64,000 nucleotides of DNA. Source: Luteolibacter sp. Y139. Its GTDB lineage: Bacteria; Verrucomicrobiota; Verrucomicrobiia; Verrucomicrobiales; Akkermansiaceae. The translations under genes and the position numbers were made by a program. The notes under the pieces are model-generated. The model was not told where the DNA came from, made no database searches, and saw only the letters and a list, made by a program, of their open reading frames with translations. Positions 1 to 64,000 of the stretch are shown here, piece after piece; the stretch's first letter is position 1; every line of letters starts with the position of its first letter. The DNA lies in assembly GCF_038066715.1 (NCBI RefSeq), contig NZ_JBBUKT010000002.1, forward strand, positions 124,001 through 188,000, in the 5' to 3' direction.

Positions 1-1220
1 GGAGCTGCCACGGGCACGAAATTGGGTGAAGTTGTGGATTCGTGAAGGCGGAAGAGGCGGGGGTAAGGCGGGTTTTCGCTAGAGTCGAAATCCAAGAGTC
101 CGTGAGCCAGTCCGTCATTCCCTTCGACCAGCGCGGGGTGATACGGGCGGTGGTCAGCAGGGAAGGTTTGGACGATCGAGGTGCCTCCTCCCGGGATGGT
201 GCGATAAATGAAGCCGCCGCCCTCAGGTCCTCCGGAGGGGGAAACGCCGTAGATGCCATGCGAGGTGTAGAGCGGGGTCCACAAATAGACATAGCCCAAA
301 TCCAAGAACCTGAAATCGGCTTCCACGCTGAGAGCTCCATTCAGGCCGATCTTGATGAGCGAATTCTGGGTGTTCCCGATGAAGCCGTCAGGGGTTACTT
401 CCAGCCAGCTGATCTTATCCCGGAAGGGGTGGAACTCGCTGAGAACGGTGATGTCGCCATTGTCTTCCAAGCGGAAGAAATTGCCGTAGGTGAAGCGGGA
501 GAAGAAGCCGGCCTCGATCGGTCCCCCAATGCTGGTAGTGCCGTAGATCCGTCCGTCCGAACCGATGGCCACATGGGTGGGCGACGAAGGGGGGTATTTC
601 GCATCCGGGGGCACTGGGACGCCTGGTGGGTAGCCTGATGGAGCCTCGAAGGCGTGGACGGTTTGGAAGGATCCATCCAAAGACAGCCGGAAAATCGTGC
701 CGCCGCCCAACGGTCCGCCGTCTGACATGACGCCGACAAGGTCACCGGATGGTGTGGCCGCCAGTCGCTGGACGCGGTAGCCCTCCGTCACAGGATTGAC
801 GTCATGAAGGACGCTGAAGACTCCATCGGGAGACCAGCGGAAAATGGTCCCGGCGGCGAAAGCACCTCCATAGGTGGTGCCGCCGTAGAATGCGCCATCA
901 GGACCGGCAATCAGCGGGCAACTGGTGCCTGTGCCGGTTTGGTTGGTGGCACTCGCGTCATCGCTCTCGTCCAAGGCAAACAGGACCTCCGAGTTTTGGC
1001 CCGGAGCCACCCGGTAGATGTAGCCTCCTTGGTTTTCTTCCGACCAGCCGGAGAGCCCGTAGAAGTAACCATCGCCGCGGTTGACGAGGTTGACCATGGG
1101 CTGGATGACCTTATCGAGGGTCTGAATTTCCTCGTAAGTGGTCGCGGATGCGATCGTCGGAGACAAGGAAACGGCTCCGGCGAGAATGATTGAGCGGATG
1201 CAGGTGTTAGGGTGATGCAC
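1..1220 (-). CDS. GloVer-type tandem repeat exported protein, C-terminus cut by window edge
   Basis: The frame is open from the left edge to a GTG codon at 1220-1218 and reads 406 codons without a stop. It has no in-frame ATG near the start. GTG is chosen because it gives a clean signal peptide: a short N-terminus, a hydrophobic SIILAGAVSLSPTIASA stretch, then TTYEE. The mature part has at least six repeats of about 50 residues with the pattern GDG-hydrophobic-YG-x-T/S-x-x-GG-x-x-x-x-G-x-I/F-x-R (for example PDGAFYGGTTYGGAFAAGTIF and SDGRIYGTTSIGGPIEAGFF). This is the pattern of the GloVer tandem repeat family, named for globe/Verrucomicrobia-rich beta-propeller-like surface proteins. The C-terminal anchor, if any, lies beyond the window. 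Function is unknown; it is presumably exported or surface attached. Confidence 0.75.
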   Translation of the reverse strand, partial: MHHPNTCIRSIILAGAVSLSPTIASATTYEEIQTLDKVIQPMVNLVNRGDGYFYGLSGWSEENQGGYIYRVAPGQNSEVLFALDESDDASATNQTGTGTSCPLIAGPDGAFYGGTTYGGAFAAGTIFRWSPDGVFSVLHDVNPVTEGYRVQRLAATPSGDLVGVMSDGGPLGGGTIFRLSLDGSFQTVHAFEAPSGYPPGVPVPPDAKYPPSSPTHVAIGSDGRIYGTTSIGGPIEAGFFSRFTYGNFFRLEDNGDITVLSEFHPFRDKISWLEVTPDGFIGNTQNSLIKIGLNGALSVEADFRFLDLGYVYLWTPLYTSHGIYGVSPSGGPEGGGFIYRTIPGGGTSIVQTFPADHRPYHPALVEGNDGLAHGLLDFDSSENPPYPRLFRLHESTTSPNFVPVAA

Positions 1221-1315
1221 GCATGAAAGCTGTTGATGCGTGGGTGGTGGGTCAATAACTTTCCTGTAACTTATTTGAGTCTTTATTTATTATGAAGCTG
1301 GCGAGGACTCCCGGG

Positions 1316-2188
1316 TTAGATCGGGGTCACGTCCACCGAGACCTTCAGCGTGTGGCTCAGGCCGCCGACGGTGACGCCGCGGAGGGGTGAGACGTCGCGG
1401 TAGTCGCGGCCGGTGGCGACGGTGATGTGGCGTTCGCCGGGGCGGACGTTGTTGGTGGGGTCGAAATCGAGCCAGCCTTGGCCGGGCACGAAGACGGAGA
1501 CCCAGGCGTGCGAGGCGTCGGCACCGACCAGCTTCGGCTTGCCTGGTGGCGGCAGGGTTTCGAGGTAGCCGGAGACGTAGCGCGCGGGCATGCCGATGGA
1601 TCGCAGGGAGGCGATCATGATTTGGGCGAAGTCCTGGCAGACGCCGCGGCGGTTTTTCAGCACTTCGACGACCGGGGTGGCGACGGTGGTGAAGTCGGGG
1701 TCGAACTTGAACTCGTGGAAGATGCGTGCGTTGAAGGCGGAGACGGCTTCAAGCACGCAGCGGCCGGGAGTGAAATCCGGCCGGGCAAACTCGGCGAGTT
1801 CCGGAAGAACGGGGATCAGTGGAGAAGACAAGGCGAAGGCGCGGGCTTCGAGGGCGGCCGGTTCCTTGGATGTCTTGAGTCGGGCAGGCAACTGGTCCCA
1901 TGGGCCGCCGGCTTCGAGTGGAAGCTGACCTGCGGATAGGACCTCCACTTCGCTCTCCGCCGTGATGATGAGTTCGGGGTGAGGGCGCTGGATGGAGAAG
2001 TAGTCGATGTGGTTGCCGAATGAATCACGGCGACTGCGGTGGAATTCCGGCAGGGGATCGATGCCCAGTTTCCACTTCAAGCAGCGCTGTCCCGGCAAGT
2101 CCAATGGCCGCAACCGGGCCTCATTGTGGCACAGGTTTGCGGGCGTGTCGTAGCGGTAAGTGGTCCGGTGGCGGATGCGGTAGCGCAT
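1316..2188 (-). CDS. Transglutaminase-like cysteine protease family protein
   Basis: 290 residues. An N-terminal beta-sandwich domain (about 1-130, beginning YRIRHRTTYRYDTPA) precedes a transglutaminase core. The catalytic triad is visible: Cys184 in RRGVCQDFAQIM, His227 in ADASHAWVSVF and Asp243 in WLDFDPTNN. The length and two-domain layout are normal for the bacterial transglutaminase-like family. It is the last gene of a leftward operon, 33 bp after the ATP-grasp/alpha-E gene. Transglutaminase, circularly permuted ATP-grasp and alpha-E proteins commonly co-occur in bacteria and have been predicted to make or process a peptide or amide-linked product, but the substrate is not established. 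No signal peptide, so probably cytoplasmic. Confidence 0.88.
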   Translation of the reverse strand: MRYRIRHRTTYRYDTPANLCHNEARLRPLDLPGQRCLKWKLGIDPLPEFHRSRRDSFGNHIDYFSIQRPHPELIITAESEVEVLSAGQLPLEAGGPWDQLPARLKTSKEPAALEARAFALSSPLIPVLPELAEFARPDFTPGRCVLEAVSAFNARIFHEFKFDPDFTTVATPVVEVLKNRRGVCQDFAQIMIASLRSIGMPARYVSGYLETLPPPGKPKLVGADASHAWVSVFVPGQGWLDFDPTNNVRPGERHITVATGRDYRDVSPLRGVTVGGLSHTLKVSVDVTPI

Positions 2189-2221
2189 GAACGAGGAGGA
2201 AGAGCGGAAGCGGGCAGGGAC

Positions 2222-4819
2222 TTAGCCGTGCAGGAAGTGCGGGCGGTCGGCGTGGCGGAAATAGGTCAGGGTCAGCGCATTCGAAAGTTGACCGAGGGAG
2301 TGCAGCATGTGGTCGACGAAGGTCTCCAGCTTGCGGCGTCGTCCGCCATTGGTGCTGGTCAGCGTAGCGATGTCGGTGAGGCGCAGGCGGCTGGAGGTTT
2401 CCACGAGGATGCGCTGCTCGCTGGTCAATCGCGCGCCGTGTGCCTGGCGGGGCAGGCGGTCGATGTTTCCTTCAAGGCGCTGGATTTGATAGAGGAGTGA
2501 ACGGGCGTTGTTCGGCTCTAACAAGAGGAGCTCGAGCACCAGTTCGATCCTCGGATAGGTGCGGTAGCGCTTGCGATAGGTGACCAAGCTGTCCGAGGCG
2601 GCGAGCACGGTTTCCATCACGAGAAGCTCTTCCTCCGGTGTGCGGGCTTCCACAAGGAAGTGGCGGATCACGGAAAGCTGGAACTGGGCGCGCTCGATCC
2701 GGCGGCCGGAGTCGAGCAGACGCCAGCCGGCGTCCCGGGTCATACTCTCGAGATTGAGACCCAGCAGCGCGGTGAGGTCGATGATCAGACGGTTCAGCGG
2801 GTCAGTGAAGTCATCGAGATCTGAAACGACATGGCCCGATCCTTCGATCCATTCGCGGATGATGGCTTCGATCACGCGCCACGAGTCGGGAGACCACAGG
2901 TCGCGCACGGCGTAGGCGGCATTCCGGAAGGAGCGAAGGTTGTAGGCCAAGGAGCCGATCCGCCCCGGCTGCGTGAGCAGGGACATGACCTCTTCCTCGT
3001 CGCTTACGACGGCGTGATCCTCCTCTTCATGAATTGGTGCTGCATTGGTCACACCTAACAGGCCTCCCATGAGGATTTCGCGATGGCGGCTGAGCTGGCT
3101 TTCATCGTCGCCGATGGATTCGACGAAGCTCATCACCGCGCGGCGCAGCAGGCGGGCGGTGCCTTCCGCGCGCTCGGCGTAGCGGCCGGTCCAGAAGAGG
3201 TTTTCACCGGAGCGGCTGGGTACGTTGCGCGAATCCGCGTCGCGGGCTGCGGCGTCGGCGGTGTCGTTCCAGAGGCTGACGAAGGGTTCGGAGTCGGTAC
3301 CCTGGACCCAGGTGTCCTTCGAGGTGCTGCCGAGCTGACTGGAAACCACGAGTGCTTCCGGAGATGCCGCGACGCGGGTCAGGCCGCCGGGCATGACGAT
3401 GTAGCGGCCATCGGCGGTGGCGGTGGCGAAGCCGCGGAGCACGCCGCGGCGAGCCTCGATCTGTGTGCCGTGGAGGCAAGGCTGGGTGGAGAAGCTGACT
3501 TGCTGTTGGCCGACGTAGCATTCCGGTGCGGCGAGGATTTTCGCGCGCAGGGTTTCCCGCTCCGCTTTGCTCAGCGTTCCGCCGAAGACGGAGCCGAAGG
3601 TCGGAGCACGGTGGATCGACTTCACAATGAGTGTGTCGAGGTTCGCGAGGACGTGATCGCAGGCTTTCTTCTCGCCGCACCACCAGGTGGCGGCTGCGGG
3701 GAGAATGAGTTCCTCGGTTCGCAGATGGCGGGAGATACCGGGAAGGAATGCCATGAGGCCGGGGTTCTCCAAGACACCGCTGCCGGGGTGGTTCACCACG
3801 GCGACATTACCGGCGCGCATTGACTCTAGCAAACCGGGCACGCCGAGCTGGGAATCTTCTTTCAGCTCCAGTGGATCGCTGAACCAGGCATCGACGCGGC
3901 GGATGATGACGTCGACGGGCTCCAAGCCACCGAGGGAGCGCAGCCAGACGCGGGCGTCGCGGACCGTGAGGTCATCGCCTTGGACCAGCGAGTAGCCGAG
4001 GTAGGAGGCGAGGAAGGCGTGCTCGAAATAGGTTTCGTTCTGAGGGCCGGGAGTGAGAATCACCACGCGTGGTTCGCGGGCACCGCTGGCGGTGGGGAAT
4101 GACTCCAGCGTTTCGCGCAGCGTGCGGAAGAAGCCGGCGATGCGGCGGACGCCGCTGCGATGGAAGAGGCGCGGCATGGCGCGGGTCATGACGCCGCGGT
4201 TTTCCACGATGTATCCGCTGCCGGAGGGAGCCTGGGTGCGGTCATTGACGATCCACATGCGGCCGTCCGGACCGCGGGCGAGGTCCGCCGCGTAGAGGAT
4301 GAGCTGGCGCTTCGAGGCGAGCTTCATGCCATGGCACGGACGAAGGTAGCCGCGATGGGCGTGGATGAGCTCAGGCGGAAGCCAGCCTTCGGCGATCAAC
4401 CGCTGCTCGCCGTGGAGGTCGGTGAGGACGTGGTCGAGCAGCTCGGCCCGCTGGATGAGGCCGGCTTCGATGGTCTTCCAGTCCTGCTCGGAAACGACCC
4501 ATGGAATGGCATCGATTTGCCAAGCGCGGTGCTCGCCATCGGGAGCGCCGTGGACGCTGTAGGTGACGCCGTTTTCGCGCAGGAGGCGGAGGATCTCGCC
4601 ATTGGTGGCGATGGCCTGCTCGGGAGTGAGCCCGCCGAGCCATGAGGCGACGTGCGACCAAGACGGGTTCACGCTGCCATCGGCGGCGAGCATTTCGTCC
4701 CACGCGCCGCGGGCGTAGTCCGGTGGCAAGATGTTTCTCGGGGTGACCGCAGCCGGCATGACCGAGGATATGCCCGCATCCGCTTGATTTGGCAATGGTG
4801 GCGACTCCGGCGGCGTCAT
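2222..4819 (-). CDS. Circularly permuted type 2 ATP-grasp protein fused to an alpha-E domain
   Basis: 865 residues. The first 500 or so residues match the circularly permuted ATP-grasp family (old DUF404/DUF407): GAWDEMLAADG near the N-terminus, then RPCHGMKLAS, NDRTQAPSGSGYIVENR and VVNHPGSGVLENPGLMAFLP. From about residue 525 (SGENLFWTGRYAERAEGTARLL) to the end is the helical alpha-E domain (DUF403). These two modules are often separate adjacent genes; here they are one polypeptide. ATP-grasp enzymes form amide or ester bonds through acyl-phosphates, so a peptide ligase role is likely, but the substrate is unknown. The start lies 13 bp downstream of the miaA stop, so both are probably on one transcript, with the transglutaminase gene following. 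Confidence 0.87.
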   Translation of the reverse strand: MTPPESPPLPNQADAGISSVMPAAVTPRNILPPDYARGAWDEMLAADGSVNPSWSHVASWLGGLTPEQAIATNGEILRLLRENGVTYSVHGAPDGEHRAWQIDAIPWVVSEQDWKTIEAGLIQRAELLDHVLTDLHGEQRLIAEGWLPPELIHAHRGYLRPCHGMKLASKRQLILYAADLARGPDGRMWIVNDRTQAPSGSGYIVENRGVMTRAMPRLFHRSGVRRIAGFFRTLRETLESFPTASGAREPRVVILTPGPQNETYFEHAFLASYLGYSLVQGDDLTVRDARVWLRSLGGLEPVDVIIRRVDAWFSDPLELKEDSQLGVPGLLESMRAGNVAVVNHPGSGVLENPGLMAFLPGISRHLRTEELILPAAATWWCGEKKACDHVLANLDTLIVKSIHRAPTFGSVFGGTLSKAERETLRAKILAAPECYVGQQQVSFSTQPCLHGTQIEARRGVLRGFATATADGRYIVMPGGLTRVAASPEALVVSSQLGSTSKDTWVQGTDSEPFVSLWNDTADAAARDADSRNVPSRSGENLFWTGRYAERAEGTARLLRRAVMSFVESIGDDESQLSRHREILMGGLLGVTNAAPIHEEEDHAVVSDEEEVMSLLTQPGRIGSLAYNLRSFRNAAYAVRDLWSPDSWRVIEAIIREWIEGSGHVVSDLDDFTDPLNRLIIDLTALLGLNLESMTRDAGWRLLDSGRRIERAQFQLSVIRHFLVEARTPEEELLVMETVLAASDSLVTYRKRYRTYPRIELVLELLLLEPNNARSLLYQIQRLEGNIDRLPRQAHGARLTSEQRILVETSSRLRLTDIATLTSTNGGRRRKLETFVDHMLHSLGQLSNALTLTYFRHADRPHFLHG

Positions 4820-4832
4820 CGCGCCAGCCGTA

Positions 4833-5702
4833 TCAGATGCCGTGCCGATCTTCCTTCAACCAGTGTTCGCGGCGGAACCAGGTGTCCTGGCGCTTGGCAT
4901 ACTGGCGGGTGGCGGCGTTGATGAGGGACTCGCATTCGGGGCGGTCGATCTCACCGGCGAGGTGGCGGCGGATTTCGCCGTAGCCGATGGCTTTTTCGAG
5001 GCCGGGTGCGGCGTTCCGGAGGGTGGCGACTTCCTGGATCGCGCCGCCATCCAGCATTTGACGGGTACGGCGGGCGATGCGGTCGTGGAGATCGGGGCGC
5101 GGGCGGGAAACGAGGATGCCACGGAGTTTTTCGGCCCTAGCGGATGAGGCGGCTTCCCAATCGTCGCGGAGGGTGGAGCAGGGGACTCCGGCGAGGAGGC
5201 AGACTTCCAGCGCGCGGGAGACGTAGCGGCGATTTTTCAGGTCGGTCCGGGCGGCTTCGACAGGGTCGAGGGCTTGGAGGCTGGTGACCAGGTCTTCGAG
5301 TGGGGCGGCGTCGAGTTCGGCGCGGAGGGTCGGTTCGCCGGGTGGAAGCGGGGATGGGCCGTGGGACAGGAATTTCAGGTATAGTCCCGAGCCGCCGGTG
5401 ATGATGGGGGTTTTTCCGCGAGCGAGGAGTTCCTCGATGACTGGCACGACCAGCCGCAGGTAGGTCATGGCGTCGACCGGCTGGTCGGGGGAAAGGATGC
5501 TGTAGAGGTGATGCGGACGCTTTTCGCGGTCTTCTGGAGGCGGTGCGGCGGTCAAGACCTCGAGGCCGCGGTAGAGCTGGAAGGCATCCGCATTGACAAT
5601 CTCGCCGTCGAGTTCGGCGGCGATTTCCAGGGCACGGGCGCTTTTGCCTGAGGCGGTGGGGCCGCAGACGAAGAAGAGGTGCTCGGGGGCGGGAAGGGTC
5701 AT
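4833..5702 (-). CDS. miaA: tRNA dimethylallyltransferase MiaA
   Basis: 289 residues. The enzyme transfers a dimethylallyl group to N6 of A37 in tRNAs that read UNN codons. A P-loop GPTASGKS lies at residues 14-21, followed by the family motifs NADAFQLYRGLEVLTA, PHHLYSILSP, GGSGLYLKFL and, near the C-terminus, AIGYGEIRRHL and RQYAKRQDTWFRR. The ATG at 5702 is preferred over an upstream TTG at 5747, because that TTG lies in the T-tract of the terminator of the preceding gene and the ATG places the P-loop at the usual distance from the N-terminus. It is first gene of a leftward operon with the ATP-grasp/alpha-E and transglutaminase genes. Confidence 0.95.
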   Translation of the reverse strand: MTLPAPEHLFFVCGPTASGKSARALEIAAELDGEIVNADAFQLYRGLEVLTAAPPPEDREKRPHHLYSILSPDQPVDAMTYLRLVVPVIEELLARGKTPIITGGSGLYLKFLSHGPSPLPPGEPTLRAELDAAPLEDLVTSLQALDPVEAARTDLKNRRYVSRALEVCLLAGVPCSTLRDDWEAASSARAEKLRGILVSRPRPDLHDRIARRTRQMLDGGAIQEVATLRNAAPGLEKAIGYGEIRRHLAGEIDRPECESLINAATRQYAKRQDTWFRREHWLKEDRHGI

Positions 5703-5745
5703 GCGGATGGGTCTAATAGGACCAAGAAGACCTCTATGCTGAGAC

Positions 5746-5779
5746 AAAAACGCCCCGCCCGAAGGTTCCGGGCGGGGCG
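5746..5779 (-). terminator. Rho-independent terminator of the RRM gene
   Basis: Perfect 11-bp arms CGCCCCGCCCG (5751-5761) and CGGGCGGGGCG (5769-5779) enclose a 7-nt loop. Read on the minus strand, the stem is followed by TTTTT (5750-5746). It sits 25 bp past the stop of the RRM gene and separates it from miaA. Confidence 0.9.
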
Positions 5780-5804
5780 GGGAATGATTTGCGGAGGCTT
5801 CCGA

Positions 5805-6704
5805 TCAGGCGGTCGGCTCTTCCGAAGTGGCCGAGGCCGCGGACTCAGCCGCGGCGACGGGCTCGGACTGGGCGACAGGCTGGGACGGGGCGGCGGGAGT
5901 CGAGTCAGCCGGGGCGGCGGTCTCTTCCTTCAGCGCGTCCTCGTGCTCCTTGGTCTTGGCACCGCTGACGACGAGCTGGCGGCCCATGAAGAACTGATCA
6001 TGCAGTACTTCCACGGAGCGCTTGGCTTCGTCGACATTGAGCATGTCGACAAATCCGTAGCCCTTCGACTTGTGAGTGCGGCGGTTGTAGACGATCTCGA
6101 CGTTGCGGACGGTGCCCACGCCCTTGAAGAGGTCCTTGAGGTCTTCTTCGGTGCAGTCGTAGGACAGATTGCCGAGGTAGATGCGAGCACTGGCGACATC
6201 GCCCCGTTCCGGGCTGCGGCGCTGGCGTTCTTCGCGGGGGGCGCGTTCTTCCCGTGGCGGGCGGTCCTCGCGAGCAGGACGGTCTTCGCGGGAACGTTGC
6301 TCGGACGGCTGCTTGGCGATGCGGACGTTCGACTTCGGCTCGCGTTGCTCACGTGGCGGGCCATCCTCGAAGCGGATGGGCTCGCGGCGTTCGCGCGGCG
6401 GGCGGACTGGCTCCTTGTAGAGGCCGAAGATCTTTTTGATCTTCTGCCAGAGGGTCAGCGGGGCGGGCTTGTATTCCTTGCGAGGTCCGCGATCAATACG
6501 ATCACCGCGGTCGCCGCGTTCTCCACCGCGCTCGTTGCGATTGCGGTCTCCGCCACCATGGGAGCGTTTCTGGCCATGGTGCGAGTTGCTATTGTTGGGG
6601 TCTTGGTCCTGCCGGTTGCGATTCCGGCCTTTGCCTCCGCGGGAACGACGGCGGCGACGTTCTCCGTCGCCGGTGCCGCGGGTATCAGGTGTGGCGTTCG
6701 ACAT
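5805..6704 (-). CDS. RRM-type RNA-binding protein with basic low-complexity N-terminus
   Basis: 299 residues from the ATG at 6704; longer readings upstream are not credible because they lose the protein-like composition. Residues 1-170 are rich in Arg, Gly, Asn, Glu and Pro (RRRRRSRGGKGRNRNR, then many PREER/REDRP units), resembling an RGG/RE-rich disordered arm. Residues 174-252 form one RNA recognition motif, with RNP2 IYLGNL (175-180) and RNP1 KGYGFVDM (214-221). The last 45 residues are Ala/Pro/Glu rich. Single-RRM proteins in bacteria (cyanobacterial Rbp type) bind RNA and are often cold or stress regulated; the long basic arm is unusual. It has its own strong terminator and about 560 bp upstream without another gene. 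Confidence 0.9.
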   Translation of the reverse strand: MSNATPDTRGTGDGERRRRRSRGGKGRNRNRQDQDPNNSNSHHGQKRSHGGGDRNRNERGGERGDRGDRIDRGPRKEYKPAPLTLWQKIKKIFGLYKEPVRPPRERREPIRFEDGPPREQREPKSNVRIAKQPSEQRSREDRPAREDRPPREERAPREERQRRSPERGDVASARIYLGNLSYDCTEEDLKDLFKGVGTVRNVEIVYNRRTHKSKGYGFVDMLNVDEAKRSVEVLHDQFFMGRQLVVSGAKTKEHEDALKEETAAPADSTPAAPSQPVAQSEPVAAAESAASATSEEPTA

Positions 6705-7264
6705 GTTTTCGTTTCGGTTGGCGGGCCGTTCTCGTGACGGCGGGCAGCCGCCCGCATTCGGGCGGGGCTGCAGGCTCGACCTGCCGTTTTCCGGGTCGAC
6801 GGCTTTTTGGTGCCGGGAAGTTTCCGCCACTCGATGCGGGACGGGCGGAAAGTGTCCATGGACCCGGGAAAAGGCGGTTATCGCGCATTGGCCCGGTTTG
6901 GCAGGCATCTCCGCGGTATCCGCGTCCGCCGGAGTCCGATTGCGTCCGCCCAAGCGGAGCGCTGCTGCCAAAAACAGCGTTTTGGCCGGAGGCGGGCAGC
7001 CGGATGGGTGCGGGGCTGCCTGACGCGGGCAGTCTACGCTCCTTGGAATCAATGGCAAGGCGCGAATGGGCGGGTTTCCAAGAGTTTGCCGGGGAGTCGC
7101 GGAGGAATGCAGAGGGAGGAGAAATCCGGGGAAGGAACTCCAGTAATCCAGTATGCCTATATAGTGGAATTACTGGAGTGCTGGCTGCGGTGGAAAATGG
7201 CTCTGTCTGGCCCGGGGATTTGGGTTGAGCCGCGAGCTTGCCCCGGTAGAGTCCGGCCCGCCTG
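6705..7264. other. 560-bp divergent intergenic region
   Basis: This separates the RRM gene (leftward) from the carboxypeptidase gene (rightward). Short ORFs here show no protein-like composition. It must hold both promoters and probably a long leader for the RRM gene. The one clear structure is the inverted repeat at 7138-7178. Confidence 0.6.
7138..7178. repeat. Inverted repeat in the RRM/dacA divergent region
   Basis: The left arm CTCCAGTAATCCA (7138-7150) and right arm TGGAATTACTGGAG (7165-7178) pair over 13 bp with one bulged T, around a 14-nt AT-rich centre. It lies 87 bp before the carboxypeptidase ATG and 434 bp before the RRM start. It may be an operator or a leader hairpin; no U-tract follows, so it is not a standard terminator. 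Confidence 0.7.
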
Positions 7265-8218
7265 ATGAAACGCGCGTTTTTGGTTCTCGTCGCCGTCCTT
7301 TTCGCCGCCGTCTCGCACGCCCAGGAAGGTGAAGCCTTCATGGTCGTCGAGGCGCACTCGGGGAAAGTCTTCTCTGCCGCGAATTCGGTGGTGAAACGGC
7401 CCATCGCTAGCCTCACGAAGATCGCCACCGGCGTGATCACCGTGGACTGGGCGGATGCCACCGGCACCGACCTGAGCAAGGTGGAGGCGGTCGTTCCGCC
7501 GTCTGTCCAAGCGGTGGGTGGGCCGAATCCGATGTCGCTCCAGCCCGGCGACCGGATTTCGCTGCGTGATGCTCTTTATGCTGCCCTGCTCGGCTCGGAC
7601 AATCTCGCAGCCCTGACGGTGGCAAATCACGTCGGCCAGGAAATGCTCCGGGCCCGCGGCAAGACGGGTGATGGGGTGGCGGCCTTCGTCACCGAGATGA
7701 ATGAGCTCGGCAAGGCGATCAACCTGACCAAGACGCGCTTTGTCACTCCCCACGGGCTGGATCCGGCGAAGGGAGGTGGATTCTCCACCGCGGCGGACGT
7801 GGCCAAGCTGTCGATCTACGCGATGCGCAAGCCGGGCTTCACCTTCATCACGCGTCAGAAGGATCGCCAGGTGACGGTGCAGGGAGCCGCCGGTCCGCGT
7901 TCTTTCAATGTGAAGAACACCAACGAGATGATCGGCGAACCGGGCATCCTGGGTGTGAAGACCGGAACGACCAATGCCGCAGGGCCTTGCCTGAGTGTCG
8001 CTTCCGATCGCGACCCGCTGGTGCGCGAGAAGCCGGATGGTGAAAAAGCTGTCACGCCGCGCCGCTTGATCGTCGTTGTGCTCAACAATCCGGATCGCTT
8101 CAACCGGGCGCGCGGACTGCTGCGCCAAGGCTGGGATTCCTATGATCGCTGGGTCGCCGCCGGAGCGCCGATCCAGGACCGGGAGAAGGAAATCCTGAAC
8201 GTGCCGAATCCGCGCTGA
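7265..8218 (+). CDS. D-alanyl-D-alanine carboxypeptidase (peptidase S11, PBP5/6 type)
   Basis: 317 residues. The enzyme trims the terminal D-Ala of peptidoglycan stem peptides in the periplasm. A signal peptide is visible (MKRAFLVLVAVLFAAVSHAQ, cut near residue 20). All three active-site motifs are present: SLTK with Ser49 and Lys52, SDN at 111-113, and KTGTTNAAG with Lys232. The protein ends soon after the catalytic domain, without the long C-terminal beta domain and amphipathic membrane anchor of E. coli DacA, so it may be soluble or loosely attached. The phosphofructokinase gene follows after 56 bp and may be co-transcribed. Confidence 0.92.
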   Translation: MKRAFLVLVAVLFAAVSHAQEGEAFMVVEAHSGKVFSAANSVVKRPIASLTKIATGVITVDWADATGTDLSKVEAVVPPSVQAVGGPNPMSLQPGDRISLRDALYAALLGSDNLAALTVANHVGQEMLRARGKTGDGVAAFVTEMNELGKAINLTKTRFVTPHGLDPAKGGGFSTAADVAKLSIYAMRKPGFTFITRQKDRQVTVQGAAGPRSFNVKNTNEMIGEPGILGVKTGTTNAAGPCLSVASDRDPLVREKPDGEKAVTPRRLIVVVLNNPDRFNRARGLLRQGWDSYDRWVAAGAPIQDREKEILNVPNPR

Positions 8219-8274
8219 AAGATGGCACTCTTTTGACTTATCGAACCTGTCTCAAACCACCAAACCCACCCGCG

Positions 8275-9348
8275 ATGCGTATCGGTATTCTCAACAGCGG
8301 CGGCGACTGCCCCGGTCTCAATGCAGTGATCCATGGCGTCGTCGGCGCCGCGAGCCAACTCGGTTGGGAGGTCATCGGCTTCAAGGACGGCTTCGAAGGA
8401 CTGCTGCCGCCGGGGGACTACAAGGTGCTGAAGCCGCAGGATACCCTGGGCATCCTCAAGCTGGGTGGCACCATTCTGGGTACCACCAACAAGGGCCACT
8501 TCGCGGCCAAGGTGGGCAAGGGCGACATCGCCGAGGTGCCGGCTGACATTGTTTCGAAGGCGAAGCGGACGATGGATCAACTGGAGATCCGCGCGCTGAT
8601 CATCGTGGGTGGTGACGGTTCGCTGACCACCGGCCTGCAGCTCTATCGCGAAGGCTGGCCGATCATCGGGGTGCCGAAGACGATCGACAACGACCTGCGC
8701 GCGACTGCCATGACGTTCGGCTTCGACAGCGCGGTCAGCACCGTGGTCGATGGTCTCGACCGTCTGCATACCACTGCGGAGAGCCACAAGCGCATCATGG
8801 TGCTCGAAGTGATGGGTCGCCATGCCGGCTGGATCGCCCTGTGGGGTGGCATCGCTGGTGGGGCCGATGCGATCCTTCTCCCGGAGATTCCCTTCGATAC
8901 CGAAAAAGTCGCGGAGCACGTGAAGCAACGCGATGCCCAAGGTCATCACAGCACGCTGGTGGTGGTGGCAGAAGGCGCGCACTTGCCGGACGGCGAGCTT
9001 GCGACCATCGCGGAAAATGCAGGCGGTGAAGTCCGTCTCGGCGGCATCGGTGAAATCATTGCGCGTCGTCTTGAACAGCTGACGGGCAAGGAAACGCGCT
9101 CTTGCACGCTGGGTCATCTTCAGCGTGGTGGTGCCCCGACGGCGCTGGATCGGATCCTCGGCACGCGCTTCGGTGTGATGGCGGTGAAGCTGGCTGAGGA
9201 AGGCCGCTTCGGCCGCATGGTGAGCTATCAGGCGTATCACGTGGACTCGGTGCCGATCGAGGAAGCGGTGAATCAGCTGCGACTGGTGGAGCCCGATGGT
9301 GAAATGGTCAAGGCCGCGAAGGCCGTTGGTATTTGCCTGGGGGATTGA
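8275..9348 (+). CDS. pfkA: 6-phosphofructokinase
   Basis: 357 residues, starting MRIGILNSGGDCPGLNAV; the ATG at 8275 gives the canonical N-terminus and an earlier ATG at 8233 adds only non-homologous residues. It phosphorylates fructose 6-phosphate in glycolysis. Key motifs are GGD at 9-11, GGDGS at 112-116, PKTIDND at 134-140 and MGRHAGWIAL. Gly in GGDGS (the site equivalent to E. coli Gly104) favours ATP as donor, while Lys in PKTIDND (equivalent to 124) is the residue found in PPi enzymes and in mixed-type group III enzymes. ATP use is therefore inferred, not certain. A strong terminator follows directly. Confidence 0.93.
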   Translation: MRIGILNSGGDCPGLNAVIHGVVGAASQLGWEVIGFKDGFEGLLPPGDYKVLKPQDTLGILKLGGTILGTTNKGHFAAKVGKGDIAEVPADIVSKAKRTMDQLEIRALIIVGGDGSLTTGLQLYREGWPIIGVPKTIDNDLRATAMTFGFDSAVSTVVDGLDRLHTTAESHKRIMVLEVMGRHAGWIALWGGIAGGADAILLPEIPFDTEKVAEHVKQRDAQGHHSTLVVVAEGAHLPDGELATIAENAGGEVRLGGIGEIIARRLEQLTGKETRSCTLGHLQRGGAPTALDRILGTRFGVMAVKLAEEGRFGRMVSYQAYHVDSVPIEEAVNQLRLVEPDGEMVKAAKAVGICLGD

Positions 9349-9379
9349 TTCGCGAATTGCCGGATTGAAGTTTTCCAAG

Positions 9380-9414
9380 GAGCGGGTAACCCAAGGGTTG
9401 CCCGCTCTTTTTTT
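9380..9414 (+). terminator. Rho-independent terminator after pfkA
   Basis: GAGCGGGTAACCC pairs with GGGTTGCCCGCTC (one G-U pair) around a 3-nt AAG loop, followed by seven T residues (9408-9414). It is 31 bp after the pfkA stop. Confidence 0.95.
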
Positions 9415-9427
9415 CCGGGCACGCGCC

Positions 9428-9811
9428 ATGAGCGAGAACCTTGGAACCTTTCACCGCTTGGGAGAGCCGGGAGGTCCCGGTTGTCCGGTTGGAGTTCTTC
9501 CGATAGCCCTTCGCGATGCTGAAGGTCGGCAGGCCTCCGGTAGTTTGTTAGACGCTGGGCCGGAAGCCACGGAGATTGAATTGCTCCGCACGATCGCATC
9601 ACGCCTAGGCATCAAGTGGGGCAGCGACAGCCTCGGATGGTGGGCTGTGGTGAAGATCGAGTTTCCGACGTGGGCGGTCTGGCGTCAGGATGACCATGGC
9701 AATTCGTTCCTGGTCGAAGCCAATCTAACAAAGACGCAGGCCGAGGAACTTCAGGCCGAACTGGAGGCGAGGGGACACAAGCAGACCTACTGGGCGGCCG
9801 ATGCTGCGTAG
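9428..9811 (+). CDS. Small SPOR-like hypothetical protein
   Basis: 127 residues from the ATG at 9428. The first half is not recognised. The last 45 residues (FPTWAVWRQDDHGNSFLVEA, then an acidic helix, then ARGHKQTYW) resemble the short SPOR-like domains of actinobacterial proteins, where RQDDNGN and ARGHKQxYW recur. No signal peptide or membrane segment. It starts just after the pfkA terminator, so it needs its own promoter, and ends 1 bp from the convergent xseA stop. It carries two copies of the TGTTAGA word (9546 and 9724), in two different orientations. The family call is from memory and tentative. Confidence 0.6.
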   Translation: MSENLGTFHRLGEPGGPGCPVGVLPIALRDAEGRQASGSLLDAGPEATEIELLRTIASRLGIKWGSDSLGWWAVVKIEFPTWAVWRQDDHGNSFLVEANLTKTQAEELQAELEARGHKQTYWAADAA

Positions 9812-9812
9812 G

Positions 9813-11177
9813 CTATTTCACAGTGCTGCGGATCACACCGTCCTTGACCTTGGTGTGGATCTCTTCGCCTGACGCGACGTCGGCGGTGGAGCGGATGATG
9901 CGGCCGGTGGCGTCGAGGGCGATGGAAAAGCCGCGTTCGAAGGCGGACTCGGGGCCGAGTGTTCTGAGTAGCGAACGCAGGCGGTGGAGGCGTTGGTCGG
10001 AGTCGTCCAGGCGGCGAGTCGCGGCGCGTTCGAATTGGCCGCGGAGACGAAGGACGTGATCGAGCCGGAGCTGGAGTTGCCGCGCGGGATGGTGTGCGGC
10101 GAGGGTGCGGCCGAGTTCCTTGAGGCGTTGTTCGCGGTGACGGACGTTGCTTTCCAGGGCGGAGGAAAGAAGGCCGCGGAGGGAGTCGAGTCGAAGGACG
10201 GGCTCGCGTAGCAGGCGGTCGCCGCCACGGGAGAGGACGCCGCGACGGAGGTTTTCCAACATCATGGCGAGGCGCTCGGCGCGGTCGTGGACGCGGCGGG
10301 AGAGGCGGCGCTTGAGAATGCCGAGGCGGGCCTTGAGTTCTTCGCCGTCGGGGACTGCGAGTTCGGCGGCGGCGCTTGGCGTCGGAGCGCGGAGGTCGGC
10401 GACGAAGTCGGCGATGGTGAAGTCGATCTCATGGCCGACGGCGGAGATCACCGGGATCTGGCAAGCGGCAATGGCGCGGGCGACGACTTCTTCATTGAAG
10501 TTCCACAGGTCCTCGATGGAGCCGCCGCCGCGGCCGACGATGAGGACGTCACTACGAGGGATATCGTACTTCTCCGGATTCGACATCCGCTCGATGGCGC
10601 GGGCGATTTCGAGTTCGGCCCCTTTGCCTTGAACGCGGACGGGATAGAGGACGGGCTGCACCCATGGGGCTCGGCGTTCGAGGATATTGAGGATGTCGCG
10701 GATCGCAGCACCGGTGTCGGAGGTGATGATGCCGACGACGCGTGGGAAGGAGGGAATGGGCTTCTTCCGTGAGGTGTCGAAGAGGCCTTCGGCTTGGAGC
10801 TTACGCTTGAGGGCTTCGAAGCGGGCTTGCAGTTCGCCGACGCCGGCGCGTTCGACTCGTTGGACGATGAGTTGGAGTTGGCCGCGGGCTTCATAGACGC
10901 TGGGCTCGGCGAAGGCTCGGACCTTGACGCCGTCTTCCATGACCTCGGAGCCTGTGCGCTTTCTGGCGCCGAACATGGCGCATTGGATTTGTGCGCCATC
11001 GTCCTTGAGGGAGAAATACCAGTGGCCGCTGGCTTGCTTCTTGAGGTTGGAGATTTCGCCTTCGACCCAGACTTCGCCGAGCTCGATCTCCAGCAGGTTC
11101 TTCATCCGTCGCACGAGTTGCGTGACGGAGAGTGCCTTGGGTACTGGGGAAGGTTTTGGGGCGAAGAGGTCGTCCAT
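9813..11177 (-). CDS. xseA: Exodeoxyribonuclease VII large subunit
   Basis: 454 residues, normal for the family. With XseB it degrades single-stranded DNA to acid-soluble oligonucleotides in repair. An N-terminal OB fold (VTQLVRRMKNLLEIELGEVWVEGEIS, given here only as its position, residues 18-43) is followed by the catalytic domain with IVGRGGGSIEDLWNFNEE and GHEIDFTIADFVADLRAPTP, then a long Arg-rich coiled coil. xseB is not adjacent. The DUF2721 gene lies 9 bp upstream on the same strand, so the two form an operon. Confidence 0.96.
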   Translation of the reverse strand: MDDLFAPKPSPVPKALSVTQLVRRMKNLLEIELGEVWVEGEISNLKKQASGHWYFSLKDDGAQIQCAMFGARKRTGSEVMEDGVKVRAFAEPSVYEARGQLQLIVQRVERAGVGELQARFEALKRKLQAEGLFDTSRKKPIPSFPRVVGIITSDTGAAIRDILNILERRAPWVQPVLYPVRVQGKGAELEIARAIERMSNPEKYDIPRSDVLIVGRGGGSIEDLWNFNEEVVARAIAACQIPVISAVGHEIDFTIADFVADLRAPTPSAAAELAVPDGEELKARLGILKRRLSRRVHDRAERLAMMLENLRRGVLSRGGDRLLREPVLRLDSLRGLLSSALESNVRHREQRLKELGRTLAAHHPARQLQLRLDHVLRLRGQFERAATRRLDDSDQRLHRLRSLLRTLGPESAFERGFSIALDATGRIIRSTADVASGEEIHTKVKDGVIRSTVK

Positions 11178-11186
11178 GGTGGGATG

Positions 11187-11582
11187 TCAGCGCTTTTCTT
11201 GGACGGCGTTGAGGAGGATGCGGAGGGCACCGCCGGAGATCCAGACTTCGTAGCAGAGGCAGGCGAGGGAGCAGCCCATGAGGAGCAGGGCGGTGGTGAA
11301 GGCGGGGATGGCGATGGATTGCATGCCGGCGATCACGGCGAGCATGGCGACGACGCAAAGGAAGAGGCTGAAGGAGCCGAAGAGCTGCATCAGGCGAATG
11401 AGGGTGAGGCGGCGGCGGAGGTTGTCGATCTGGGCGCGCAGGAGGTCCTCGCCGTGCTCCAGCCAGTCCTTGTGAAGTTGGCGGATGAGGGCGGAGAGGT
11501 GGAGGAAGCGATTGGTGAAGGACAGGAAGAGCAGGCTGATCGCGGGGAACAGCAGGGCAGGGGTGGAGACTTCCAAGGTCAC
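11187..11582 (-). CDS. DUF2721 family membrane protein
   Basis: 131 residues with three likely membrane segments: near residues 8-24 (ALLFPAISLLFLSFTNR), 64-86 (LMQLFGSFSLFLCVVAMLAV) and 90-112. The basic segment between TM1 and TM2 (RQLHKDWL...LRRRLTLIRLMQ) is typical of DUF2721. Function unknown. It is the upstream partner of xseA. Confidence 0.82.
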   Translation of the reverse strand: MTLEVSTPALLFPAISLLFLSFTNRFLHLSALIRQLHKDWLEHGEDLLRAQIDNLRRRLTLIRLMQLFGSFSLFLCVVAMLAVIAGMQSIAIPAFTTALLLMGCSLACLCYEVWISGGALRILLNAVQEKR

Positions 11583-11710
11583 GCGAAAGGTCTAGCGGGC
11601 GGCGTGCCGGGTGGCAACCGTGGTCGCTTTGGCAAGCTTTTTCGTGTGTCGGGAGGTCATGTTACGGACTTGCTCCCGGGGGTCGGGGGGGTGAACCTCC
11701 GCCCCCACGG

Positions 11711-13606
11711 ATGAAGCGATTCTATCCCTATTTCGCCCACCTCCGCAAAGTGAAGTCCACCTTCATTTGCGGGGTCATGGCGGGCATCATGTTCGCCATT
11801 CTCAGCGGCTTCGGCTTGCCGTTCATGGTCAAGACCGTCTTTCCGGTGATCTTCAACAAGGGGGAGCGGATCCTCGTGGTGGAGCAAGCGTTCGCGAAGC
11901 ACGTCGGCGACGAGGAAGCCAACAAGCTGCTCGACTGGGCTTTCCACGATGAGATGGCGAACCTGAAGGCGACCGACAAGATCCGCCAATACTTCGTCGA
12001 CCAAGTGGGAGAAAAGCGGGCACCGAAGGCGATGCTGATCGCTGCCTGCATCCTGATCCCGCTGGCGGCATTGCTGCGAGGGATCGCGGGGTTCTTCAAT
12101 ACCTACTGGATCACTGCGGCCGGCCTCAGTGTGCTGCGGGATATCCAGCAGTCGGTGTTCGTGAAGCTGCAGCGGCTGCCGCTGGGCTTCTTCAGCGGGC
12201 GGAGGACCGGTGACCTGATCAGCCGGGTGATCACCGACTCGAACATGCTGCAAGGCGTGGTCACGACGATCTCGAACGACTTGATCAAGCAGCCCTTCAC
12301 GTTGATTGCGGCGCTCACCTTCCTGATCAAGGACAGTCTGGAGAACAAGGACTCCTTCTTCCTGATCATCTGCTTGCTGAGCATCCCGGTGGTGGTGGTG
12401 CCGATCCGCTTCCTCGGGAAGCAGCTGATGCGGAAGGCGGCGCACATGCAGCGCGAGTCCGGCGATAACTCGGCGGTGCTGGCTGAAACGCTGGGTGCGA
12501 CCCGTGAGATCCGCGCCTTCAATCTGGAGGAGATGATGGGGCAGCGTTTCCTGAACGGCATCGGCCGCTGGACGAAGTTCCACCTGAAGGTGATCAAGTA
12601 TCGCTACCTCACGCCGCCGATCATCGAGATGGTGGCGGCAGGTGTGGTGGCGTTCGCGCTGGGATATGGAGCTTCGCATCATCTTTCGCTCGAGCGTTTC
12701 ATCGGCGTGGTGGTGGCGCTCTACATGTGCTACGACCCGATGAAGAAGCTCGGGGAGATTCACAATCGCCTGAAGCAGGGCGAGGCTTCGCTGGATCGTC
12801 TGGAGATGATCTTGAACGCGGAGGAAGGGGTGACCGATCCGCCGCAGCCGGTTTCGATTTCGAAGGTGGAGGGGCGGGTTTCGTTCAAGGACGTGAATTT
12901 CTCCTACAAGGACCAAGAGGGTCGGGAAATTCCTGCTCTCAGGGGGATCTCGCTGGAAGTGCCAGCGGGACAAGTGGTGGCACTGGTTGGGCCTTCAGGT
13001 GCGGGCAAGACGACCTTTGCGAGTATGATCCCGCGTTTCTATGACCCGGTGGAGGGATCGATCCGTTTGGACGATGTGGACTTGGGCGAACTGCGGCTGA
13101 AGGATCTGCGCGATCACATCACCATCGTGCCGCAGGAGGCGGTGTTGTTCTCGGGGACCATCTTTGAGAACATCAAGCTGGGGCGGATGAATGCGAGCGA
13201 CGAGGAGGTGAAGGAAGCCGCGCGGCAGGCTCACGCTCATGATTTCATCATGATGCAGCCGCATGGCTATGACACCCAGGTCGGCGAGCGCGGGGCGCAG
13301 TTGTCCGGTGGGCAGAAGCAGCGTATTTCGATTGCGCGCGCTTTCCTGAAGAATGCGCCGGTGTTGATTTTGGACGAGGCGACTTCGGCGCTGGATTCGG
13401 AGGCTGAGTCACGGATCCAAGAAGAATTGGCTGACCTGACGCGTGGGCGGACCACCTTCATCATTGCGCACCGGTTTAGCACGATTCGTATTGCGGACCG
13501 GATCTTGGTATTTGAGGGAGGGAAGATTGTGGGGGATGGGACGTTCCAGGAGCTTCAGGAGAAGCATCATCTTTTCCGTAATCTGTTGGAGATGCAGAGG
13601 CATTGA
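11711..13606 (+). CDS. ABC exporter, fused permease and ATPase (MsbA-like)
   Basis: 631 residues. The N-terminal half has about six membrane segments (for example FICGVMAGIMFAILSGFGLPF and MVAAGVVAFALGYGA) with an insert of some 50 residues after TM1. The ATPase half has Walker A GPSGAGKTTF near residue 426, the signature LSGGQKQRISIARAF near 530 and Walker B VLILDEATSALD near 551, followed by the H-loop IIAHRFSTI. The layout is that of homodimeric lipid or drug exporters; MsbA-like lipid A flipping is the best guess for a Gram-negative cell, not proven. It is a single gene, divergent from DUF2721/xseA across 128 bp. Confidence 0.9.
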   Translation: MKRFYPYFAHLRKVKSTFICGVMAGIMFAILSGFGLPFMVKTVFPVIFNKGERILVVEQAFAKHVGDEEANKLLDWAFHDEMANLKATDKIRQYFVDQVGEKRAPKAMLIAACILIPLAALLRGIAGFFNTYWITAAGLSVLRDIQQSVFVKLQRLPLGFFSGRRTGDLISRVITDSNMLQGVVTTISNDLIKQPFTLIAALTFLIKDSLENKDSFFLIICLLSIPVVVVPIRFLGKQLMRKAAHMQRESGDNSAVLAETLGATREIRAFNLEEMMGQRFLNGIGRWTKFHLKVIKYRYLTPPIIEMVAAGVVAFALGYGASHHLSLERFIGVVVALYMCYDPMKKLGEIHNRLKQGEASLDRLEMILNAEEGVTDPPQPVSISKVEGRVSFKDVNFSYKDQEGREIPALRGISLEVPAGQVVALVGPSGAGKTTFASMIPRFYDPVEGSIRLDDVDLGELRLKDLRDHITIVPQEAVLFSGTIFENIKLGRMNASDEEVKEAARQAHAHDFIMMQPHGYDTQVGERGAQLSGGQKQRISIARAFLKNAPVLILDEATSALDSEAESRIQEELADLTRGRTTFIIAHRFSTIRIADRILVFEGGKIVGDGTFQELQEKHHLFRNLLEMQRH

Positions 13607-13669
13607 GGAGAGGCGATCCCTTCACAATCTATCGGGCCTTCAGCCCTCCCCTCCATCTGCAACCAAAAC

Positions 13670-13751
13670 CCCGGCCGATGGCCGGGCTGAGGGATTTCGC
13701 ACCGTTGGTGCTTTTGAATGGGTGGCGACAGGAGTGTCGCCACTCCTTATG
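13670..13751. repeat. Intergenic cluster of three hairpins
   Basis: In 82 bp there are three perfect stems: CCCGGCC-GAT-GGCCGGG (13670-13686), GCACC-GTT-GGTGC (13699-13711) and GTGGCGACA-GGAG-TGTCGCCAC (13722-13743). The last is followed by TCCTTATG. That third stem and its CTCCTTA tail recur at 28396 and 42642. The cluster lies between convergent ends of the ABC exporter and the LamG gene and may act as a bidirectional terminator or be a REP-like element. Confidence 0.75.
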
Positions 13752-13753
13752 CT

Positions 13754-16700
13754 TTACGGCTCGGTGACTTGGAAGCGGTAGAACTTCTTCGGGCCGGATC
13801 CGGAGGGCAGGGGGATTTCGGTGAGGGTGTCGCTGGATTGGTAGGCGCTGTCGACGGCGGGGATGCTCCAGGGCTGCCAGTTGCTGAGGTCGCTGCTTGT
13901 CTGGATGGCGTAGTAGCGGTGCGACTTGCGGAGGAACTGGAGTGAGCCGTCGGCGATGGAGGCTTGCCATGGGGCACTGCCGGTGACGGGTGAGCTGCCT
14001 TGCAGATACTCGTCGTAGTTGCTGATGCCGTCGTGATCGGGGTCGGCGGTCTTGATGCCGTTCGGATCGTTGGCGGTGAAGAAGGTGGCACGCCATTGAT
14101 CATAGAGCGGGTGATTCGGGAGGTCGCTGTTGATCCACTCGGTGATGAGCTGGATGTTCGCGGGGTCGACTTCGCTGCTGGCGAGCGGGGGCATGCGGGT
14201 GAAGCCATTGGTCACGGCCATGCGGTTGAGGACGATGCTGTGGGTGGTGTCGCCGGGGACAACGTATTTGTTCAATGGGTTGCCGCCGTTGCTTTCGGCG
14301 GTGCCGTTGATGAGGCCGGTTTGTTCCAAGGTCAGGTGGGCGCGGCCGTCCCACGAGCCGGCACCGGTGCCGCCTGCCTGGTGGCAGTAGGAGCAGTTCA
14401 CCGCGAAGTAGGAGCGGGCGCGTTGCTCGATGGGATACTGGGTTTCGTCCGGCCGGATGTGGCGGGCGAGGGTGGCGACGGGATCGGGGGTGTTCGAGAG
14501 GAAGTTGTTCGCCGCGAGGACGTCGAGTTGGTTGCCGGTGTAGCCGTTGATGGTGTTGGTGAGATTCAGCTGGCGGGTGTTGAATGAGAGCGCATGGCCG
14601 GCTGCCGGGGTGTGGCAGGTGAGGCAGCTGGTGCGTCCGGGGATCTGCCAACGCTGGGTGTGTGGGGTGCCGTGGTCGTCGATGGCGAGGTCGAACTCGG
14701 TGCCGGCGTCTTCCACGAGATAGGCTTCGGTCTGGGCTTCATTCCACCGATAGCTCACGCCGTAGGAGCCGGTGTCGGTTTTCACGAGAACACGGGTCTC
14801 GATGCGCTTCTTGGTCGCGGGATTGCCGCGGCTGGTTTCCAAGTCGAAGTGCTTCACCCAGACGGTGCCGGTGGGGAAGGTCCAGTTGCCATCCTTGTTC
14901 CAGGTCATCTTGGCGGTGGCGTTTGGGATGGTGAACCAGCGGCGCTTGATGGCGTAGTCGCTCCAGAAGGCGATATTCGGCTGATAGGGAATCAGGCCGG
15001 GGGCGGGCGAAAGGTCGCTCAGGTCAGCAAAGAGGCCGGTGGCGGTGAGGGTGGTGGGGAAGTCGCCGACGACGGCGCTGCCGGTGCCGAGACGCATGAC
15101 CTTGCCGGTGAGGTAGGCGCAGAAGAGGAGGTCCTTGTTGGAAGGATCCACGCCTTGGGAGGAAATGACGCCATAGGCACCGGGGAGGCCTGTTAGACGG
15201 GTGGTCGCACCGGTGGTGGTGTTCATCTGCCAGACGTGGCCGGAGACGGAGTCACTGAAGATGTAGCTGCCGACGAGCGACGGGTAGCGGGTGCCGCGGT
15301 AGACGTAGCCGCCGACGACCGAGTTGCCCTTGAAGGCGGCGTCGCCACCGGAGACGCCGGTGTGCATGTATTCGTATATGGGATTCAGCGACGTGAAGTT
15401 TGCCGGCGCACTGCCGAGGATGCCGGTGAAGGTGTGGAGGCCCTCGCGGTAGGCCCAACCGTAGTTGCCGCCTTTGACGATCTTGTTCACCTCCTCATAG
15501 GTGTCCTGTCCGACGTCGCCTTCCCAAAGGTCGCCGGTGGTCGAGTCGAAGGAGAAGCGCCAGCAGTGGCGGATGCCGGTGGCCCAGAACTCGGTGCGCA
15601 CCGAGCCGAGTGAAGCGGAGTAGTCGACACCATTGTAGAGACCGTTCCAGGTGCCGCCGAGGCTGGTGTGAACGAAGGGGTTATCGGCCGGGACATTGAA
15701 AGCGGCCACGCCACCGGTGAGGGGGATGGAGGCGTGGGGATTCGGCAGAAGGCTGCCGGGCTTCTTGTCGACGTCCATGCGGAACATGCCGGAGTAGAAG
15801 TCGTCATTGATCTTCTGGCTGCGTGACTGTCCGGCGGTGGAGTTTTCACCATCGCCGGTGCCGTAGTAGAGGTAGCCATCGGTGGGGCCGAAGTGGAGGT
15901 CGCCGCCATTGTGATTGAGGCCGAAGTCGTCGATGTGAAGGAGGACGAGTTCGCTGGCAGGGTCGGCGACGGTGGGATTGGCGGCACTGCGGGTGAAGCG
16001 AGAGACGCGTTGGAAGTAGTTGCCGCTGACGTTCACCGTGTAGGCGACGTAGAAGTAGCCATTGGTGGCGTAGTTCGGGTGGAAAGCGAGGCCGAGGAGG
16101 CCGTTTTCCGGTTGGCCGGCGAGCAAGGGGCCGATGTTGAAGCCGGTGCCGAGGGTGGTGAGATCGAGGAAGACATTGGTGACGGGAGAGGTCGAGGTGA
16201 CGTCGGCCACGCGCTTGATGATGCCTCCTTGCTCGCAGACGTAGAGCTGCTTGGTGTCGGCGGGGACGGGAGTGAGGCAGATGGGGCGGGTGAAGGTGAG
16301 GCCGGGCAGGGCATCGACGAGCTGCCAGGTATTGACCGGTGGTGCGTCCGGCATGGCGAGGTCCGCATTGGTGAGGCGTAGCGAGGTCGCGAAGTGAATG
16401 GTGACTGTGGCGGTCGAGGTGGTGCCGCTGACATTGCCGACGCGATAGGTGAAGGTCACCGGAGCAGCGCTGCTGCCGCTGTGGGCGTAGAGGATTTTGC
16501 CAGCGCTGATGGTGGCGGTTCCGTTGGCAGGAGGCGTGACGATTTGGAGCGTGTTCGCGAGGGCTTCGCCGGTGTCATTGGCCAAGACGTCGATGAGCAC
16601 CTTCTGATTCGGATGAATGGTGGCCTCGTCATTGGTGGCAACGGGAGGCGCGAAGGTGGCACTGGGTCCAGCGGTGTAGGAAGAGCTGACTTCGGCGGCT

Positions 16701-19129
16701 GAGACGGCGCGATCGTAGATGCGGAGTTCGTTGAGCGAGAGGTTCGCATTCGAATCGGCGGCCCACATGGAGCGACCGATCCAGTTATTCACGTCGTGCA
16801 GGTCTGGCAGGCGGTAGGGGAGATCGACCGAGCCGATGAGTGCGCCATTGCGATACCACTTCACGAGGCAACCGGTGGAGCCGCTGGCGCCGCCGCCATC
16901 CTTCACGGTCATCACGTAGTGATACTGGGTGCCGGCGGTGGTGACGGAGGAGAGGTCGGTGTTATTGGTGACGGTGCTGCCGCCGGCGAGCTTGGCTTCG
17001 AGGCGATGGGAGCCGAGGGTGCCGCCGTTGTTGAGGGAGAGGAAGAGATTGTCGTTGGCGACGAAGTTGCCGGGGGCGGTGGTGGTGTCGATGATCTCAC
17101 CGGTGGCGGCGCCGGGGCCGCTTGTTAGAGAGGTATTGCCGAAGTCGAAGAGGCGCTGCCAATTCTTCGACGACACGGGTGTGGCCCACGCTTCGAAGGT
17201 GAGATTGGGACGCGACGAGATGATGCCATTCGGCAGGTCGAGGTAGGCGGAGATGGCGGCGGCGGTTTGGTTGCCGGTGGAGGCAGCGCTTGGCAGAACA
17301 AGCTGAGTGCCGGTGAGGGTGGCGCCGTTGCCTTGGACCGTGGCGACTTCGCCGGTGGCGACGTCGAGGAAGGTGGTGCCAGCCGGTGCATTGCCGGCGG
17401 CGGTGTCGAAGCTCCAGCGGCGGGTGGGGATGGGTGCGGGCGCAGGAGGCTCGGCAGGTCCGACTGCGGGGTCGGGACCGGCGGTGAAGCTGGCGGTGAT
17501 TTCTCCCTGGGTGATGGCGCGGCGATAGATGCGCAGCTCATTGAGCGCCATATTCGAGTTCGAGTCGCCTGAATACATCGAGCGGCCGATCCAGTTGTTA
17601 ACGTCTTCCATTCCGCTGAGGTGGAACTGGAAGTCCATGGAGTTCTGGAGGACGCCATTGCGATACCAACGTGCCTGGCAACCATTGGCTCCATAGGTGC
17701 CGACGCTGTCTTCCACGACGAAGACGTAGTGGTACTGCGTGCCGGCGGTGGTGGCGGCGGTGGTGAAGGAATATTGCGCGGCGTTGCCGTCGTACTGTCC
17801 TTCGAGCTGCTGCGAATTCATGTTCGCGGCATTGTTGAAGGTGAGGCTGAGATTGTCGTAGGCGGTGGTGGTGCCGGGGCCCGCGGCGGTTTCGAGGATC
17901 TCGCCGGGTGCCGCGCCGGTGCCACTGGAGGTGACACAGCGGCCGAAGTCGAAGAGGCGTTGCCAGTTCTTCGATGAGAGCGGAGTGGCCCATGCTTCGA
18001 AGGTGACGCTGGGGGTCTGGGTGACGATGCCATTCGGCAGGTCGAGGTAGGCGGAGATGGTCGAGGCTGGCTGATTGCCAGTGGTGCTGCCGGGCAGGAC
18101 GACGGCTCCTCCTGTTAGAGAACCGCCATTGCCGCGGAGGGTGGCGATCGCTCCGCCGATGCTATCGGTGAAGGTGGCGCCGGAACTGACGTCGGAGTTC
18201 GCCTGGGTGGTGAAGGCCCAGAGATTATTCGGCACGGGTGCCGGGTCGGGGGTGGGCACGCCGATGTTGTCGGGACCGGCCGCAATGTCGGCGGTGATTT
18301 CGGCGGGCGTCAGGACGTGGTTGTAGAGGCGGACCTCGTCGTAGGCGATGTTGGCGTTGTTGTCCGCCGTGTACATCGAGCGGCCCAGCCAGTTGTTGCG
18401 GTCCTGGATTTCGGAGAGATGGAAATCGACGTCGAGGGTGCTGACGAGGGTGCCATTGAGGTACCATGCCATTTGGCCGCCGCCGGTGCCGTAGGTGCCG
18501 GCTCCATCGGTGAAGGTGCAGAGGAAGTGGTAGCGGGTGCCGACGGCGAGGTTCGCGCCAGTGTTGCTGCCGAACTCGCCGGCACCGTCCAGGCGTCCGA
18601 TGAGGCGCTGGGTATTGGCGGTGCTATCACGATGGGTCGCGAAGGCGAAGTCGTCGCTGGAGGTGGCGTTGTTGGGGGCCTGGGTGGCCGCGGGGGTGAT
18701 TTCCCCGGAGAGCACCTGATTGCCGCCGCGAACCGCAGACGGGAGCGTACCCATCCGGCCGAAGTCGAAGAGGCGCTGCCAGTTCTTAATGGAAACCGGG
18801 GTGGCCCAAATTTCGAGGGAGAGATTGGTCTTGGTGGAGATCAGGCCGTTTGGCAGGTCGACGTAGGCGGCGATGTTCGCCGGGGTCTGGTTGCCGGTGG
18901 TGGTGCCGGGGAGAACGAGGGCCGAGCCATTGAAGGTGGCATTGATGCCGACCACTGCGCCCGGGGAGGTGCCGGTACTGTCCGTGATGACGGTGCCGCT
19001 AGGCGCGTTGCCGGCGGCATTGTTGAAGGACCAGCGATTGACGAGGTCCGCGCGTGCGCCTGTTAGAAGGGACGCGACGAGGAAGGCGTGTACGGTCAGC
19101 GAGAGCCCGTGCATCCGGCGGGAGTTCAT
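13754..19129 (-). CDS. Exported LamG x3 / PQQ-type sugar dehydrogenase / dihaem cytochrome protein
   Basis: 1791 residues. After a signal peptide (HAFLVASLLTGARA) come three LamG-like jellyroll domains of about 265 residues each. Each has WSF/WAF, DLPNGI, FEAWATP, KNWQRLFDFG, WYRNG, NNWIGRSM and NELRIY landmarks. Next is a cadherin-like linker (DVLANDTGEA), then a glucose/sorbosone dehydrogenase beta-propeller (PICLTPVP, GLAFHPNY, GGDLHFGPTDGYLYYGTGDG, GNYGWAYREG). The C-terminal part matches SO2930-type dihaem cytochromes, with haem sites SCLTCH and NCSYCH and the surrounding IPYQPNIAFWSDYAIKRRW and VWVKHFDLE signatures. A calcium-loop DPDHDGISNYDEY follows. It probably oxidises a sugar at the cell surface and passes electrons to its own haems. 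Substrate unknown. Confidence 0.88.
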   Translation of the reverse strand: MNSRRMHGLSLTVHAFLVASLLTGARADLVNRWSFNNAAGNAPSGTVITDSTGTSPGAVVGINATFNGSALVLPGTTTGNQTPANIAAYVDLPNGLISTKTNLSLEIWATPVSIKNWQRLFDFGRMGTLPSAVRGGNQVLSGEITPAATQAPNNATSSDDFAFATHRDSTANTQRLIGRLDGAGEFGSNTGANLAVGTRYHFLCTFTDGAGTYGTGGGQMAWYLNGTLVSTLDVDFHLSEIQDRNNWLGRSMYTADNNANIAYDEVRLYNHVLTPAEITADIAAGPDNIGVPTPDPAPVPNNLWAFTTQANSDVSSGATFTDSIGGAIATLRGNGGSLTGGAVVLPGSTTGNQPASTISAYLDLPNGIVTQTPSVTFEAWATPLSSKNWQRLFDFGRCVTSSGTGAAPGEILETAAGPGTTTAYDNLSLTFNNAANMNSQQLEGQYDGNAAQYSFTTAATTAGTQYHYVFVVEDSVGTYGANGCQARWYRNGVLQNSMDFQFHLSGMEDVNNWIGRSMYSGDSNSNMALNELRIYRRAITQGEITASFTAGPDPAVGPAEPPAPAPIPTRRWSFDTAAGNAPAGTTFLDVATGEVATVQGNGATLTGTQLVLPSAASTGNQTAAAISAYLDLPNGIISSRPNLTFEAWATPVSSKNWQRLFDFGNTSLTSGPGAATGEIIDTTTAPGNFVANDNLFLSLNNGGTLGSHRLEAKLAGGSTVTNNTDLSSVTTAGTQYHYVMTVKDGGGASGSTGCLVKWYRNGALIGSVDLPYRLPDLHDVNNWIGRSMWAADSNANLSLNELRIYDRAVSAAEVSSSYTAGPSATFAPPVATNDEATIHPNQKVLIDVLANDTGEALANTLQIVTPPANGTATISAGKILYAHSGSSAAPVTFTYRVGNVSGTTSTATVTIHFATSLRLTNADLAMPDAPPVNTWQLVDALPGLTFTRPICLTPVPADTKQLYVCEQGGIIKRVADVTSTSPVTNVFLDLTTLGTGFNIGPLLAGQPENGLLGLAFHPNYATNGYFYVAYTVNVSGNYFQRVSRFTRSAANPTVADPASELVLLHIDDFGLNHNGGDLHFGPTDGYLYYGTGDGENSTAGQSRSQKINDDFYSGMFRMDVDKKPGSLLPNPHASIPLTGGVAAFNVPADNPFVHTSLGGTWNGLYNGVDYSASLGSVRTEFWATGIRHCWRFSFDSTTGDLWEGDVGQDTYEEVNKIVKGGNYGWAYREGLHTFTGILGSAPANFTSLNPIYEYMHTGVSGGDAAFKGNSVVGGYVYRGTRYPSLVGSYIFSDSVSGHVWQMNTTTGATTRLTGLPGAYGVISSQGVDPSNKDLLFCAYLTGKVMRLGTGSAVVGDFPTTLTATGLFADLSDLSPAPGLIPYQPNIAFWSDYAIKRRWFTIPNATAKMTWNKDGNWTFPTGTVWVKHFDLETSRGNPATKKRIETRVLVKTDTGSYGVSYRWNEAQTEAYLVEDAGTEFDLAIDDHGTPHTQRWQIPGRTSCLTCHTPAAGHALSFNTRQLNLTNTINGYTGNQLDVLAANNFLSNTPDPVATLARHIRPDETQYPIEQRARSYFAVNCSYCHQAGGTGAGSWDGRAHLTLEQTGLINGTAESNGGNPLNKYVVPGDTTHSIVLNRMAVTNGFTRMPPLASSEVDPANIQLITEWINSDLPNHPLYDQWRATFFTANDPNGIKTADPDHDGISNYDEYLQGSSPVTGSAPWQASIADGSLQFLRKSHRYYAIQTSSDLSNWQPWSIPAVDSAYQSSDTLTEIPLPSGSGPKKFYRFQVTEP

Positions 19130-19530
19130 GGTTTTTGCAGGTGGGTCGCGCTTGGAGGAGTTGGGTTCCGCGACTCATTGAATGAAAGCCCACTAGGGCG
19201 ATCCTGCTATGACGGGATTTCCGCAGGTGGGGAATTCATACCCGTGACCCCGTTTTGGGCGAATTGGGCATCTTTTGCTCGGTTTCGGAGCAAGCGGAGG
19301 CGTTCTCCGGGCTGAGGAGGGTGTCGCGTTGATAAACACAGGAGCGCGGCCGGGACTACGCCGGTTCCGGTGTCGCTAGGCGACACGATGCTCTTCGGGG
19401 CTAGGCCATGGGCTGAAGCCCATGGCTACCATCCTTGACCGCAACGCGGTCGTTGAGCGGCGCGAGGAACTACGCGACCGCTGATCGGCGGGAAGGAGGG
19501 CTTTGTTGTGTGAGCCGGGCTGATGCTGCC
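19130..19530. other. 401-bp intergenic region between the LamG gene and nuoF
   Basis: It holds the presumed promoter of the LamG gene near 19130-19300, a small inverted repeat TTGCTC...GAGCAA (19274-19292) and the three-stem element at 19370-19451. No credible coding sequence was seen. Confidence 0.6.
19370..19451 (+). repeat. Three-stem intergenic element, copy 1
   Basis: Stem 1 is GTGTCGC-TAG-GCGACAC (19370-19386), stem 2 is CCATGGGC-TGAA-GCCCATGG (19406-19425) and stem 3 is GACCGC-AAC-GCGGTC (19437-19451). Stems 2 and 3 are joined by GCTACCATCCT-TG type sequence of 11 nt. The same three stems, loops and spacing recur at 28306 and 59746. Confidence 0.85.
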
Positions 19531-20937
<1,407 letters not shown>

Positions 20938-21025
20938 CGGGCAGATTCGCGGGCGGAGTATGCTGTCCGGACGCGAGCGCGCAAACCTCTATTTTCCGGG
21001 AATCCACACCGGCCGGGGGAGCCAT

Positions 21026-23761
21026 TCAGTCGATTTTGATCAGGAAAAAGGCGGTATTGCCCAGTGGGGAGACCTCGAATTTGAGGGTGCCTGCAGGGGT
21101 GATGGAAATCAGCGAGCTGGCGGGAATGGGAAAGTCGGAAAACCCCACCAGATCCGAGGACGATTTCAGTCTCAGCGTCAGGGCGAAGCGACCCGTTTCG
21201 GGATCCGGCCCGACCAGGGAGGCTTCCGGGTGGAGAGCCTGGAGCTGGTTTTGCCTGAAGAGTCCGGCGCCGTTGGCCGCCTGATTGTAGGTGTTCACCA
21301 AGGCGATTTGGCTTTGCTGCCAATTGAAATTCAAAGAGCTCATGTCGAACTCCGAGGCGTCGTTGAGACCGTCATTGTCGGAATCGGTCGTAAAGGATAG
21401 GGCCAAGCCAGAGAGGACGATGTCGTAGGGATTTTTCGAGGGGGCGTTGCTGGTGATGTGGAGATTGGCGGTCCTGTTCCCGGTCGGGCCGGGTGACGGG
21501 GTGAAATGTACCGTGAAAGAGGTGCTTTCACCGGGTTTGACAAGGGTGGAAGAGGGCGGGGATGTGGTGAAGTCAGCGGCGTTTGTCCCGTCGATGGAAA
21601 TGCCGAGCGCTGAGAGATCTCCCGATCCTGGATTTGAAATCGTGAAGGTGAGGCTGATTGGACTGGTCTTGGTTGTCGTGCCGAAAGCCTTGGTTCCGCC
21701 GGGGACTACCGGAACTCCCGCGGGCTGCTGAACCGTGATATCCGGGCCGGTGAGCGTGGTGAATTGCGCAAGGGCGCTGTAGCCGGTACCGGCATTGTTT
21801 GTGGCATAGGCCTTGTAGGCGTAGGTGGTGCCCGATTGGAGGCCGTCGATCCCGGCGCTGAAGACGCCGGTGGAGCCGGTTACGATCTTCTTGGTAGTGC
21901 CCGTTCCGCCGAGGAGGGGGTCGCCATTCACGGAAGCGACAGAAAAGACAAAGCCGCGCTCGGTGATGGCTGAGCCGCCGTCGCTGGCGACATTTCCTCC
22001 GAGAGTCGGGGTGTAGACTCCCGACACCGTGGCAGTGGGAGAGTTCACTGAGGGGGGAAGGGCGGATCGATAGATCGTCAACATGTAGGTAACCATGTTG
22101 GTGCCGTCCTGTGAAGTGACGCTCACGGTGAAATCATTGCGGCCGATGATCAGGGATAGCGTTCCGCTCGAGGTGCCGATGGCGGCTGCGGCGCCATTGA
22201 TGCTGATCGAAGCATTGGCATTCGCAGAAGTCGCGGTGAGAAGAAGGCTACTAGTCGCGTTTGGAACGGTGGAGGTATACTGGGCCTGACCACTAGAGAA
22301 GGCCGGGACAAGAGATCCCGTCGATAGGGCCAAGGAGGAAAGCAACGCGTTGCTGCTGAGGGTCGTGAATGACGCTGGTGCGCTGTAGACGGTGCCGGTG
22401 GCATTCGTGACGAAGGCCTTGAAGGTGTAGGCTGTTTCGGAAGTGAGATTGCTCGCGCTCACCGTGAAGACGCCGGTTGAGGCCGATGCGTTGATCTTGG
22501 TGACGTCCGTGCCTCCAATCAACGGGTTGGAATTGAACGAGGTCCGGGAAAGAACAACGCCGCGACCCGTGACGGACGATCCGCCATCGCTGGAAACATT
22601 CCCGCCGAGCGTGGCCGACGTAGCGGTGATATTTGTGGAGGTGGGGGCGCCCACGGCCAGCGGCATGACCTGAACCGGCGATGTGCGGTTCGTGGTGGAT
22701 CCATCCCCCAACTGGCCAACTTGATTTTTGCCTGCGGCCCAGAATGATCCATCGCTTTTCAGGAAAAGGGTGTGGTTACCTCCAGATGAAACGGCATCGA
22801 TACCGGTAAGGCCTGAGACTTGAACTGGAAGAGTCTGGCTTGATGCGGTCGACCCATTTCCAAAATTGCCACTGGAATTGCTACCGGCAGCCCACACGAC
22901 CCCACTCTTGAGAAAGATACTGAAAGCATTGCCGCCCGAGAGGTCGGTGACCCCGCTGGTGGCTGAAGCCGGGCTACTCTGACTTGTTGTGGAACCGTTT
23001 CCGAGTTGGCCCGCATTGTTTTGTCCCACAGTCCAAGCACTTCCATCCACTTTAATGAACAGGCTGTGATTGAAGCCTGCTTCGACAAGCCTCACGGACG
23101 TCAGTCCCGAACCTGGGGTATTGCGATTTGTCGTATTTCCCAAGCCTAGCTGCCCATCAGAGTTGGCTCCGGTGCTCCATACCGTGCCGCTGACTAGAAA
23201 CAGACTGTGCCCGTCGCCTGCCGAGATCCCCGAGACGCCGGCGATGTTCGACACTTGGACGGGAAGGCTGCTATTGGTGTTACTCCCGTTTCCTAGCTGG
23301 CCTAGATTATTCAATCCGGCTGCCCAAACGGTTCCATTTTGTTTTAGAAACAAACTATGGGCTGATCCGGCAGAAATCGCTTTCACTCCCGACAGTCCCG
23401 ACACCTGTACGGGTGTGCTTTGATCGATCGTATTGCCATTTCCCAACTGGCCGTTCTCGTTTTCGCCCGAAGCCCAAACGGTGCCATCGGATTTGAGGAA
23501 CAAGCTATGCTGAGAGCCGGCGGCAATCGCATCGACGTTTGTCATCACTGGAACCGGAGTATTCCGGCTGGTCGTGGTGCCGTCACCTAGACGGCCTTCG
23601 CTATTCAGCCCGCATGCCCATGCAGTGCCGTCGGCCTTCAAGAAGAGGCTGTGATTTTCCCCCGCTGCCACTGAGGCGACGCCGAACGCGTTTTGGTAAA
23701 AGCCGAAAAAGAGAAACAGTATGGGGAGGACTCCCGGAAATAAGAAATTTTTACATCTCAT
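21026..23761 (-). CDS. Exported RCC1-repeat protein inserted between nuoE and nuoF
   Basis: 911 residues. A signal peptide ([17 protein letters not shown]) is followed by seven RCC1-type blades to about residue 370. Each has G-x-x-HSLFLK-x-DG-x-W-A-x-G-x-N-x-x-GQLG-x-G-x-x-T, enough for a complete propeller. Then come fibronectin-like [16 protein letters not shown] / [16 protein letters not shown] units, a cadherin-like beta sandwich ([20 protein letters not shown]), a choice-of-anchor D-type domain ([20 protein letters not shown]) and a [13 protein letters not shown] calcium loop. The gene is visibly richer in A and T than the nuo genes on both sides, mostly in its 5' half. No link to respiration is evident. 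It lies in the same direction as nuo and probably reads from its own promoter in the 210 bp after nuoE. Confidence 0.88.
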
Positions 23762-23971
23762 GGGAAGGCAACACTTTACCTACCCAGTACCGTGGACACC
23801 TGCAAGTGACCTTTCCGTTCCCTTGAGAATCTATCTATTTCCCGCTGCTGCTGCTCGATAGCACTTTCCCGGTGGACCTGTCCTCGCTGCCCTTATTCCG
23901 TATGAAGGATATGCCCACAAAGGCGGTACGTAGCTCCGCCTGATTGCTTTCTGTTAGCCTTGGCGAGTATT

Positions 23972-24544
23972 TTACTCGGCGTATTGGTCGAGCAGGCCTT
24001 GGGCCTTGTCGGCGGTGACGGCTTCGTGGAAGTCATCGTTCACGAGGCAGACGGGAGCGGTGCCGCAGGAGGCGAGGCACTCGGCGAACTCGACGGACCA
24101 CTTGCCGCAGGGAGAGACGGTCACCGGATGATGGTGGGAGTCGGAGTGCGAGCGATCGATGCCGGTGAGTTCGCAGAGCTTTTCCATCAGCTCGTAGGAG
24201 CCGCCCATGGCGCAGGAGAGCGTGCGGCAGACGCGGAAGTGAACCTTGCCCGGGGCCGACTGGCGGAAGCCGGGGTAGAAGGTGACCACTTCCAGCACCT
24301 TCACCGGCTGAATCTCAAGGCGGCCGGCGACCCACTCGATCGCTTCCGCGGAGATGAAGCCGTGGTGGTGCTGGATGAAGTGGAGCAGCGGCAAGACAGC
24401 CGAGCGCTTCTGGTCCTCCGGGAACTGGGCGAGGCGGTTGTCTGCCTCAACTTCAAGCGCCGCGGTGGGCACGAAGGGTGGATAGAACTTCGAGCCGGGC
24501 GTCTCCGGCGAGGCGACGTTATCTTCGAGCAAAGACTGGGACAT
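23972..24544 (-). CDS. nuoE: NADH-quinone oxidoreductase subunit E
   Basis: 190 residues, a thioredoxin-fold subunit of complex I holding a 2Fe-2S cluster. The expected cluster ligands are Cys106 and Cys111 (CRTLSC) and Cys156 and Cys160 (ECLASC). It begins 15 bp after the nuoD stop, so the two are co-transcribed. The stop codon sits in a small hairpin, CGAGTA-TTT-TACTCG (23964-23978). The next gene downstream is the RCC1 protein, not nuoF. Confidence 0.95.
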   Translation of the reverse strand: MSQSLLEDNVASPETPGSKFYPPFVPTAALEVEADNRLAQFPEDQKRSAVLPLLHFIQHHHGFISAEAIEWVAGRLEIQPVKVLEVVTFYPGFRQSAPGKVHFRVCRTLSCAMGGSYELMEKLCELTGIDRSHSDSHHHPVTVSPCGKWSVEFAECLASCGTAPVCLVNDDFHEAVTADKAQGLLDQYAE

Positions 24545-24559
24545 GACAGTCGGAAAGGT

Positions 24560-25807
24560 TCAGCGGTCACATTCGCCCATCACGAAATCGAGCGATCCGA
24601 GGACGGCCGGGACGTCGGAAATCATGTGGCCTGGCAGCAGGATGGACAGCGGGGAAAGATTGCAGAAGGAGGGGCTGCGGATCTTCAACCGGTGCGGCAC
24701 GCCGCCGCCGGTGGAATGGATGTAGAAGCCGAGCTCGCCCTTCGGGTTTTCCGCGCCGAAGTAGACTTCGCCGGGAGGCGCATCGATGCCTTGGGTGGCG
24801 ACGATGAAGTGGTGGATGAGCTCCTCCATCGACATCAAGACCTTCTCCTTGTTCGGGAGCATGCTCTTGGCCTCGGCGAGGTTCACCGGCCCTTCGGGCA
24901 TGGTATCGAGCACCTGGCGGCAGATCTTGATCGACTGGCGGATTTCTTCCATCCGCACCTGATAGCGGGCGAAGCAGTCGCCCTCATCCGCCACGATCAC
25001 GTCGAAGTCATACTTCTCGTAGCCGAGGTAGGGGCGATCCTTGCGCAGGTCGCGCGTCGCGCCGGAGGCGCGCAGGTTCGGGCCGGTGAGGCCCCAGGCG
25101 ATCGCGGCTTCCTTCGAGATGATCCCGATGTCGCACATGCGGTCGCGGAAGATCTTGTTCTTGTCGAGCAGCTTGGAGACTTCGTCGATGGTGGTGTCGC
25201 ACTCGTCGAGGAAGGTGCGCACTGCCTGCTCGAAGCCCGGAGGCATGTCGCGGAGCTGGCCGCCGACGCGGGTGTAGGAGGTGGTGAAGCGGGCGCCGGT
25301 GAGCTGCTCGCAGAGATTGTAGATCTTTTCCCGCTCCGTGAAGGTGTAGAGGAAAACGGTCATGGCACCCACGTCCATGGCGCAGACGCCGACGCCGAGG
25401 AGGTGGGAGGAAATGCGGGCGAGCTCGCAGCAGAGGACGCGCAGGGCCTGGCCGCGGGGCGGGAGTTCCCAGCCCATGAGCTTTTCCACGGCGCAGGCGT
25501 AGGCGACGTTATTGGCCAGCGGGGCGAGGTAGTCCAACCGGTCCGTGTAGGGCACGAACTGGTTGTAGTGCATGTTTTCCGCGATTTTCTCGTCGCCGCG
25601 GTGGAGGAAACCGATGTCCGGATCGGCCTTGGTGATGATTTCACCGTCCAATTCCAGGATCAGGCGCAGCACGCCGTGCGTGGCGGGGTGGGATGGGCCC
25701 ATGTTCAGGACCATCTTTTCGCCCATCAAGTCCGTCGTTTCCTCGTGGTACTCGGCGGCCTTCGCGGCCACGTCGGGGGCTTGGTATTCGGTCGTAGAGC
25801 TGCTCAT
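24560..25807 (-). CDS. nuoD: NADH-quinone oxidoreductase subunit D
   Basis: 415 residues, the 49-kDa subunit that forms the quinone pocket of complex I. Diagnostic motifs are GPSHPATHGVLRLILELDGE, DIGFLHRGDEKI, RLDYLAPLANN and the conserved end DFVMGECDR. It is the first gene of the local nuo cluster. Its promoter region is shared with the divergent sugar isomerase and contains the perfect palindrome at 25862-25881. Confidence 0.97.
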   Translation of the reverse strand: MSSSTTEYQAPDVAAKAAEYHEETTDLMGEKMVLNMGPSHPATHGVLRLILELDGEIITKADPDIGFLHRGDEKIAENMHYNQFVPYTDRLDYLAPLANNVAYACAVEKLMGWELPPRGQALRVLCCELARISSHLLGVGVCAMDVGAMTVFLYTFTEREKIYNLCEQLTGARFTTSYTRVGGQLRDMPPGFEQAVRTFLDECDTTIDEVSKLLDKNKIFRDRMCDIGIISKEAAIAWGLTGPNLRASGATRDLRKDRPYLGYEKYDFDVIVADEGDCFARYQVRMEEIRQSIKICRQVLDTMPEGPVNLAEAKSMLPNKEKVLMSMEELIHHFIVATQGIDAPPGEVYFGAENPKGELGFYIHSTGGGVPHRLKIRSPSFCNLSPLSILLPGHMISDVPAVLGSLDFVMGECDR

Positions 25808-25861
25808 TGGGGAATCCCGGCGGCGGAATCAGGCCCCAAGTGAGGGTCCCGGGCAAGGCAG

Positions 25862-25881
25862 TTTGTGAAAATTTTCACAAA
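25862..25881. promoter_or_regulatory. Perfect 20-bp CRP/FNR-type palindrome in the nuoD promoter region
   Basis: TTTGTGAAAATTTTCACAAA is a perfect palindrome and contains TGTGA-N6-TCACA, the core recognised by CRP-family regulators in other bacteria. Its centre is about 64 bp before the nuoD ATG (minus strand) and about 80 bp before the divergent isomerase ATG. Which protein binds is unknown; a Crp/Fnr-family regulator is inferred from the half-sites. Confidence 0.65.
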
Positions 25882-25951
25882 GTCCGGGGCATCCGGCAAA
25901 TGCCGTCGCGCGCGCTTGCCATGGCGTTCCGGGCTGGCGAGCTTTGTCACT

Positions 25952-26833
25952 ATGAAACGCCGCACCTTCTTGCGTTCCGCTGCCGTCTCGTCGCTCGCCC
26001 TGACCCCTGCCAGCCAAGTGCTGGCGGCGCTCGCTCCGGACAACAAGTACCGCAAGAACATCGGCATCCAGCTCTACACGCTGCGGGATGCGCTCGGGAA
26101 GGACGCGGCCGGGACGCTGAAGGCGGTGGCGGAGGCGGGCTACCAGCAGGTGGAGCCGTTCGGGTTCCCGAATTGCCAGCCGCTGCTGGATGGGGCGAAA
26201 GCGGCGGGGTTGGCGATGAATTCGGCGCACTTCGAGTGGGGCAGCGTGATCAGCCCGAAGGACGCCGCGATGAGCGATTTCCAGAAGATCATCGAGAAGG
26301 CCAAGGAAGTGGGGCTGAGCCACCTGGTCATCCCGTACCTCGCGGACGGCGAGCGGCGGACGCTGGATGACTACAAGAAGATCGCGGCCAATGCGAACAA
26401 GGCGGCCGAGCTGACCAAGGCGGCGGGGATCCAGCTCTCGTATCACAACCATGCGTTCGAATTCGAGCCGAAGGAGGGTGGGAAGCGCGGTTATGACATC
26501 TTCATGGAGGAGTTCGGCAAGGACATGAAGTTCGAGGTGGATGTGTTCTGGATCAAGGTGGCGAACCACGATCCGTCGGAGCTGATCACCAAGCTTTCGG
26601 GGCGGGTTTCGCAGCTTCACCTGAAGGACCTGAAGGCCGGGCTGAAGCTGCCGGAGTATGGGAAGATCCCGGATGATTCCTTCAAGGAGCTGGGGAACGG
26701 GATCATTCCGATGGAGCCGATCATCGCGGCGGCGGAGAAGGCGGGCGTGGTGCACTGCCACGTGGAGCAGGACCAGTCGCCGGACGCGATGGCGAGCATC
26801 AAGCAGAGCATCGCTTATCTCGGGAAGCTCTGA
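25952..26833 (+). CDS. Exported sugar phosphate isomerase/epimerase-like TIM-barrel protein
   Basis: 293 residues. The N-terminus MKRRTFLRSAAVSSLALTPA resembles a signal for export (Arg-rich, hydrophobic core, AxA-like LAA), possibly Tat. The rest is a xylose isomerase-like TIM barrel: GIQLYTLRDALG, GYQQVEPFGF, LSYHNHAFEFEP, FEVDVFWIKVANHDP, SQLHLKDLKAG and CHVEQDQSPD, with His, Glu and Asp metal ligands. Related exported proteins are abundant in Planctomycetota and Verrucomicrobiota and act in carbohydrate catabolism; substrate unknown. The start at 25952 is chosen for the signal sequence. It is followed after 13 bp by the lipoprotein hydrolase. Confidence 0.87.
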   Translation: MKRRTFLRSAAVSSLALTPASQVLAALAPDNKYRKNIGIQLYTLRDALGKDAAGTLKAVAEAGYQQVEPFGFPNCQPLLDGAKAAGLAMNSAHFEWGSVISPKDAAMSDFQKIIEKAKEVGLSHLVIPYLADGERRTLDDYKKIAANANKAAELTKAAGIQLSYHNHAFEFEPKEGGKRGYDIFMEEFGKDMKFEVDVFWIKVANHDPSELITKLSGRVSQLHLKDLKAGLKLPEYGKIPDDSFKELGNGIIPMEPIIAAAEKAGVVHCHVEQDQSPDAMASIKQSIAYLGKL

Positions 26834-26846
26834 TAGGGCTTCCACC

Positions 26847-27725
26847 ATGCGACGGCTTGTCATTATCCTGACTGCCATTTCTTTGACAGGCTGCCTGACC
26901 CGGCGGGCTGCGGACGTTCTCACCGTGCCGCGGCGGGTGGTGGAGACGGGGCATTGGGAGAAGGAGACGGCGACGAGGCCGGAGCACTTCGAGGTGGAAG
27001 CGGCGGATGGGGTGGTGATCTCGGCGCTGGAGTTGCCTGCGAATCCGGGAGTGCGGAAGGTGGGCACGGCTTATCTGTTCCATGGATTCGGGAACACGAA
27101 GGAGCAGATGTTGCCGGTGGCGAAGCGTCTAACAGCGGTGGGGTTTCGTTGCGTCGCCTGGGACTCGCGGGGGCATGGGAAGAGCGGTGGGGAGCGGGCG
27201 AGCTATGGGATGCGTGAGGTGGATGATGCGTTGCGGGTGATCAAGGCGGCGCGGAAGAGGGATCGCTGGTCGCGTGGGAAGGATGTGTTCTGGGGGTATT
27301 CGATGGGGGCGGCGGTGGCGTTGCAGACGTTGCCGGAGGATTCGCGGGCGGAGGCAGCGGTGCTGTTGGCGCCGTTTGCCGATCTGAGTCAGATCATGCG
27401 GCATCATGCGGGGCAGATTTACAGTGGGGCGATGGTGCCGTTCCTGCCGTGGGTAAGGTCGAATGTGCGGAGTGCGGCGGGATTTGATCCGCGGAGGATC
27501 AAGCCGATCGAGAGTGTGCGTCGGACGGATGCGCGGTTGCTTTTCATCCATGGGGCGCGGGACGGGGTGATCCCGCCGGATCAGTCGGCACGGCTGCTGG
27601 CGGAGTGTGAGGAGGGGCAGGGGAAGCGGCTGGTGCTGCCGAATCTGGGGCACGGGGATGTGATGTGGAATCTGCCGGAGCCAGCCTACGAGGCGGCGGT
27701 GGATTTCCTGGTGGAGAAGCGCTGA
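26847..27725 (+). CDS. Lipoprotein alpha/beta hydrolase
   Basis: 292 residues. The N-terminus MRRLVIILTAISLTGC carries a lipobox (LTGC), so it is probably a membrane-anchored lipoprotein. The serine hydrolase fold shows the oxyanion region LFHGFGNTKEQ, the nucleophile in GYSMGAA, the acid in GARDGVIP and the histidine in LGHGDVMW. Substrate cannot be told from the sequence. It probably shares a transcript with the isomerase. Confidence 0.88.
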   Translation: MRRLVIILTAISLTGCLTRRAADVLTVPRRVVETGHWEKETATRPEHFEVEAADGVVISALELPANPGVRKVGTAYLFHGFGNTKEQMLPVAKRLTAVGFRCVAWDSRGHGKSGGERASYGMREVDDALRVIKAARKRDRWSRGKDVFWGYSMGAAVALQTLPEDSRAEAAVLLAPFADLSQIMRHHAGQIYSGAMVPFLPWVRSNVRSAAGFDPRRIKPIESVRRTDARLLFIHGARDGVIPPDQSARLLAECEEGQGKRLVLPNLGHGDVMWNLPEPAYEAAVDFLVEKR

Positions 27726-27785
27726 GCGCGGGAGGGCGTCGTGGGTCTTGCGGAGGGCGGGGTGGCCCGCTAGAACCGCGCCGTC

Positions 27786-28271
27786 ATGTCGATCGACCCG
27801 CTCCTGCAACTTCTCCGCCGCCAAGCCCGCTACAGCCACAAGGAGCTCGCCGAGCTCTTGTCGCTCAGCGAGTCAGAGGTGGCGGCGCGTCTGGCCGAGT
27901 GGGAGCGGAACGGCACGATTCTGGGCTACCAGGCGGTCATCAATCCGGACGTGGCCGGGGATGACGATGTGTCGGCCTTCATCGAGGTGAAGGTGACGCC
28001 GGAGCGCGGCGGCGGCTTTGACCGGCTGGCGATGCGCATCGCGCGCTTCGAGCAGGTGGTGAGCTGCTACCTGGCCAGCGGTGGTTATGACCTGATGGTG
28101 GTGGTGGAAGGCAGCGACCTGCGGGAGGTGGCGCGGTTTGTTTCCGAGAAGCTGAGTTCGCTGGATGGGGTGATTTCCACGGCGACGCATTTCCGGCTGA
28201 AGACTTACAAGGAGAACGGCTTTATCTTTGAGGAAACGCAGGGGCCGGAGCGGTTGGCGGTTTCGCCGTGA
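27786..28271 (+). CDS. Lrp/AsnC family transcriptional regulator
   Basis: 161 residues. An N-terminal winged helix (LLQLLRRQARYSHKELAELL, then SESEVAARLAEWERNGTILGY) precedes an effector-binding ferredoxin-like domain (AFIEVKVTPE, VVSCYLASGGYDLMVVVEG, GVISTATHF). Members bind DNA as dimers or octamers and respond to amino acids. The C-terminus runs about 20 residues beyond the RAM domain. Targets unknown; the gene lies 60 bp after the hydrolase and is followed by intergenic repeats. Confidence 0.9.
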   Translation: MSIDPLLQLLRRQARYSHKELAELLSLSESEVAARLAEWERNGTILGYQAVINPDVAGDDDVSAFIEVKVTPERGGGFDRLAMRIARFEQVVSCYLASGGYDLMVVVEGSDLREVARFVSEKLSSLDGVISTATHFRLKTYKENGFIFEETQGPERLAVSP

Positions 28272-28305
28272 GGTGAATTCAGAGGCACGTCCGCAATTGT
28301 TCCTC

Positions 28306-28387
28306 TGTCGCTACGCGACACGTGTTCCGCATGGTTCTCGTCCGGGGACTGAAGTCCCCGGCTACCGTGCTTGACCGCTACGCGGTC
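28306..28387 (+). repeat. Three-stem intergenic element, copy 2
   Basis: Stem 1 is TGTCGC-TAC-GCGACA (28306-28320), stem 2 is CCGGGGAC-TGAA-GTCCCCGG (28342-28361) and stem 3 is GACCGC-TAC-GCGGTC (28373-28387). Loops and the 11-nt link between stems 2 and 3 match the other copies; stem 2 differs from copy 1 at several positions, with paired changes on both arms. Confidence 0.85.
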
Positions 28388-28395
28388 GGGGAGAC

Positions 28396-28422
28396 GCGTC
28401 GACGGAACGTCGACACCCCTTA
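28396..28422 (+). repeat. CGTCGAC-GGAA hairpin with CCTTAA tail, copy 2
   Basis: CGTCGACGGAACGTCGAC forms a short stem and is followed by ACCCCTTAAG. It is nearly identical to the element at 42642-42670 and related to the last stem at 13722-13743. It directly follows the three-stem element here. Confidence 0.75.
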
Positions 28423-28430
28423 AGTTTTAA

Positions 28431-28466
28431 AAGCGAAAACCCGCCCGGGACGAATCCCGGACGGGT
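28431..28466 (-). terminator. Rho-independent terminator of the LysM gene
   Basis: ACCCGTCCGGGA (minus strand, 28466-28455) pairs with TCCCGGGCGGGT (28450-28439) around TTCG, with one mismatch, and is followed by a T-rich run GTTTTCGCTTTT. It lies 50 bp past the LysM stop. Confidence 0.8.
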
Positions 28467-28515
28467 GCCATGACCTTAGCGGCCAAAACCCAAGGAAGTC
28501 AGAGTTATTGAATTC

Positions 28516-29562
28516 TCAAGGCTGGGCGGGAACGTAGAACTCTGACCCCTTTGCAAGGACTGTACTGGGATTCAGGTTATGGCCGTTCAGGGCATTCAGT
28601 TTCGCGGTGTTCGTGCCGTGTGCTGCGGCAAAAGCACCGAAATCGATGGGGTCATTGATGGTGACCAGGCGAAGCTTGGGAGTGTTGCTCACCATCTGGC
28701 TGGCCGTTTCTTCCTCGGATGCAGGAGCGGACGGAGTGGCGGACGGGGAAGGGGCGGCGGCGGCCGTCTTCGGAGCGGGTGAGGCGGCTGGAGCTGAAGC
28801 CTTCTCGCTGACGGGCTTCGACTTGGCGGTGGCAGGAGCGGACTCGGTCTTGGCTTTGCCGCCGAGTTGAAGCGTCTGGCCGGCGCGCAGCTTATCGGCT
28901 TTGATCTGAGGGTTGGCTGCTTGGAGAGCCTTGTCGCTCAGGCCGTAGTTGTGAGCGATGCTGTAGAAGGTTTCGCCTGCCTTGACGATGTGGGTGCCAC
29001 CTTGAGGAATGGGGGCTGGAGCAGGAGCGCCAGGGGCAGGGGAAGCGGCCTTTTTGTCGCTGGTCTTGGCTTTGCTAGCCACGGCGGCGGGAGCCTCGGC
29101 CTGGGCCTTGGCAGGCAGGCGCAGCTTTTGGCCGATCTGGAGGCCGGAAGGATTCTTGATCTTGTTCAGCTTCACCAGCGTTTCGGCGGTGGTGCCGTTG
29201 CGCTTGGCGACCTTGTTGAGGGTATCGCCAGCGCGGACGGTGGCGAAGGTGGCGGTGGAAGCGGCGGCCTTGGTGGCGGTGGAAGCGGCGGCCTTGGTGG
29301 CGGGCTCGGCGGCGGTTTCCTTCGTGGCCTCCTTGGTCGCAGGAGCGGCGGGCGCTTCAGCTTTAGCAGCGGGCTTGGCCGTTTCGATCACGGTCTTGGT
29401 CGAGAGGGCGGCCTGCGACTTGAGCTGGCTATTCTCGGTTTCGAGCGCGTGGATCTGCCGTTCCATTTCCGCGCAGCGACCTTGGAGAAGCTCCAGCTCG
29501 GATTTGGCGTTAGCCATCGGGGCGGTGCAGAGAAGGGCGGCGAGGAACGGAAGTGCTCTCAT
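28516..29562 (-). CDS. Exported LysM-domain protein
   Basis: 348 residues from the ATG at 29562. A signal peptide (RALPFLAALLCTAPMANA) precedes a short coiled coil (about 20-50), then an Ala/Lys/Thr/Pro-rich low-complexity linker with a repeated KAAASTAT unit. LysM 1 is VRAGDTLNKVAKRNGTTAET and onward to GQKLRLP; LysM 2 is IVKAGETFYSIAHNYGLSD and onward to GQTLQL. A third, degenerate LysM-like stretch ends the protein (FGAFAAAHGTNTAKLNALNG). LysM domains bind peptidoglycan GlcNAc, so this is likely a cell wall-associated periplasmic protein. No catalytic domain is seen. It is monocistronic, with its own promoter and terminator. Confidence 0.88.
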   Translation of the reverse strand: MRALPFLAALLCTAPMANAKSELELLQGRCAEMERQIHALETENSQLKSQAALSTKTVIETAKPAAKAEAPAAPATKEATKETAAEPATKAAASTATKAAASTATFATVRAGDTLNKVAKRNGTTAETLVKLNKIKNPSGLQIGQKLRLPAKAQAEAPAAVASKAKTSDKKAASPAPGAPAPAPIPQGGTHIVKAGETFYSIAHNYGLSDKALQAANPQIKADKLRAGQTLQLGGKAKTESAPATAKSKPVSEKASAPAASPAPKTAAAAPSPSATPSAPASEEETASQMVSNTPKLRLVTINDPIDFGAFAAAHGTNTAKLNALNGHNLNPSTVLAKGSEFYVPAQP

Positions 29563-29885
29563 GACGGAGGAAGGAATTTCAAAAATTCCGGCCCGAAACA
29601 AGAAAAATTTAATAAAGCTTAATAATAAGCCTATAAGTGATTCTCATTCAACCGTGAGAAATCATGAGCCATTTGGCCTCAACTTGGCCGCAGGGAGAGG
29701 TCTTGGCAGCTTTGGCCGGGGCTGCCTCGGAGCGGGCGAGCCGGGACTCGGCGGAGAGACGAAGGCTTGGGAATCAGCTGGATGCAGCTCGGCGAGGTCT
29801 TCGCCCTTTTTGAAAAATGCGCCGTAATCAAAGCGGTCGTGGATGAGCAGGCGTGAGCATTTTCGGCCGGGCTGCGGGCGTGGTG
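29563..29885. other. 323-bp intergenic region
   Basis: The part near 29600-29660 is AT-rich and holds the LysM promoter candidate. The part from 29662 to 29885 contains an open minus-strand stretch reading IHDRFDYGAFFKKGEDLAE followed by a Pro/Ala-rich tail, but without an ATG, GTG or TTG start, so no gene is called. Confidence 0.5.
29622..29651 (-). promoter_or_regulatory. Candidate sigma-70-type promoter for the LysM gene
   Basis: On the minus strand TTGAAT (29651-29646) is followed after 18 bp by TATTAT (29627-29622), within the only AT-rich patch nearby and 60 bp before the LysM ATG. Inference from consensus only. Confidence 0.4.
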
Positions 29886-30641
29886 CTACGGATCGAGGTC
29901 GATGATCAGCTCCGGATTGAAGTTCTTGTTGGGTTCGTCCGGGTAGGCTTGAGGATTGGCCACGATCCGGGTTTTTCCAATCAGGTAGTCGTTGCTGTGA
30001 TGGATGTGTCCATGGATCCAGAGGGGCGGCTGATGCTCCAGAATGAATTCGTCCAGATGGGAGGCGTAGGCGCAGCTGATCGGTTCCACACGCCGTCTCG
30101 GAGGGAGAGAAAGGAGTGATGGCGCATGGTGGGTTACGATGATTGATCTGCCCGAATCGTGAGTCTCGAAGAAGCCCCTCATCGCGGTCACGCTCTGGAG
30201 GTGGAGGTTTCTGGTGTCGATGGGGGTAAGCCGTTTGTAGTTTCGGGCTGAGTTCCGGATTCGCTTGTAGTCGTTCATGGCGGCTCCGGCGACGCCGCAG
30301 CCGACCTGCCATTGGTCGATGAGGGCCATGTCGGTCCACAGCGTGGATCCGAAGATGTGCCAGCCATCGAGCGAGATCGCCTGGTTCTCCAAGACGTGGA
30401 TGTTTGTCCCCTGCGTCTCCTCCCGCAGTCGCTCGGTGACACGGGGAAGCTTGTCCCCGTAGAACTCGTGGTTTCCACAAATGTAGACGGTGGGGGTGTC
30501 TCCGCAGAATTCCCTGATCCAAGGCAGGGCATTCTGCTTCGTTGCGATGTCCCCGGCGAGAATGATGAGATCGGCGTCCAACCGGGGCAGGTCGGTGGGG
30601 CCAAACTCACGATGGAGGTCGCTGAGGATTCGGATGCGCAT
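29886..30641 (-). CDS. Calcineurin-like metallophosphoesterase
   Basis: 251 residues. The five metal-binding blocks are in order: SDLHREF (D8, H10), ILAGDIA, CGNHEFYG, VTHHAPS and HGHIHHS. Members hydrolyse phosphomonoesters or diesters, and the protein size fits the small single-domain type. No signal peptide, so cytoplasmic. Base composition is a little lower in GC than neighbours. Substrate unknown. Confidence 0.9.
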   Translation of the reverse strand: MRIRILSDLHREFGPTDLPRLDADLIILAGDIATKQNALPWIREFCGDTPTVYICGNHEFYGDKLPRVTERLREETQGTNIHVLENQAISLDGWHIFGSTLWTDMALIDQWQVGCGVAGAAMNDYKRIRNSARNYKRLTPIDTRNLHLQSVTAMRGFFETHDSGRSIIVTHHAPSLLSLPPRRRVEPISCAYASHLDEFILEHQPPLWIHGHIHHSNDYLIGKTRIVANPQAYPDEPNKNFNPELIIDLDP

Positions 30642-30766
30642 GATTTGGGAGAGCCAACGGCGCCAAGAATGTCCGAGTCCGCGGGTTTTCGCTCAAGCCC
30701 GGGTTCTCCGGGATGTCGAAAATGCGCTTGGACCCCGGGCCGGGGCGGCCTAGCCTCACGCCGCCC

Positions 30767-31366
30767 ATGGCTTGGTTCAAGAATCTCAAGGAGAAGCGCA
30801 AATACAGCAAGTGGATCGAGGACGGTCGGCCGGATCCGCCGCCGCCGCTGGCGAAGCGCGAGATGCTGCTGGATTACAAGAAGCGCCACGGGCTGCAGAT
30901 CCTGGTCGAGACCGGGACTTTTAAAGGGGATACGGTCGAGGCGATGCGCGGGGAATTCCGTAAGGTTTACTCGATCGAGCTGGCGGAGAAGTTCTACGGC
31001 GAGGCCAAGGAGCGCTTTGCCGGTGTGGCGAATGTGGAGCTGCACCAGGGCGACAGCGGCAAGGTGATGCCGCAGATCGTTGCCAAGCTGGATGCGCCGA
31101 CCTTGTTCTGGCTGGATGGCCACTACTCCGGCGGGGATACCGCTCAGGGCGATCTCAATTGCCCGGTGTGGGGTGAGCTTGAGGCGATCTTTGCTGCTGC
31201 GATGACGCAGCCCTTCGTGGTGCTGATCGATGATGCGCGCTGCTTCCGCAATGTCGGGTCGCAGGAGTATCCTGCGGTATCCGACATCGAGACGTGGGTG
31301 AAGGAGCGGCGGCCGGACCTCGGCATCGAGGTGGCGATGGACTGCATCCGCATCTCGCCGAAATAG
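30767..31366 (+). CDS. SAM methyltransferase-like small protein
   Basis: 199 residues from the ATG at 30767. ILVETGTFKGDTVEAM looks like the SAM-binding glycine loop of class I methyltransferases, and VYSIELAEKFYGEAKERF supplies the acidic end of the second strand. LFWLDGHYSGGDTAQGD and VVLIDDARCF follow. Proteins of this kind sit in sugar and lipid modification loci, but the substrate is unknown and catalysis is not shown. It is a single gene between the divergent phosphoesterase and the kinase. Confidence 0.65.
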   Translation: MAWFKNLKEKRKYSKWIEDGRPDPPPPLAKREMLLDYKKRHGLQILVETGTFKGDTVEAMRGEFRKVYSIELAEKFYGEAKERFAGVANVELHQGDSGKVMPQIVAKLDAPTLFWLDGHYSGGDTAQGDLNCPVWGELEAIFAAAMTQPFVVLIDDARCFRNVGSQEYPAVSDIETWVKERRPDLGIEVAMDCIRISPK

Positions 31367-31420
31367 CGCGTCGCAGAAAGTTTGTAACCTGTCGCATGCG
31401 GCGGTTCAGGAAGGAATCGC

Positions 31421-33979
31421 ATGAATCCATCCTTCACACCGTCTGGTTGTCCTGAATGCGGCGCGCCGCTTGATGCAGCTGGGCTTTGCGCGCGCTGCCT
31501 GATGGCTGCCGCAGCGATGCCCACCGAGCCGGCAGTCGCCGCGGCGGGACCGGAACTCGAACAGGTAGCCTCCGCTTTTCCGCAGTTCGAAGTCCTGGGG
31601 CAGATCGGCCGCGGTGGCATGGGCTCGGTCTTCAAGGTGCGGCAGCCAAAGCTGAACCGCCTAGCCGCCCTGAAGCTGCTGCCGGATTCGCTGGCTGCCG
31701 ATCCCGCCTTCGCCGGGCGCTTCGAACGCGAAGCCCAAGTGCTGGCGAGACTCAATCATCCGAACATCGTGGCCGTCTATGATTATGGCCAGGCAGAGGG
31801 CTTCTTCTACCTGCTGATGGAGTTCGTGGATGGAGTGAACCTGCGTCAGGCGATGAAGGTGTCGCGCTTCACGCCGGAACAAGCCTTGGGCATCGTGCCC
31901 AAGATCTGCGAGGCGCTGCAGTTCGCGCACGACGAAGGGGTGCTGCATCGGGACATCAAGCCGGAGAACCTTTTGTTAGACTCGCGCGGCCGGGTGAAGC
32001 TCGCCGACTTCGGGATCGCGAAACTGGCCGCCGAAGCGGAGATTCCCCATGGCTCGGAAAGCGTCGGCCATTCCCTGCTCACGCAAGCCGGAGCGGCGCT
32101 CGGCACTCCCAGCTATATGGCGCCGGAGCAGCGTGATCGTCCTTCCGATGTCGACCATCGCGCCGACATCTATTCGCTCGGCGTGGTCTTTTACGAACTA
32201 CTGACCGGTGAACTCCCGCAGCAGTCGTTCACTGCACCATCGACGAAGTCCGCTGCCGATCCGCGGGTGGACGCGATCGTGCGGCAGGCTTTGGAAAAGG
32301 ATCCGCACTCACGTCAGCGCAGCGCTGGTGAATTGAGGACGCAGGTCGAGACGCTTGCCGGCGAGCCATCGCAGGAAGAGCAGGGCGGGCATGCTCCGCG
32401 GGTTTGGTTCGCGCACGCAGCAGTCGCGTTCAGCCTCGCGGGCACCTGGATGAGCCGGGAGGTGACCTCCCCGAAGAGTGTGAGCCAGCGGCCGGTCACC
32501 GTCACCGCCATCGGGCTTGGCGAGCCGTGGCTTGCGGAACGTCGCTGGCTCGCGGATGCGCCGGTCGGAAGCTACAAGTGGGTGGGAGGTGTCGTCATCG
32601 CGCCGACGCCGTGGCAGCTTTCCGAAGTGGCGATGGTGCTTGCGGGCATCAGTTGGGCTTTGTGGTTCCTCTTCAAGCGACGTGCGGGCGAACGCCTCGA
32701 TGCATTGCTGGCCAACGGGGGCCGAAAGCCATCGTTCGCTTCAGCCGGGTGGCTGTGGTTGGGAGCGTCCGCCTTCGGCATCTGGTTGCTCTTTGCGATC
32801 CTCGGTCTCGCGATGTTGCCGCCGGGCATGTGGAGATGGACCGGAGGAAACCTGCCGTTTTTCCTCCAGGATGTCTTCAAGGTGGCAGTGATGATTGCCG
32901 GGATATGGGTCACCGGGAACTTCGTGCGGCGTTGGAAGAATCCGAAGGAAGCGCTTCCTCCCCCAAGCTCTTGGCCGGCGCGCCTTGTGGTGACTCTTGG
33001 CGTGGTCATTCTCGCGGCGCTCTCGTTCAAGGTTGTCTGGTCGTCCGTGCGCCGCGAGCCAGCCAGAATCCCAACGCCGGCTGTCCAACGGGATGCATCG
33101 GGGCCCAAGTCCACCGCGGGATCATCTGTGGGGAGGCAGGACGATCCGCTTGGAGGAAAACCCGCCGAGTTGACCACGGACGTGCGTCTGGAGCTGATCG
33201 AAAAGACCAGCGTCATCGACGGCGACGAAGCGCGCGAGGTCCGGCAAGTGGCAGTGATTGCCGAAAAGCCGGGCTTTCTCCATCTCTGGGCCGATGGCCT
33301 TGATCCGCTGATCGTGCCCCTGCTTCCGGATGCCTCCGGGAAAGGCTATCGACGCAACCTCTTCTACAGCGTGGGCAAGGCCGAGCGGCCCCAGCTGAAC
33401 TATCAGGTGATCACCGACAACACGCAGAAGGAGGCGAAGGACGCGGTCGATCTCGCGAACCAGCATATCACCTTCGACAAGATCGCGAAGAATTTCCGCG
33501 AGATCGCGGATCCGGTAGGCAAGTGCTTGCGAAACGTGCCGCTCGATCTGGTCCATCTGGGCGACTACTTTGACACGGGGTCGCTGTGGCTTGCCGTCTC
33601 GGACAGCGATGCTCCGCTCCAGCCGGAGCAATGGTATCTCCACATCTGGCACCCCACGTATTACTCGGAGCCTCCGTCATTGCCGGCCGGACTTCTCACG
33701 CACGGGATCACGATCGGAGCGATGATCAAATCCAATGACCAGACTGTCGGCCGCATTTCGCAGCGCGACGGTCGCTTCATGGCCGACCTCGCGTTTTCGC
33801 GAGGCTCCACTTCCTACTTCAAGGGTGAGCTGAAGCCGGAAGTTCCGCTCGAACCGACGGGCGTTGCGTTTTCAGGAGCTATCTGGCCGGTCCGCTTCGT
33901 CCTCACGAAGAAGAGCGAAGTCATCCCTTTTCTGGAAGAGCAACTGAAGCTCGATCAACAAAAGCGGAAGAAGCCGTGA
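31421..33979 (+). CDS. Transmembrane Ser/Thr protein kinase with N-terminal zinc ribbon
   Basis: 852 residues, preceded by a good ribosome site (AGGAAGGA, 31408-31415). Cys10, Cys13, Cys23 and Cys26 form a zinc ribbon. The kinase domain is complete: GRGGMG (63-68), Lys85, Glu104, HRDIKPEN (176-183) and DFG (196-198), then GTPSYMAPEQ and DIYSLGVVFYELLTGELP. After it come about five membrane segments (roughly 330-540) and a 310-residue C-terminal region, probably extracytoplasmic, with no PASTA domains. The stop overlaps the start of the sigma factor gene (GTGA), so the two are translationally coupled. This suggests the kinase senses an outside signal and controls that sigma factor by phosphorylation. 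Confidence 0.92.
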   Translation: MNPSFTPSGCPECGAPLDAAGLCARCLMAAAAMPTEPAVAAAGPELEQVASAFPQFEVLGQIGRGGMGSVFKVRQPKLNRLAALKLLPDSLAADPAFAGRFEREAQVLARLNHPNIVAVYDYGQAEGFFYLLMEFVDGVNLRQAMKVSRFTPEQALGIVPKICEALQFAHDEGVLHRDIKPENLLLDSRGRVKLADFGIAKLAAEAEIPHGSESVGHSLLTQAGAALGTPSYMAPEQRDRPSDVDHRADIYSLGVVFYELLTGELPQQSFTAPSTKSAADPRVDAIVRQALEKDPHSRQRSAGELRTQVETLAGEPSQEEQGGHAPRVWFAHAAVAFSLAGTWMSREVTSPKSVSQRPVTVTAIGLGEPWLAERRWLADAPVGSYKWVGGVVIAPTPWQLSEVAMVLAGISWALWFLFKRRAGERLDALLANGGRKPSFASAGWLWLGASAFGIWLLFAILGLAMLPPGMWRWTGGNLPFFLQDVFKVAVMIAGIWVTGNFVRRWKNPKEALPPPSSWPARLVVTLGVVILAALSFKVVWSSVRREPARIPTPAVQRDASGPKSTAGSSVGRQDDPLGGKPAELTTDVRLELIEKTSVIDGDEAREVRQVAVIAEKPGFLHLWADGLDPLIVPLLPDASGKGYRRNLFYSVGKAERPQLNYQVITDNTQKEAKDAVDLANQHITFDKIAKNFREIADPVGKCLRNVPLDLVHLGDYFDTGSLWLAVSDSDAPLQPEQWYLHIWHPTYYSEPPSLPAGLLTHGITIGAMIKSNDQTVGRISQRDGRFMADLAFSRGSTSYFKGELKPEVPLEPTGVAFSGAIWPVRFVLTKKSEVIPFLEEQLKLDQQKRKKP

Positions 33980-34680
33980 CCCGCTCGTTTCACACGACAC
34001 GCTGGACGCTGGTGCGGAATTCGCATGGCGATACCGAGGAGGCGCGGGCCGCGCTGGCCGATCTTTGCGCGCACTATTATGAACCAGTCGTGGCCTTCCT
34101 CAGCCGTGAGGGCAGGGATCGCGATGAAGCGAGTGACCTCGCGCACGATTTCTTTTCCAAAGTGCTGGCCGGCGACTTTCTTGGCGAAGCCCAGCAGGAA
34201 CGGGGACGTTTCCGAAGTTACCTGCTCGGCGCCTTGAAACACTTCATCGCGAATCGCCGGCGCGATGAGAATCGTGAGAAGCGCGGTGGCGGCGTGCAGC
34301 ATGTCGAACTCGAATCGAATCACGGGATCTTGTGGCCGGAGGTGGAGTTCGATCGCAGGTGGGCAGTGTCGATCATCGAACGCTCGCTCGCCTTGTTGCA
34401 GACCGAGGAGGAGCAATCCGGACGTGGAGGCGTGTTCCAAATCATCAGGCCTTGGCTTGCGTCAGGAGAGATTCGCGAATCGCAGGAAGTCTGTGCGACG
34501 CGGGCGGATATGAGCACCGGTGCCTTGAAGGTAGCGATCCACCGCCTGCGGAAGCGCTTCCGGGAGATCGTCCGCGCCGAGATTGCCAGCACCTTGAACG
34601 ACCCCGCGGATCTTGACGACGAGATGCGTTATCTGCTTGCAGCGCTCAGTCAGGGCGAACCGGCCCCGAATGAGGCTTAG
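33976..34680 (+). CDS. ECF-type RNA polymerase sigma factor coupled to the kinase
   Basis: 234 residues from a GTG at 33976 that overlaps the kinase stop by four bases. Region 2 is seen in LADLCAHYYEPVVAFLSREG and DLAHDFFSKVL, with RSYLLGALKHFIANRRRDE. Region 4 with its helix-turn-helix is at MSTGALKVAIHRLRKRFREIV. Between them is a longer linker than in ordinary ECF factors, as is common in Planctomycetota and Verrucomicrobiota. No anti-sigma gene is adjacent. In Vibrio the ECF factor EcfP is activated by its neighbour kinase PknT; the same logic is plausible here but is inference. It ends with a 3-bp tail-to-tail overlap with the next gene. Confidence 0.88.
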   Translation: MTRSFHTTRWTLVRNSHGDTEEARAALADLCAHYYEPVVAFLSREGRDRDEASDLAHDFFSKVLAGDFLGEAQQERGRFRSYLLGALKHFIANRRRDENREKRGGGVQHVELESNHGILWPEVEFDRRWAVSIIERSLALLQTEEEQSGRGGVFQIIRPWLASGEIRESQEVCATRADMSTGALKVAIHRLRKRFREIVRAEIASTLNDPADLDDEMRYLLAALSQGEPAPNEA

Positions 34681-37600
34681 TCATCCCATTCGAGGCGGTA
34701 GAAGGCCTGGGTAAGTGGTGGATCGGCGTCGATGTAGTCGACGACTCCATCTTCCGATGCGGTCACTGTTTTCAGGGTTTCCCAGTGAAGCAGATCGCTG
34801 CTGCGCTGGGTGCGATAGGATCGTCCGGCGACGCCCGCGATGCTGACCCGGATCCCTTGGCCGGCAATGCTGCGGATGGTGGTGGCTGGTGCCGATGGGG
34901 CGACGGCCTCAGATGCTGGCGGCGAGGTGATCGGCTGGGCGGCTGCGGCCGAGCCGCCCGTGAGCAGCAGGACCGGCCGCGCGGTGGTGGTCGCGTTTTC
35001 GGAGGATGCGAACGCGACGTCATAGGGTGATGCGTCGGCTTCGAGAACGAAGCTGTAGATGCCGGGGGCGGTGACCACGTCGGAGATGTCGAAGCTCACG
35101 GACTGGTCATTGCGAATGTCGGCCGTGATGGAGTCGAGTTCGGTACCTTTTGCGGGGGTATTGCTGCCGCTGATGGTGCTCTCGCTCCACGAGTTCGAAG
35201 TGGCGGCGAAGAGGCGCAGGGTCATGGTGCCGGAGGAAACGTCGTCGGCTTCCGTGAGGACCAAGGTGGCTGAGCTGACCGGGGAAACGGCGGCTGATAG
35301 ATCGAATTGGAGGTAGCCAATGCGCTTCCGTGAGGTGCTTTCGATGCGGAGGTTGGTGTTGTTCCGATTGCTGCCGTTTTCGGTGTAGGCGTCGTGGGTG
35401 GCTTGAAACGATGTTTGAGTTCCACCGCTGGGGGAGCTGCTGATTACCACTGTCGTGTCGTCCGTGCTGCTCAAGGTGCCATCGGATCCGCTGAGTCGGA
35501 GCACGTAGGTGCCGGCGGCCGTGAAGGTGGCATTCGTGTCTGCTGAAGATGGACTGGAGAATGTCACTGTGGCGGGGCCGCTGACGCGTGACCATGCCAC
35601 CGTGAGCGAGGAGCCGGAGGGCTGGCCGTCATCGCCGGCAGATGCGTCGATGGCGAGGACGGCCTGACCGCCGCTCAAGGTTGCAGTGCGATCGGGGCCG
35701 GCGCTGATGGCCGGTGCTTGATTGGCGGGGGGCTGGGGATTCACCGTCACGATCACGTCGTCGCTGGAGGTCAGGGCTCCATCGGTGGCTGTCAGGCGCA
35801 GGGTGTAGCTTCCCGCCTGAGGGAAGGTGACCTGGGTGCTGGGGGTAGTAGAGGATGAGAATGAAACGGCTGCCGGGCCGCTGATGCGAGACCACGTGGC
35901 GGCGAGTGACGAGCCGGAGGGCAAGCCGTCATCGCTGGCGTTCCCATTGAGCTGCACTTGAGCGGTGGAGGTGCCGATGGTGGTAGTTTGATCGGCTCCG
36001 GCGCCTACGACAGGTGCCGCATTCGACGGCGGAGCGCCGCCGGTGGTGATGACCAGTTGGGGTCGTGAGGCGACGGCTGAATTCTCGCTGGCAGCAAAGG
36101 CCACGTCGCGGCTGGATGAGTCGGCCTCAAGGATGAAGGTGTATGTGCCCGGCCCGGTGACAAAGGTGGAGGCATCGAATGAGATCTCCTTCCCGTCGGT
36201 GATGTCGCCGATGAAAGTGTTCAGCAAGGCTCCTTTGCCGGGTGCATTCGAGCTGGTGATGGTGGTTTGGGACCAGTTGTTAGAGAGGCCCGCGTAGAGC
36301 CGGAGGGTCATGGTTCCGGCCGAGTCGTCATCGCTTTCGGTAAGCTTGAGGGTGGCGCTGGTGGCGGAGGCGATGCCCTGGGCATTGAACTGGAGATAGG
36401 CGATGCGCTTGCGATCGGAGCTCTCGACTCGGATGGAGCTCACGTTGCGGTTGGTGCCGTTCTCGGTGTAAGCATCCTGGGTTGCGATGAATGATGATGT
36501 CCCGCCGCCTCCGGAGGACGAGGTAATGGTTATGGTCACGTCATCGCTGCCGGTGAGTTCGCCGTCGCTGGCGGTGAGGCGCAGCACGTAGGTTCCTGCG
36601 GCGGAGAAGGTCGCGTTGGTTGACTGCGAGGTGGACGTGGCGAACGAAACTCCCGTGGGTCCGCTGACGCGGGTCCAGCTCGTCGTTAGAGAGGATCCTG
36701 CCGGAAGGCCATCGTCGGTGGCACTGCCGCTTAGGGTCAGGGTGGCGGAGGTGCTGGTGAGAGTGCCGCTTTGATCCGGCCCGGCGTTCACGATGGGCGC
36801 TTGGTTGGACGGGGAGCCGCCGGTGGACTTGTCCACCAGTGCGATCCAGTCTTGGGTGGTGGAGTTTGGCGGTGATCCTAGGCTGACAGTGCCGCCGCCT
36901 GTCACGGAGCTGCCGGTGATCAGGCCTCCGCCATTGCGGGGATCGAGCCAACGAACGCGGAAGCTGCCGCTGGCGCCGGAGAGATTGAGGGTGGCTGTGC
37001 CGCCGGACCGCAGGTCGACCAGGTAGCTTTCCCCGGGCTTGGCGAGGCAGCGGTTGAGATTGTCACCGCTTCCGCTGATGAGCTCGTTGTGATTGCTCAT
37101 GTCCTGGAAGGGGACCGCGCCGGACTCGAAGAAATCGATGGCGTAGCGGCAGTAGTTCCAGAAGGAATCGCGGCTGCGGAAGTCCTCGCAGGTGAGGTCG
37201 GAATTCGGCTTGCTGTAGCCGAAGTAGAATTCGATCCCAGCACCGCCTGCCATGAAGGAGGCCCACAGGGCATCGCGGCGGGCATCGGTGTGGCTGTTGC
37301 CGGCGTCATCGTCGGGTCGCAGGCTCAGGCTTGCGTCGCCGGGTTCATCGCAGGCCACGACCCAGGGTTTCCCTGCGGAGTCGGCGTTTTCGATGTATCT
37401 GAGGACGTTGGGGAAGGTGTCGCTGAAGTTCGAGGCGTTGGCTTGCCACGACATGCCGGTCAGTTCCGAGCCCGGTCCCATCAGGTCGAAGTGACTGTCG
37501 CCATTGTGAATGACGATGTGATGATGGTAGGGATCGGTGTCGTGGAAGTATTGTGCCCATGCCTTTTTCTGGGAGGTCGAAGCGTCGTTAATCTCCTCGC

Positions 37601-38600
37601 CGAGGTTCCAGTTGAGCGCGAGGTTGTGTCCGAAGCGCGCGATCAATTCGCGGTAGTAGAGCTTCCGCTGGTTGCCGAGATTGCCGCTGTCGAGAAGCAG
37701 TTCGTTCTCGGTCTCCTGGGTCTTGAAGTGGAGATACATCCCATTCCGGGTGCCGTGCTCGAAGACGATTTCCCATTGATCGAGCCGCGATACGTCGAGG
37801 CGATCGCGGGAGCCGTAGTCGACGTAAGGGAAGACGTTCTTGTCGTCGCCATTGATGTTCATAGTCAGGAACGAGAATGAATTCAGTCCCTTGGACGCGA
37901 GGTAGTTGATGGCGCCGATCAAGCCCTTGCCCTTGGTGCCCTGCCAGACGGGGTCGCCCGATTTCCAATCGCTCACATGGGGTTGCCAGGCCTTGATCAT
38001 GTCGTCGCCCTGGCCGTCGGTCTTGAATTCGCCGTCGAAGTCGGCATAGGCGAGGAGGTTCTCGGGAGAGTCGACGCCGGCCTTCATGAAGTATTGGGCG
38101 GTGCCGGCGAAGCGGAGGTGGTGTTTGCCGACGTACTGCAGCATCCCCTTGCCGCGGAGGTCGCGGCCGGTCTTGTTCGTGTCCGCCACGGTGAAGCTGC
38201 CGCTGTCGCCATCGAAGAATCCGGCGCTAGTGCCGGAGCCCGGGGCTCCGGCGTAGACATTGGTGCCGCTGCGGAAGGATGTCTCGTAGGTCCATGTTCC
38301 GGTTTCATCCGGAGCGAAATGGGCGCGCCAGACATTGCCGGAAGTGGCGGAGGTATTAGCCGCATTGCCATCCGCCGCGTAGTAGCCGGGGACCACGTAT
38401 GACTTGCCGCTGCCTGCGTGACGGAAGGTCACATCGAGCCGGTAGTTGGTGAAGGGATTGGGAGTGGCCGTTTCGCTGGTGGAGGGCCCAGTGAACGAGA
38501 GATTGACCTTATGCCACTTGCGCAGTTCTCCCGAGACTGAAGCAGCGTGAAGCTGCATCCAGATCCCGAGCAGGACGGAGAGAAAAACCGTCGTTCTCAT
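34677..38600 (-). CDS. Exported DUF5060 glycosidase-like protein with PKD-like and paired DNRLRE domains
   Basis: 1307 residues. A signal peptide (TVFLSVLLGIWMQLHAAS) is followed by a DUF5060 beta domain (WHKVNLSFTGP, to about residue 140) and a TIM-barrel region with candidate catalytic acids in NWNLGEEIND and WVVACDEPGD. Next is a collagen-binding-like sandwich (PGESYLVDLRSGGTATLNL). The C-terminal half alternates three K319/PKD-like domains (NAGPDQSGTL, GAGADQTTTI, SAGPDRTATL) with two DNRLRE-type domains that resemble each other closely (DAYTENGTNRN and DAYTENGSNRN), and ends in a short SYRTQRSSDLLHWETLKT module common in Verrucomicrobiota. It probably cleaves a polysaccharide outside the cell. 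Confidence 0.85.
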   Translation of the reverse strand: MRTTVFLSVLLGIWMQLHAASVSGELRKWHKVNLSFTGPSTSETATPNPFTNYRLDVTFRHAGSGKSYVVPGYYAADGNAANTSATSGNVWRAHFAPDETGTWTYETSFRSGTNVYAGAPGSGTSAGFFDGDSGSFTVADTNKTGRDLRGKGMLQYVGKHHLRFAGTAQYFMKAGVDSPENLLAYADFDGEFKTDGQGDDMIKAWQPHVSDWKSGDPVWQGTKGKGLIGAINYLASKGLNSFSFLTMNINGDDKNVFPYVDYGSRDRLDVSRLDQWEIVFEHGTRNGMYLHFKTQETENELLLDSGNLGNQRKLYYRELIARFGHNLALNWNLGEEINDASTSQKKAWAQYFHDTDPYHHHIVIHNGDSHFDLMGPGSELTGMSWQANASNFSDTFPNVLRYIENADSAGKPWVVACDEPGDASLSLRPDDDAGNSHTDARRDALWASFMAGGAGIEFYFGYSKPNSDLTCEDFRSRDSFWNYCRYAIDFFESGAVPFQDMSNHNELISGSGDNLNRCLAKPGESYLVDLRSGGTATLNLSGASGSFRVRWLDPRNGGGLITGSSVTGGGTVSLGSPPNSTTQDWIALVDKSTGGSPSNQAPIVNAGPDQSGTLTSTSATLTLSGSATDDGLPAGSSLTTSWTRVSGPTGVSFATSTSQSTNATFSAAGTYVLRLTASDGELTGSDDVTITITSSSGGGGTSSFIATQDAYTENGTNRNVSSIRVESSDRKRIAYLQFNAQGIASATSATLKLTESDDDSAGTMTLRLYAGLSNNWSQTTITSSNAPGKGALLNTFIGDITDGKEISFDASTFVTGPGTYTFILEADSSSRDVAFAASENSAVASRPQLVITTGGAPPSNAAPVVGAGADQTTTIGTSTAQVQLNGNASDDGLPSGSSLAATWSRISGPAAVSFSSSTTPSTQVTFPQAGSYTLRLTATDGALTSSDDVIVTVNPQPPANQAPAISAGPDRTATLSGGQAVLAIDASAGDDGQPSGSSLTVAWSRVSGPATVTFSSPSSADTNATFTAAGTYVLRLSGSDGTLSSTDDTTVVISSSPSGGTQTSFQATHDAYTENGSNRNNTNLRIESTSRKRIGYLQFDLSAAVSPVSSATLVLTEADDVSSGTMTLRLFAATSNSWSESTISGSNTPAKGTELDSITADIRNDQSVSFDISDVVTAPGIYSFVLEADASPYDVAFASSENATTTARPVLLLTGGSAAAAQPITSPPASEAVAPSAPATTIRSIAGQGIRVSIAGVAGRSYRTQRSSDLLHWETLKTVTASEDGVVDYIDADPPLTQAFYRLEWDD

Positions 38601-39017
38601 GAGGTTGGAGTCGTTTTCCTGGTGGTTGAAAACGCTTCACGGATCTGGAGAGCCCATTGGGGGTAGTGGCCATGACACGGGAGAGGAAGAAGCTATGGAT
38701 GTGCGATCACGGGTGAATGGGCGAACATCATCCTAGAGCGCAGGGGACGTGCCGAATGCCATGGGCAAGGTCTGGAGTCTTTGAGTGGCAAGGGTCGGAT
38801 TGCCGAATCAAACTCGTGAAGATGAAATCGCGATGCGCTCTAACACGGCGATTTGCAACTCGTCGGCAAGTAGCATCCGCGAATTGCATGCGCGGCTGGT
38901 ATCGCGACTATCCTGCTTGGAAGATTGGCGCGGCACCCAACGGGCGGAATGAATTGCCCGGATAAAAGGAGATGGTCCGGGCCACTTCCACTGCGCTCCA
39001 CTTCCGCGCTCCCAGTC
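38601..39017. other. 417-bp intergenic region
   Basis: It holds the upstream region of the DUF5060 gene, including the inverted repeat GTTTTC...GAAAAC (38613-38633) and the operator-like site at 38627-38639, and one TGTTAGA word at 38839. A rightward ORF at 38717-38965 has no protein-like features and is not called. Confidence 0.55.
38627..38639. promoter_or_regulatory. LacI-like operator candidate upstream of the DUF5060 gene
   Basis: TGAAAACGCTTCA has TGAA/TTCA ends around a CG centre, as in many LacI/GalR-family sites, and lies 27-39 bp before the ATG of the predicted polysaccharide-degrading protein. Symmetry is imperfect, so this is a weak call. Confidence 0.25.
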
Positions 39018-39881
39018 TTAGTGTTCCAGGCGATTTGGGACCTTCGTCCACTCCGATGCTGGCTTGAGGGGCCAGCCGGGATCGTTGGGGGTCCACACGC
39101 GCTTGTCGGCATGGCGGCGAAGCCATGCGGCCCACCAGCTGAAGGAGCTGTTGGCAATGATCGCATGGCGGCAGGCGGCCATCAGACGGAAGTCACGCAG
39201 TTCATCGCTATTGGGCTCCGAGACGTAAGTCACCGGTGCGCCGTGGAAATCGATGTATTGCTTCGCCCAATCGAGGTCGTCGCCGAAGACATAGAAGTGG
39301 CAGCTTCCCAGCGTGGAGATCGCGGCGCCGATACTGGATTCGTAGTAGCCGGAGCCGAGGCGCGGGGAGTAGCGGTCGCGGCGGATGTGGAGGAAGACGG
39401 AATTGGTCGAGCCGAGCAGGGCTTCGAAGTCGGCATCCGGTCCCTCGGGGAAGGGTGGCGGCTGGAGTTCCTTGCGGATGATCGAGGCGCGCTCGAAGAA
39501 ATACTTTTCGCTCTGCCAATAGCCGTTGAGGCGGACGACCTGGCGATTGGTGACGAAGCCGGTGAGCTGGGTTTCCGGCTGGTCGCTCTCTTCGGCGAGG
39601 TAGGACTTGAAGGCCTGCGGCAGGAGCTTGTTGAAGGAGCGAATCGTCTTGTGATGCAGGCCTCTTGGGTCGCCGAAGCGCCAACGCGGCGTGGCCGGGG
39701 TGCCGGCAATGGGGAAGAGATCGAGCATGTAAGCGCGGCCGTAGCCGTCGCGCTTGTAGCCGGACACCTCATCAATCCACAGCTCGCGGCGCGTGCGAAT
39801 CGCGTATGCACGGGCAGCAGCGTAGGCGAAGAGCTGGTTGCCCAGTCCACCTTTGATCATGGCGACGACGGCGCGGGTCAC
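39018..39881 (-). CDS. GT11 family alpha-1,2-fucosyltransferase-like glycosyltransferase
   Basis: 287 residues. The family signature is at the N-terminus (MIKGGLGNQLFAYAAARAYA), followed by LTGFVTNRQVVRLNGYWQSE, the GDP-sugar motif FLHIRRDRYS and the conserved ANSSFSWWAAWL. GT11 enzymes move L-fucose from GDP-fucose to a galactose 2-OH, usually in O-antigen or exopolysaccharide. The usual HIRRGDY here reads HIRRDRY. The start is a GTG overlapping the stop of the AlgJ-like gene (GTGA); an ATG at 39860 is an alternative. It is the last gene of the glycan operon. Confidence 0.88.
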   Translation of the reverse strand: MTRAVVAMIKGGLGNQLFAYAAARAYAIRTRRELWIDEVSGYKRDGYGRAYMLDLFPIAGTPATPRWRFGDPRGLHHKTIRSFNKLLPQAFKSYLAEESDQPETQLTGFVTNRQVVRLNGYWQSEKYFFERASIIRKELQPPPFPEGPDADFEALLGSTNSVFLHIRRDRYSPRLGSGYYESSIGAAISTLGSCHFYVFGDDLDWAKQYIDFHGAPVTYVSEPNSDELRDFRLMAACRHAIIANSSFSWWAAWLRRHADKRVWTPNDPGWPLKPASEWTKVPNRLEH

Positions 39882-41077
39882 TTCTCGAGTGTGGGTGCTT
39901 GGAATTTGGCGAGCGACTGGCGGAGGAAGGCCACATCGTCCGGGTGGCGGGAGGCGTAGTCGTCGAGCTGGGCGCGGACCTTCTCGATCCGGGTGGAGAT
40001 GCCCTCGGGCGTCAGACGCTCGCCATAAGTGCCGGGACCGTCCAGACGGTCGAGCATTTCCTTCCCGATGACAGGCGTGGCGTGGAAAAGATCGATCCAG
40101 TTCTCAATGTGGCCGGTTTTGTCGCCTGCGGCTGGCAGCGGCGGGGAATTGAGCGGGTGGCCATCGAGGAAGTCCCAGATTTCCACCGGGGGGGCGGATG
40201 GGGCGGCGGCATTGGAGCGGGCGGCGAGTTCGGCAAGGGCGCGGCGGTCCTTTTCGAAGTAGCAGTCGGGATCGCCGAGCTCGCGGTAGGCGAGCTGGAA
40301 GAGCGCGTGATTCGGCGTGAAGAAAATCACCAACCGCGCATCGGCTTCGCGGCACTTGGCGACAATTTCCTCCAGCAGTTTCATCTTCGCTTCCGACAAG
40401 CCGCCATTGGCGATGTGCGACTGCACCATGCGGTAGGTGGTGGAAAGGTAGAGCGAGGAGATCAACATCCGCTGATTCGCCGGGAAGGGGGCATCACGAC
40501 GGAAGCCCTGAGGCGTGTGATCGGCCACCTTGCCCTTGATGGCGCGACCGACGGTCGCGAAGGATGCTGCCAGGGTGGAGATGCCGGCGTGATAGCGGAG
40601 CTCGCGTTCGAATGAATTCGCCTCCGGATCGAGCGGCGAGAGCGCGAAGTCGGTGACATTGATCTTCGGCGGCGGGGTGCTGATGTCGCCGGCATCGATG
40701 GCGAGCACGACCAGCCGGGGATGCTGCCGCTCGAAGTAGTAGCGGAACATCGCGTGGTTCTCGACGAGCAGGCCGGCATTGAGGCCGAGGTTCGCGCAGT
40801 GCAGGCCCTTGAAGGCGGGGTGCTTGGGGTCGAGTCCGATATCGACGCGCGAGGAGCCGAACATGGCTGCGTCCCAGGTGCCCGAGCGCACTAGGCCGGC
40901 CTTGGCGGTGCGGTTCCAGGTATTGTCGATCGGGCGATAGGGATCGAGTTGCGACAAGCTCCATGGCATGGGCGTGACGCGCCACGGATTCACGGTGGTA
41001 TTGAAGACAAAGCCCGCCACCACGATGCCGGCGAGCAGCATGAGGAAAAACTTCTGGTAGCGTTTGAGGGCGCGCAC
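39878..41077 (-). CDS. AlgJ/AlgX-like SGNH-type protein, partner of the MBOAT acyltransferase
   Basis: 399 residues from a GTG at 41077, 16 bp after the MBOAT stop; upstream residues in this frame are low-complexity shadow of the MBOAT gene. One N-terminal membrane segment (FFLMLLAGIVVAGFVFNTTV) anchors a periplasmic domain. FGSSRVDIGLDP carries the nucleophile-like GSSR motif, followed by LGLNAGLLVENHAMFRYYF, LVVLAIDAGD, RLVIFFTPNHALFQ and NWIDLFHATPVIG (with a late Asp and His). Proteins with this layout pair with MBOAT acyltransferases to O-acetylate exported polysaccharides, as AlgJ does with AlgI. Catalysis is inferred. Confidence 0.75.
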   Translation of the reverse strand: MRALKRYQKFFLMLLAGIVVAGFVFNTTVNPWRVTPMPWSLSQLDPYRPIDNTWNRTAKAGLVRSGTWDAAMFGSSRVDIGLDPKHPAFKGLHCANLGLNAGLLVENHAMFRYYFERQHPRLVVLAIDAGDISTPPPKINVTDFALSPLDPEANSFERELRYHAGISTLAASFATVGRAIKGKVADHTPQGFRRDAPFPANQRMLISSLYLSTTYRMVQSHIANGGLSEAKMKLLEEIVAKCREADARLVIFFTPNHALFQLAYRELGDPDCYFEKDRRALAELAARSNAAAPSAPPVEIWDFLDGHPLNSPPLPAAGDKTGHIENWIDLFHATPVIGKEMLDRLDGPGTYGERLTPEGISTRIEKVRAQLDDYASRHPDDVAFLRQSLAKFQAPTLEK

Positions 41078-41093
41078 GGGGAATCGGATCGAA

Positions 41094-42602
41094 TCAGAAC
41101 TGGAAGTAGATGAACTCGCTGACCTTGTCGAATTGGAGGCCGGTGGCGATGGCCAGCAGCACGGTGGCGGCGGCGAAGGCCTTGGTCGGGCGCCATTGCC
41201 ACCAGCGACGGGTGCCACCGGCGGGGTAGGGTGCGCCGGAGACGCGGAGGGCGGGGCGGTAGCGGGCGAAGATCTCCTGGGTATTCGGCAGCAGCCACAC
41301 GCCGATCAGGACGGGGATGAGCTTCAGCGGTTCGACGCTTTGGATGACGCGAGTGGCCTTGTCCGGCCAACCGCCGAGGCCATGCAGGCCGAACATGGAG
41401 GCGAGCAGGCGGCCAGCACTGCTGAAGTCGTGGGCGCGGAAGAAGACCCAGCCGACGAGCACGGCGATGAAGGTGAGCGCGATCGCGAGCGGCTTTGGCA
41501 GGGCGCTCCATGCCATTTTTTTCCGCAGGCCGAACCATGCGTGGTTCACGCAGAGGAACATGCCGTGCAGTGCGCCCCACATGATGAAGGTCCAGCCGGC
41601 ACCGTGCCAGAGACCGCCGAGGAGCATGGTGAGGAAGAGATTCACGTAGCGGCGCGCGGGCCCCTTACGATTGCCGCCGAGCGGGATGTAGAGGTAGTCG
41701 CGCAGGAAGCGGGACAGGGTCATGTGCCAGCGGCGCCAGAACTCGACGATGGAGTCGGCCTTGTAGGGCGAGTGGAAGTTCAACGGGAAGCGGATGCCGA
41801 AGAGGCGGGCCGAGCCGAGGGCCATGTCCGAGTAGCCGGAGAAGTCGAAGTAGAGCTGGAGGGCGTAGGCGACGGCGCCGATCCATGCTTCGAGCATGGT
41901 TGGATCGCGGCCATGTTCAGCAGCGAGTCCGAAGATGGGCGTGGCGATGCGCGCGACATTGTCGGCGATGACGACCTTTTTGAAGAGGCCCATCAGGAAC
42001 ATGCCGAGGGCGACGGGGAAGTCGCGATGCCAGCCGTGCTGCGACTTGCGGAACTGCGGCATCATCTCCCGGTGATGGATCAGCGGGCCCGCGATGAGGT
42101 GCGGGAAGAAGGTGACGAAGAGCAGGTAGTCCGTGAAATGGTATTCCTCGGTCTCGCCGCGGTAGGCGTCGACGAGGTAGGCGATCTGGAGGAAGGTGAA
42201 GAAGGAGATCGCGAGCGGGAGGACGATGTCCGGGATGCTGGCCGGCCAGCCCGTCAGCGAATGCAAGATGCCGCCGAGGAAGCCGGCGTATTTGAAGTAG
42301 CCTAGTAACGCTAGGTTTGCGGTGACGCCGCCCGTGAGGAGCAGCTTGCCGGGCCGGGTGAATTTCAGGGCCGATAACCTACGGCCGAGGTAGTAGTTCG
42401 CTGTGCAGGAACCGAGGATCAGCAGGACGTACTTCGGGCTCCAAGGCTTCGTCGGGTCCGGATTCCAGACGCCGTAGTAGGCGAGGGACACCAGCACCAG
42501 CCAGCCGAGCACGACGCGGAAGGGCGCGCGCTTCAGGGCATTCCAGCCGATCAGCGCGATCGGCAGGAAAACCAGGAGGAAGGTGTAGGAGTTGAAGAGC
42601 AC
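41094..42602 (-). CDS. MBOAT family membrane O-acyltransferase (AlgI-like)
   Basis: 502 residues. The GTG at 42602 is chosen as start because it gives the canonical LFNSYTFLLVFLP beginning; a longer frame would run into the palindromic element at 42642. About ten membrane segments are present. The MBOAT core has YFDFSGYSDMALGSARLFGI, FHSPYKADSIVEFWRRWHMTLSRFLRDYLYIPLGGN (quoted in parts, near residues 245-300) and GGLWHGAGWTFIMWG with the catalytic His. It would carry acetyl groups across the inner membrane for the SGNH partners on either side. Confidence 0.92.
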   Translation of the reverse strand: MLFNSYTFLLVFLPIALIGWNALKRAPFRVVLGWLVLVSLAYYGVWNPDPTKPWSPKYVLLILGSCTANYYLGRRLSALKFTRPGKLLLTGGVTANLALLGYFKYAGFLGGILHSLTGWPASIPDIVLPLAISFFTFLQIAYLVDAYRGETEEYHFTDYLLFVTFFPHLIAGPLIHHREMMPQFRKSQHGWHRDFPVALGMFLMGLFKKVVIADNVARIATPIFGLAAEHGRDPTMLEAWIGAVAYALQLYFDFSGYSDMALGSARLFGIRFPLNFHSPYKADSIVEFWRRWHMTLSRFLRDYLYIPLGGNRKGPARRYVNLFLTMLLGGLWHGAGWTFIMWGALHGMFLCVNHAWFGLRKKMAWSALPKPLAIALTFIAVLVGWVFFRAHDFSSAGRLLASMFGLHGLGGWPDKATRVIQSVEPLKLIPVLIGVWLLPNTQEIFARYRPALRVSGAPYPAGGTRRWWQWRPTKAFAAATVLLAIATGLQFDKVSEFIYFQF

Positions 42603-42641
42603 GAACGAGAGGTGGTGGAGCGTGAACGTGCCGTCCACGCC

Positions 42642-42670
42642 GTGTCGACGGAACGTCGACACTCCTTAAG
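42642..42670 (+). repeat. CGTCGAC-GGAA hairpin with CTCCTTAA tail, copy 3
   Basis: GTGTCGACG-GAA-CGTCGACAC is a perfect 9-bp stem, followed by TCCTTAAG. It lies inside an operon, between the SGNH hydrolase stop and the MBOAT start, so it may attenuate or stabilise the transcript. Related copies are at 28396 and 13722. Confidence 0.85.
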
Positions 42671-42679
42671 GGCATGAGA

Positions 42680-43612
42680 TCACGACAGCGTGAGCACTCC
42701 TGCTTTCTGGAGTTCGTCGAGGGCCAGTGGCATCAGGCGTTGTGAGAGGTGGGTGCCATCGTGGAAGAGCTTGATGTCCGCCTTCACTGCGGGTTCGTGG
42801 TATTTGCCGGCCAGAGCGATCATGGGGATGCCTGCCGCTTCGCAGTGCTCGCGCAGGCGGGCGGTGTAGGAGTAGGTGATGTCTCGCCGCAGTTCCCATG
42901 AGCCGATGAAGGGGAAGGTGGGACTGGAGAGGTTCTCGTCCTTCGGGATGATCTGGGGCGGGCCCCAGACGATGGGCTTGAAGCCGCGGGCGGCGATTGC
43001 TTGCGGGAGCTTCACGAACTTGGCGGCGGTATTTTCCACGACGTCGTCGATCTTGCCGCCGGCGATCACGGCCTTGGCCATGTGGATGCGGCAGTCGATC
43101 TCGCCGAAGGAGAGGAGCACCTTGCTGCCGGGCTTCACGTCCTTCTTGAGGAGGATCTCGATCTTCTCGCGGGAGCGTGTGGAGGAGCCAGGGTCGCCGG
43201 CTTTCCATGCGGTGGCTGGGCCGACGTGAAAGACGCGGAAGCAGGGCAACAGGTCCATGCCGCGATTGATCCAATGCGGCTTCCACAAGGCACTGCGGCG
43301 GTAGCGGATGAAGCGCAGGCGCTCCGCGCCAGCGAAGAACATGGTATTGCTATCGCCGATGCAGGTCAGTGGTTCCGGTGCCGTCTTCAGTTCACGGCCG
43401 AGATGCTTTTCTAACAATGCCTGCCGCCGCGCGTCGAAGGGCGTGGCCTTGGTGCGAGGCTTGCGGGTCAGGAGGGCATCGAGGTCATCTGCCAGCGAAA
43501 CGACTTCCGCCAGGGTGTCAGCGGGTAACTCGGGAATCATGCCAGGACGGTGGTGGAAACGATCTGCCTGCGGGATTCCATCAAGCGTCTTGGTCGGGGA
43601 TTCGAACTGCAT
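42680..43612 (-). CDS. SGNH/GDSL-type hydrolase of the glycan operon
   Basis: 310 residues. Block I is CIGDSN with Ser88; a conserved LLSFGEIDCRIHM block, PIVWGPPQI and the C-terminal Asp285/His288 pair in FHDGTHLS complete the set. No signal peptide is evident, so it may act in the cytoplasm, on a polysaccharide intermediate or as an acyl esterase. The start is uncertain: ATG at 43612 overlaps the preceding small gene by 32 bp, ATG at 43669 by 89 bp. I chose the shorter overlap. Confidence 0.75.
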   Translation of the reverse strand: MQFESPTKTLDGIPQADRFHHRPGMIPELPADTLAEVVSLADDLDALLTRKPRTKATPFDARRQALLEKHLGRELKTAPEPLTCIGDSNTMFFAGAERLRFIRYRRSALWKPHWINRGMDLLPCFRVFHVGPATAWKAGDPGSSTRSREKIEILLKKDVKPGSKVLLSFGEIDCRIHMAKAVIAGGKIDDVVENTAAKFVKLPQAIAARGFKPIVWGPPQIIPKDENLSSPTFPFIGSWELRRDITYSYTARLREHCEAAGIPMIALAGKYHEPAVKADIKLFHDGTHLSQRLMPLALDELQKAGVLTLS

Positions 43613-43946
43613 GTCCCACGGGTGTTTCGGCACCGGCTTCCAAGGTTCCCCAGACTCCGGTGGGAGCATCCGGCAGATGAACAAAGATCTGCTCTCCGGT
43701 GGGAGCGGTGGCGACGAACGAGAGGGCGGTTCCGTCGTTGCTTACCGCGAGGTGATGCTCGCCGGCTTGCTTGTGGCTTTCGAGGATGGCGAAGGCCGGA
43801 TCGTCGAAGCCATCGGTCTCCATGGGAAGGGCCATGAAGACGCACTCGGTTTCCCAAGAGCCCTCAATCGACGAGTATTCATCGGGCAGGTCTGCGGGGA
43901 GGAGAAAGCCGAGATGCTCTCCGTCCTGATTCAGTAGAGGGATCAT
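43581..43946 (-). CDS. Small hypothetical protein between FkbM and SGNH genes
   Basis: 121 residues, not recognised. It is acidic, with no signal or membrane segment, and reads like a small beta-rich domain (HLGFLLPADLPDEYSSIEGS, HLAVSNDGTALSFVATAP, EQIFVHLPDAP). It starts in a 4-bp ATGA overlap with the FkbM stop and its 3' end overlaps the SGNH gene, so it is translated as part of the operon. Its C-terminal 20 residues lie in the overlap and are less protein-like; a frameshift joining it to the SGNH gene cannot be excluded. Confidence 0.55.
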   Translation of the reverse strand: MIPLLNQDGEHLGFLLPADLPDEYSSIEGSWETECVFMALPMETDGFDDPAFAILESHKQAGEHHLAVSNDGTALSFVATAPTGEQIFVHLPDAPTGVWGTLEAGAETPVGHAVRIPDQDA

Positions 43947-44884
43947 GCGGCGCTCGGGCTGGATTCAATGACCGTCCACTGCGGGGCGAGCCAGTTTTCC
44001 GGCGATTGCTTGCCGACGAGGACAAGGTCCACGTGGACGCGGTTCGGGTCGCCGTGGAGCTTCGGGATGTCGGCGAAGCCTTCGACGCGTTTCAGTGTCT
44101 TCGTCCTGATGTTCGCGACGCGGTAGGTGTGGAAGCGCTGCTGCAGCCAGCCGAGATATTCCATCGGCGACTGGCCGGCCCAGGTGATGTATTGGGCATC
44201 GAACTCGATGAAGCCGACGGAGCGATTCACCGAGGCAAGTGTTTCCACGAATCCGCGGAGTGCCTTGCTCTCATAGCCCTCGATGTCCATCTTGAAGAGC
44301 AGCGTCTTGCCGCGTGCGACATCGAGCGGGACCACCGAGTCGATGGTCTTGGCGGCGAGCTTGAATTCGAGCGATTCCGGCCGGTCATTCATTTCGCGAA
44401 CGGCGGAGGAGCTGCCGCTCCAGTCCGGATTCACGTAGAAGGGGATGTCCTCGGCGGGTGCGTCGGAGACGAGGCAATTCGTGATGGTCATGCGCTCGCC
44501 GGCGGGGTGGTCGGCGCGGCTTTTCTCAAGATGCGGGATGAGCCGGGGATTTGCCTCGAAACCGTAGAGCGTGGCGTTCGTCTCGTAGTCGGTGCCGAAC
44601 ATGCACTCGCCGTAGTTCAGGCCGACGTCCACGATGAGGTCGGGATGGAGGTGGGTCGTGAAGTCGCGCCAGAAGATGAGATTGTCGGAGACTTTTCCCC
44701 GCAGTGGCTCCTCGATGACCTTCTTGCGGGCGCAAGGGTCGCCCGGATCGATATAGATCCAGTGGTCGCTGCCATGCAGCTTCGCGCGCTCCGGGCGGAG
44801 CGTCCCGTAGCGGAGCAGGGTGAGGGGCTTGAGGTAGGCGCGTTTGACGGCTTTCTCCAAACGCTTGTAGGGGCTGACTTTCAT
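43943..44884 (-). CDS. FkbM family methyltransferase
   Basis: 313 residues. LIVDVGLNYGECMFG is the SAM-binding loop, YGFEANPRLIPHLEK supplies the acidic second strand, and LLFKMDIEGYESKALRGF is the FkbM hallmark. These enzymes O-methylate sugars or polyketides and are common in surface glycan loci. It appears to be the first gene of the leftward operon FkbM > small protein > SGNH > MBOAT > AlgJ-like > GT11. Confidence 0.92.
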   Translation of the reverse strand: MKVSPYKRLEKAVKRAYLKPLTLLRYGTLRPERAKLHGSDHWIYIDPGDPCARKKVIEEPLRGKVSDNLIFWRDFTTHLHPDLIVDVGLNYGECMFGTDYETNATLYGFEANPRLIPHLEKSRADHPAGERMTITNCLVSDAPAEDIPFYVNPDWSGSSSAVREMNDRPESLEFKLAAKTIDSVVPLDVARGKTLLFKMDIEGYESKALRGFVETLASVNRSVGFIEFDAQYITWAGQSPMEYLGWLQQRFHTYRVANIRTKTLKRVEGFADIPKLHGDPNRVHVDLVLVGKQSPENWLAPQWTVIESSPSAA

Positions 44885-45028
44885 GAAGCGGCGCGGCCGG
44901 GAGCATGAGTGGCTGCGTGGTGGGGGGCAAGCTCCGGGAAAGGCTCGCGAAAGGGAATCTCTGGTGATTGATTGTCAGTGGGTTTTGGGGCTCTCCAAGG
45001 CGGGGCGGGGCCGATGTGGCGTCTTGGC

Positions 45029-45520
45029 TCACGCTTCGCTGTGATAGGCCATCTTTCCGAGCTCTTGCAGGAATGCCGTGGAATCCTCGCCTGCCACCAA
45101 GACTCGGCCGCGGAGCGTGGCCTGGAGGTGGTAGCGCTGGATTTCGAAATTCACCTGAATGTCTCCCCGTGACTGTCGGGTGAGCGCGAGGAAGCATCCT
45201 TCGGTCAGGTTAATCCGCGTTTCATTGCGGTGGAGCGTCTTGAATTCGAGGAAGCTGCGTTTTGCTTCGTCGGACTGGTCGAAATGGGCCGTGCCATTGG
45301 AGCCGGTGAAAATGGAATCGCCGGAGCCGCAATGCGCGGAGATTGAGAAGCCCGAGTAGGGATCATTGTCGTCCCTGCGCTCAATCATGAGATAGCTTTC
45401 GTCGTCGCCGATTTTCATTTTCGGTGGGATGAGGATGTCCTTTAGCGGGGTATTGGCGATGATTAGCGGTGGCTTGGCGATTCGTTCGTTGCGCGACGTT
45501 AAGGGGTTGCTAATATCCAA
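45029..45520 (-). CDS. Hypothetical protein, possibly DUF6228-like
   Basis: 163 residues as drawn from a TTG at 45520. An ATG at 45418 (MKIGDDESYLMIERRDD) is a better start, because the TTG abuts the divergent gene and would leave no promoter. The layout is beta-rich with a conserved-looking core (SFLEFKTLHRNETRINLTEG, then YHLQATLRGRVLVAGED). It recalls DUF6228/immunity-like domains, from memory only. No signal peptide or membrane segment. Confidence 0.5.
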   Translation of the reverse strand: MDISNPLTSRNERIAKPPLIIANTPLKDILIPPKMKIGDDESYLMIERRDDNDPYSGFSISAHCGSGDSIFTGSNGTAHFDQSDEAKRSFLEFKTLHRNETRINLTEGCFLALTRQSRGDIQVNFEIQRYHLQATLRGRVLVAGEDSTAFLQELGKMAYHSEA

Positions 45521-45523
45521 GTG

Positions 45524-46108
45524 ATGTTAGCAAACCGAGGTGCCGCTCCAAGCGCCCTTGGTTACGGAAGCGGCTTAGCGGTCCGTTGCTACGGTTTGAT
45601 GGCTCTTTGCCTTGGTGGCTTCCAGCCCTTGGGTGCGGCACCTCAGATGACTGTTACGACAGGTATCGTAGATGCGGTGAAGAAGGCGTTGAATGAGCCC
45701 AAGCAAGTCTCGCCGCGAAAAGACGGTGAAGAGTGTCACTCAGCAAAGCCGAGCGTTGAGAAATTCTTGGCCGAGAGTTCCGGAGACATCGCCAAAGAAC
45801 TGGAAGAGGCGAAGAAGGTTCTGGCGGAGCATGAGATCCGGCTGGCCTATACCATCGAAAAGGAAGGTGAGGCTCCCCAGCTTGATGAGGGTGCGCGTCC
45901 TCAGTTGGTGGTGAAGCTGTACAAGGGCTCAGAGAAGTACACGATGTATTTCCGGCTTACTGCCGGTTCCGATGTGCGGGTCTTCGCGCACCCGCCGATC
46001 CTGCCTTACCGGGAGCTGATCTATCACATCAGGGGCGACAAGTACGACAAGCAGGCCGTGGGGGCGTGTCTGGGCGAGGCGGTGGCCTATATCCTCGAAC
46101 AGGGGTAG
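45524..46108 (+). CDS. Hypothetical protein, possibly exported
   Basis: 194 residues from the ATG at 45524; ATGs at 45599 and 45650 are alternatives. A hydrophobic stretch (GLMALCLGGFQPLGAAP) may be part of a signal sequence. The rest has a charged helix (IAKELEEAKKVLAEHEIRLAY) and a beta-rich end (KYTMYFRLTAGSDVRVFAHPP). Not recognised. It ends base-to-base against the convergent nucleoside hydrolase, with no gap. Confidence 0.55.
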   Translation: MLANRGAAPSALGYGSGLAVRCYGLMALCLGGFQPLGAAPQMTVTTGIVDAVKKALNEPKQVSPRKDGEECHSAKPSVEKFLAESSGDIAKELEEAKKVLAEHEIRLAYTIEKEGEAPQLDEGARPQLVVKLYKGSEKYTMYFRLTAGSDVRVFAHPPILPYRELIYHIRGDKYDKQAVGACLGEAVAYILEQG

Positions 46109-47614
46109 CTACTTGGTCGGCTCGTTCCCGTCGCTTGGCTCGGCTTTTTCGGGCTCGTCCGTTTTGGCAATGATGAGGCGGGTCAAGGAACTGAAGATTC
46201 CGAGTTCCTTGGCTGTGGGGTAAGCTTCCGAGAATGTGTCCGGTTCGTAGAAGTCCGCTTTGAGCTCCTTCTGCTCCGTTTTGATCGTGAGATATTGGTG
46301 GTCTCCATCTGCGATCTCCATCGTCATGGCGCTTTCCTTCTTTGCCTTCTCGAAGTCCTCTTTCAGGGACTCCGGGGTGATTGACCAAGCGTTGTTTTCG
46401 TCGACCAGGCGAATCACTTCGGGAAAGAGTCCTTCGATCTTTCCCTGGAGCTTGCGGACCGCCTTATGATCCTTGTCGGTATAGGTTTCGTAGCTGTAGG
46501 TGCCGTCCGGATAAATGTAGATGTCCGAGTCCACGCCCCACTGGCCATCCAAGTAGAGATGGATGTTTGAAGTGGATTCAGCCGGCTTGGTGATGTCCTG
46601 CGTTTCTTGGGACGAGGTTACCTTGGCGTAGAAGTCCTCGAACATGAGCCGGGTATCGATGTTCGTGTAGACGCGGATGTTCCGGCCGTCGGAGCGGTCG
46701 GCGTATTGGCCCTTGTCATCGATGCGGGGGGCGGGGCCTTCGATGAACTTGCTGGAGGATGGGTCGATTTCCCAAGACGATTGCAGGGCGGTGAGGAGGA
46801 CGAGGGGGCTGTCACCCAAGACGTAGGCTTCTCCGAGGGATCCCTTGGCGCGCTTCATGAGGTCTTCGAGGCGTTCTAACAGGAAGCGGGGCAGAGGGGC
46901 GTTTTCCGGCTGCATGCGGTGCTTGAGCTCGGCATGGGAGACGAGGGCTTGACGGTAGGTATTGCGCGGGATTTGCCAGAGCGGGAGGTCGGATTGATTG
47001 AAGACGACCTGTGCGGCGATGCGGTCGATGCTGAGGTTATACTCGACGCGCGAGGCTCCGGGCGGTGGCGGGGTGCCGGGGTATTCGGGGCCGCCGATCC
47101 AGATGAGGCGAAGCTTGGTGGCGATCTTCGGTTCGGTGAGCCAGGCGCTGGCGGTATCGGTGAGGCCGGCGCCGCAGACGAGATAGAGGGGTTCCTTCGT
47201 ATCCTCGCGCAGGGCTTCCTGGACGATGAACTTCACCGCGTCGTTCGGAACGGGGGTGTTCGCATCGGCAAGTGATTCATTGGCGCCTTTGAAAACCGGG
47301 ACCTTGCCGGTGAGGTTCATGGCGGCGAGGAGCTGGTCTGCCATCTCCACGGCATGATCGGCGGTGCCGGGGTAGCCGTAGAATCCGCCGGCGTGATGGT
47401 GCGAGCCGATGATGCCGAGGACCTCGATGGAGGGAGAGAGGAGGTGATGCGCGAGTTGGAACAGGCCGTCCGGGTCGCCGCCGAAGTCGTTGTCGATGAT
47501 GACGCGTGCGCGCTTTGCGATGGGGGCATCGCCAGTGGCTTGGGCTTGTGTGGACGGCGTGGCGAAAAGGCTCAGCGCGAGTGCAAGCGGGGCGAAGGAG
47601 AAGAAGCAGCGCAT
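46109..47614 (-). CDS. Exported nucleoside hydrolase-like protein with C-terminal extension
   Basis: 501 residues. A signal peptide (FFSFAPLALALSLFATPSTQAQ) precedes an inosine-uridine hydrolase fold. The metal site DNDFGGDPDG replaces the usual DTDxGxDD, GIIGSHHHAGG follows, and the second half has LYLVCGAGLTDTASAW and LRLIWIGGPEYPG. The nucleoside hydrolase part ends near residue 320. A further 170 residues (from about TNIDTRLMFEDFYA onward), rich in Asp, Glu, Tyr and Lys, are not recognised. It may cleave ribosides in the periplasm; activity is unproven because the metal motif is altered. Confidence 0.78.
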   Translation of the reverse strand: MRCFFSFAPLALALSLFATPSTQAQATGDAPIAKRARVIIDNDFGGDPDGLFQLAHHLLSPSIEVLGIIGSHHHAGGFYGYPGTADHAVEMADQLLAAMNLTGKVPVFKGANESLADANTPVPNDAVKFIVQEALREDTKEPLYLVCGAGLTDTASAWLTEPKIATKLRLIWIGGPEYPGTPPPPGASRVEYNLSIDRIAAQVVFNQSDLPLWQIPRNTYRQALVSHAELKHRMQPENAPLPRFLLERLEDLMKRAKGSLGEAYVLGDSPLVLLTALQSSWEIDPSSSKFIEGPAPRIDDKGQYADRSDGRNIRVYTNIDTRLMFEDFYAKVTSSQETQDITKPAESTSNIHLYLDGQWGVDSDIYIYPDGTYSYETYTDKDHKAVRKLQGKIEGLFPEVIRLVDENNAWSITPESLKEDFEKAKKESAMTMEIADGDHQYLTIKTEQKELKADFYEPDTFSEAYPTAKELGIFSSLTRLIIAKTDEPEKAEPSDGNEPTK

Positions 47615-47715
47615 AAAAGGAGAGGTGAGCTTCGCCAGCTTGGGGTGAGCCGGGGACGTACCTCAAGTTCTCCGTTCGGGGGAGCTGCAGGCGAACGCGC
47701 TTATGTTGAAGGAGA

Positions 47716-48138
47716 TCAGCCCGTTGGATACTTTTCGAATTTCGGCACTGCGGGGTCCATCTGATCCCATGGATGAGCGTCGCAGGTCCAGACATCGAGC
47801 TGCTGGGTGAACCAGCTGGGGTCGTCGAGGCTTGCCGTGCGGATCGCGGTGAATTGGAGCGCGGCGTCGGGTTTGACGACAACGGGTGATCCGCAATCGG
47901 GGCAGAAGCCACGGCGGGTCATACCGCCGGCCTCGCTGGGCGAGGCGTGGAAGCGAGGGGTGCCTTGCGAGAGCTTGAACGCCTCCGTGGGCACGAGCAC
48001 GAACGATGAGAAGGGTCCGCCGCTGGAGCGCTGGCAATCGCGGCAGTGACAGTGGAGCATTACCACCGGTTCGGCGGTGGCTTCATAGCGGATCGCGCCG
48101 CAAGCGCATCCACCGGAGAAAGGAGCTTTGGTAGCCAT
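47716..48138 (-). CDS. GFA/CENP-V family zinc protein
   Basis: 140 residues. Zinc ligands are Cys11 and Cys13 (GCACGAI), Cys30, Cys32 and Cys35 (CHCRDCQ) and Cys79 and Cys82 (CPDCGS). It is named after glutathione-dependent formaldehyde-activating enzyme, but most members have no proven activity. Single gene. Confidence 0.9.
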   Translation of the reverse strand: MATKAPFSGGCACGAIRYEATAEPVVMLHCHCRDCQRSSGGPFSSFVLVPTEAFKLSQGTPRFHASPSEAGGMTRRGFCPDCGSPVVVKPDAALQFTAIRTASLDDPSWFTQQLDVWTCDAHPWDQMDPAVPKFEKYPTG

Positions 48139-48294
48139 GGGAATCGAGGTGTTGAGGATGGAGCGGAGTTTTGTTTCGTTCCATGGAGCTACGAACCGGC
48201 AGGCGGCTTCGGGACATCTGCGGACGAACCACCGGAAAAAATTTCCGGATGGTTGGCGCAGGCGCGGAGTCGGGGAATTTACGCCTGCGTTTCC

Positions 48295-48648
48295 TCAATA
48301 CGGGTAGCAACGCGGCCCGTAGTAGCCGGGACCGTAGCGATAGGGCCCCGGGGCGTAGTAATAGTCGTGGTGATGGTGGCTGCCGATCGCGTAGCCAAGC
48401 AATCCCACGGCTGCCGCGCCCGCGACGACGAGGGCTGGGTCAACGCCGTAGCGGCCGGGAGGAGGAGCGGGCTGCTGTGGGGCGGAGTCGCTATAGGGGA
48501 CATTGTAGCCCTTGGCATCCGGCGCGTAGCCGGAGGCGGACGTATTGTAAGCCGAGCCCGGCGGGTAGGCAGGATAGCAACCCACGCTGAGGGCGGTGAC
48601 GCCCGCCAAGACTGCCTGCGCGGCGAGTTTCCGGAGAGGTGCTTTCAT
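48295..48648 (-). CDS. Small Tyr/Pro/Gly-rich lipoprotein
   Basis: 117 residues. The N-terminus ends in a lipobox, ALSVGC. The middle is rich in Ser, Tyr and Pro; one hydrophobic stretch (ALVVAGAAAVGLLGYAIG) is followed by HHHHDYYYAPGPYRYGPGYYG. Such glycine-loop plus His/Tyr tails are common in small envelope proteins of unknown role. Confidence 0.65.
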   Translation of the reverse strand: MKAPLRKLAAQAVLAGVTALSVGCYPAYPPGSAYNTSASGYAPDAKGYNVPYSDSAPQQPAPPPGRYGVDPALVVAGAAAVGLLGYAIGSHHHHDYYYAPGPYRYGPGYYGPRCYPY

Positions 48649-48727
48649 GCTCCTACCTCATCACGCGCGGCGGCAAATTCAATGATGAATCTGCATGGGC
48701 GGGTTTGCCTGGGGACGTCCCGTGATT

Positions 48728-49000
48728 TCAGGGCCAGCTGTCGTCGCGCTTGGCCGGGGCAGGCTCCTTTGGCGTGCGATCAGTGAGAGGAGCCGGGAGA
48801 TCGCTAGCGGCGTAATTCAACAGGAACACGACAAAGCGCGCGGTGAAAACGATGCCGGCGACGAGGAGGGAGCCCTTGCCAAGCCATTCACGGGCTTCAC
48901 CACGGATCGGAATGAGCTGAATGCCCGCGATCAGCATCAGGGCGCCGAAGATCAGCCAGAGGAGATCGCGATTCGGAGATGGGGCAGGGACGGGGTTCAT
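48728..49000 (-). CDS. Small membrane protein, two helices
   Basis: 90 residues with two hydrophobic helices (LLWLIFGALMLIAGIQLIPI and GSLLVAGIVFTARFVVFLLN) and a charged Pro-rich C-terminus. Not recognised. Protein-like hydrophobicity pattern supports it as a gene. Confidence 0.6.
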   Translation of the reverse strand: MNPVPAPSPNRDLLWLIFGALMLIAGIQLIPIRGEAREWLGKGSLLVAGIVFTARFVVFLLNYAASDLPAPLTDRTPKEPAPAKRDDSWP

Positions 49001-49085
49001 GAAGCGCGATCCTGAGAGGGAACACGAAGTCCGGCCAGTCGAATGATATCATGGAATTCCATCCGGATTCCGGCGATGAGATCCC

Positions 49086-49781
49086 TTAGCGGCGGCGGCG
49101 AAGCAATCCGATGGATGCGGCGAAGCCGAGGATGGCGGGAATGGAAGCTTCCGGGACAGCGGCTGCGGAAGCGATGGAAACATCGTCGTATAGAACCGTG
49201 GGGAATGGGTAGCCGCCGGTGGTGGCCGCGAAGAAGAGGGCGATGGTACTAGAACCGTCGTAGGTGAAATTGACGCTGTAGGTGCCGGCCACGGAGTAGG
49301 TGGTGGACGACAGGAGGCTGGAGGTGGCGCTGCCCAGAGCCTGGAGATTTCCGGTCTGGCTATTCAGGATGAGCGCATTTCCGCTACTGTGGGCCATGTC
49401 GTAACCGGAGCCGGTCCAGACACCGACGGTGGCAGTATCGTTCGCGTCCCCGCTGTAGCCGAGGACATCGAAGGTGAGGGTGTAGGTGCCGGCGGAGGGA
49501 AAGAGTGCCGGGTCCAGCAGCACTGCCGCGCTGCGGAAGCCGCTGTCGCTGCTGACCTGAAGGCTGCCGGAGGTGAGAGACACGGTGGAGCCGGAGCGGA
49601 CCCACTCGCCATAGGCAAGCTGGGAGCCGTAGTAGCCGCCCAGATAGGAGTTCGGCTTATCCGCAAGCGTGATGCTTGAGAAGTCCTGTGAGTAGACAAT
49701 GGCTGCCGAGAGAGGCGAGGCCATGATGCATGCGAGCAAAGCGGAGCCAAGGAAGGCCCCCGCAAGGGAGACAGCTTTCAT
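49086..49781 (-). CDS. PEP-CTERM sorted exported protein
   Basis: 231 residues. A signal peptide (LAGAFLGSALLACIMASPLSA) is followed by a jellyroll-like beta domain (IVYSQDFSSI, YTLTFDVLGYSGDANDTATVGV). The C-terminus has the sorting signal: VPEAS at 209, a hydrophobic helix, then LLRRRR. In Verrucomicrobiota the PEP motif is often VPE as here. The protein is expected to be cleaved by an exosortase and placed in the exopolymer matrix. No exosortase gene is in the window. Confidence 0.88.
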   Translation of the reverse strand: MKAVSLAGAFLGSALLACIMASPLSAAIVYSQDFSSITLADKPNSYLGGYYGSQLAYGEWVRSGSTVSLTSGSLQVSSDSGFRSAAVLLDPALFPSAGTYTLTFDVLGYSGDANDTATVGVWTGSGYDMAHSSGNALILNSQTGNLQALGSATSSLLSSTTYSVAGTYSVNFTYDGSSTIALFFAATTGGYPFPTVLYDDVSIASAAAVPEASIPAILGFAASIGLLRRRR

Positions 49782-50014
49782 TCAGGGGTAGGGGTGGGGT
49801 GAGAACAGCAACAACAGCGCCCGGGGTGGTTGGCCTGGGAGGCCGGCGCGGCAGGAGAATAATCTAGGAGTTCCGGAATATCAATTTCCGACGCGCACCG
49901 AACCCCTTACGACTTCGCGTAGGATCCCCCAAGATTTGGCGTGCAGAGTGCCTTCCCCCTTCTCTTGGTTCTTCAAGATGTCTCGCCTTATCGTGGCGGA
50001 TCTTGCGAACGAAA

Positions 50015-50401
50015 TCAGGCGCGCTTTTCTTCCATGAGGCCGATCAAGTTGCCATCGGGGTCGCGCACGAAAGAGGCCCAGATCTCCTTGTCTGGCAGGC
50101 GCGCGCCAAGCTGCGGGTTACGCTCGTTTTGTGCTCCGCGAGCAAGAATCGCGGCATGGGTAGCGGCGATGTCGACGGCATTGAAGTAGATGATCGAATT
50201 GCCTCCGACGGTTCCCGCGCCCTGTGGTGTGCTCAGCATCACGCGGATCTTGCCGGCCATCAGGAACGCGAGGGTGGGCGATGGGCTGAAGAGAAATTCT
50301 AGGCCGAGGACATCGCGATAGAAGGGCAACGCCGTGGAGACATCGCTCACGGTGATGACGATCTGTTCGATTTCGGAGAGCTTCAGTGAAGGCGTCTTCA
50401 T
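50015..50401 (-). CDS. VOC family (glyoxalase-fold) protein
   Basis: 128 residues with the paired beta-alpha-beta-beta-beta layout: IEQIVITVSDVSTALPFYRDV and a second module ending WASFVRDPDGNLIGLMEE. Glu at the C-terminal strand is a usual metal ligand. Substrate unknown; the fold includes glyoxalases, dioxygenases and antibiotic-binding proteins. It lies 22 bp downstream of the deaminase gene and may share its transcript. Confidence 0.88.
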   Translation of the reverse strand: MKTPSLKLSEIEQIVITVSDVSTALPFYRDVLGLEFLFSPSPTLAFLMAGKIRVMLSTPQGAGTVGGNSIIYFNAVDIAATHAAILARGAQNERNPQLGARLPDKEIWASFVRDPDGNLIGLMEEKRA

Positions 50402-50423
50402 GGGAGGATGAGAGTGGGTTGGC

Positions 50424-50825
50424 CTAGATGAGCGGAGTGAGCTGGAGCCAGTGATGAGGGAGGAGGTCCACGAGCCTCACCGCACGGTCATCGCCGAGGA
50501 TGACCATCGCATTGGCATTGCGTGGATCAATCTGGGCGAGGAATTCCCGGCACCGTCCGCAGGGGGTGAGAATGCGATCCTCCGCAACGGCGACGATGGA
50601 TTCGATCTGGGTTTCACCTGCCTTGATCATCTCCGCGGCAGCAGCGTGCTCGGCGCAGAATCCGAGACCGCAGCTCAAGTGAATGCATACCCCCGTGTAA
50701 ATGGCACCGGTGGAGGAGCGAATCGCCGAGGCGACGGACGCCGCGTCGTGGTCGGAGCGGCCCAGGATGAGATTCCGCACCAAGGGTTTTGCGGCGTTGA
50801 TGAGTTCTTGGTGACGTGGATTCAT
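50424..50825 (-). CDS. Cytidine/blasticidin-S-type deaminase
   Basis: 133 residues. The zinc and proton-transfer site is FCAEHAAA (Cys57, Glu59) with PCGRC (Cys89, Cys92). The size and the sequence IYTGVCIHLS and ILTPCGRCREFL fit the small homotetrameric cytidine deaminase/blasticidin-S deaminase branch. Choice between pyrimidine salvage and drug deamination cannot be made here. Confidence 0.85.
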   Translation of the reverse strand: MNPRHQELINAAKPLVRNLILGRSDHDAASVASAIRSSTGAIYTGVCIHLSCGLGFCAEHAAAAEMIKAGETQIESIVAVAEDRILTPCGRCREFLAQIDPRNANAMVILGDDRAVRLVDLLPHHWLQLTPLI

Positions 50826-50951
50826 TGATCAGGCTCCAAGCGATGAACCTAACGAGGGTCCATGCGGGGCACAAGAACTCGTGATATTGGGGTTTTACCT
50901 GACACGGGCGTAAGGTGCCGGTGCAGGGTGGCGGGCGTGGCTTGACGCCTC

Positions 50952-51965
50952 CTACTGCGCGTAGCTCAGCTCGACTGCTGTTAGCTTCAGGTCATCTTGC
51001 ACGCTGCGTTTTGCAGGGATGCCGAGCTTCCCTAGAGCTGCATGATAAGACTTCACCGCCTCGACGGGCGAGAGATCGCCATCGGTGATCCGGCGGAGGT
51101 GGCGGACGAACTCGACGGGATGCTCGGCGTCCTTGATCTTGCGACCGAAGAGGGCGACGCGGGCGCCGTGCCTCTGGCCTTCGGCGATGAGCTTGAAGGC
51201 ATCGTGCGTAGTGCCCGAGCTCCCTCCGAGGATGCCGACGATGAGGTTCTCGGGATCGTAGGCAGCGAGGTCTTCGATCGCGCCGGGGGAGAGGAAGGGG
51301 ATTTTGAGGAAGACCGGGCCGTGGCCGATGGGAACGCCGGCGAGCGTGCGGCAGATCTGGTCATTGAGGAAATGCGGGAGGTCTGCGGGAGCGACGCGAC
51401 TTTCGAGATTGGGGGCGAAGACTTCAAGGAAGTAGCGGAAGCCGAGACGCTGGGCTTCGAGGCGGAAGGCCTTGAAGGCGGTGATGCTTTCGCGGTCGGC
51501 TTCGAGGTCGTTGTTAAAGGTGATCGAGTAGAGGCCGAGGCTGATGTCGGGCTGGCCTTTGGCAGGCGAGGTCATGGCGAGCACTTCGGCAAGGTCGCAG
51601 GAGGCGAAGGGGCGTGAGGCTGACTCGCGGTAGCGCATGCCGCGGCCGCACCAGATGTCGGTGGTGTCATTGGCGCGGATCGCGGGGGTGACTTCGGTGC
51701 CATCGAAAACGCGCTCGCGGTGGGCGAGGAGGCTCATTTGCGAGACGGATCCTAACAGAATGTCGATGACGCCATCGGCGACGATTTCGCGGATTGATTG
51801 ACGGAACTCCGGCATGCTGTGCCATGCCTTCTCCTGCGGTGGCCATGGAGTGCCCGGAGCGGGGATGCCCCAGGCCATGTCGGCGTCCTTGGCATCGGCG
51901 AGGATGAAGGCATGCGGGTCGCCGCGGCGGATGGCGGCGAGCTTTTCTAACAGGCGGGCTTTCAT
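50952..51965 (-). CDS. Class I aldolase-like protein paired with a PfkB kinase
   Basis: 337 residues from the ATG at 51965, 1 bp after the kinase stop. Beta-strand/helix periodicity suggests a TIM barrel. VFLKIPFL carries a candidate Schiff-base lysine and LIVGILGGSSGTTHDAFKLI looks like the phosphate-binding loop of DeoC/LacD-type aldolases. The end is YHAALGKLGIPAKRSVQDD. By analogy with 5-dehydro-2-deoxygluconokinase plus aldolase (IolC/IolJ), the pair may phosphorylate and split a sugar acid or inositol product. This family call is inference. Confidence 0.6.
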   Translation of the reverse strand: MKARLLEKLAAIRRGDPHAFILADAKDADMAWGIPAPGTPWPPQEKAWHSMPEFRQSIREIVADGVIDILLGSVSQMSLLAHRERVFDGTEVTPAIRANDTTDIWCGRGMRYRESASRPFASCDLAEVLAMTSPAKGQPDISLGLYSITFNNDLEADRESITAFKAFRLEAQRLGFRYFLEVFAPNLESRVAPADLPHFLNDQICRTLAGVPIGHGPVFLKIPFLSPGAIEDLAAYDPENLIVGILGGSSGTTHDAFKLIAEGQRHGARVALFGRKIKDAEHPVEFVRHLRRITDGDLSPVEAVKSYHAALGKLGIPAKRSVQDDLKLTAVELSYAQ

Positions 51966-51966
51966 A

Positions 51967-52911
51967 TCACGCGGAGAAGAGGGCGGCTTGGAGGGCGGCG
52001 GAAAAGCGATGGCGATCGGAGCGGGCGATGTCGAGATCCGGGATGCCGCGGCGGCCGCCCAGCGCGGTGGCGACGCGGGAGGCGACCCATGCACCGAACT
52101 CGAGGCGCAGGGGCAGGGGCCAGCCGCGCAGCAGGCCGACGCCGTAGCCGCCGTGGAAGGCGTCGCCGCAGCCATTGGTGTCGACGACTTCGACGGGGAA
52201 GCATGGCTGGTGGAGGATGCCTTCCGCGGTGAGGGCCCAGGAGCCGCGCTCGCCGTCCGTGACAATCATTTGGCCGCTGCCGAGATCGGCCAGGGCGGCG
52301 AGGCAATCGGCGGGTGATTCTTTTCCGGTGGCGGCGCGGGCGGTGTGAAGCGGCAGCAGGACATCGGTGGCGAGCGAGATGCACTCGTGGAGGAAGGCGG
52401 TGTCGCCGTGTTCGAGATCGATGATGCTGCGGCAATCGCTGCCGTGGGTGGCGCGGAGCATACCGAGCGCGGCGGGGGCGTCGTAGCCATCGACGAAGAT
52501 GAGGCGTGCCTTCCGGATGGCATCGGCGGGGATGTCCTCGGGGTGAAGCCAGCCGTAATTACGGAGGTTATAGTAGACGGTGCGCTCGCCAGTGGTGCGG
52601 TCGATCTGGACCAGGGACATCGCCACTCGTTCGCCCGGTGCATGGATGATGAAGTCAGGGCGGATGCCGGCGGCGGCGAATTGGGAGCGGGAAAGCAGGC
52701 TGACGGGATCGTCGCCGAGCCGGGCGATGAAGGCGGTGGCATGGCCGAAGGCGGCGGTGATGCAGGCAGCTGTCGATGCGGGGCCTCCGCCCTGGACATC
52801 GAGCTCGTCGGTCTCGTATTTCCCGCCGACGACAACGCCGTCCGGCGGACGGGCGAGGAAGTCGACGGTATTGATGCCGGCGGCGATGACTTCGATGGAG
52901 GATTCCGGCAT
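51967..52911 (-). CDS. PfkB family carbohydrate kinase
   Basis: 314 residues. The N-terminal GGGPASTAACITAAFG binds the sugar and the C-terminal DTNGCGDAFHGGY is the ATP/anion-hole motif, with Cys in place of the usual Ala and the catalytic Asp retained. Members phosphorylate ribose, fructose, ketodeoxygluconate and others; substrate not determined. It is the first gene of a two-gene operon with the aldolase-like protein. Confidence 0.9.
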   Translation of the reverse strand: MPESSIEVIAAGINTVDFLARPPDGVVVGGKYETDELDVQGGGPASTAACITAAFGHATAFIARLGDDPVSLLSRSQFAAAGIRPDFIIHAPGERVAMSLVQIDRTTGERTVYYNLRNYGWLHPEDIPADAIRKARLIFVDGYDAPAALGMLRATHGSDCRSIIDLEHGDTAFLHECISLATDVLLPLHTARAATGKESPADCLAALADLGSGQMIVTDGERGSWALTAEGILHQPCFPVEVVDTNGCGDAFHGGYGVGLLRGWPLPLRLEFGAWVASRVATALGGRRGIPDLDIARSDRHRFSAALQAALFSA

Positions 52912-52938
52912 GGGTTTGTGGCGGTTGCTTGTGCCTGG

Positions 52939-53619
52939 TCAGTACCGCTCTTCGGGTTTCAGCAAAATCTTCCCGATCTCAAGGATCTTCTCGCCGGTGT
53001 TCTTGTAGACGAGGAAATCCCGAATCTTGTCGGCTCCCGACTTCGCCAAAGCATTCGGGGTCCAGATGTCGATCATCCGGTAGCCGTCCTTGTCGTGGAT
53101 TTCGAAAATCCATCGGGATCCATCCAATCCACCTTGGGCCACGGCCATCTCAATGTCATTCAATGGCTTCCAAAATTCCTTTTGCAATAACGCGGCTTGA
53201 ACGGCCTTTGCGGTTTCGGCGCCGAGTTTCCACGTCCTGTCGTCCACGATCTTCACGGGGCGATACTCCCTATCCATCTTCATCCGCACGGCTCTGACGG
53301 TGAATATTCCACCACGGTCGACAAAACGGACCGCGATGGGATCGTGGAAGCTACGCAGATAGGTGAAGCGGAAGACGCGCTCCACACCTTTCTCCAAGTC
53401 GGCTTTGACGGAAGGTTCGGCCATCGCGGACAGATACCTCGTGTAGTAGGATGCCTCGCCTTTCGGGAAATACTCCTTTCCCGAGGGATCGGGAAAGACC
53501 TTGAGGGTCTCGTCTTCCTGCGCGGGCTGTCCCTGTGAATCGTCTTTCACAGCGGGGGCGTCTTCACCATGAAGATGGGTGGTGATGAGCGAGAGAATGG
53601 CCAAGGTGACGAGTTTCAT
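52939..53619 (-). CDS. Exported hypothetical protein
   Basis: 226 residues with a signal peptide (MKLVTLAILSLITTHLHG). The mature part is mixed alpha/beta with a high charge (YYTRYLSAMAEPSVKADLEK, FRFTYLRSFHDPIAVRFVDR, RWIFEIHDKDGYRMIDIWTP). Not recognised. It lies just upstream of the kinase gene, 27 bp away on the same strand. Confidence 0.65.
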   Translation of the reverse strand: MKLVTLAILSLITTHLHGEDAPAVKDDSQGQPAQEDETLKVFPDPSGKEYFPKGEASYYTRYLSAMAEPSVKADLEKGVERVFRFTYLRSFHDPIAVRFVDRGGIFTVRAVRMKMDREYRPVKIVDDRTWKLGAETAKAVQAALLQKEFWKPLNDIEMAVAQGGLDGSRWIFEIHDKDGYRMIDIWTPNALAKSGADKIRDFLVYKNTGEKILEIGKILLKPEERY

Positions 53620-53667
53620 GTGGCTCTCTCAATCTGAGCGGATTCGTGAACGGGGCGGAAGCTGGAA

Positions 53668-54135
53668 TTAGCTGCGTATCGATCGTTCGGGAAGAGGTTT
53701 TACGAAATGAACCGTTCGTCCGACCTCGGCAAATCCGAGTTTCGCGTGGAGGTTAATGCCTTCGAGATTTTCGAGCTCTGCGTCGCTGGCGAGTTCATTG
53801 AAGCCGCGGGCGACGGCCCATTGTTCAACGAAGTCCAGCAAGCCGCGGCCGATGCCGTGGCGGCGATACTCGGGGGAGACGAACCATCCTTCGAGGTAGG
53901 GAACGGGGGATGAGCGGGTGCCTTCGACGTGATCGTGGCGGAGGGAAACTTCGGCGAAGCCTGCGAGGGTTCCATTGATGTCGGCGACGGCGACGATGCC
54001 TTCGGACTTGAGGAGTTGTTCGATCTCAAGGCGATGGCGGTCGATGGGGCAATGAGGCCACAGATCGTAGCGCAGACTGAGCCATTGCGGACGGTCGGTT
54101 TCCCGGGCGATGCGATAGGTCGGGTGTTGGCTCAT
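53668..54135 (-). CDS. GNAT acetyltransferase, AAC(6')-like
   Basis: 155 residues from the ATG at 54135. The acetyl-CoA loop is RRHGIG (91-96). The pattern LRYDLWPHC, GFAEVSLRHDHVEGT, SSPVPYLEGWFVSPEYR, ELASDAELEN and HAKLGFAEVGRTVHFVKPL follows the aminoglycoside 6'-N-acetyltransferase AAC(6')-I type closely, including the SPVxFLEGxxV and ASDA blocks. Chromosomal AAC(6')-like enzymes may modify aminoglycosides or an unrelated amine; resistance is not implied by sequence alone. Confidence 0.82.
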   Translation of the reverse strand: MSQHPTYRIARETDRPQWLSLRYDLWPHCPIDRHRLEIEQLLKSEGIVAVADINGTLAGFAEVSLRHDHVEGTRSSPVPYLEGWFVSPEYRRHGIGRGLLDFVEQWAVARGFNELASDAELENLEGINLHAKLGFAEVGRTVHFVKPLPERSIRS

Positions 54136-54170
54136 GGATAGGCAGCTCCGAAAGCTGTTCTCCCAGATCT

Positions 54171-54605
54171 TCATGTGGTGGGTTCGGTGGTCCATCCGAA
54201 TCTGCCGCGGCCGCGGTGGGACCATTCCACCCGGACAGGAATCCAGCGCTGCGACTGGTCCTTTTGAAGATACACGCGCTCAATCGATGAGTCGGTGCTG
54301 TCGTCCTCGCAATGGGGATCATAGACTCGCACGCGGATCGTATCGGCGGCCACTTTCTTCGAGCTCACCTGAATCCTTGTCGGCACCGACTCTTGATAGT
54401 CGGTCCGGAAGAACACATAGCGCGTGGCCAGCACCTCCGGGCTTTGTTCTCCCTTTGCTTGGAGCGAGAGGAGATGGGACGCGGCATCCCTGTTGATCAG
54501 CCTATCCGCATAGTGGAATGGGATGGTGAGCTTCGCGTAGGTAAAGGCTGCAGCTCCCGCGACAGTGACAACGATGGCGAGGGTGACGATGGTGCGTGGT
54601 TTCAT
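54171..54605 (-). CDS. Hypothetical protein with N-terminal membrane anchor
   Basis: 144 residues. One N-terminal helix (IVTLAIVVTVAGAAAFTYA) and a soluble domain (ATRYVFFRTDYQESVPTRIQ, TIRVRVYDPHCEDD). Not recognised. Its ATG overlaps the stop of the phosphodiester glycosidase gene by four bases (ATGA), so it is translationally coupled to it. Confidence 0.65.
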   Translation of the reverse strand: MKPRTIVTLAIVVTVAGAAAFTYAKLTIPFHYADRLINRDAASHLLSLQAKGEQSPEVLATRYVFFRTDYQESVPTRIQVSSKKVAADTIRVRVYDPHCEDDSTDSSIERVYLQKDQSQRWIPVRVEWSHRGRGRFGWTTEPTT

Positions 54606-55336
54606 GGCTTCTCGTCCTTGTCCTTCACCACAGCGATGAAGGAGCCGAAGGGGCCGCTTTCTTTCGTGAGCGCTTCGCCCGAGCGCATCTGGCTGATGTC
54701 GCCGTCGAGGAAGAGCGCGTCGGAGCAGCCGAGGCTGGCGAAGAGCATGGCGAACTCGTAGAGGTTCGGGTATTTCGGCGAATGGATGTCGGTCATGGCG
54801 AGGACGACGGTGCCGTCCTTCGTGACGCCGATGCCATTGCGGTGAAGGCGGTTCGTCGAGGTGGCGCGGAATTTTGGGTGAACCTTGCCGTTTCGCAGGA
54901 GAAGCGGGCCGGATTGAACGGCGTGGCTCACTTTCACCCCGGGGAGTGGATATTCGGTGCTGTCGATGACGGCGGCGCCTTTGTCGCCGATGAGGAAGAT
55001 GCCGTTGGGCTTGAGGAAGAAGTTGCCTTTGCCGTCGGCTAGATTGAGGGGGTGTAGTTCGCGGGTGTTTTGGGCGAGGAGGCCGCTGGGGACTCCGTGG
55101 GGCTCGTAGATGCCGCCGTTCATGAGGGTTTCCGGTGTTTCGCCGATGCCGGTGAGGTAGGCGGTGGCTTGGGGGAAGGTCTCGATTTGGCGGCCCTGAG
55201 TGTCTTTCCAGATGACCCGGACTTGGGCGGGCTTGGCGTGGAGGATGTGATAGGTGACGCCGTCGACGACTTTCTTTTCCGGTGCGGCCAGGGCCGGGAG
55301 AGTGCAGGCGGCAAAAGCGAGGAACCGGAGGAGCAT
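54602..55336 (-). CDS. Exported phosphodiester glycosidase family protein
   Basis: 244 residues from the ATG at 55336. A signal peptide (LLRFLAFAACTLPALA) precedes a NAGPA-like domain: MNGGIYEPHGVPSGLLAQN, NFFLKPNGIFLI, AVQSGPLLLRNGKVHP, RNGIGVTKDGTVVLAMTD and DALFLDGDISQM. The human homologue uncovers mannose 6-phosphate by removing GlcNAc; bacterial members act on cell wall or exopolysaccharide phosphodiesters. Substrate unknown. Confidence 0.85.
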   Translation of the reverse strand: MLLRFLAFAACTLPALAAPEKKVVDGVTYHILHAKPAQVRVIWKDTQGRQIETFPQATAYLTGIGETPETLMNGGIYEPHGVPSGLLAQNTRELHPLNLADGKGNFFLKPNGIFLIGDKGAAVIDSTEYPLPGVKVSHAVQSGPLLLRNGKVHPKFRATSTNRLHRNGIGVTKDGTVVLAMTDIHSPKYPNLYEFAMLFASLGCSDALFLDGDISQMRSGEALTKESGPFGSFIAVVKDKDEKP

Positions 55337-55459
55337 GGGTGACTTTTTCGTGACGGATTGTGGCACGGCGAGGCGGGAATGGTGAAAATGTGGTGAAAGG
55401 AGGCTCGATTTCGGGACTACCTTTTCGGAGAGGAAGTAGGCCTATGTATTTCGGTAGGT

Positions 55460-55487
55460 GTAAACCGTGTGGGATTTGACGTAAACC
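55460..55487 (+). promoter_or_regulatory. Direct repeat GTAAACC spaced 21 bp, upstream of the PVC haem protein
   Basis: GTAAACC occurs at 55460-55466 and 55481-55487, two helical turns apart, the second 12 bp before the ATG at 55499. It could be a tandem regulator site; nothing else supports it. Confidence 0.3.
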
Positions 55488-55498
55488 AACCCCGACCC

Positions 55499-58400
55499 AT
55501 GAGCCGACTTCTGATCTTCCTTGGCTGCACCCTTGCCGCTTCCGCCGCGCCGCGCTTCGAGTTCAAGGAGGGCGACCGGGTGGCGTTCCTCGGGGATGGC
55601 TTCATCGAGCGGGAGCAATACGAGGGCTGGATCGAGATCGCGGCGACGACGGACTTTCCGGATCGGAATGTGACGTTTCGCAATCTCGGATGGAGCGGTG
55701 ACTTGCCGAATGGAGTGTCGCGTTGCGGGCTGAGCTTGCTCCAGGCGGGGATGGAGCCGCCGGAGGAAGGCTGGCGGCAGTTGCAGAACCAGCTCAAAAC
55801 TTATCAGCCGAACGTGCTGGTGACGGGCTATGGCATGGCGGCTTCGCTGCCGGGCGGGCCGACGCCGGAGCAGTTCCGGAAGGATTTCGAGCGCTTGCTG
55901 GATGAGGTGAAGGACATGCGGGTACTGGTGCTGGGTGCGCCGCCGCGTTTCGCCCGTGCCGGCGATACGGATCAGGAGGTGAAGGCCCACGATGCCTCGC
56001 TGGAGGCGATCGATGGCGTGCTGCGGGAGGTGGCGGGGAAGCGGGGGCTGACGTTTGTTTCGCTCCAGTCACTGGATAAGCAGAAAGGGCTCTCGGACGA
56101 TGGCATTCACCTGAACTCGGCCGGCTATCGGGCGACGGCGCGGTTGATCGAAAAGGAACTTGGCTGGGGTGCGGGACGATGGGACCAAGGCAAGCCGGCC
56201 GACGCGCTGCGCCACGCGATCCTTCGCAAGAACGAGTGGTTCTTCCATCGCTCACGTCCGGCGAACATGGCCTACATCTTCGGCTTCCGGAAGGCGGAGC
56301 AGGGAAGGAACGCGGGTGAGATCGTGGCCTTTGACAAGCTGGTGGCCGATGAAGATGCGCGCATTGCTGAAATGCGGAAGCTTTCCAAGGTGGTGCCCGC
56401 GCCTGAGGAGCGGACGATTTCCACGGTGGCGGCCCACACGCCGCAGCCGTCTCCTCAATTCACGGTGGCCGATGGCTACGAGGTCACGCTGTGGGCGGAG
56501 AATCCGCTGCTCTTCAAGCCAACGCAGATGAACTTCGACACGAAGGGGCGGCTGTGGGTGACGAGCTCGGAAACCTATCCGCAGATCGAGGTGGGCCAGA
56601 CGGCGGATGACAAGATCCTGGTGCTGGAAGACCGCGATGGCGATGGCAAGGCGGAGACGTCGACACCGTTTGCGACCGGCTTGCTGATGCCTACTGGCGT
56701 CCTACCGGGCGATGGCGGCTGCTATGTGGCGCAGAGCACGGACTTGCTGCACTTCCGCGATACCGACGGCGATGGCAAGGCGGACGAGAAGCGCCGCGTG
56801 CTGAGTGGCTTCGGCACGGAGGACACGCACCATAACCTGCACACGCTGCGCCGTGGTCCGGATGGGAAGATCTGGATGAACCAGAGCATCTACACGCGCA
56901 GCGACACCGAGACTCCGCAGGGCGTGATGCGCCTGAAGAGTGGTGGCGTGATGCGTTTCGACCCGCGCAACAATCACATCGAGCCGGTCTTCTACGGCTG
57001 GTGCAATCCATGGGGACATCAGTTCGACCGCTACGGTCAATCATTCGTGACCGATGGTGCCGGTGGTGGAGGCATCAATTGGGCGGTGCCGGGCGCGATG
57101 TATTTCACCTACGCGAATGCACCGAAGACGCTCGATAGCATCAGCCCCGGCAGCTATCCGAAATTCTGCGGGCTGGAGATCATCGAGTCGCCGCATTTCC
57201 CGGATGACTGGCAGGGCTCGATGATCACGTGCGACTTCCGCGCGCATCGCGTGGTGCGCTTCGCTGTGTCCGAACAGGGCTCGGGTTACGCAGCGCAGGA
57301 GGTGGGCGACATCCTGCGGACGGATAGCGTGAACTTCCGGCCGATCGACGTGAAGATCGGGCCGGATGGCGCGCTGTATATTGCGGACTGGTCGAACCCG
57401 ATCATCAATCACGGCGAAGTGGACTTCCGCGACCCGCGGCGCGACCGCGAGCACGGGCGCATCTGGAAGGTGACGAGGAAAGGTGCCGAGCTGAAGCCGG
57501 GGCCGGACCTCACGAAGGCGAACGATGCGACCTTGCTTGCGTCGCTGACGATGAATCATCGCCACCAGCGCGAGGCTGCCCTGACGGAGTTCGTTTCGCG
57601 CCCGGCTTCGCCGGCCCGGAACGCCGTCGTCGAGAAGTGGCTGGGTTCTGCCAAGGATGGTCGTGACCACCTGGCGGCCCTGTGGCTGGGTGAGGCCTTG
57701 GGTTGGAAGAACCCGAAGTTGTATGCCGAGGTTCTGGACGATCCGGATGGCAAGGTTCGTGCGGCCGGGGTGCGGGCGCTCGGTGACCGGCTGTCGGTGA
57801 TGAGTCCGGATGAGGCATTTTCGCGGCTTGTGAAAGCTGCGGGTGATGAGGCCCCGCGGGTGCGTCTGGAAGCGGTGCGGGTTCTTGCCAAGCTGGACCG
57901 GCCCGAGGCGACCGATGCCGCCTTGCAAGCGCTCAAGCTGCCGCGCGATAGGTTCGTCGACTATGCCTTGTGGCTTACGGTGCGAGATCGTGGTTCCGCA
58001 TGGCTGACGGCTTTGTTAGATGGGAAGCTGCCGCTGGATGGACGCGAGGCCTCGCTGGAGTTCGCGCTGGCGAATCTGCCGGGCGGGCAGGGGATGGCTG
58101 GCATTCGCAAGCTGATGCCGAAGCCGCTTCCTCGCGATGGTTCGGGCCCTTGGGTTGGGCTCGCGGTGAAGACGGCGGATCCGGTTTTGTTAGAGGCGGT
58201 TTATGCGCAGGCGCTGTGGGCGGGCTTTGACGCCAACGTGACCGCGAAGGTTCTCTCCGATCTGGAAACGGCGGTGGCGGGACGGGGCGTGAAGCTGCCG
58301 GACAAGACCGCGGAGCTGCGGACGATGTTTGTGGCCGAGAATCCCAAGGTGGTGGCGGCGGCGCTGCAATTGGCGGGTGCGCTGCGCGTGACGGCATTGC

Positions 58401-59692
58401 AGGGCGATCTGGCGGCTGCGGCGGCGAAGGCAGATGCTCCCGATGCGGTGCGGATGGCGGCGCTCCATGGGCTTTCGTATTTCGCGGATTCGGCGGCGCG
58501 CGAGGCGCTGGTGGCGGTCGCGGGTTCCGGGTCGTCGTCACTGCTGAAGCGCTGTGCGGCGCTGGCGCTGGTGAAGAATCACCGGGCGGATGCGCTTGCG
58601 GCCATTCGTGCGGTGCTGCCGGAAATGACGGATGCGACCGAGGCCCGGTCGTTCTGGCAGCAAGCGCTTTCACTCAGCGGACTCTCGGCCGATCTGGCGA
58701 AGTCATTCCATGAGCAGCCGTTGGATCCAAAGACCGCTTCGCTGAACTTGCCAGCGGTGCCGGACATCGATGAGCACGCTGCGTTGTTAGAGGCGCTGCG
58801 GAAGCAAGCGGGTGCCGCGGCTGGCGGACCGGCGAAGGACTCGATCCAGAGGCTCGTTGCATTGGCGGGAGAGAAGGGCGATGCTTCCCGGGGCGAGCTG
58901 ATCTATCGGCGTCCGGCGCTGGTGTGTGCCACGTGCCATGCTGTCGGCGGTGCGGGCGGGAAGGTGGGTCCGGACCTGACGTCGATCGGGGCGAGTGCGC
59001 CGTTGGATTATCTGGTCGAGTCGGTGCTGCTGCCCGGCGCGAAGGTGAAGGAGGGCTATCACGCGGTGATCTTCGAGACCCGTGATGGGCGGACGATCAT
59101 GGGGCGCTTGCTCAAGAGCGGCGGTGGGCAGACGATCATTGCTGATGCGGCTGGGCAGGAGATCACCTTGGCGGATGAATCGATCGTGAAGCGGACGGAC
59201 TCCGGTAGCCTGATGCCTGCGAACCTGATTGCTTCGATTTCGGAGCAGGAGCAGGCGGATCTTTTCAAGTTCCTGTCGCAGCTCGGCAGGCCTGGTGACT
59301 TCGATGCGACGAAGAGCCGGGCACCGCGGGTGTGGGCGTTGCTGCCGGTGAAGGGAGCGCTTTCGGCCGGTGCGGAGAAGGGAGATTCCTCGCTGCCGTG
59401 GATGGCGGTGAATGGGACGGTGAACGGGCGACTGGTGGCCAGCGAGGCGGCGGCGTTTCTGGGGGATGCGAAGGAGGCCTTGGCGGCCTCGCGGATCGAG
59501 CTGGCGGCGGCAGCGGAGGTTTCCATTACGCTTCCCGCGAATGCCTCGGCGGCTTGGGCCGATGGTGCTCCGGTGGCGGGTGGAAAGGCTCAGCTCGGAG
59601 CTGGAAAGCATGTCGTCGTCGTGCGCTATAAGCCGGACGGAAATGATTTCCGCTTTGAGGCTTCGGCGGGGACCTTCTTGCCGGTGTGGTGA
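55499..59692 (+). CDS. PVC-type dehydrogenase with SGNH, HEAT and CxxCH haem domains
   Basis: 1397 residues from the ATG at 55499. A signal peptide (LLIFLGCTLAASAAP) is followed by an SGNH-like domain (RVAFLGDGFIEREQYEG to GLSDDGIHLNSAGY). There GDG replaces GDS, so the nucleophile serine is missing. Then comes the PVC membrane-bound dehydrogenase propeller (GYEVTLWAENPLLFKPTQM, DRDGDGKAETSTPFATGL, PGSYPKFCGLEI), HEAT-like helices and one haem site VCATCH near residue 1142 with LMPANLI as likely axial Met. A short beta domain ends it. The family is abundant in Planctomycetota and Verrucomicrobiota and is taken to oxidise sugars or alcohols outside the cytoplasm. Three TGTTAGA words lie in this gene. 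Confidence 0.9.
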   Translation: MSRLLIFLGCTLAASAAPRFEFKEGDRVAFLGDGFIEREQYEGWIEIAATTDFPDRNVTFRNLGWSGDLPNGVSRCGLSLLQAGMEPPEEGWRQLQNQLKTYQPNVLVTGYGMAASLPGGPTPEQFRKDFERLLDEVKDMRVLVLGAPPRFARAGDTDQEVKAHDASLEAIDGVLREVAGKRGLTFVSLQSLDKQKGLSDDGIHLNSAGYRATARLIEKELGWGAGRWDQGKPADALRHAILRKNEWFFHRSRPANMAYIFGFRKAEQGRNAGEIVAFDKLVADEDARIAEMRKLSKVVPAPEERTISTVAAHTPQPSPQFTVADGYEVTLWAENPLLFKPTQMNFDTKGRLWVTSSETYPQIEVGQTADDKILVLEDRDGDGKAETSTPFATGLLMPTGVLPGDGGCYVAQSTDLLHFRDTDGDGKADEKRRVLSGFGTEDTHHNLHTLRRGPDGKIWMNQSIYTRSDTETPQGVMRLKSGGVMRFDPRNNHIEPVFYGWCNPWGHQFDRYGQSFVTDGAGGGGINWAVPGAMYFTYANAPKTLDSISPGSYPKFCGLEIIESPHFPDDWQGSMITCDFRAHRVVRFAVSEQGSGYAAQEVGDILRTDSVNFRPIDVKIGPDGALYIADWSNPIINHGEVDFRDPRRDREHGRIWKVTRKGAELKPGPDLTKANDATLLASLTMNHRHQREAALTEFVSRPASPARNAVVEKWLGSAKDGRDHLAALWLGEALGWKNPKLYAEVLDDPDGKVRAAGVRALGDRLSVMSPDEAFSRLVKAAGDEAPRVRLEAVRVLAKLDRPEATDAALQALKLPRDRFVDYALWLTVRDRGSAWLTALLDGKLPLDGREASLEFALANLPGGQGMAGIRKLMPKPLPRDGSGPWVGLAVKTADPVLLEAVYAQALWAGFDANVTAKVLSDLETAVAGRGVKLPDKTAELRTMFVAENPKVVAAALQLAGALRVTALQGDLAAAAAKADAPDAVRMAALHGLSYFADSAAREALVAVAGSGSSSLLKRCAALALVKNHRADALAAIRAVLPEMTDATEARSFWQQALSLSGLSADLAKSFHEQPLDPKTASLNLPAVPDIDEHAALLEALRKQAGAAAGGPAKDSIQRLVALAGEKGDASRGELIYRRPALVCATCHAVGGAGGKVGPDLTSIGASAPLDYLVESVLLPGAKVKEGYHAVIFETRDGRTIMGRLLKSGGGQTIIADAAGQEITLADESIVKRTDSGSLMPANLIASISEQEQADLFKFLSQLGRPGDFDATKSRAPRVWALLPVKGALSAGAEKGDSSLPWMAVNGTVNGRLVASEAAAFLGDAKEALAASRIELAAAAEVSITLPANASAAWADGAPVAGGKAQLGAGKHVVVVRYKPDGNDFRFEASAGTFLPVW

Positions 59693-59745
59693 TGTGTGGA
59701 GGGAGAGCGGCGTGATTGTATCGGATCCGCGGGGAGCTAGTTCCT

Positions 59746-59828
59746 GTGTCGCGATGCGACACGGGGCGTGCTGTGGTTAGATCCGCGGGCTGAAGCCCGC
59801 GGCTACCGTCCTTGGTCGCTACGCGACC
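59746..59828 (+). repeat. Three-stem intergenic element, copy 3
   Basis: Stem 1 is GTGTCGC-GAT-GCGACAC (59746-59762), stem 2 is CCGCGGGC-TGAA-GCCCGCGG (59783-59802) and stem 3 is GGTCGC-TAC-GCGACC (59814-59828). Stem 3 differs from copies 1 and 2 (GACCGC/GCGGTC) by matched changes on both arms. It lies between the PVC protein and the convergent prpD. Confidence 0.85.
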
Positions 59829-59850
59829 GGGGAACCGGGAGGCACGGTTG

Positions 59851-61323
59851 TTAGATAGTGAAGGCCGAGACGAAATTTGGCACCGGCATGGTTTCGAGGG
59901 CGGCGCGGTCGGTGAAGATGTTCATCAATCTCTCCGCCCGTTCTTCTCCGTAGTGGGTGGCAAAGGCGGAATGGGCCTTGGCTTGGAGGAGTGGGATTCC
60001 TTCGCTCCGTCGGCGGCGGTGGCCGACGGGGTATTCGACTTCGATCTTCGCTGTCGAGGTGCCGTCATTGAAGAAGACCTGAATGGCGTTGGCGATGGAG
60101 CGCTTGTCGGGATCGAGGTAGTCGCGGGAGTAGGCATTGTCTTCGGTGACGGTCATTTTTTCACGCAGGGCATCAATGCGTGGGTCGGTGGCGATCTTGT
60201 CCTCGTAGTGGTCGGCAGTGAGTTCGCCGAAGATCAGGCCGATGGCGGTCATGTATTGGAGGCAATGGTCGCGGTCGGCGGGATTGTGGAGCGGGCCGGT
60301 TTTGTCGATGATGCGGATCGCGGATTCGTGGGTGGTGAGTTCGATGCGTTCGATGGAGTCGAGGCGATGCTTGATGAGCGGATGAAGCTGCATGGCGCAC
60401 TCGACGGCGGTCTGGGCGTGGAACTCGGCGGGGAAGGAGATCTTGAAGAGTACTTGTTCCATCACGTAGCTGCCGAGGGGTCGGGCGAGTGTCACGGGAT
60501 TGCCTTTGAAGGAGACGTCTTGGAATCCCCAGGTCTTGGCGCTGAGCACGGAGGGGTAGCCCATTTCGCCGGTCATGGAAATGACTGCGAGGCGGACGGC
60601 GCGGCTGGTGGCGTCGCCGGCGGCCCAGGATTTGCGTGAGCCGGTGTTCGGAGCGTGGCGGTAGGTTCGCAGGGCGGAGCCATCGAGCCAGGCGTGGGAG
60701 ATGGCGTTGATGACTTGCTCGCGGGTGCCGCCAAGCATGGCGGCGGTGACGGCGGTGGAGGCGATGCGCACTAACAGAACGTGGTCGAGGCCGACGCGGT
60801 TGAAGGAATTGTCGAGCGCGAGCACGCCTTGGATCTCGTGGGCCTTGATCATGGCGACGAGGACATCGCGCATGGTCAGGGGCTTGGCTTTCAGGGTGGA
60901 GGAGAAGGCGGCAACCGGAGTTTCGGCGGTGGCATTGCGCGAGAGCCAGTCGGCGGTGGCGAGGATGGCGCCGAGATTGTCGGAGGGGTGGCCCCATTCG
61001 GCTGCGAGCCAAGTGTCATTGAAATCGAGCCAACGGACGAGCGTGCCGATATTGAAGGCGGCTTGGACGGGATCGAGTTCGAAGGAGGTGCCGGGGACGC
61101 GGGCGCCATTGGTGATGGAAGTGCCGGGGACGACTGGGCCGAGGAGCTTGGTGCAGGCGGGGTAAGCCAAGGCCATGATCCCACAGGCGAGGGTGTCGGC
61201 TAGGCACCAGCGGGCGGTGTCGAAGGCTTCGTCGCTGGTGATGACTGCGTCCAGTGCGTAGTCGGCGAGGGTGGTGAGAAGCGGGTCCGGCGCGGGGCGG
61301 ATGTTGGAAATGGCGGAGGACAT
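59851..61323 (-). CDS. prpD: 2-methylcitrate dehydratase
   Basis: 490 residues, MmgE/PrpD family. It dehydrates 2-methylcitrate in propionate breakdown. Landmarks are [56 protein letters not shown] and the C-terminal [16 protein letters not shown]. Its ATG lies one base after the prpC stop (TAACATG), so it is tightly coupled. The TAA stop is inside a TGTTAGA word (59849-59855). The three-stem element follows. Confidence 0.94.
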
Positions 61324-61324
61324 G

Positions 61325-62485
61325 TTAGCGCTGGTCGATGGGAGGAATGGGGCGAGGCTCGGGGCCGGTGTAGTTGGCGCCGGGGCGGATGAGTTTGCCG
61401 TCGATGCGTTGCTCGATGACGTGGGCTGCCCAGCCGGTGACTCGGGAGATCACGAAGAGCGGGGTGAACATTGCGGTGGGCACTCCGAGCTCGTGGTATG
61501 CCACGGCGCTGAACCAATCGAGATTGGGGAACATCCGCTTTTCTTCCCACATCAGGGTTTCGATGCGCTCGGCGATGGCGAAGAGGTTTTCGTTGTCGTT
61601 CTGGGCGCAGAGGTCGCGGGCGATTTCCTTGATGATGGCGTTGCGGGGATCGCAGACGGTGTAGACCGGGTGGCCAAAGCCGATGACGATCTCCTTGTTG
61701 GAAACGCGGCGGTGAATGTCTTCGGCGGCTTCGCCGGGACTCTGGTAGCGCTGCTGGATCTCGTAGGCGACCTCGTTGGCGCCGCCGTGCTTGGGGCCCC
61801 GGAGAGCGCCGATGGCTCCGGTGATGGCCGAATGGAAATCGGTGCCGGTGCCTGCGATCACCCGCGCGGTGAAGGTGGAGGCATTGAACTCGTGCTCGGC
61901 GTAGAGGATGAGCGAGCGGTCGAGGGCGCGGATGTGAGACGTCGTTGGCGGTCGTTGATGAAGGAGGTGCAGGAAGTGGGCGGCTATGGTTGTGTCGTCC
62001 GTTTCAACTTCTATGCGCTGGCCGCTGGTTGCGAAGTGGTACCAGTAGAGCAGCATGGATGGAAAGCAGGCGAGCAGCCGGTCGGCGAGCGCGCGAGCAG
62101 CCGGTGCGGAGGCTGCGTTTGCGCCGGATGAGGGGAGTTGCTCGGTTTCGAGATTGCCGAGCATGGAGCAGCCGGTGCGGAGGACATCCATGGGGTGGGA
62201 GTCCGGCGGGATCTGCTCTAGGACCGAGCGCAGGCCGGGAGGCAGACCGCGGAGAGATCTGAGCTTTGCGGTGTAGGCTGTTAGTTCGGTGGCAGTCGGG
62301 AGGCGCTCGTGGATCAGCAGGTGGGCGATCTCCTCGAAGGTTGTTTGGTTGGCCAAGGCACCGATTTCGTAGCCGCGGTAGTGGAGGTCATTGCCGGTGT
62401 GGCCTACGGTGCAGATGGCGGTATTGCCCGCGACGACGCCGGAGAGGGCGACGGATTTTTTCGGGGGATGGAGTGGATCGGACAT
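61325..62485 (-). CDS. prpC: 2-methylcitrate synthase
   Basis: 386 residues, citrate synthase fold. It condenses propionyl-CoA with oxaloacetate. Motifs are [62 protein letters not shown] and the catalytic [14 protein letters not shown]. Assignment as PrpC over GltA rests on the size and on the operon prpB-prpC-prpD, with 7 bp to prpB. Confidence 0.94.
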
Positions 62486-62492
62486 GGGTTTG

Positions 62493-63335
62493 TCAGGTGG
62501 GAGGTTGGTAGCCCAGGATGTCGTAGAGTTCGGCGCGGGTTTGCATGCGGTCGATCACGGCTTGCTGGGTTCCGTCGCGGCGGATGGCGGAGAATACTTC
62601 GAGCGACGCGGCTGCAGCAGCCCGAGATGAGGAGAGGGGATAGAGGACCATGGCGACGCCGGCGTCCTTGAGTTCCCCTAGGGTGAAATAGGGTGTCTGG
62701 CCGAACTCTGTTAGGTTGATCAGGACGGGTGCGTCGACAGCGCTTGTGAAGGCGCGGATGTCATCGAGTGAGCGGAGGGCTTCGGCGAAGATCATGTCGG
62801 CACCGGCGGCGAGGTAGGCTTTGGCGCGTTCGATGGCGGCGAGGAGGCCTTCGACGGCGGCGGCGTCGGTTCGTGCGATCACGACGAAGCTGTCGTGAGG
62901 TTTCCCCGAAACGGCGGCTTCGATGCGGCTGAGCATCTCTTCCGTGGCGACCAGGTGTTTTCCGGGGAGATGGCCGCAGATTTTAGCGGGCACTTGGTCC
63001 TCGATGTGGACGGCTGCTGCACCGGCGGCGGCTATTTCGCGGACGGTCATGGCGGGGTCATCCCAGCCGGTGTCGATGTCGACCAGCAGGGGAAGAGCGA
63101 CACGGCTGGTGATGCGGCGGACGTCGATGAGGACGTCTTCCAACGTTGTCAGCCCGGTGTCGGGGAGGCCGTAGGAGTGATTCGCGACGCCGGCTCCGGA
63201 AAGGTAGAGGGCGCTGAAACCCGCGCGCTGTGCCAGCAGGGCGGCGTAGGCATTCAGGGTGCCGGCAATTTGGAGGGGTGACTCGGCCCGCAGGGCGTCA
63301 CGAAAGCTCGGGCGGGAAACGGGGGCGGGAGTCAC
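62493..63335 (-). CDS. prpB: Methylisocitrate lyase
   Basis: 280 residues from a GTG at 63335. A longer ATG frame would start inside the neighbouring repeat gene and adds no homologous sequence. The enzyme splits 2-methylisocitrate to pyruvate and succinate. Motifs are [26 protein letters not shown]-like [12 protein letters not shown] and the active-site KICGH (118-122; usually KRCGH or KKCGH). First gene of the prp operon. There is no PrpR-type regulator next to it in the window. Confidence 0.93.
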
Positions 63336-63408
63336 CCTAGCAGGAAACCGGAAGCATGGTGCGGGAGGCAACCGGAAACTCGTCCGGCTTTGCGGAGCGG
63401 CAGGAGCG

Positions 63409-64000
63409 CTAGTCGTCGTCGAGCACCGTGACGGCAACCGAACGGGTGGTGAGGCCGGAGGCGGTCAGAGAGACCGTCGGGGATTCGTTGAGGAGGTCCG
63501 GGTCATTCACGCCATTGACGGTGACGGTCTGGGAGATGGCGTAGTTCGCGGGCGTGAAGGTGAGGGACGTGGGCGACACGGTGGCAGCGCCGGTGTCAGA
63601 GCTGCCGACATTCACGGTCACGTTGGCGGCGGGTTGGAAAGCCAGACGCACGGTGAAGGTTCCGCTGCCGGCCTCGCCGATAGTGAGGCTGGGGGAGGAG
63701 GTCAGGATGTCTTGCACGTCGTCATCGGTGACGGTCACGCCGACGGTGCCGCTGGTGGCACCGGGCGCCGAGGCGGTGATGGTGACTGACTCGTTGAGGA
63801 GGTCGATGTCCGCGACGCCGCTGACCGTGATGGTCTGGGGTGTGGCGTAGTTTACGGGGGTGAAGGTGAGGGTGGGCGGAGACACCGTGGCGGCGCCGGT
63901 ATCGGAGCTGCCCAGGCTGACGGTGACATTGCTGGAGGGTTGGAAGGCTAGGCGCACGCCGGAGGTTCCAGAGCCTGCCTCGCTGATGGTGATCGAGGTG
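63409..64000 (-). CDS. Beta-sandwich repeat surface protein, cut by right edge
   Basis: The frame is open from 64000 to a stop at 63409, about 197 residues; its start is beyond the window. It contains at least two near-copies of a 90-residue unit: SSDTGAATVSP, LTFTPANYA-type, QTVTVNGVNDPDLLNES, then VTVLDDD, with ISEAGSGTSGVRLAFQP and IGEAGSGTFTVRLAFQP between. This is the Calx-beta-like pattern of large adhesins and surface proteins. It ends right after a repeat (LDDD), with no visible sorting tail. Two repeats are also similar at DNA level. Confidence 0.75.
   Translation of the reverse strand, partial: TSITISEAGSGTSGVRLAFQPSSNVTVSLGSSDTGAATVSPPTLTFTPVNYATPQTITVSGVADIDLLNESVTITASAPGATSGTVGVTVTDDDVQDILTSSPSLTIGEAGSGTFTVRLAFQPAANVTVNVGSSDTGAATVSPTSLTFTPANYAISQTVTVNGVNDPDLLNESPTVSLTASGLTTRSVAVTVLDDD

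Follow-up and report, generated by a model that had tools for sequence, protein, structure and literature searches.

The window analyzed here, the whole 64-kb stretch of Luteolibacter sp. Y139 DNA, carries 28 copies of the hexamer TGTTAG. By direct count, 18 of these copies extend to TGTTAGA, with starts exactly at the positions listed in the first-pass annotation, whose total for TGTTAG was likewise reproduced; its figures of about 32 copies of GTTAG and about 64% GC were near, the recount giving 33 and 62.5%. Base composition predicts 2.9 copies of TGTTAGA in the window, in agreement with the two or three suggested earlier, and Markov models of order 1, 2, and 3 predict 1.4, 0.5, and 0.8, respectively. 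The expectations under order 4 (6.8) and order 5 (17.8) are high because such models include the word itself; since they mask it, the analysis relied on lower-order models and on codon shuffling. The base following TGTTAG is A or G rather than A alone, and the preceding base, described before as C or T in most copies, indeed proved to be part of the word, resulting in the unit YTGTTAGR; flanking positions outside -1 and +7 are almost without signal. In the window, 20 of the 28 TGTTAG copies have this form. They are given below in window coordinates with the residues that they encode, followed by the remaining TGTTAG cores; conservation refers mainly to genome G008, a relative at 83% identity that served as the main comparison for the source genome (G000).

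2517..2524, minus strand: YTGTTAGR as TTGTTAGA, Leu-Leu-Glu, gene 2222-4729(-); conserved in G008
3054..3061, minus strand: YTGTTAGR as CTGTTAGG, Leu-Leu-Gly; not conserved in G008
9545..9552, plus strand: YTGTTAGR as TTGTTAGA, Leu-Leu-Asp; conserved in G008 and G011
9724..9731, minus strand: YTGTTAGR as TTGTTAGA, Leu-Thr; not conserved in G008
15190..15197, plus strand: YTGTTAGR as CTGTTAGA, antisense Leu-Thr, gene 13754-19114(-); not conserved in G008
17122..17129, plus strand: YTGTTAGR as TTGTTAGA, antisense Leu-Thr; not conserved in G008
18112..18119, plus strand: YTGTTAGR as CTGTTAGA, antisense Leu-Thr; not conserved in G008
19060..19067, plus strand: YTGTTAGR as CTGTTAGA, antisense Leu-Thr; not conserved in G008
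27128..27135, minus strand: YTGTTAGR as CTGTTAGA, antisense Leu-Thr, gene 26937-27725(+); not conserved in G008 or G011
31973..31980, plus strand: YTGTTAGR as TTGTTAGA, Leu-Leu-Asp, gene 31517-33979(+)
36277..36284, plus strand: YTGTTAGR as TTGTTAGA, antisense Ser-Asn, gene 34677-38600(-); conserved in G008
43410..43417, minus strand: YTGTTAGR as TTGTTAGA, Leu-Leu-Glu, gene 42680-43612(-); conserved in G008, not in G011 or G007
46875..46882, minus strand: YTGTTAGR as CTGTTAGA, Leu-Leu-Glu, gene 46109-47614(-)
51751..51758, minus strand: YTGTTAGR as CTGTTAGG, Leu-Leu-Gly, gene 50952-51965(-)
51946..51953, minus strand: YTGTTAGR as CTGTTAGA, Leu-Leu-Glu, gene 50952-51965(-)
58013..58020, plus strand: YTGTTAGR as TTGTTAGA, Leu-Leu-Asp, gene 55499-59692(+)
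58187..58194, plus strand: YTGTTAGR as TTGTTAGA, Leu-Leu-Glu, gene 55499-59692(+)
58784..58791, plus strand: YTGTTAGR as TTGTTAGA, Leu-Leu-Glu, gene 55499-59692(+)
59848..59855, plus strand: YTGTTAGR as TTGTTAGA, spanning the stop codon of gene 59851-61323(-)
62708..62715, plus strand: YTGTTAGR as CTGTTAGG, antisense Leu-Thr, gene 62493-63335(-)
38840..38845, minus strand: TGTTAG core with A after and G before, intergenic, among the 18 TGTTAGA
1205..1210, plus strand: TGTTAG core without full flanks (G before, G after)
23952..23957, plus strand: TGTTAG core without full flanks, intergenic
45525..45530, plus strand: TGTTAG core without full flanks, intergenic
50979..50984, plus strand: TGTTAG core without full flanks
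60771..60776, minus strand: TGTTAG core without full flanks
61323..61328, plus strand: TGTTAG core without full flanks, at a gene edge
62279..62284, plus strand: TGTTAG core without full flanks

The over-representation is a property of the whole genome. TGTTAGA occurs 746 + 756 times, compared with 236 + 235 times for the reversed word, and YTGTTAGR 1921 times, compared with 694 for the backwards control, with a density of approximately one copy per 3.7 kb. Genes were called with a simple custom hexamer open reading frame caller, not a standard annotator; in the sampled genes of G000, YTGTTAGR was found 182 times, against 7.2 after codon shuffling, and in G008 genes 66 times, against 2.5. TGTTAG with other flanks was less enriched (60 versus 34). 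Of all 6-mers in the sampled genome, TGTTAG shows the strongest over-representation, both with Markov models and with codon shuffling; by codon shuffle it also holds first rank in five of the 14 genomes sampled (G000, G008, G049, G156, and G215). The counts for the word proposed from the window thus lie far above the codon-shuffled expectation.

The word also holds most of the rare TTA leucine codons, as the first-pass annotation had asserted. Specifically, 73 of 129 in-frame TTA codons lie within NTG-TTA-G (464-kb sample, custom gene caller, gene score of at least 30), and TTA makes up 10.6% of leucine codons in this context, whereas its share in any of the other seven contexts ranges from 0 to 1.9%; the outcome named as refuting, equal frequency of TTA elsewhere, is thus not seen. 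One explanation would be that the word is a side effect of how codons or codon pairs are used, of biased mutation, or of a dispersed repeat, and some other words are indeed frame-bound codon effects: nearly all copies of the over-represented words TTGTAG and TAGTAG fall in a single antisense frame, that of Tyr codons (305 of 313 copies for TTGTAG), and both were rejected as candidates. TGTTAG, in contrast, exceeds the codon shuffle in several frames and in both sense and antisense orientation, and between genes 41 copies were found where 7.5 are expected. The readings previously reported for the window (Leu-Leu-Asp/Glu, Leu-Thr, Ser-Asn, and one copy spanning a stop) were all recovered. A longer repeat is contradicted by the near absence of flank signal, and the counterparts of the word in relatives show many kinds of substitution and, in most alignments shown, no insertions or deletions. 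An origin as such a by-product is therefore very improbable. TGATAG was considered as a variant of the word in G000; it is enriched in one frame, with 15 intergenic copies versus 14 expected, and was not accepted.

Conservation was assessed against G008, where 22 of 40 G000 word sites are retained. TTA and CTA codons within the word are identical in G008 in 16 of 26 cases, versus 3 of 53 outside it (p = 1.5e-7). This matched-codon test, with twice the aligned length, superseded a smaller first comparison, in which 7 of 19 sites were conserved versus a fraction of 0.33 for same-composition words, i.e., no excess. Gains and losses of the word in place are mostly synonymous, some change an amino acid, and both transitions and transversions occur. 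An excess of counterparts with two mismatches was dropped as evidence of multi-base events, because a change between TTA and the frequent leucine codons takes two steps. In DNA absent from G008, the word is slightly less dense (10 copies in 58 kb versus 35 in 128 kb). Four small contigs of the source genome, possible plasmids of 507 to 1261 bases, are too small to be informative. Its enrichment in sense, antisense, and intergenic DNA, its turnover by many kinds of substitution, and its conservation above matched rare codons support the initial proposal that the word acts as DNA rather than through the amino acids it encodes; a force at the DNA level acts on it.

Strand and spacing bear on which force this is. 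With the G-rich strand as a proxy for replication direction (GC skew of 20-kb stretches and of the 64-kb window), YTGTTAGR is balanced at 106:106 in G000 and 48:50 in G008. Gaps between copies fit an exponential distribution (KS p = 0.86), so that spacing is random; no regional clustering was detected in 420 kb, and no bias in position within genes was found. The longest word-free gaps contain housekeeping operons, not mobile genes. A protein of chromosome maintenance, such as a recombinational repair enzyme or a nucleoid protein, may read the word, with each copy weakly selected for aiding repair or organization. The discrete 8-base shape, conservation at the level of sites, copies between genes as well as inside them, and enrichment at all GC3 levels are consistent with this. 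Chi-like and FtsK-orienting words are strand-polarized. YTGTTAGR resembles Chi and KOPS in being short, over-represented, and putatively read by a protein, but these are oriented with replication, whereas it is balanced, which disfavors the polar form of the segregation word suggested by the first-pass annotation. The lack of clustering also speaks against a maintenance site, and loss of the word in relatives of the same genus would be odd if the site were essential. Such a site is doubtful as a specific proposal, albeit a serious one.

The source bacterium is placed in Verrucomicrobiota, close to Akkermansiaceae. The distribution of the word is patchy within its bacterial order, where TGTTAG exceeds the backwards control in 31 of 240 genomes, and it is rare beyond; some close relatives within the same genus have lost it. 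In 80 named loci (1.18 Mb), most of them too short and too distant to contribute much beyond scatter, YTGTTAGR occurred 54 times versus 141 for the control. Flanks differ between lineages in the manner of dialects: G000 prefers TGTTAG-R, while G030 has TGTTAG-Y (41 of 48 in the sample), and only 137 of its 3554 TGTTAG copies are TGTTAGA. In G156, the word reaches 3307 copies in 3.0 Mb. One-mismatch forms, taken as a group, give enrichment values of 0.96 in G000, 0.91 in G008, 1.37 in G156, and 1.58 in G049. No description of the word in Verrucomicrobia was found in open-licence full texts.

As in the case of HIP1, YTGTTAGR could be a methyltransferase mark whose copies accumulate through methylation-linked mismatch repair or protection. 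Among PF01555 enzymes, the sole widely common one (approximately 280 residues) is present in genomes with high and low word counts alike, and no further member occurs in four of the high genomes (G015, G003, G188, and G193). PF07669 (Eco57I), a family that includes BREX PglX and type IIG enzymes, gave no match in G000. In the two families searched, then, no fitting cognate methyltransferase was found, and the methylation word put forward initially is left unsupported by them. According to the consulted part of PMC4390886, HIP1 is likewise short, extremely frequent within genes, patchy among relatives, and replaced by variants in some genomes; it differs in being a GC-rich palindrome tied to methyltransferases, whereas YTGTTAGR is AT-rich, non-palindromic as read from its sequence, and tied to no enzyme in these two families. 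The portion of a lake methylome study that covers Verrucomicrobia bins lists no TGTTAG motif (PMC6329791). A HIP1-like role is accordingly improbable.

The reading to which we tentatively lean is that YTGTTAGR serves as a genome-wide recognition word for sequence-preferring DNA uptake, comparable to the DUS and USS. Like these, it comprises thousands of short, non-palindromic copies in coding and intergenic DNA, has no general strand bias, and shows lineage dialects and absence from some relatives (PMC3630211 and PMC2346458, in the parts consulted). DUS counts of about 1900 to 5900 per genome are given in the consulted part of PMC3630211, a range into which the density in G156 falls. Sense-strand copies of the word outnumber antisense copies (151 versus 91); for known uptake sequences, such an inequality together with no general orientation bias is reported in the relevant part of PMC2346458. 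Differences exist as well: the word has 8 degenerate bases rather than 9 to 12 and occurs in a different phylum. Mismatch forms of known uptake sequences show graded enrichment, as far as the excerpt of PMC1939737 goes, whereas no such group enrichment is seen in G000 and G008; in G156 and G049, tolerated forms with one mismatch are enriched, which speaks for uptake. Inverted-pair terminators, typical of the DUS though not defining it, were not seen for YTGTTAGR, and close inverted pairs are not in excess in G000, with 6 neighboring pairs within 100 bases versus approximately 10 expected and only one of them inverted.

In mechanistic terms, copies of the word would arise in place by point substitutions, and a process operating at the DNA level would then favor and retain them. 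A pilus-linked receptor may prefer fragments bearing the word, which would enter via ComEC and recombine; molecular drive, a mechanism also suggested for uptake sequences in Neisseriaceae and Pasteurellaceae, would thereby spread the copies. In favor of uptake, competence proteins are present: DprA in G000 and ComEC in all 50 genomes tested. Since these 50 include word-poor and word-rich genomes alike, ComEC does not separate high from low, which counts against uptake. The housekeeping content of the longest word-free gaps and the only slightly lower word density in DNA absent from G008 count against it as well. ComP_DUS (PF16732), a family of the Neisseria type, had no member over the cut-off in any of 25 genomes, with one weak match in G127; a receptor from another family may act instead. 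A more specific version, i.e., a self-DNA uptake mark in Verrucomicrobiales with flank dialects and a receptor that shares no sequence relationship with ComP, is slightly less likely than uptake in general. Uptake is our best guess, held with low confidence, and a site for a repair, nucleoid, or other protein follows closely behind it.

At one copy per 1 to 4 kb, the word must have a reader that a group of bacteria from environmental and host-associated habitats share. As it accounts for most TTA codons in these genes, caution is advised against interpreting them as regulatory codons. Should the word serve repair or the nucleoid, an undescribed recognition protein would be implied. Self-preferring transformation is known in two families, according to the consulted part of PMC7811141; if YTGTTAGR is an uptake mark, this trait would have arisen outside them, and presence and absence of the word within one genus would allow receptor and word to be matched by comparison.

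The window corresponds to C2:124001-188000 of the 7.1-Mb genome of strain Y139 (G000; 31 contigs), and its NuoD shares 85 to 87% identity with NuoD of several Akkermansiaceae genomes. By direct count, it contains TGTTAGA 18 times, each copy having been correctly located in the first-pass annotation, TGTTAG 28 times, as noted there, and GTTAG 33 times instead of about 32. The claimed over-representation held under both Markov and codon-shuffle models applied to samples of G000. TGTTAG was the highest-ranked 6-mer in 464 kb with the order-2 (159 observed versus 17.3 expected) and the order-3 model (159 versus 27.4), and it ranked first among all 6-mers when codons were permuted within amino acids in genes (242 versus 40 codon-shuffled). 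In 864 kb, 298 copies were found versus 31.5 expected, and each of the 18 one-base neighbours of TGTTAG reached at most 1.93 times its expectation. Within the 464 kb, the palindromes GGCGCC (388 versus 1024 expected), CAGCTG (180 versus 479), and CTCGAG (204 versus 464) were strongly depleted, a scarcity that resembles restriction avoidance.

Strong flank signals were present for C or T at position -1 and for A or G at position +7, i.e., YTGTTAGR; among the other flanks out to 30 bases, only position -8 rose above the threshold applied, consistent with codon periodicity. In the sampled G000 genes, YTGTTAGR occurred 182 times versus 7.2 after codon shuffling (25-fold), and TGTTAG with the remaining flank combinations, pooled, 60 times versus 34. 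The relative G008 displayed the same flank pattern (YTGTTAGR, 66 versus 2.5 codon-shuffled). Two further genomes, G156 and G049, tolerated a wider range of flanks than G000, and certain single mismatches were accepted as well, mostly at positions 1 and 3; G049 additionally accepted them at position 4. Replacement of G2, A5, or G6 hardly ever gave enrichment in either genome. The excess was found in sense and antisense frames and between genes, as listed below.

TGTTAG by frame and gene context in G000, observed versus codon-shuffled (intergenic, versus expected)
Sense TTA frame: 142 versus 9.9
Sense Val-Ser/Arg frame: 9 versus 5.5
Antisense Leu-Thr frame: 42 versus 2.4
Antisense Asn frame: 49 versus 22
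Intergenic: 41 versus 7.5

For TGTTAGA, the four genic frames gave, in the same order, 76 versus 3.6, 7 versus 0.1, 25 versus 0.7, and 21 versus 3.0 codon-shuffled. The density of YTGTTAGR was 3.3 per 10 kb in intergenic and 2.3 per 10 kb in genic DNA, and genes of all five GC3 classes held the word far in excess of expectation.

Sites were compared between G000 and G008 over 121 kb aligned at 83% identity. Intact counterparts were found in G008 for 22 of 40 G000 sites and, viewed from G008, for 22 of 36. Where TTA or CTA codons still encoded leucine in G008, 16 of 26 were identical inside the word versus 3 of 53 outside (p = 1.5e-7). Differing sites had diverged through various kinds of substitution, frequently a pair of synonymous changes in neighbouring codons and in some cases amino acid changes, a pattern that a specific mutational bias would not produce. 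DNA without a syntenic counterpart in G008 contained 10 sites in 58 kb versus 35 in 128 kb aligned, numbers too small to separate. We conclude that the word is real, is maintained, and acts at the DNA level, not as an amino acid signal, as the first-pass annotation had proposed; an artefact is highly improbable.

Repeats were also observed in the G000-G008 comparison: a 31-base stretch containing repeated GTCGAC (L125:3549-3579, i.e., C2:323549-323579) with at least 17 matches in G008 (81 to 100% identity), part of this stretch being found likewise around 42617-42671 of the window; a repeat of about 85 bases lying between genes (L125:3403-3494), which recurs at many G008 places (73 to 84%); and dispersed repeats at 38943-39016 and 42617-42671 of the window, similar at several other G008 places (84 to 88% and 92 to 95%, respectively).

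Among relatives, the word read backwards served as a rough control carrying no expectation value. YTGTTAGR exceeded it in 7 of 16 genus genomes (G000, G003, G006, G007, G008, G011, and G015), other members lying far below it (e.g., G002, 69 versus 531). Across the order, TGTTAG exceeded the control in 31 of 240 genomes (27 of the own family, 4 of family f2), and in the phylum outside the order TGTTAGA did so in 1 of 210 (G366). The densest genome was G156, with 3307 YTGTTAGR in 3.0 Mb. Limited samples from four genomes poor in the word (G002, G129, G173, and G057) gave no evidence of a substitute: relative to shuffled codons, enrichment of any other word stopped at about 3-fold. G030 contains 3554 TGTTAG, yet only 137 TGTTAGA and 191 YTGTTAGR; C or T followed TGTTAG in 41 of 48 copies in a 54-kb sample, and this TGTTAG-Y is a flank dialect, although G030 itself shows only a modest excess of TGTTAG relative to shuffled codons (23 versus 7.3). 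GATAGA, GCTAGA, and AGCTGG were also enriched there by codon shuffle (L221-L225, L148-L151), possibly as a second dialect or a different word. In G215 (L144-L147), GAGGGTG was strongly in excess under the order-2 Markov model (42 versus 5.6).

Along 420 contiguous kb, the spacing of 156 sites was random-like (KS p = 0.86), counts per 10 kb had a variance-to-mean ratio of 1.09, and neither an excess of close pairs nor a strong trend along genes was seen. YTGTTAGR lay equally on the G-rich and opposite strands in G000 (106 versus 106) and nearly so in G008 (48 versus 50). That the word is the site of a maintenance protein is a possible reading, nearly as likely as DNA uptake. The longest word-free gaps held an NADH dehydrogenase operon, enolase, a GreA/GreB-domain protein, a penicillin-binding protein, and FeoB, which fits rare-codon avoidance in such housekeeping genes; mobile-element proteins were absent among 10 proteins scanned in three gaps, giving no sign of word depletion in mobile DNA.

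A link to methylation is unlikely. In the panel examined, neither PF01555 nor PF07669 has an enzyme tracking the word. PF01555 N6/N4 methyltransferases occurred in 18 of 18 genomes. In the comparison of 27 proteins (30 of 44 listed matches taken), the common enzyme of about 280 residues was present in word-rich G000, G008, G015, G003, G007, G188, and G193 and also in word-poor G002, G013, G016, G017, and G129; PF07669 had no match in G000. Of the 18 genomes searched, 12 share this conserved methyltransferase at 62 to 92% identity; its G000 copy is L236 (C6:357390-358112).

Regarding uptake, ComEC was found in 50 of 50 genomes, word-rich and word-poor alike, and DprA in G000. Against this reading stand the missing receptor (PF16732, the Neisseria receptor family, had no match over the cut-off in 25 genomes), the lack of any sign of depletion in foreign DNA, and the one-mismatch forms, which in G000 are without the graded enrichment described for known uptake sequences (PMC1939737). 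In its behaviour, the word is nearest to uptake sequences among known kinds (PMC2346458, PMC3630211), being without strand polarity, spread at random, split into dialects, absent from some relatives, and more frequent in one orientation within genes. The DUS/USS class is defined by an effect on uptake, and the word is not assigned to it here; weighed against the contrary points, sequence-preferring DNA uptake may tentatively be kept as the best single explanation.
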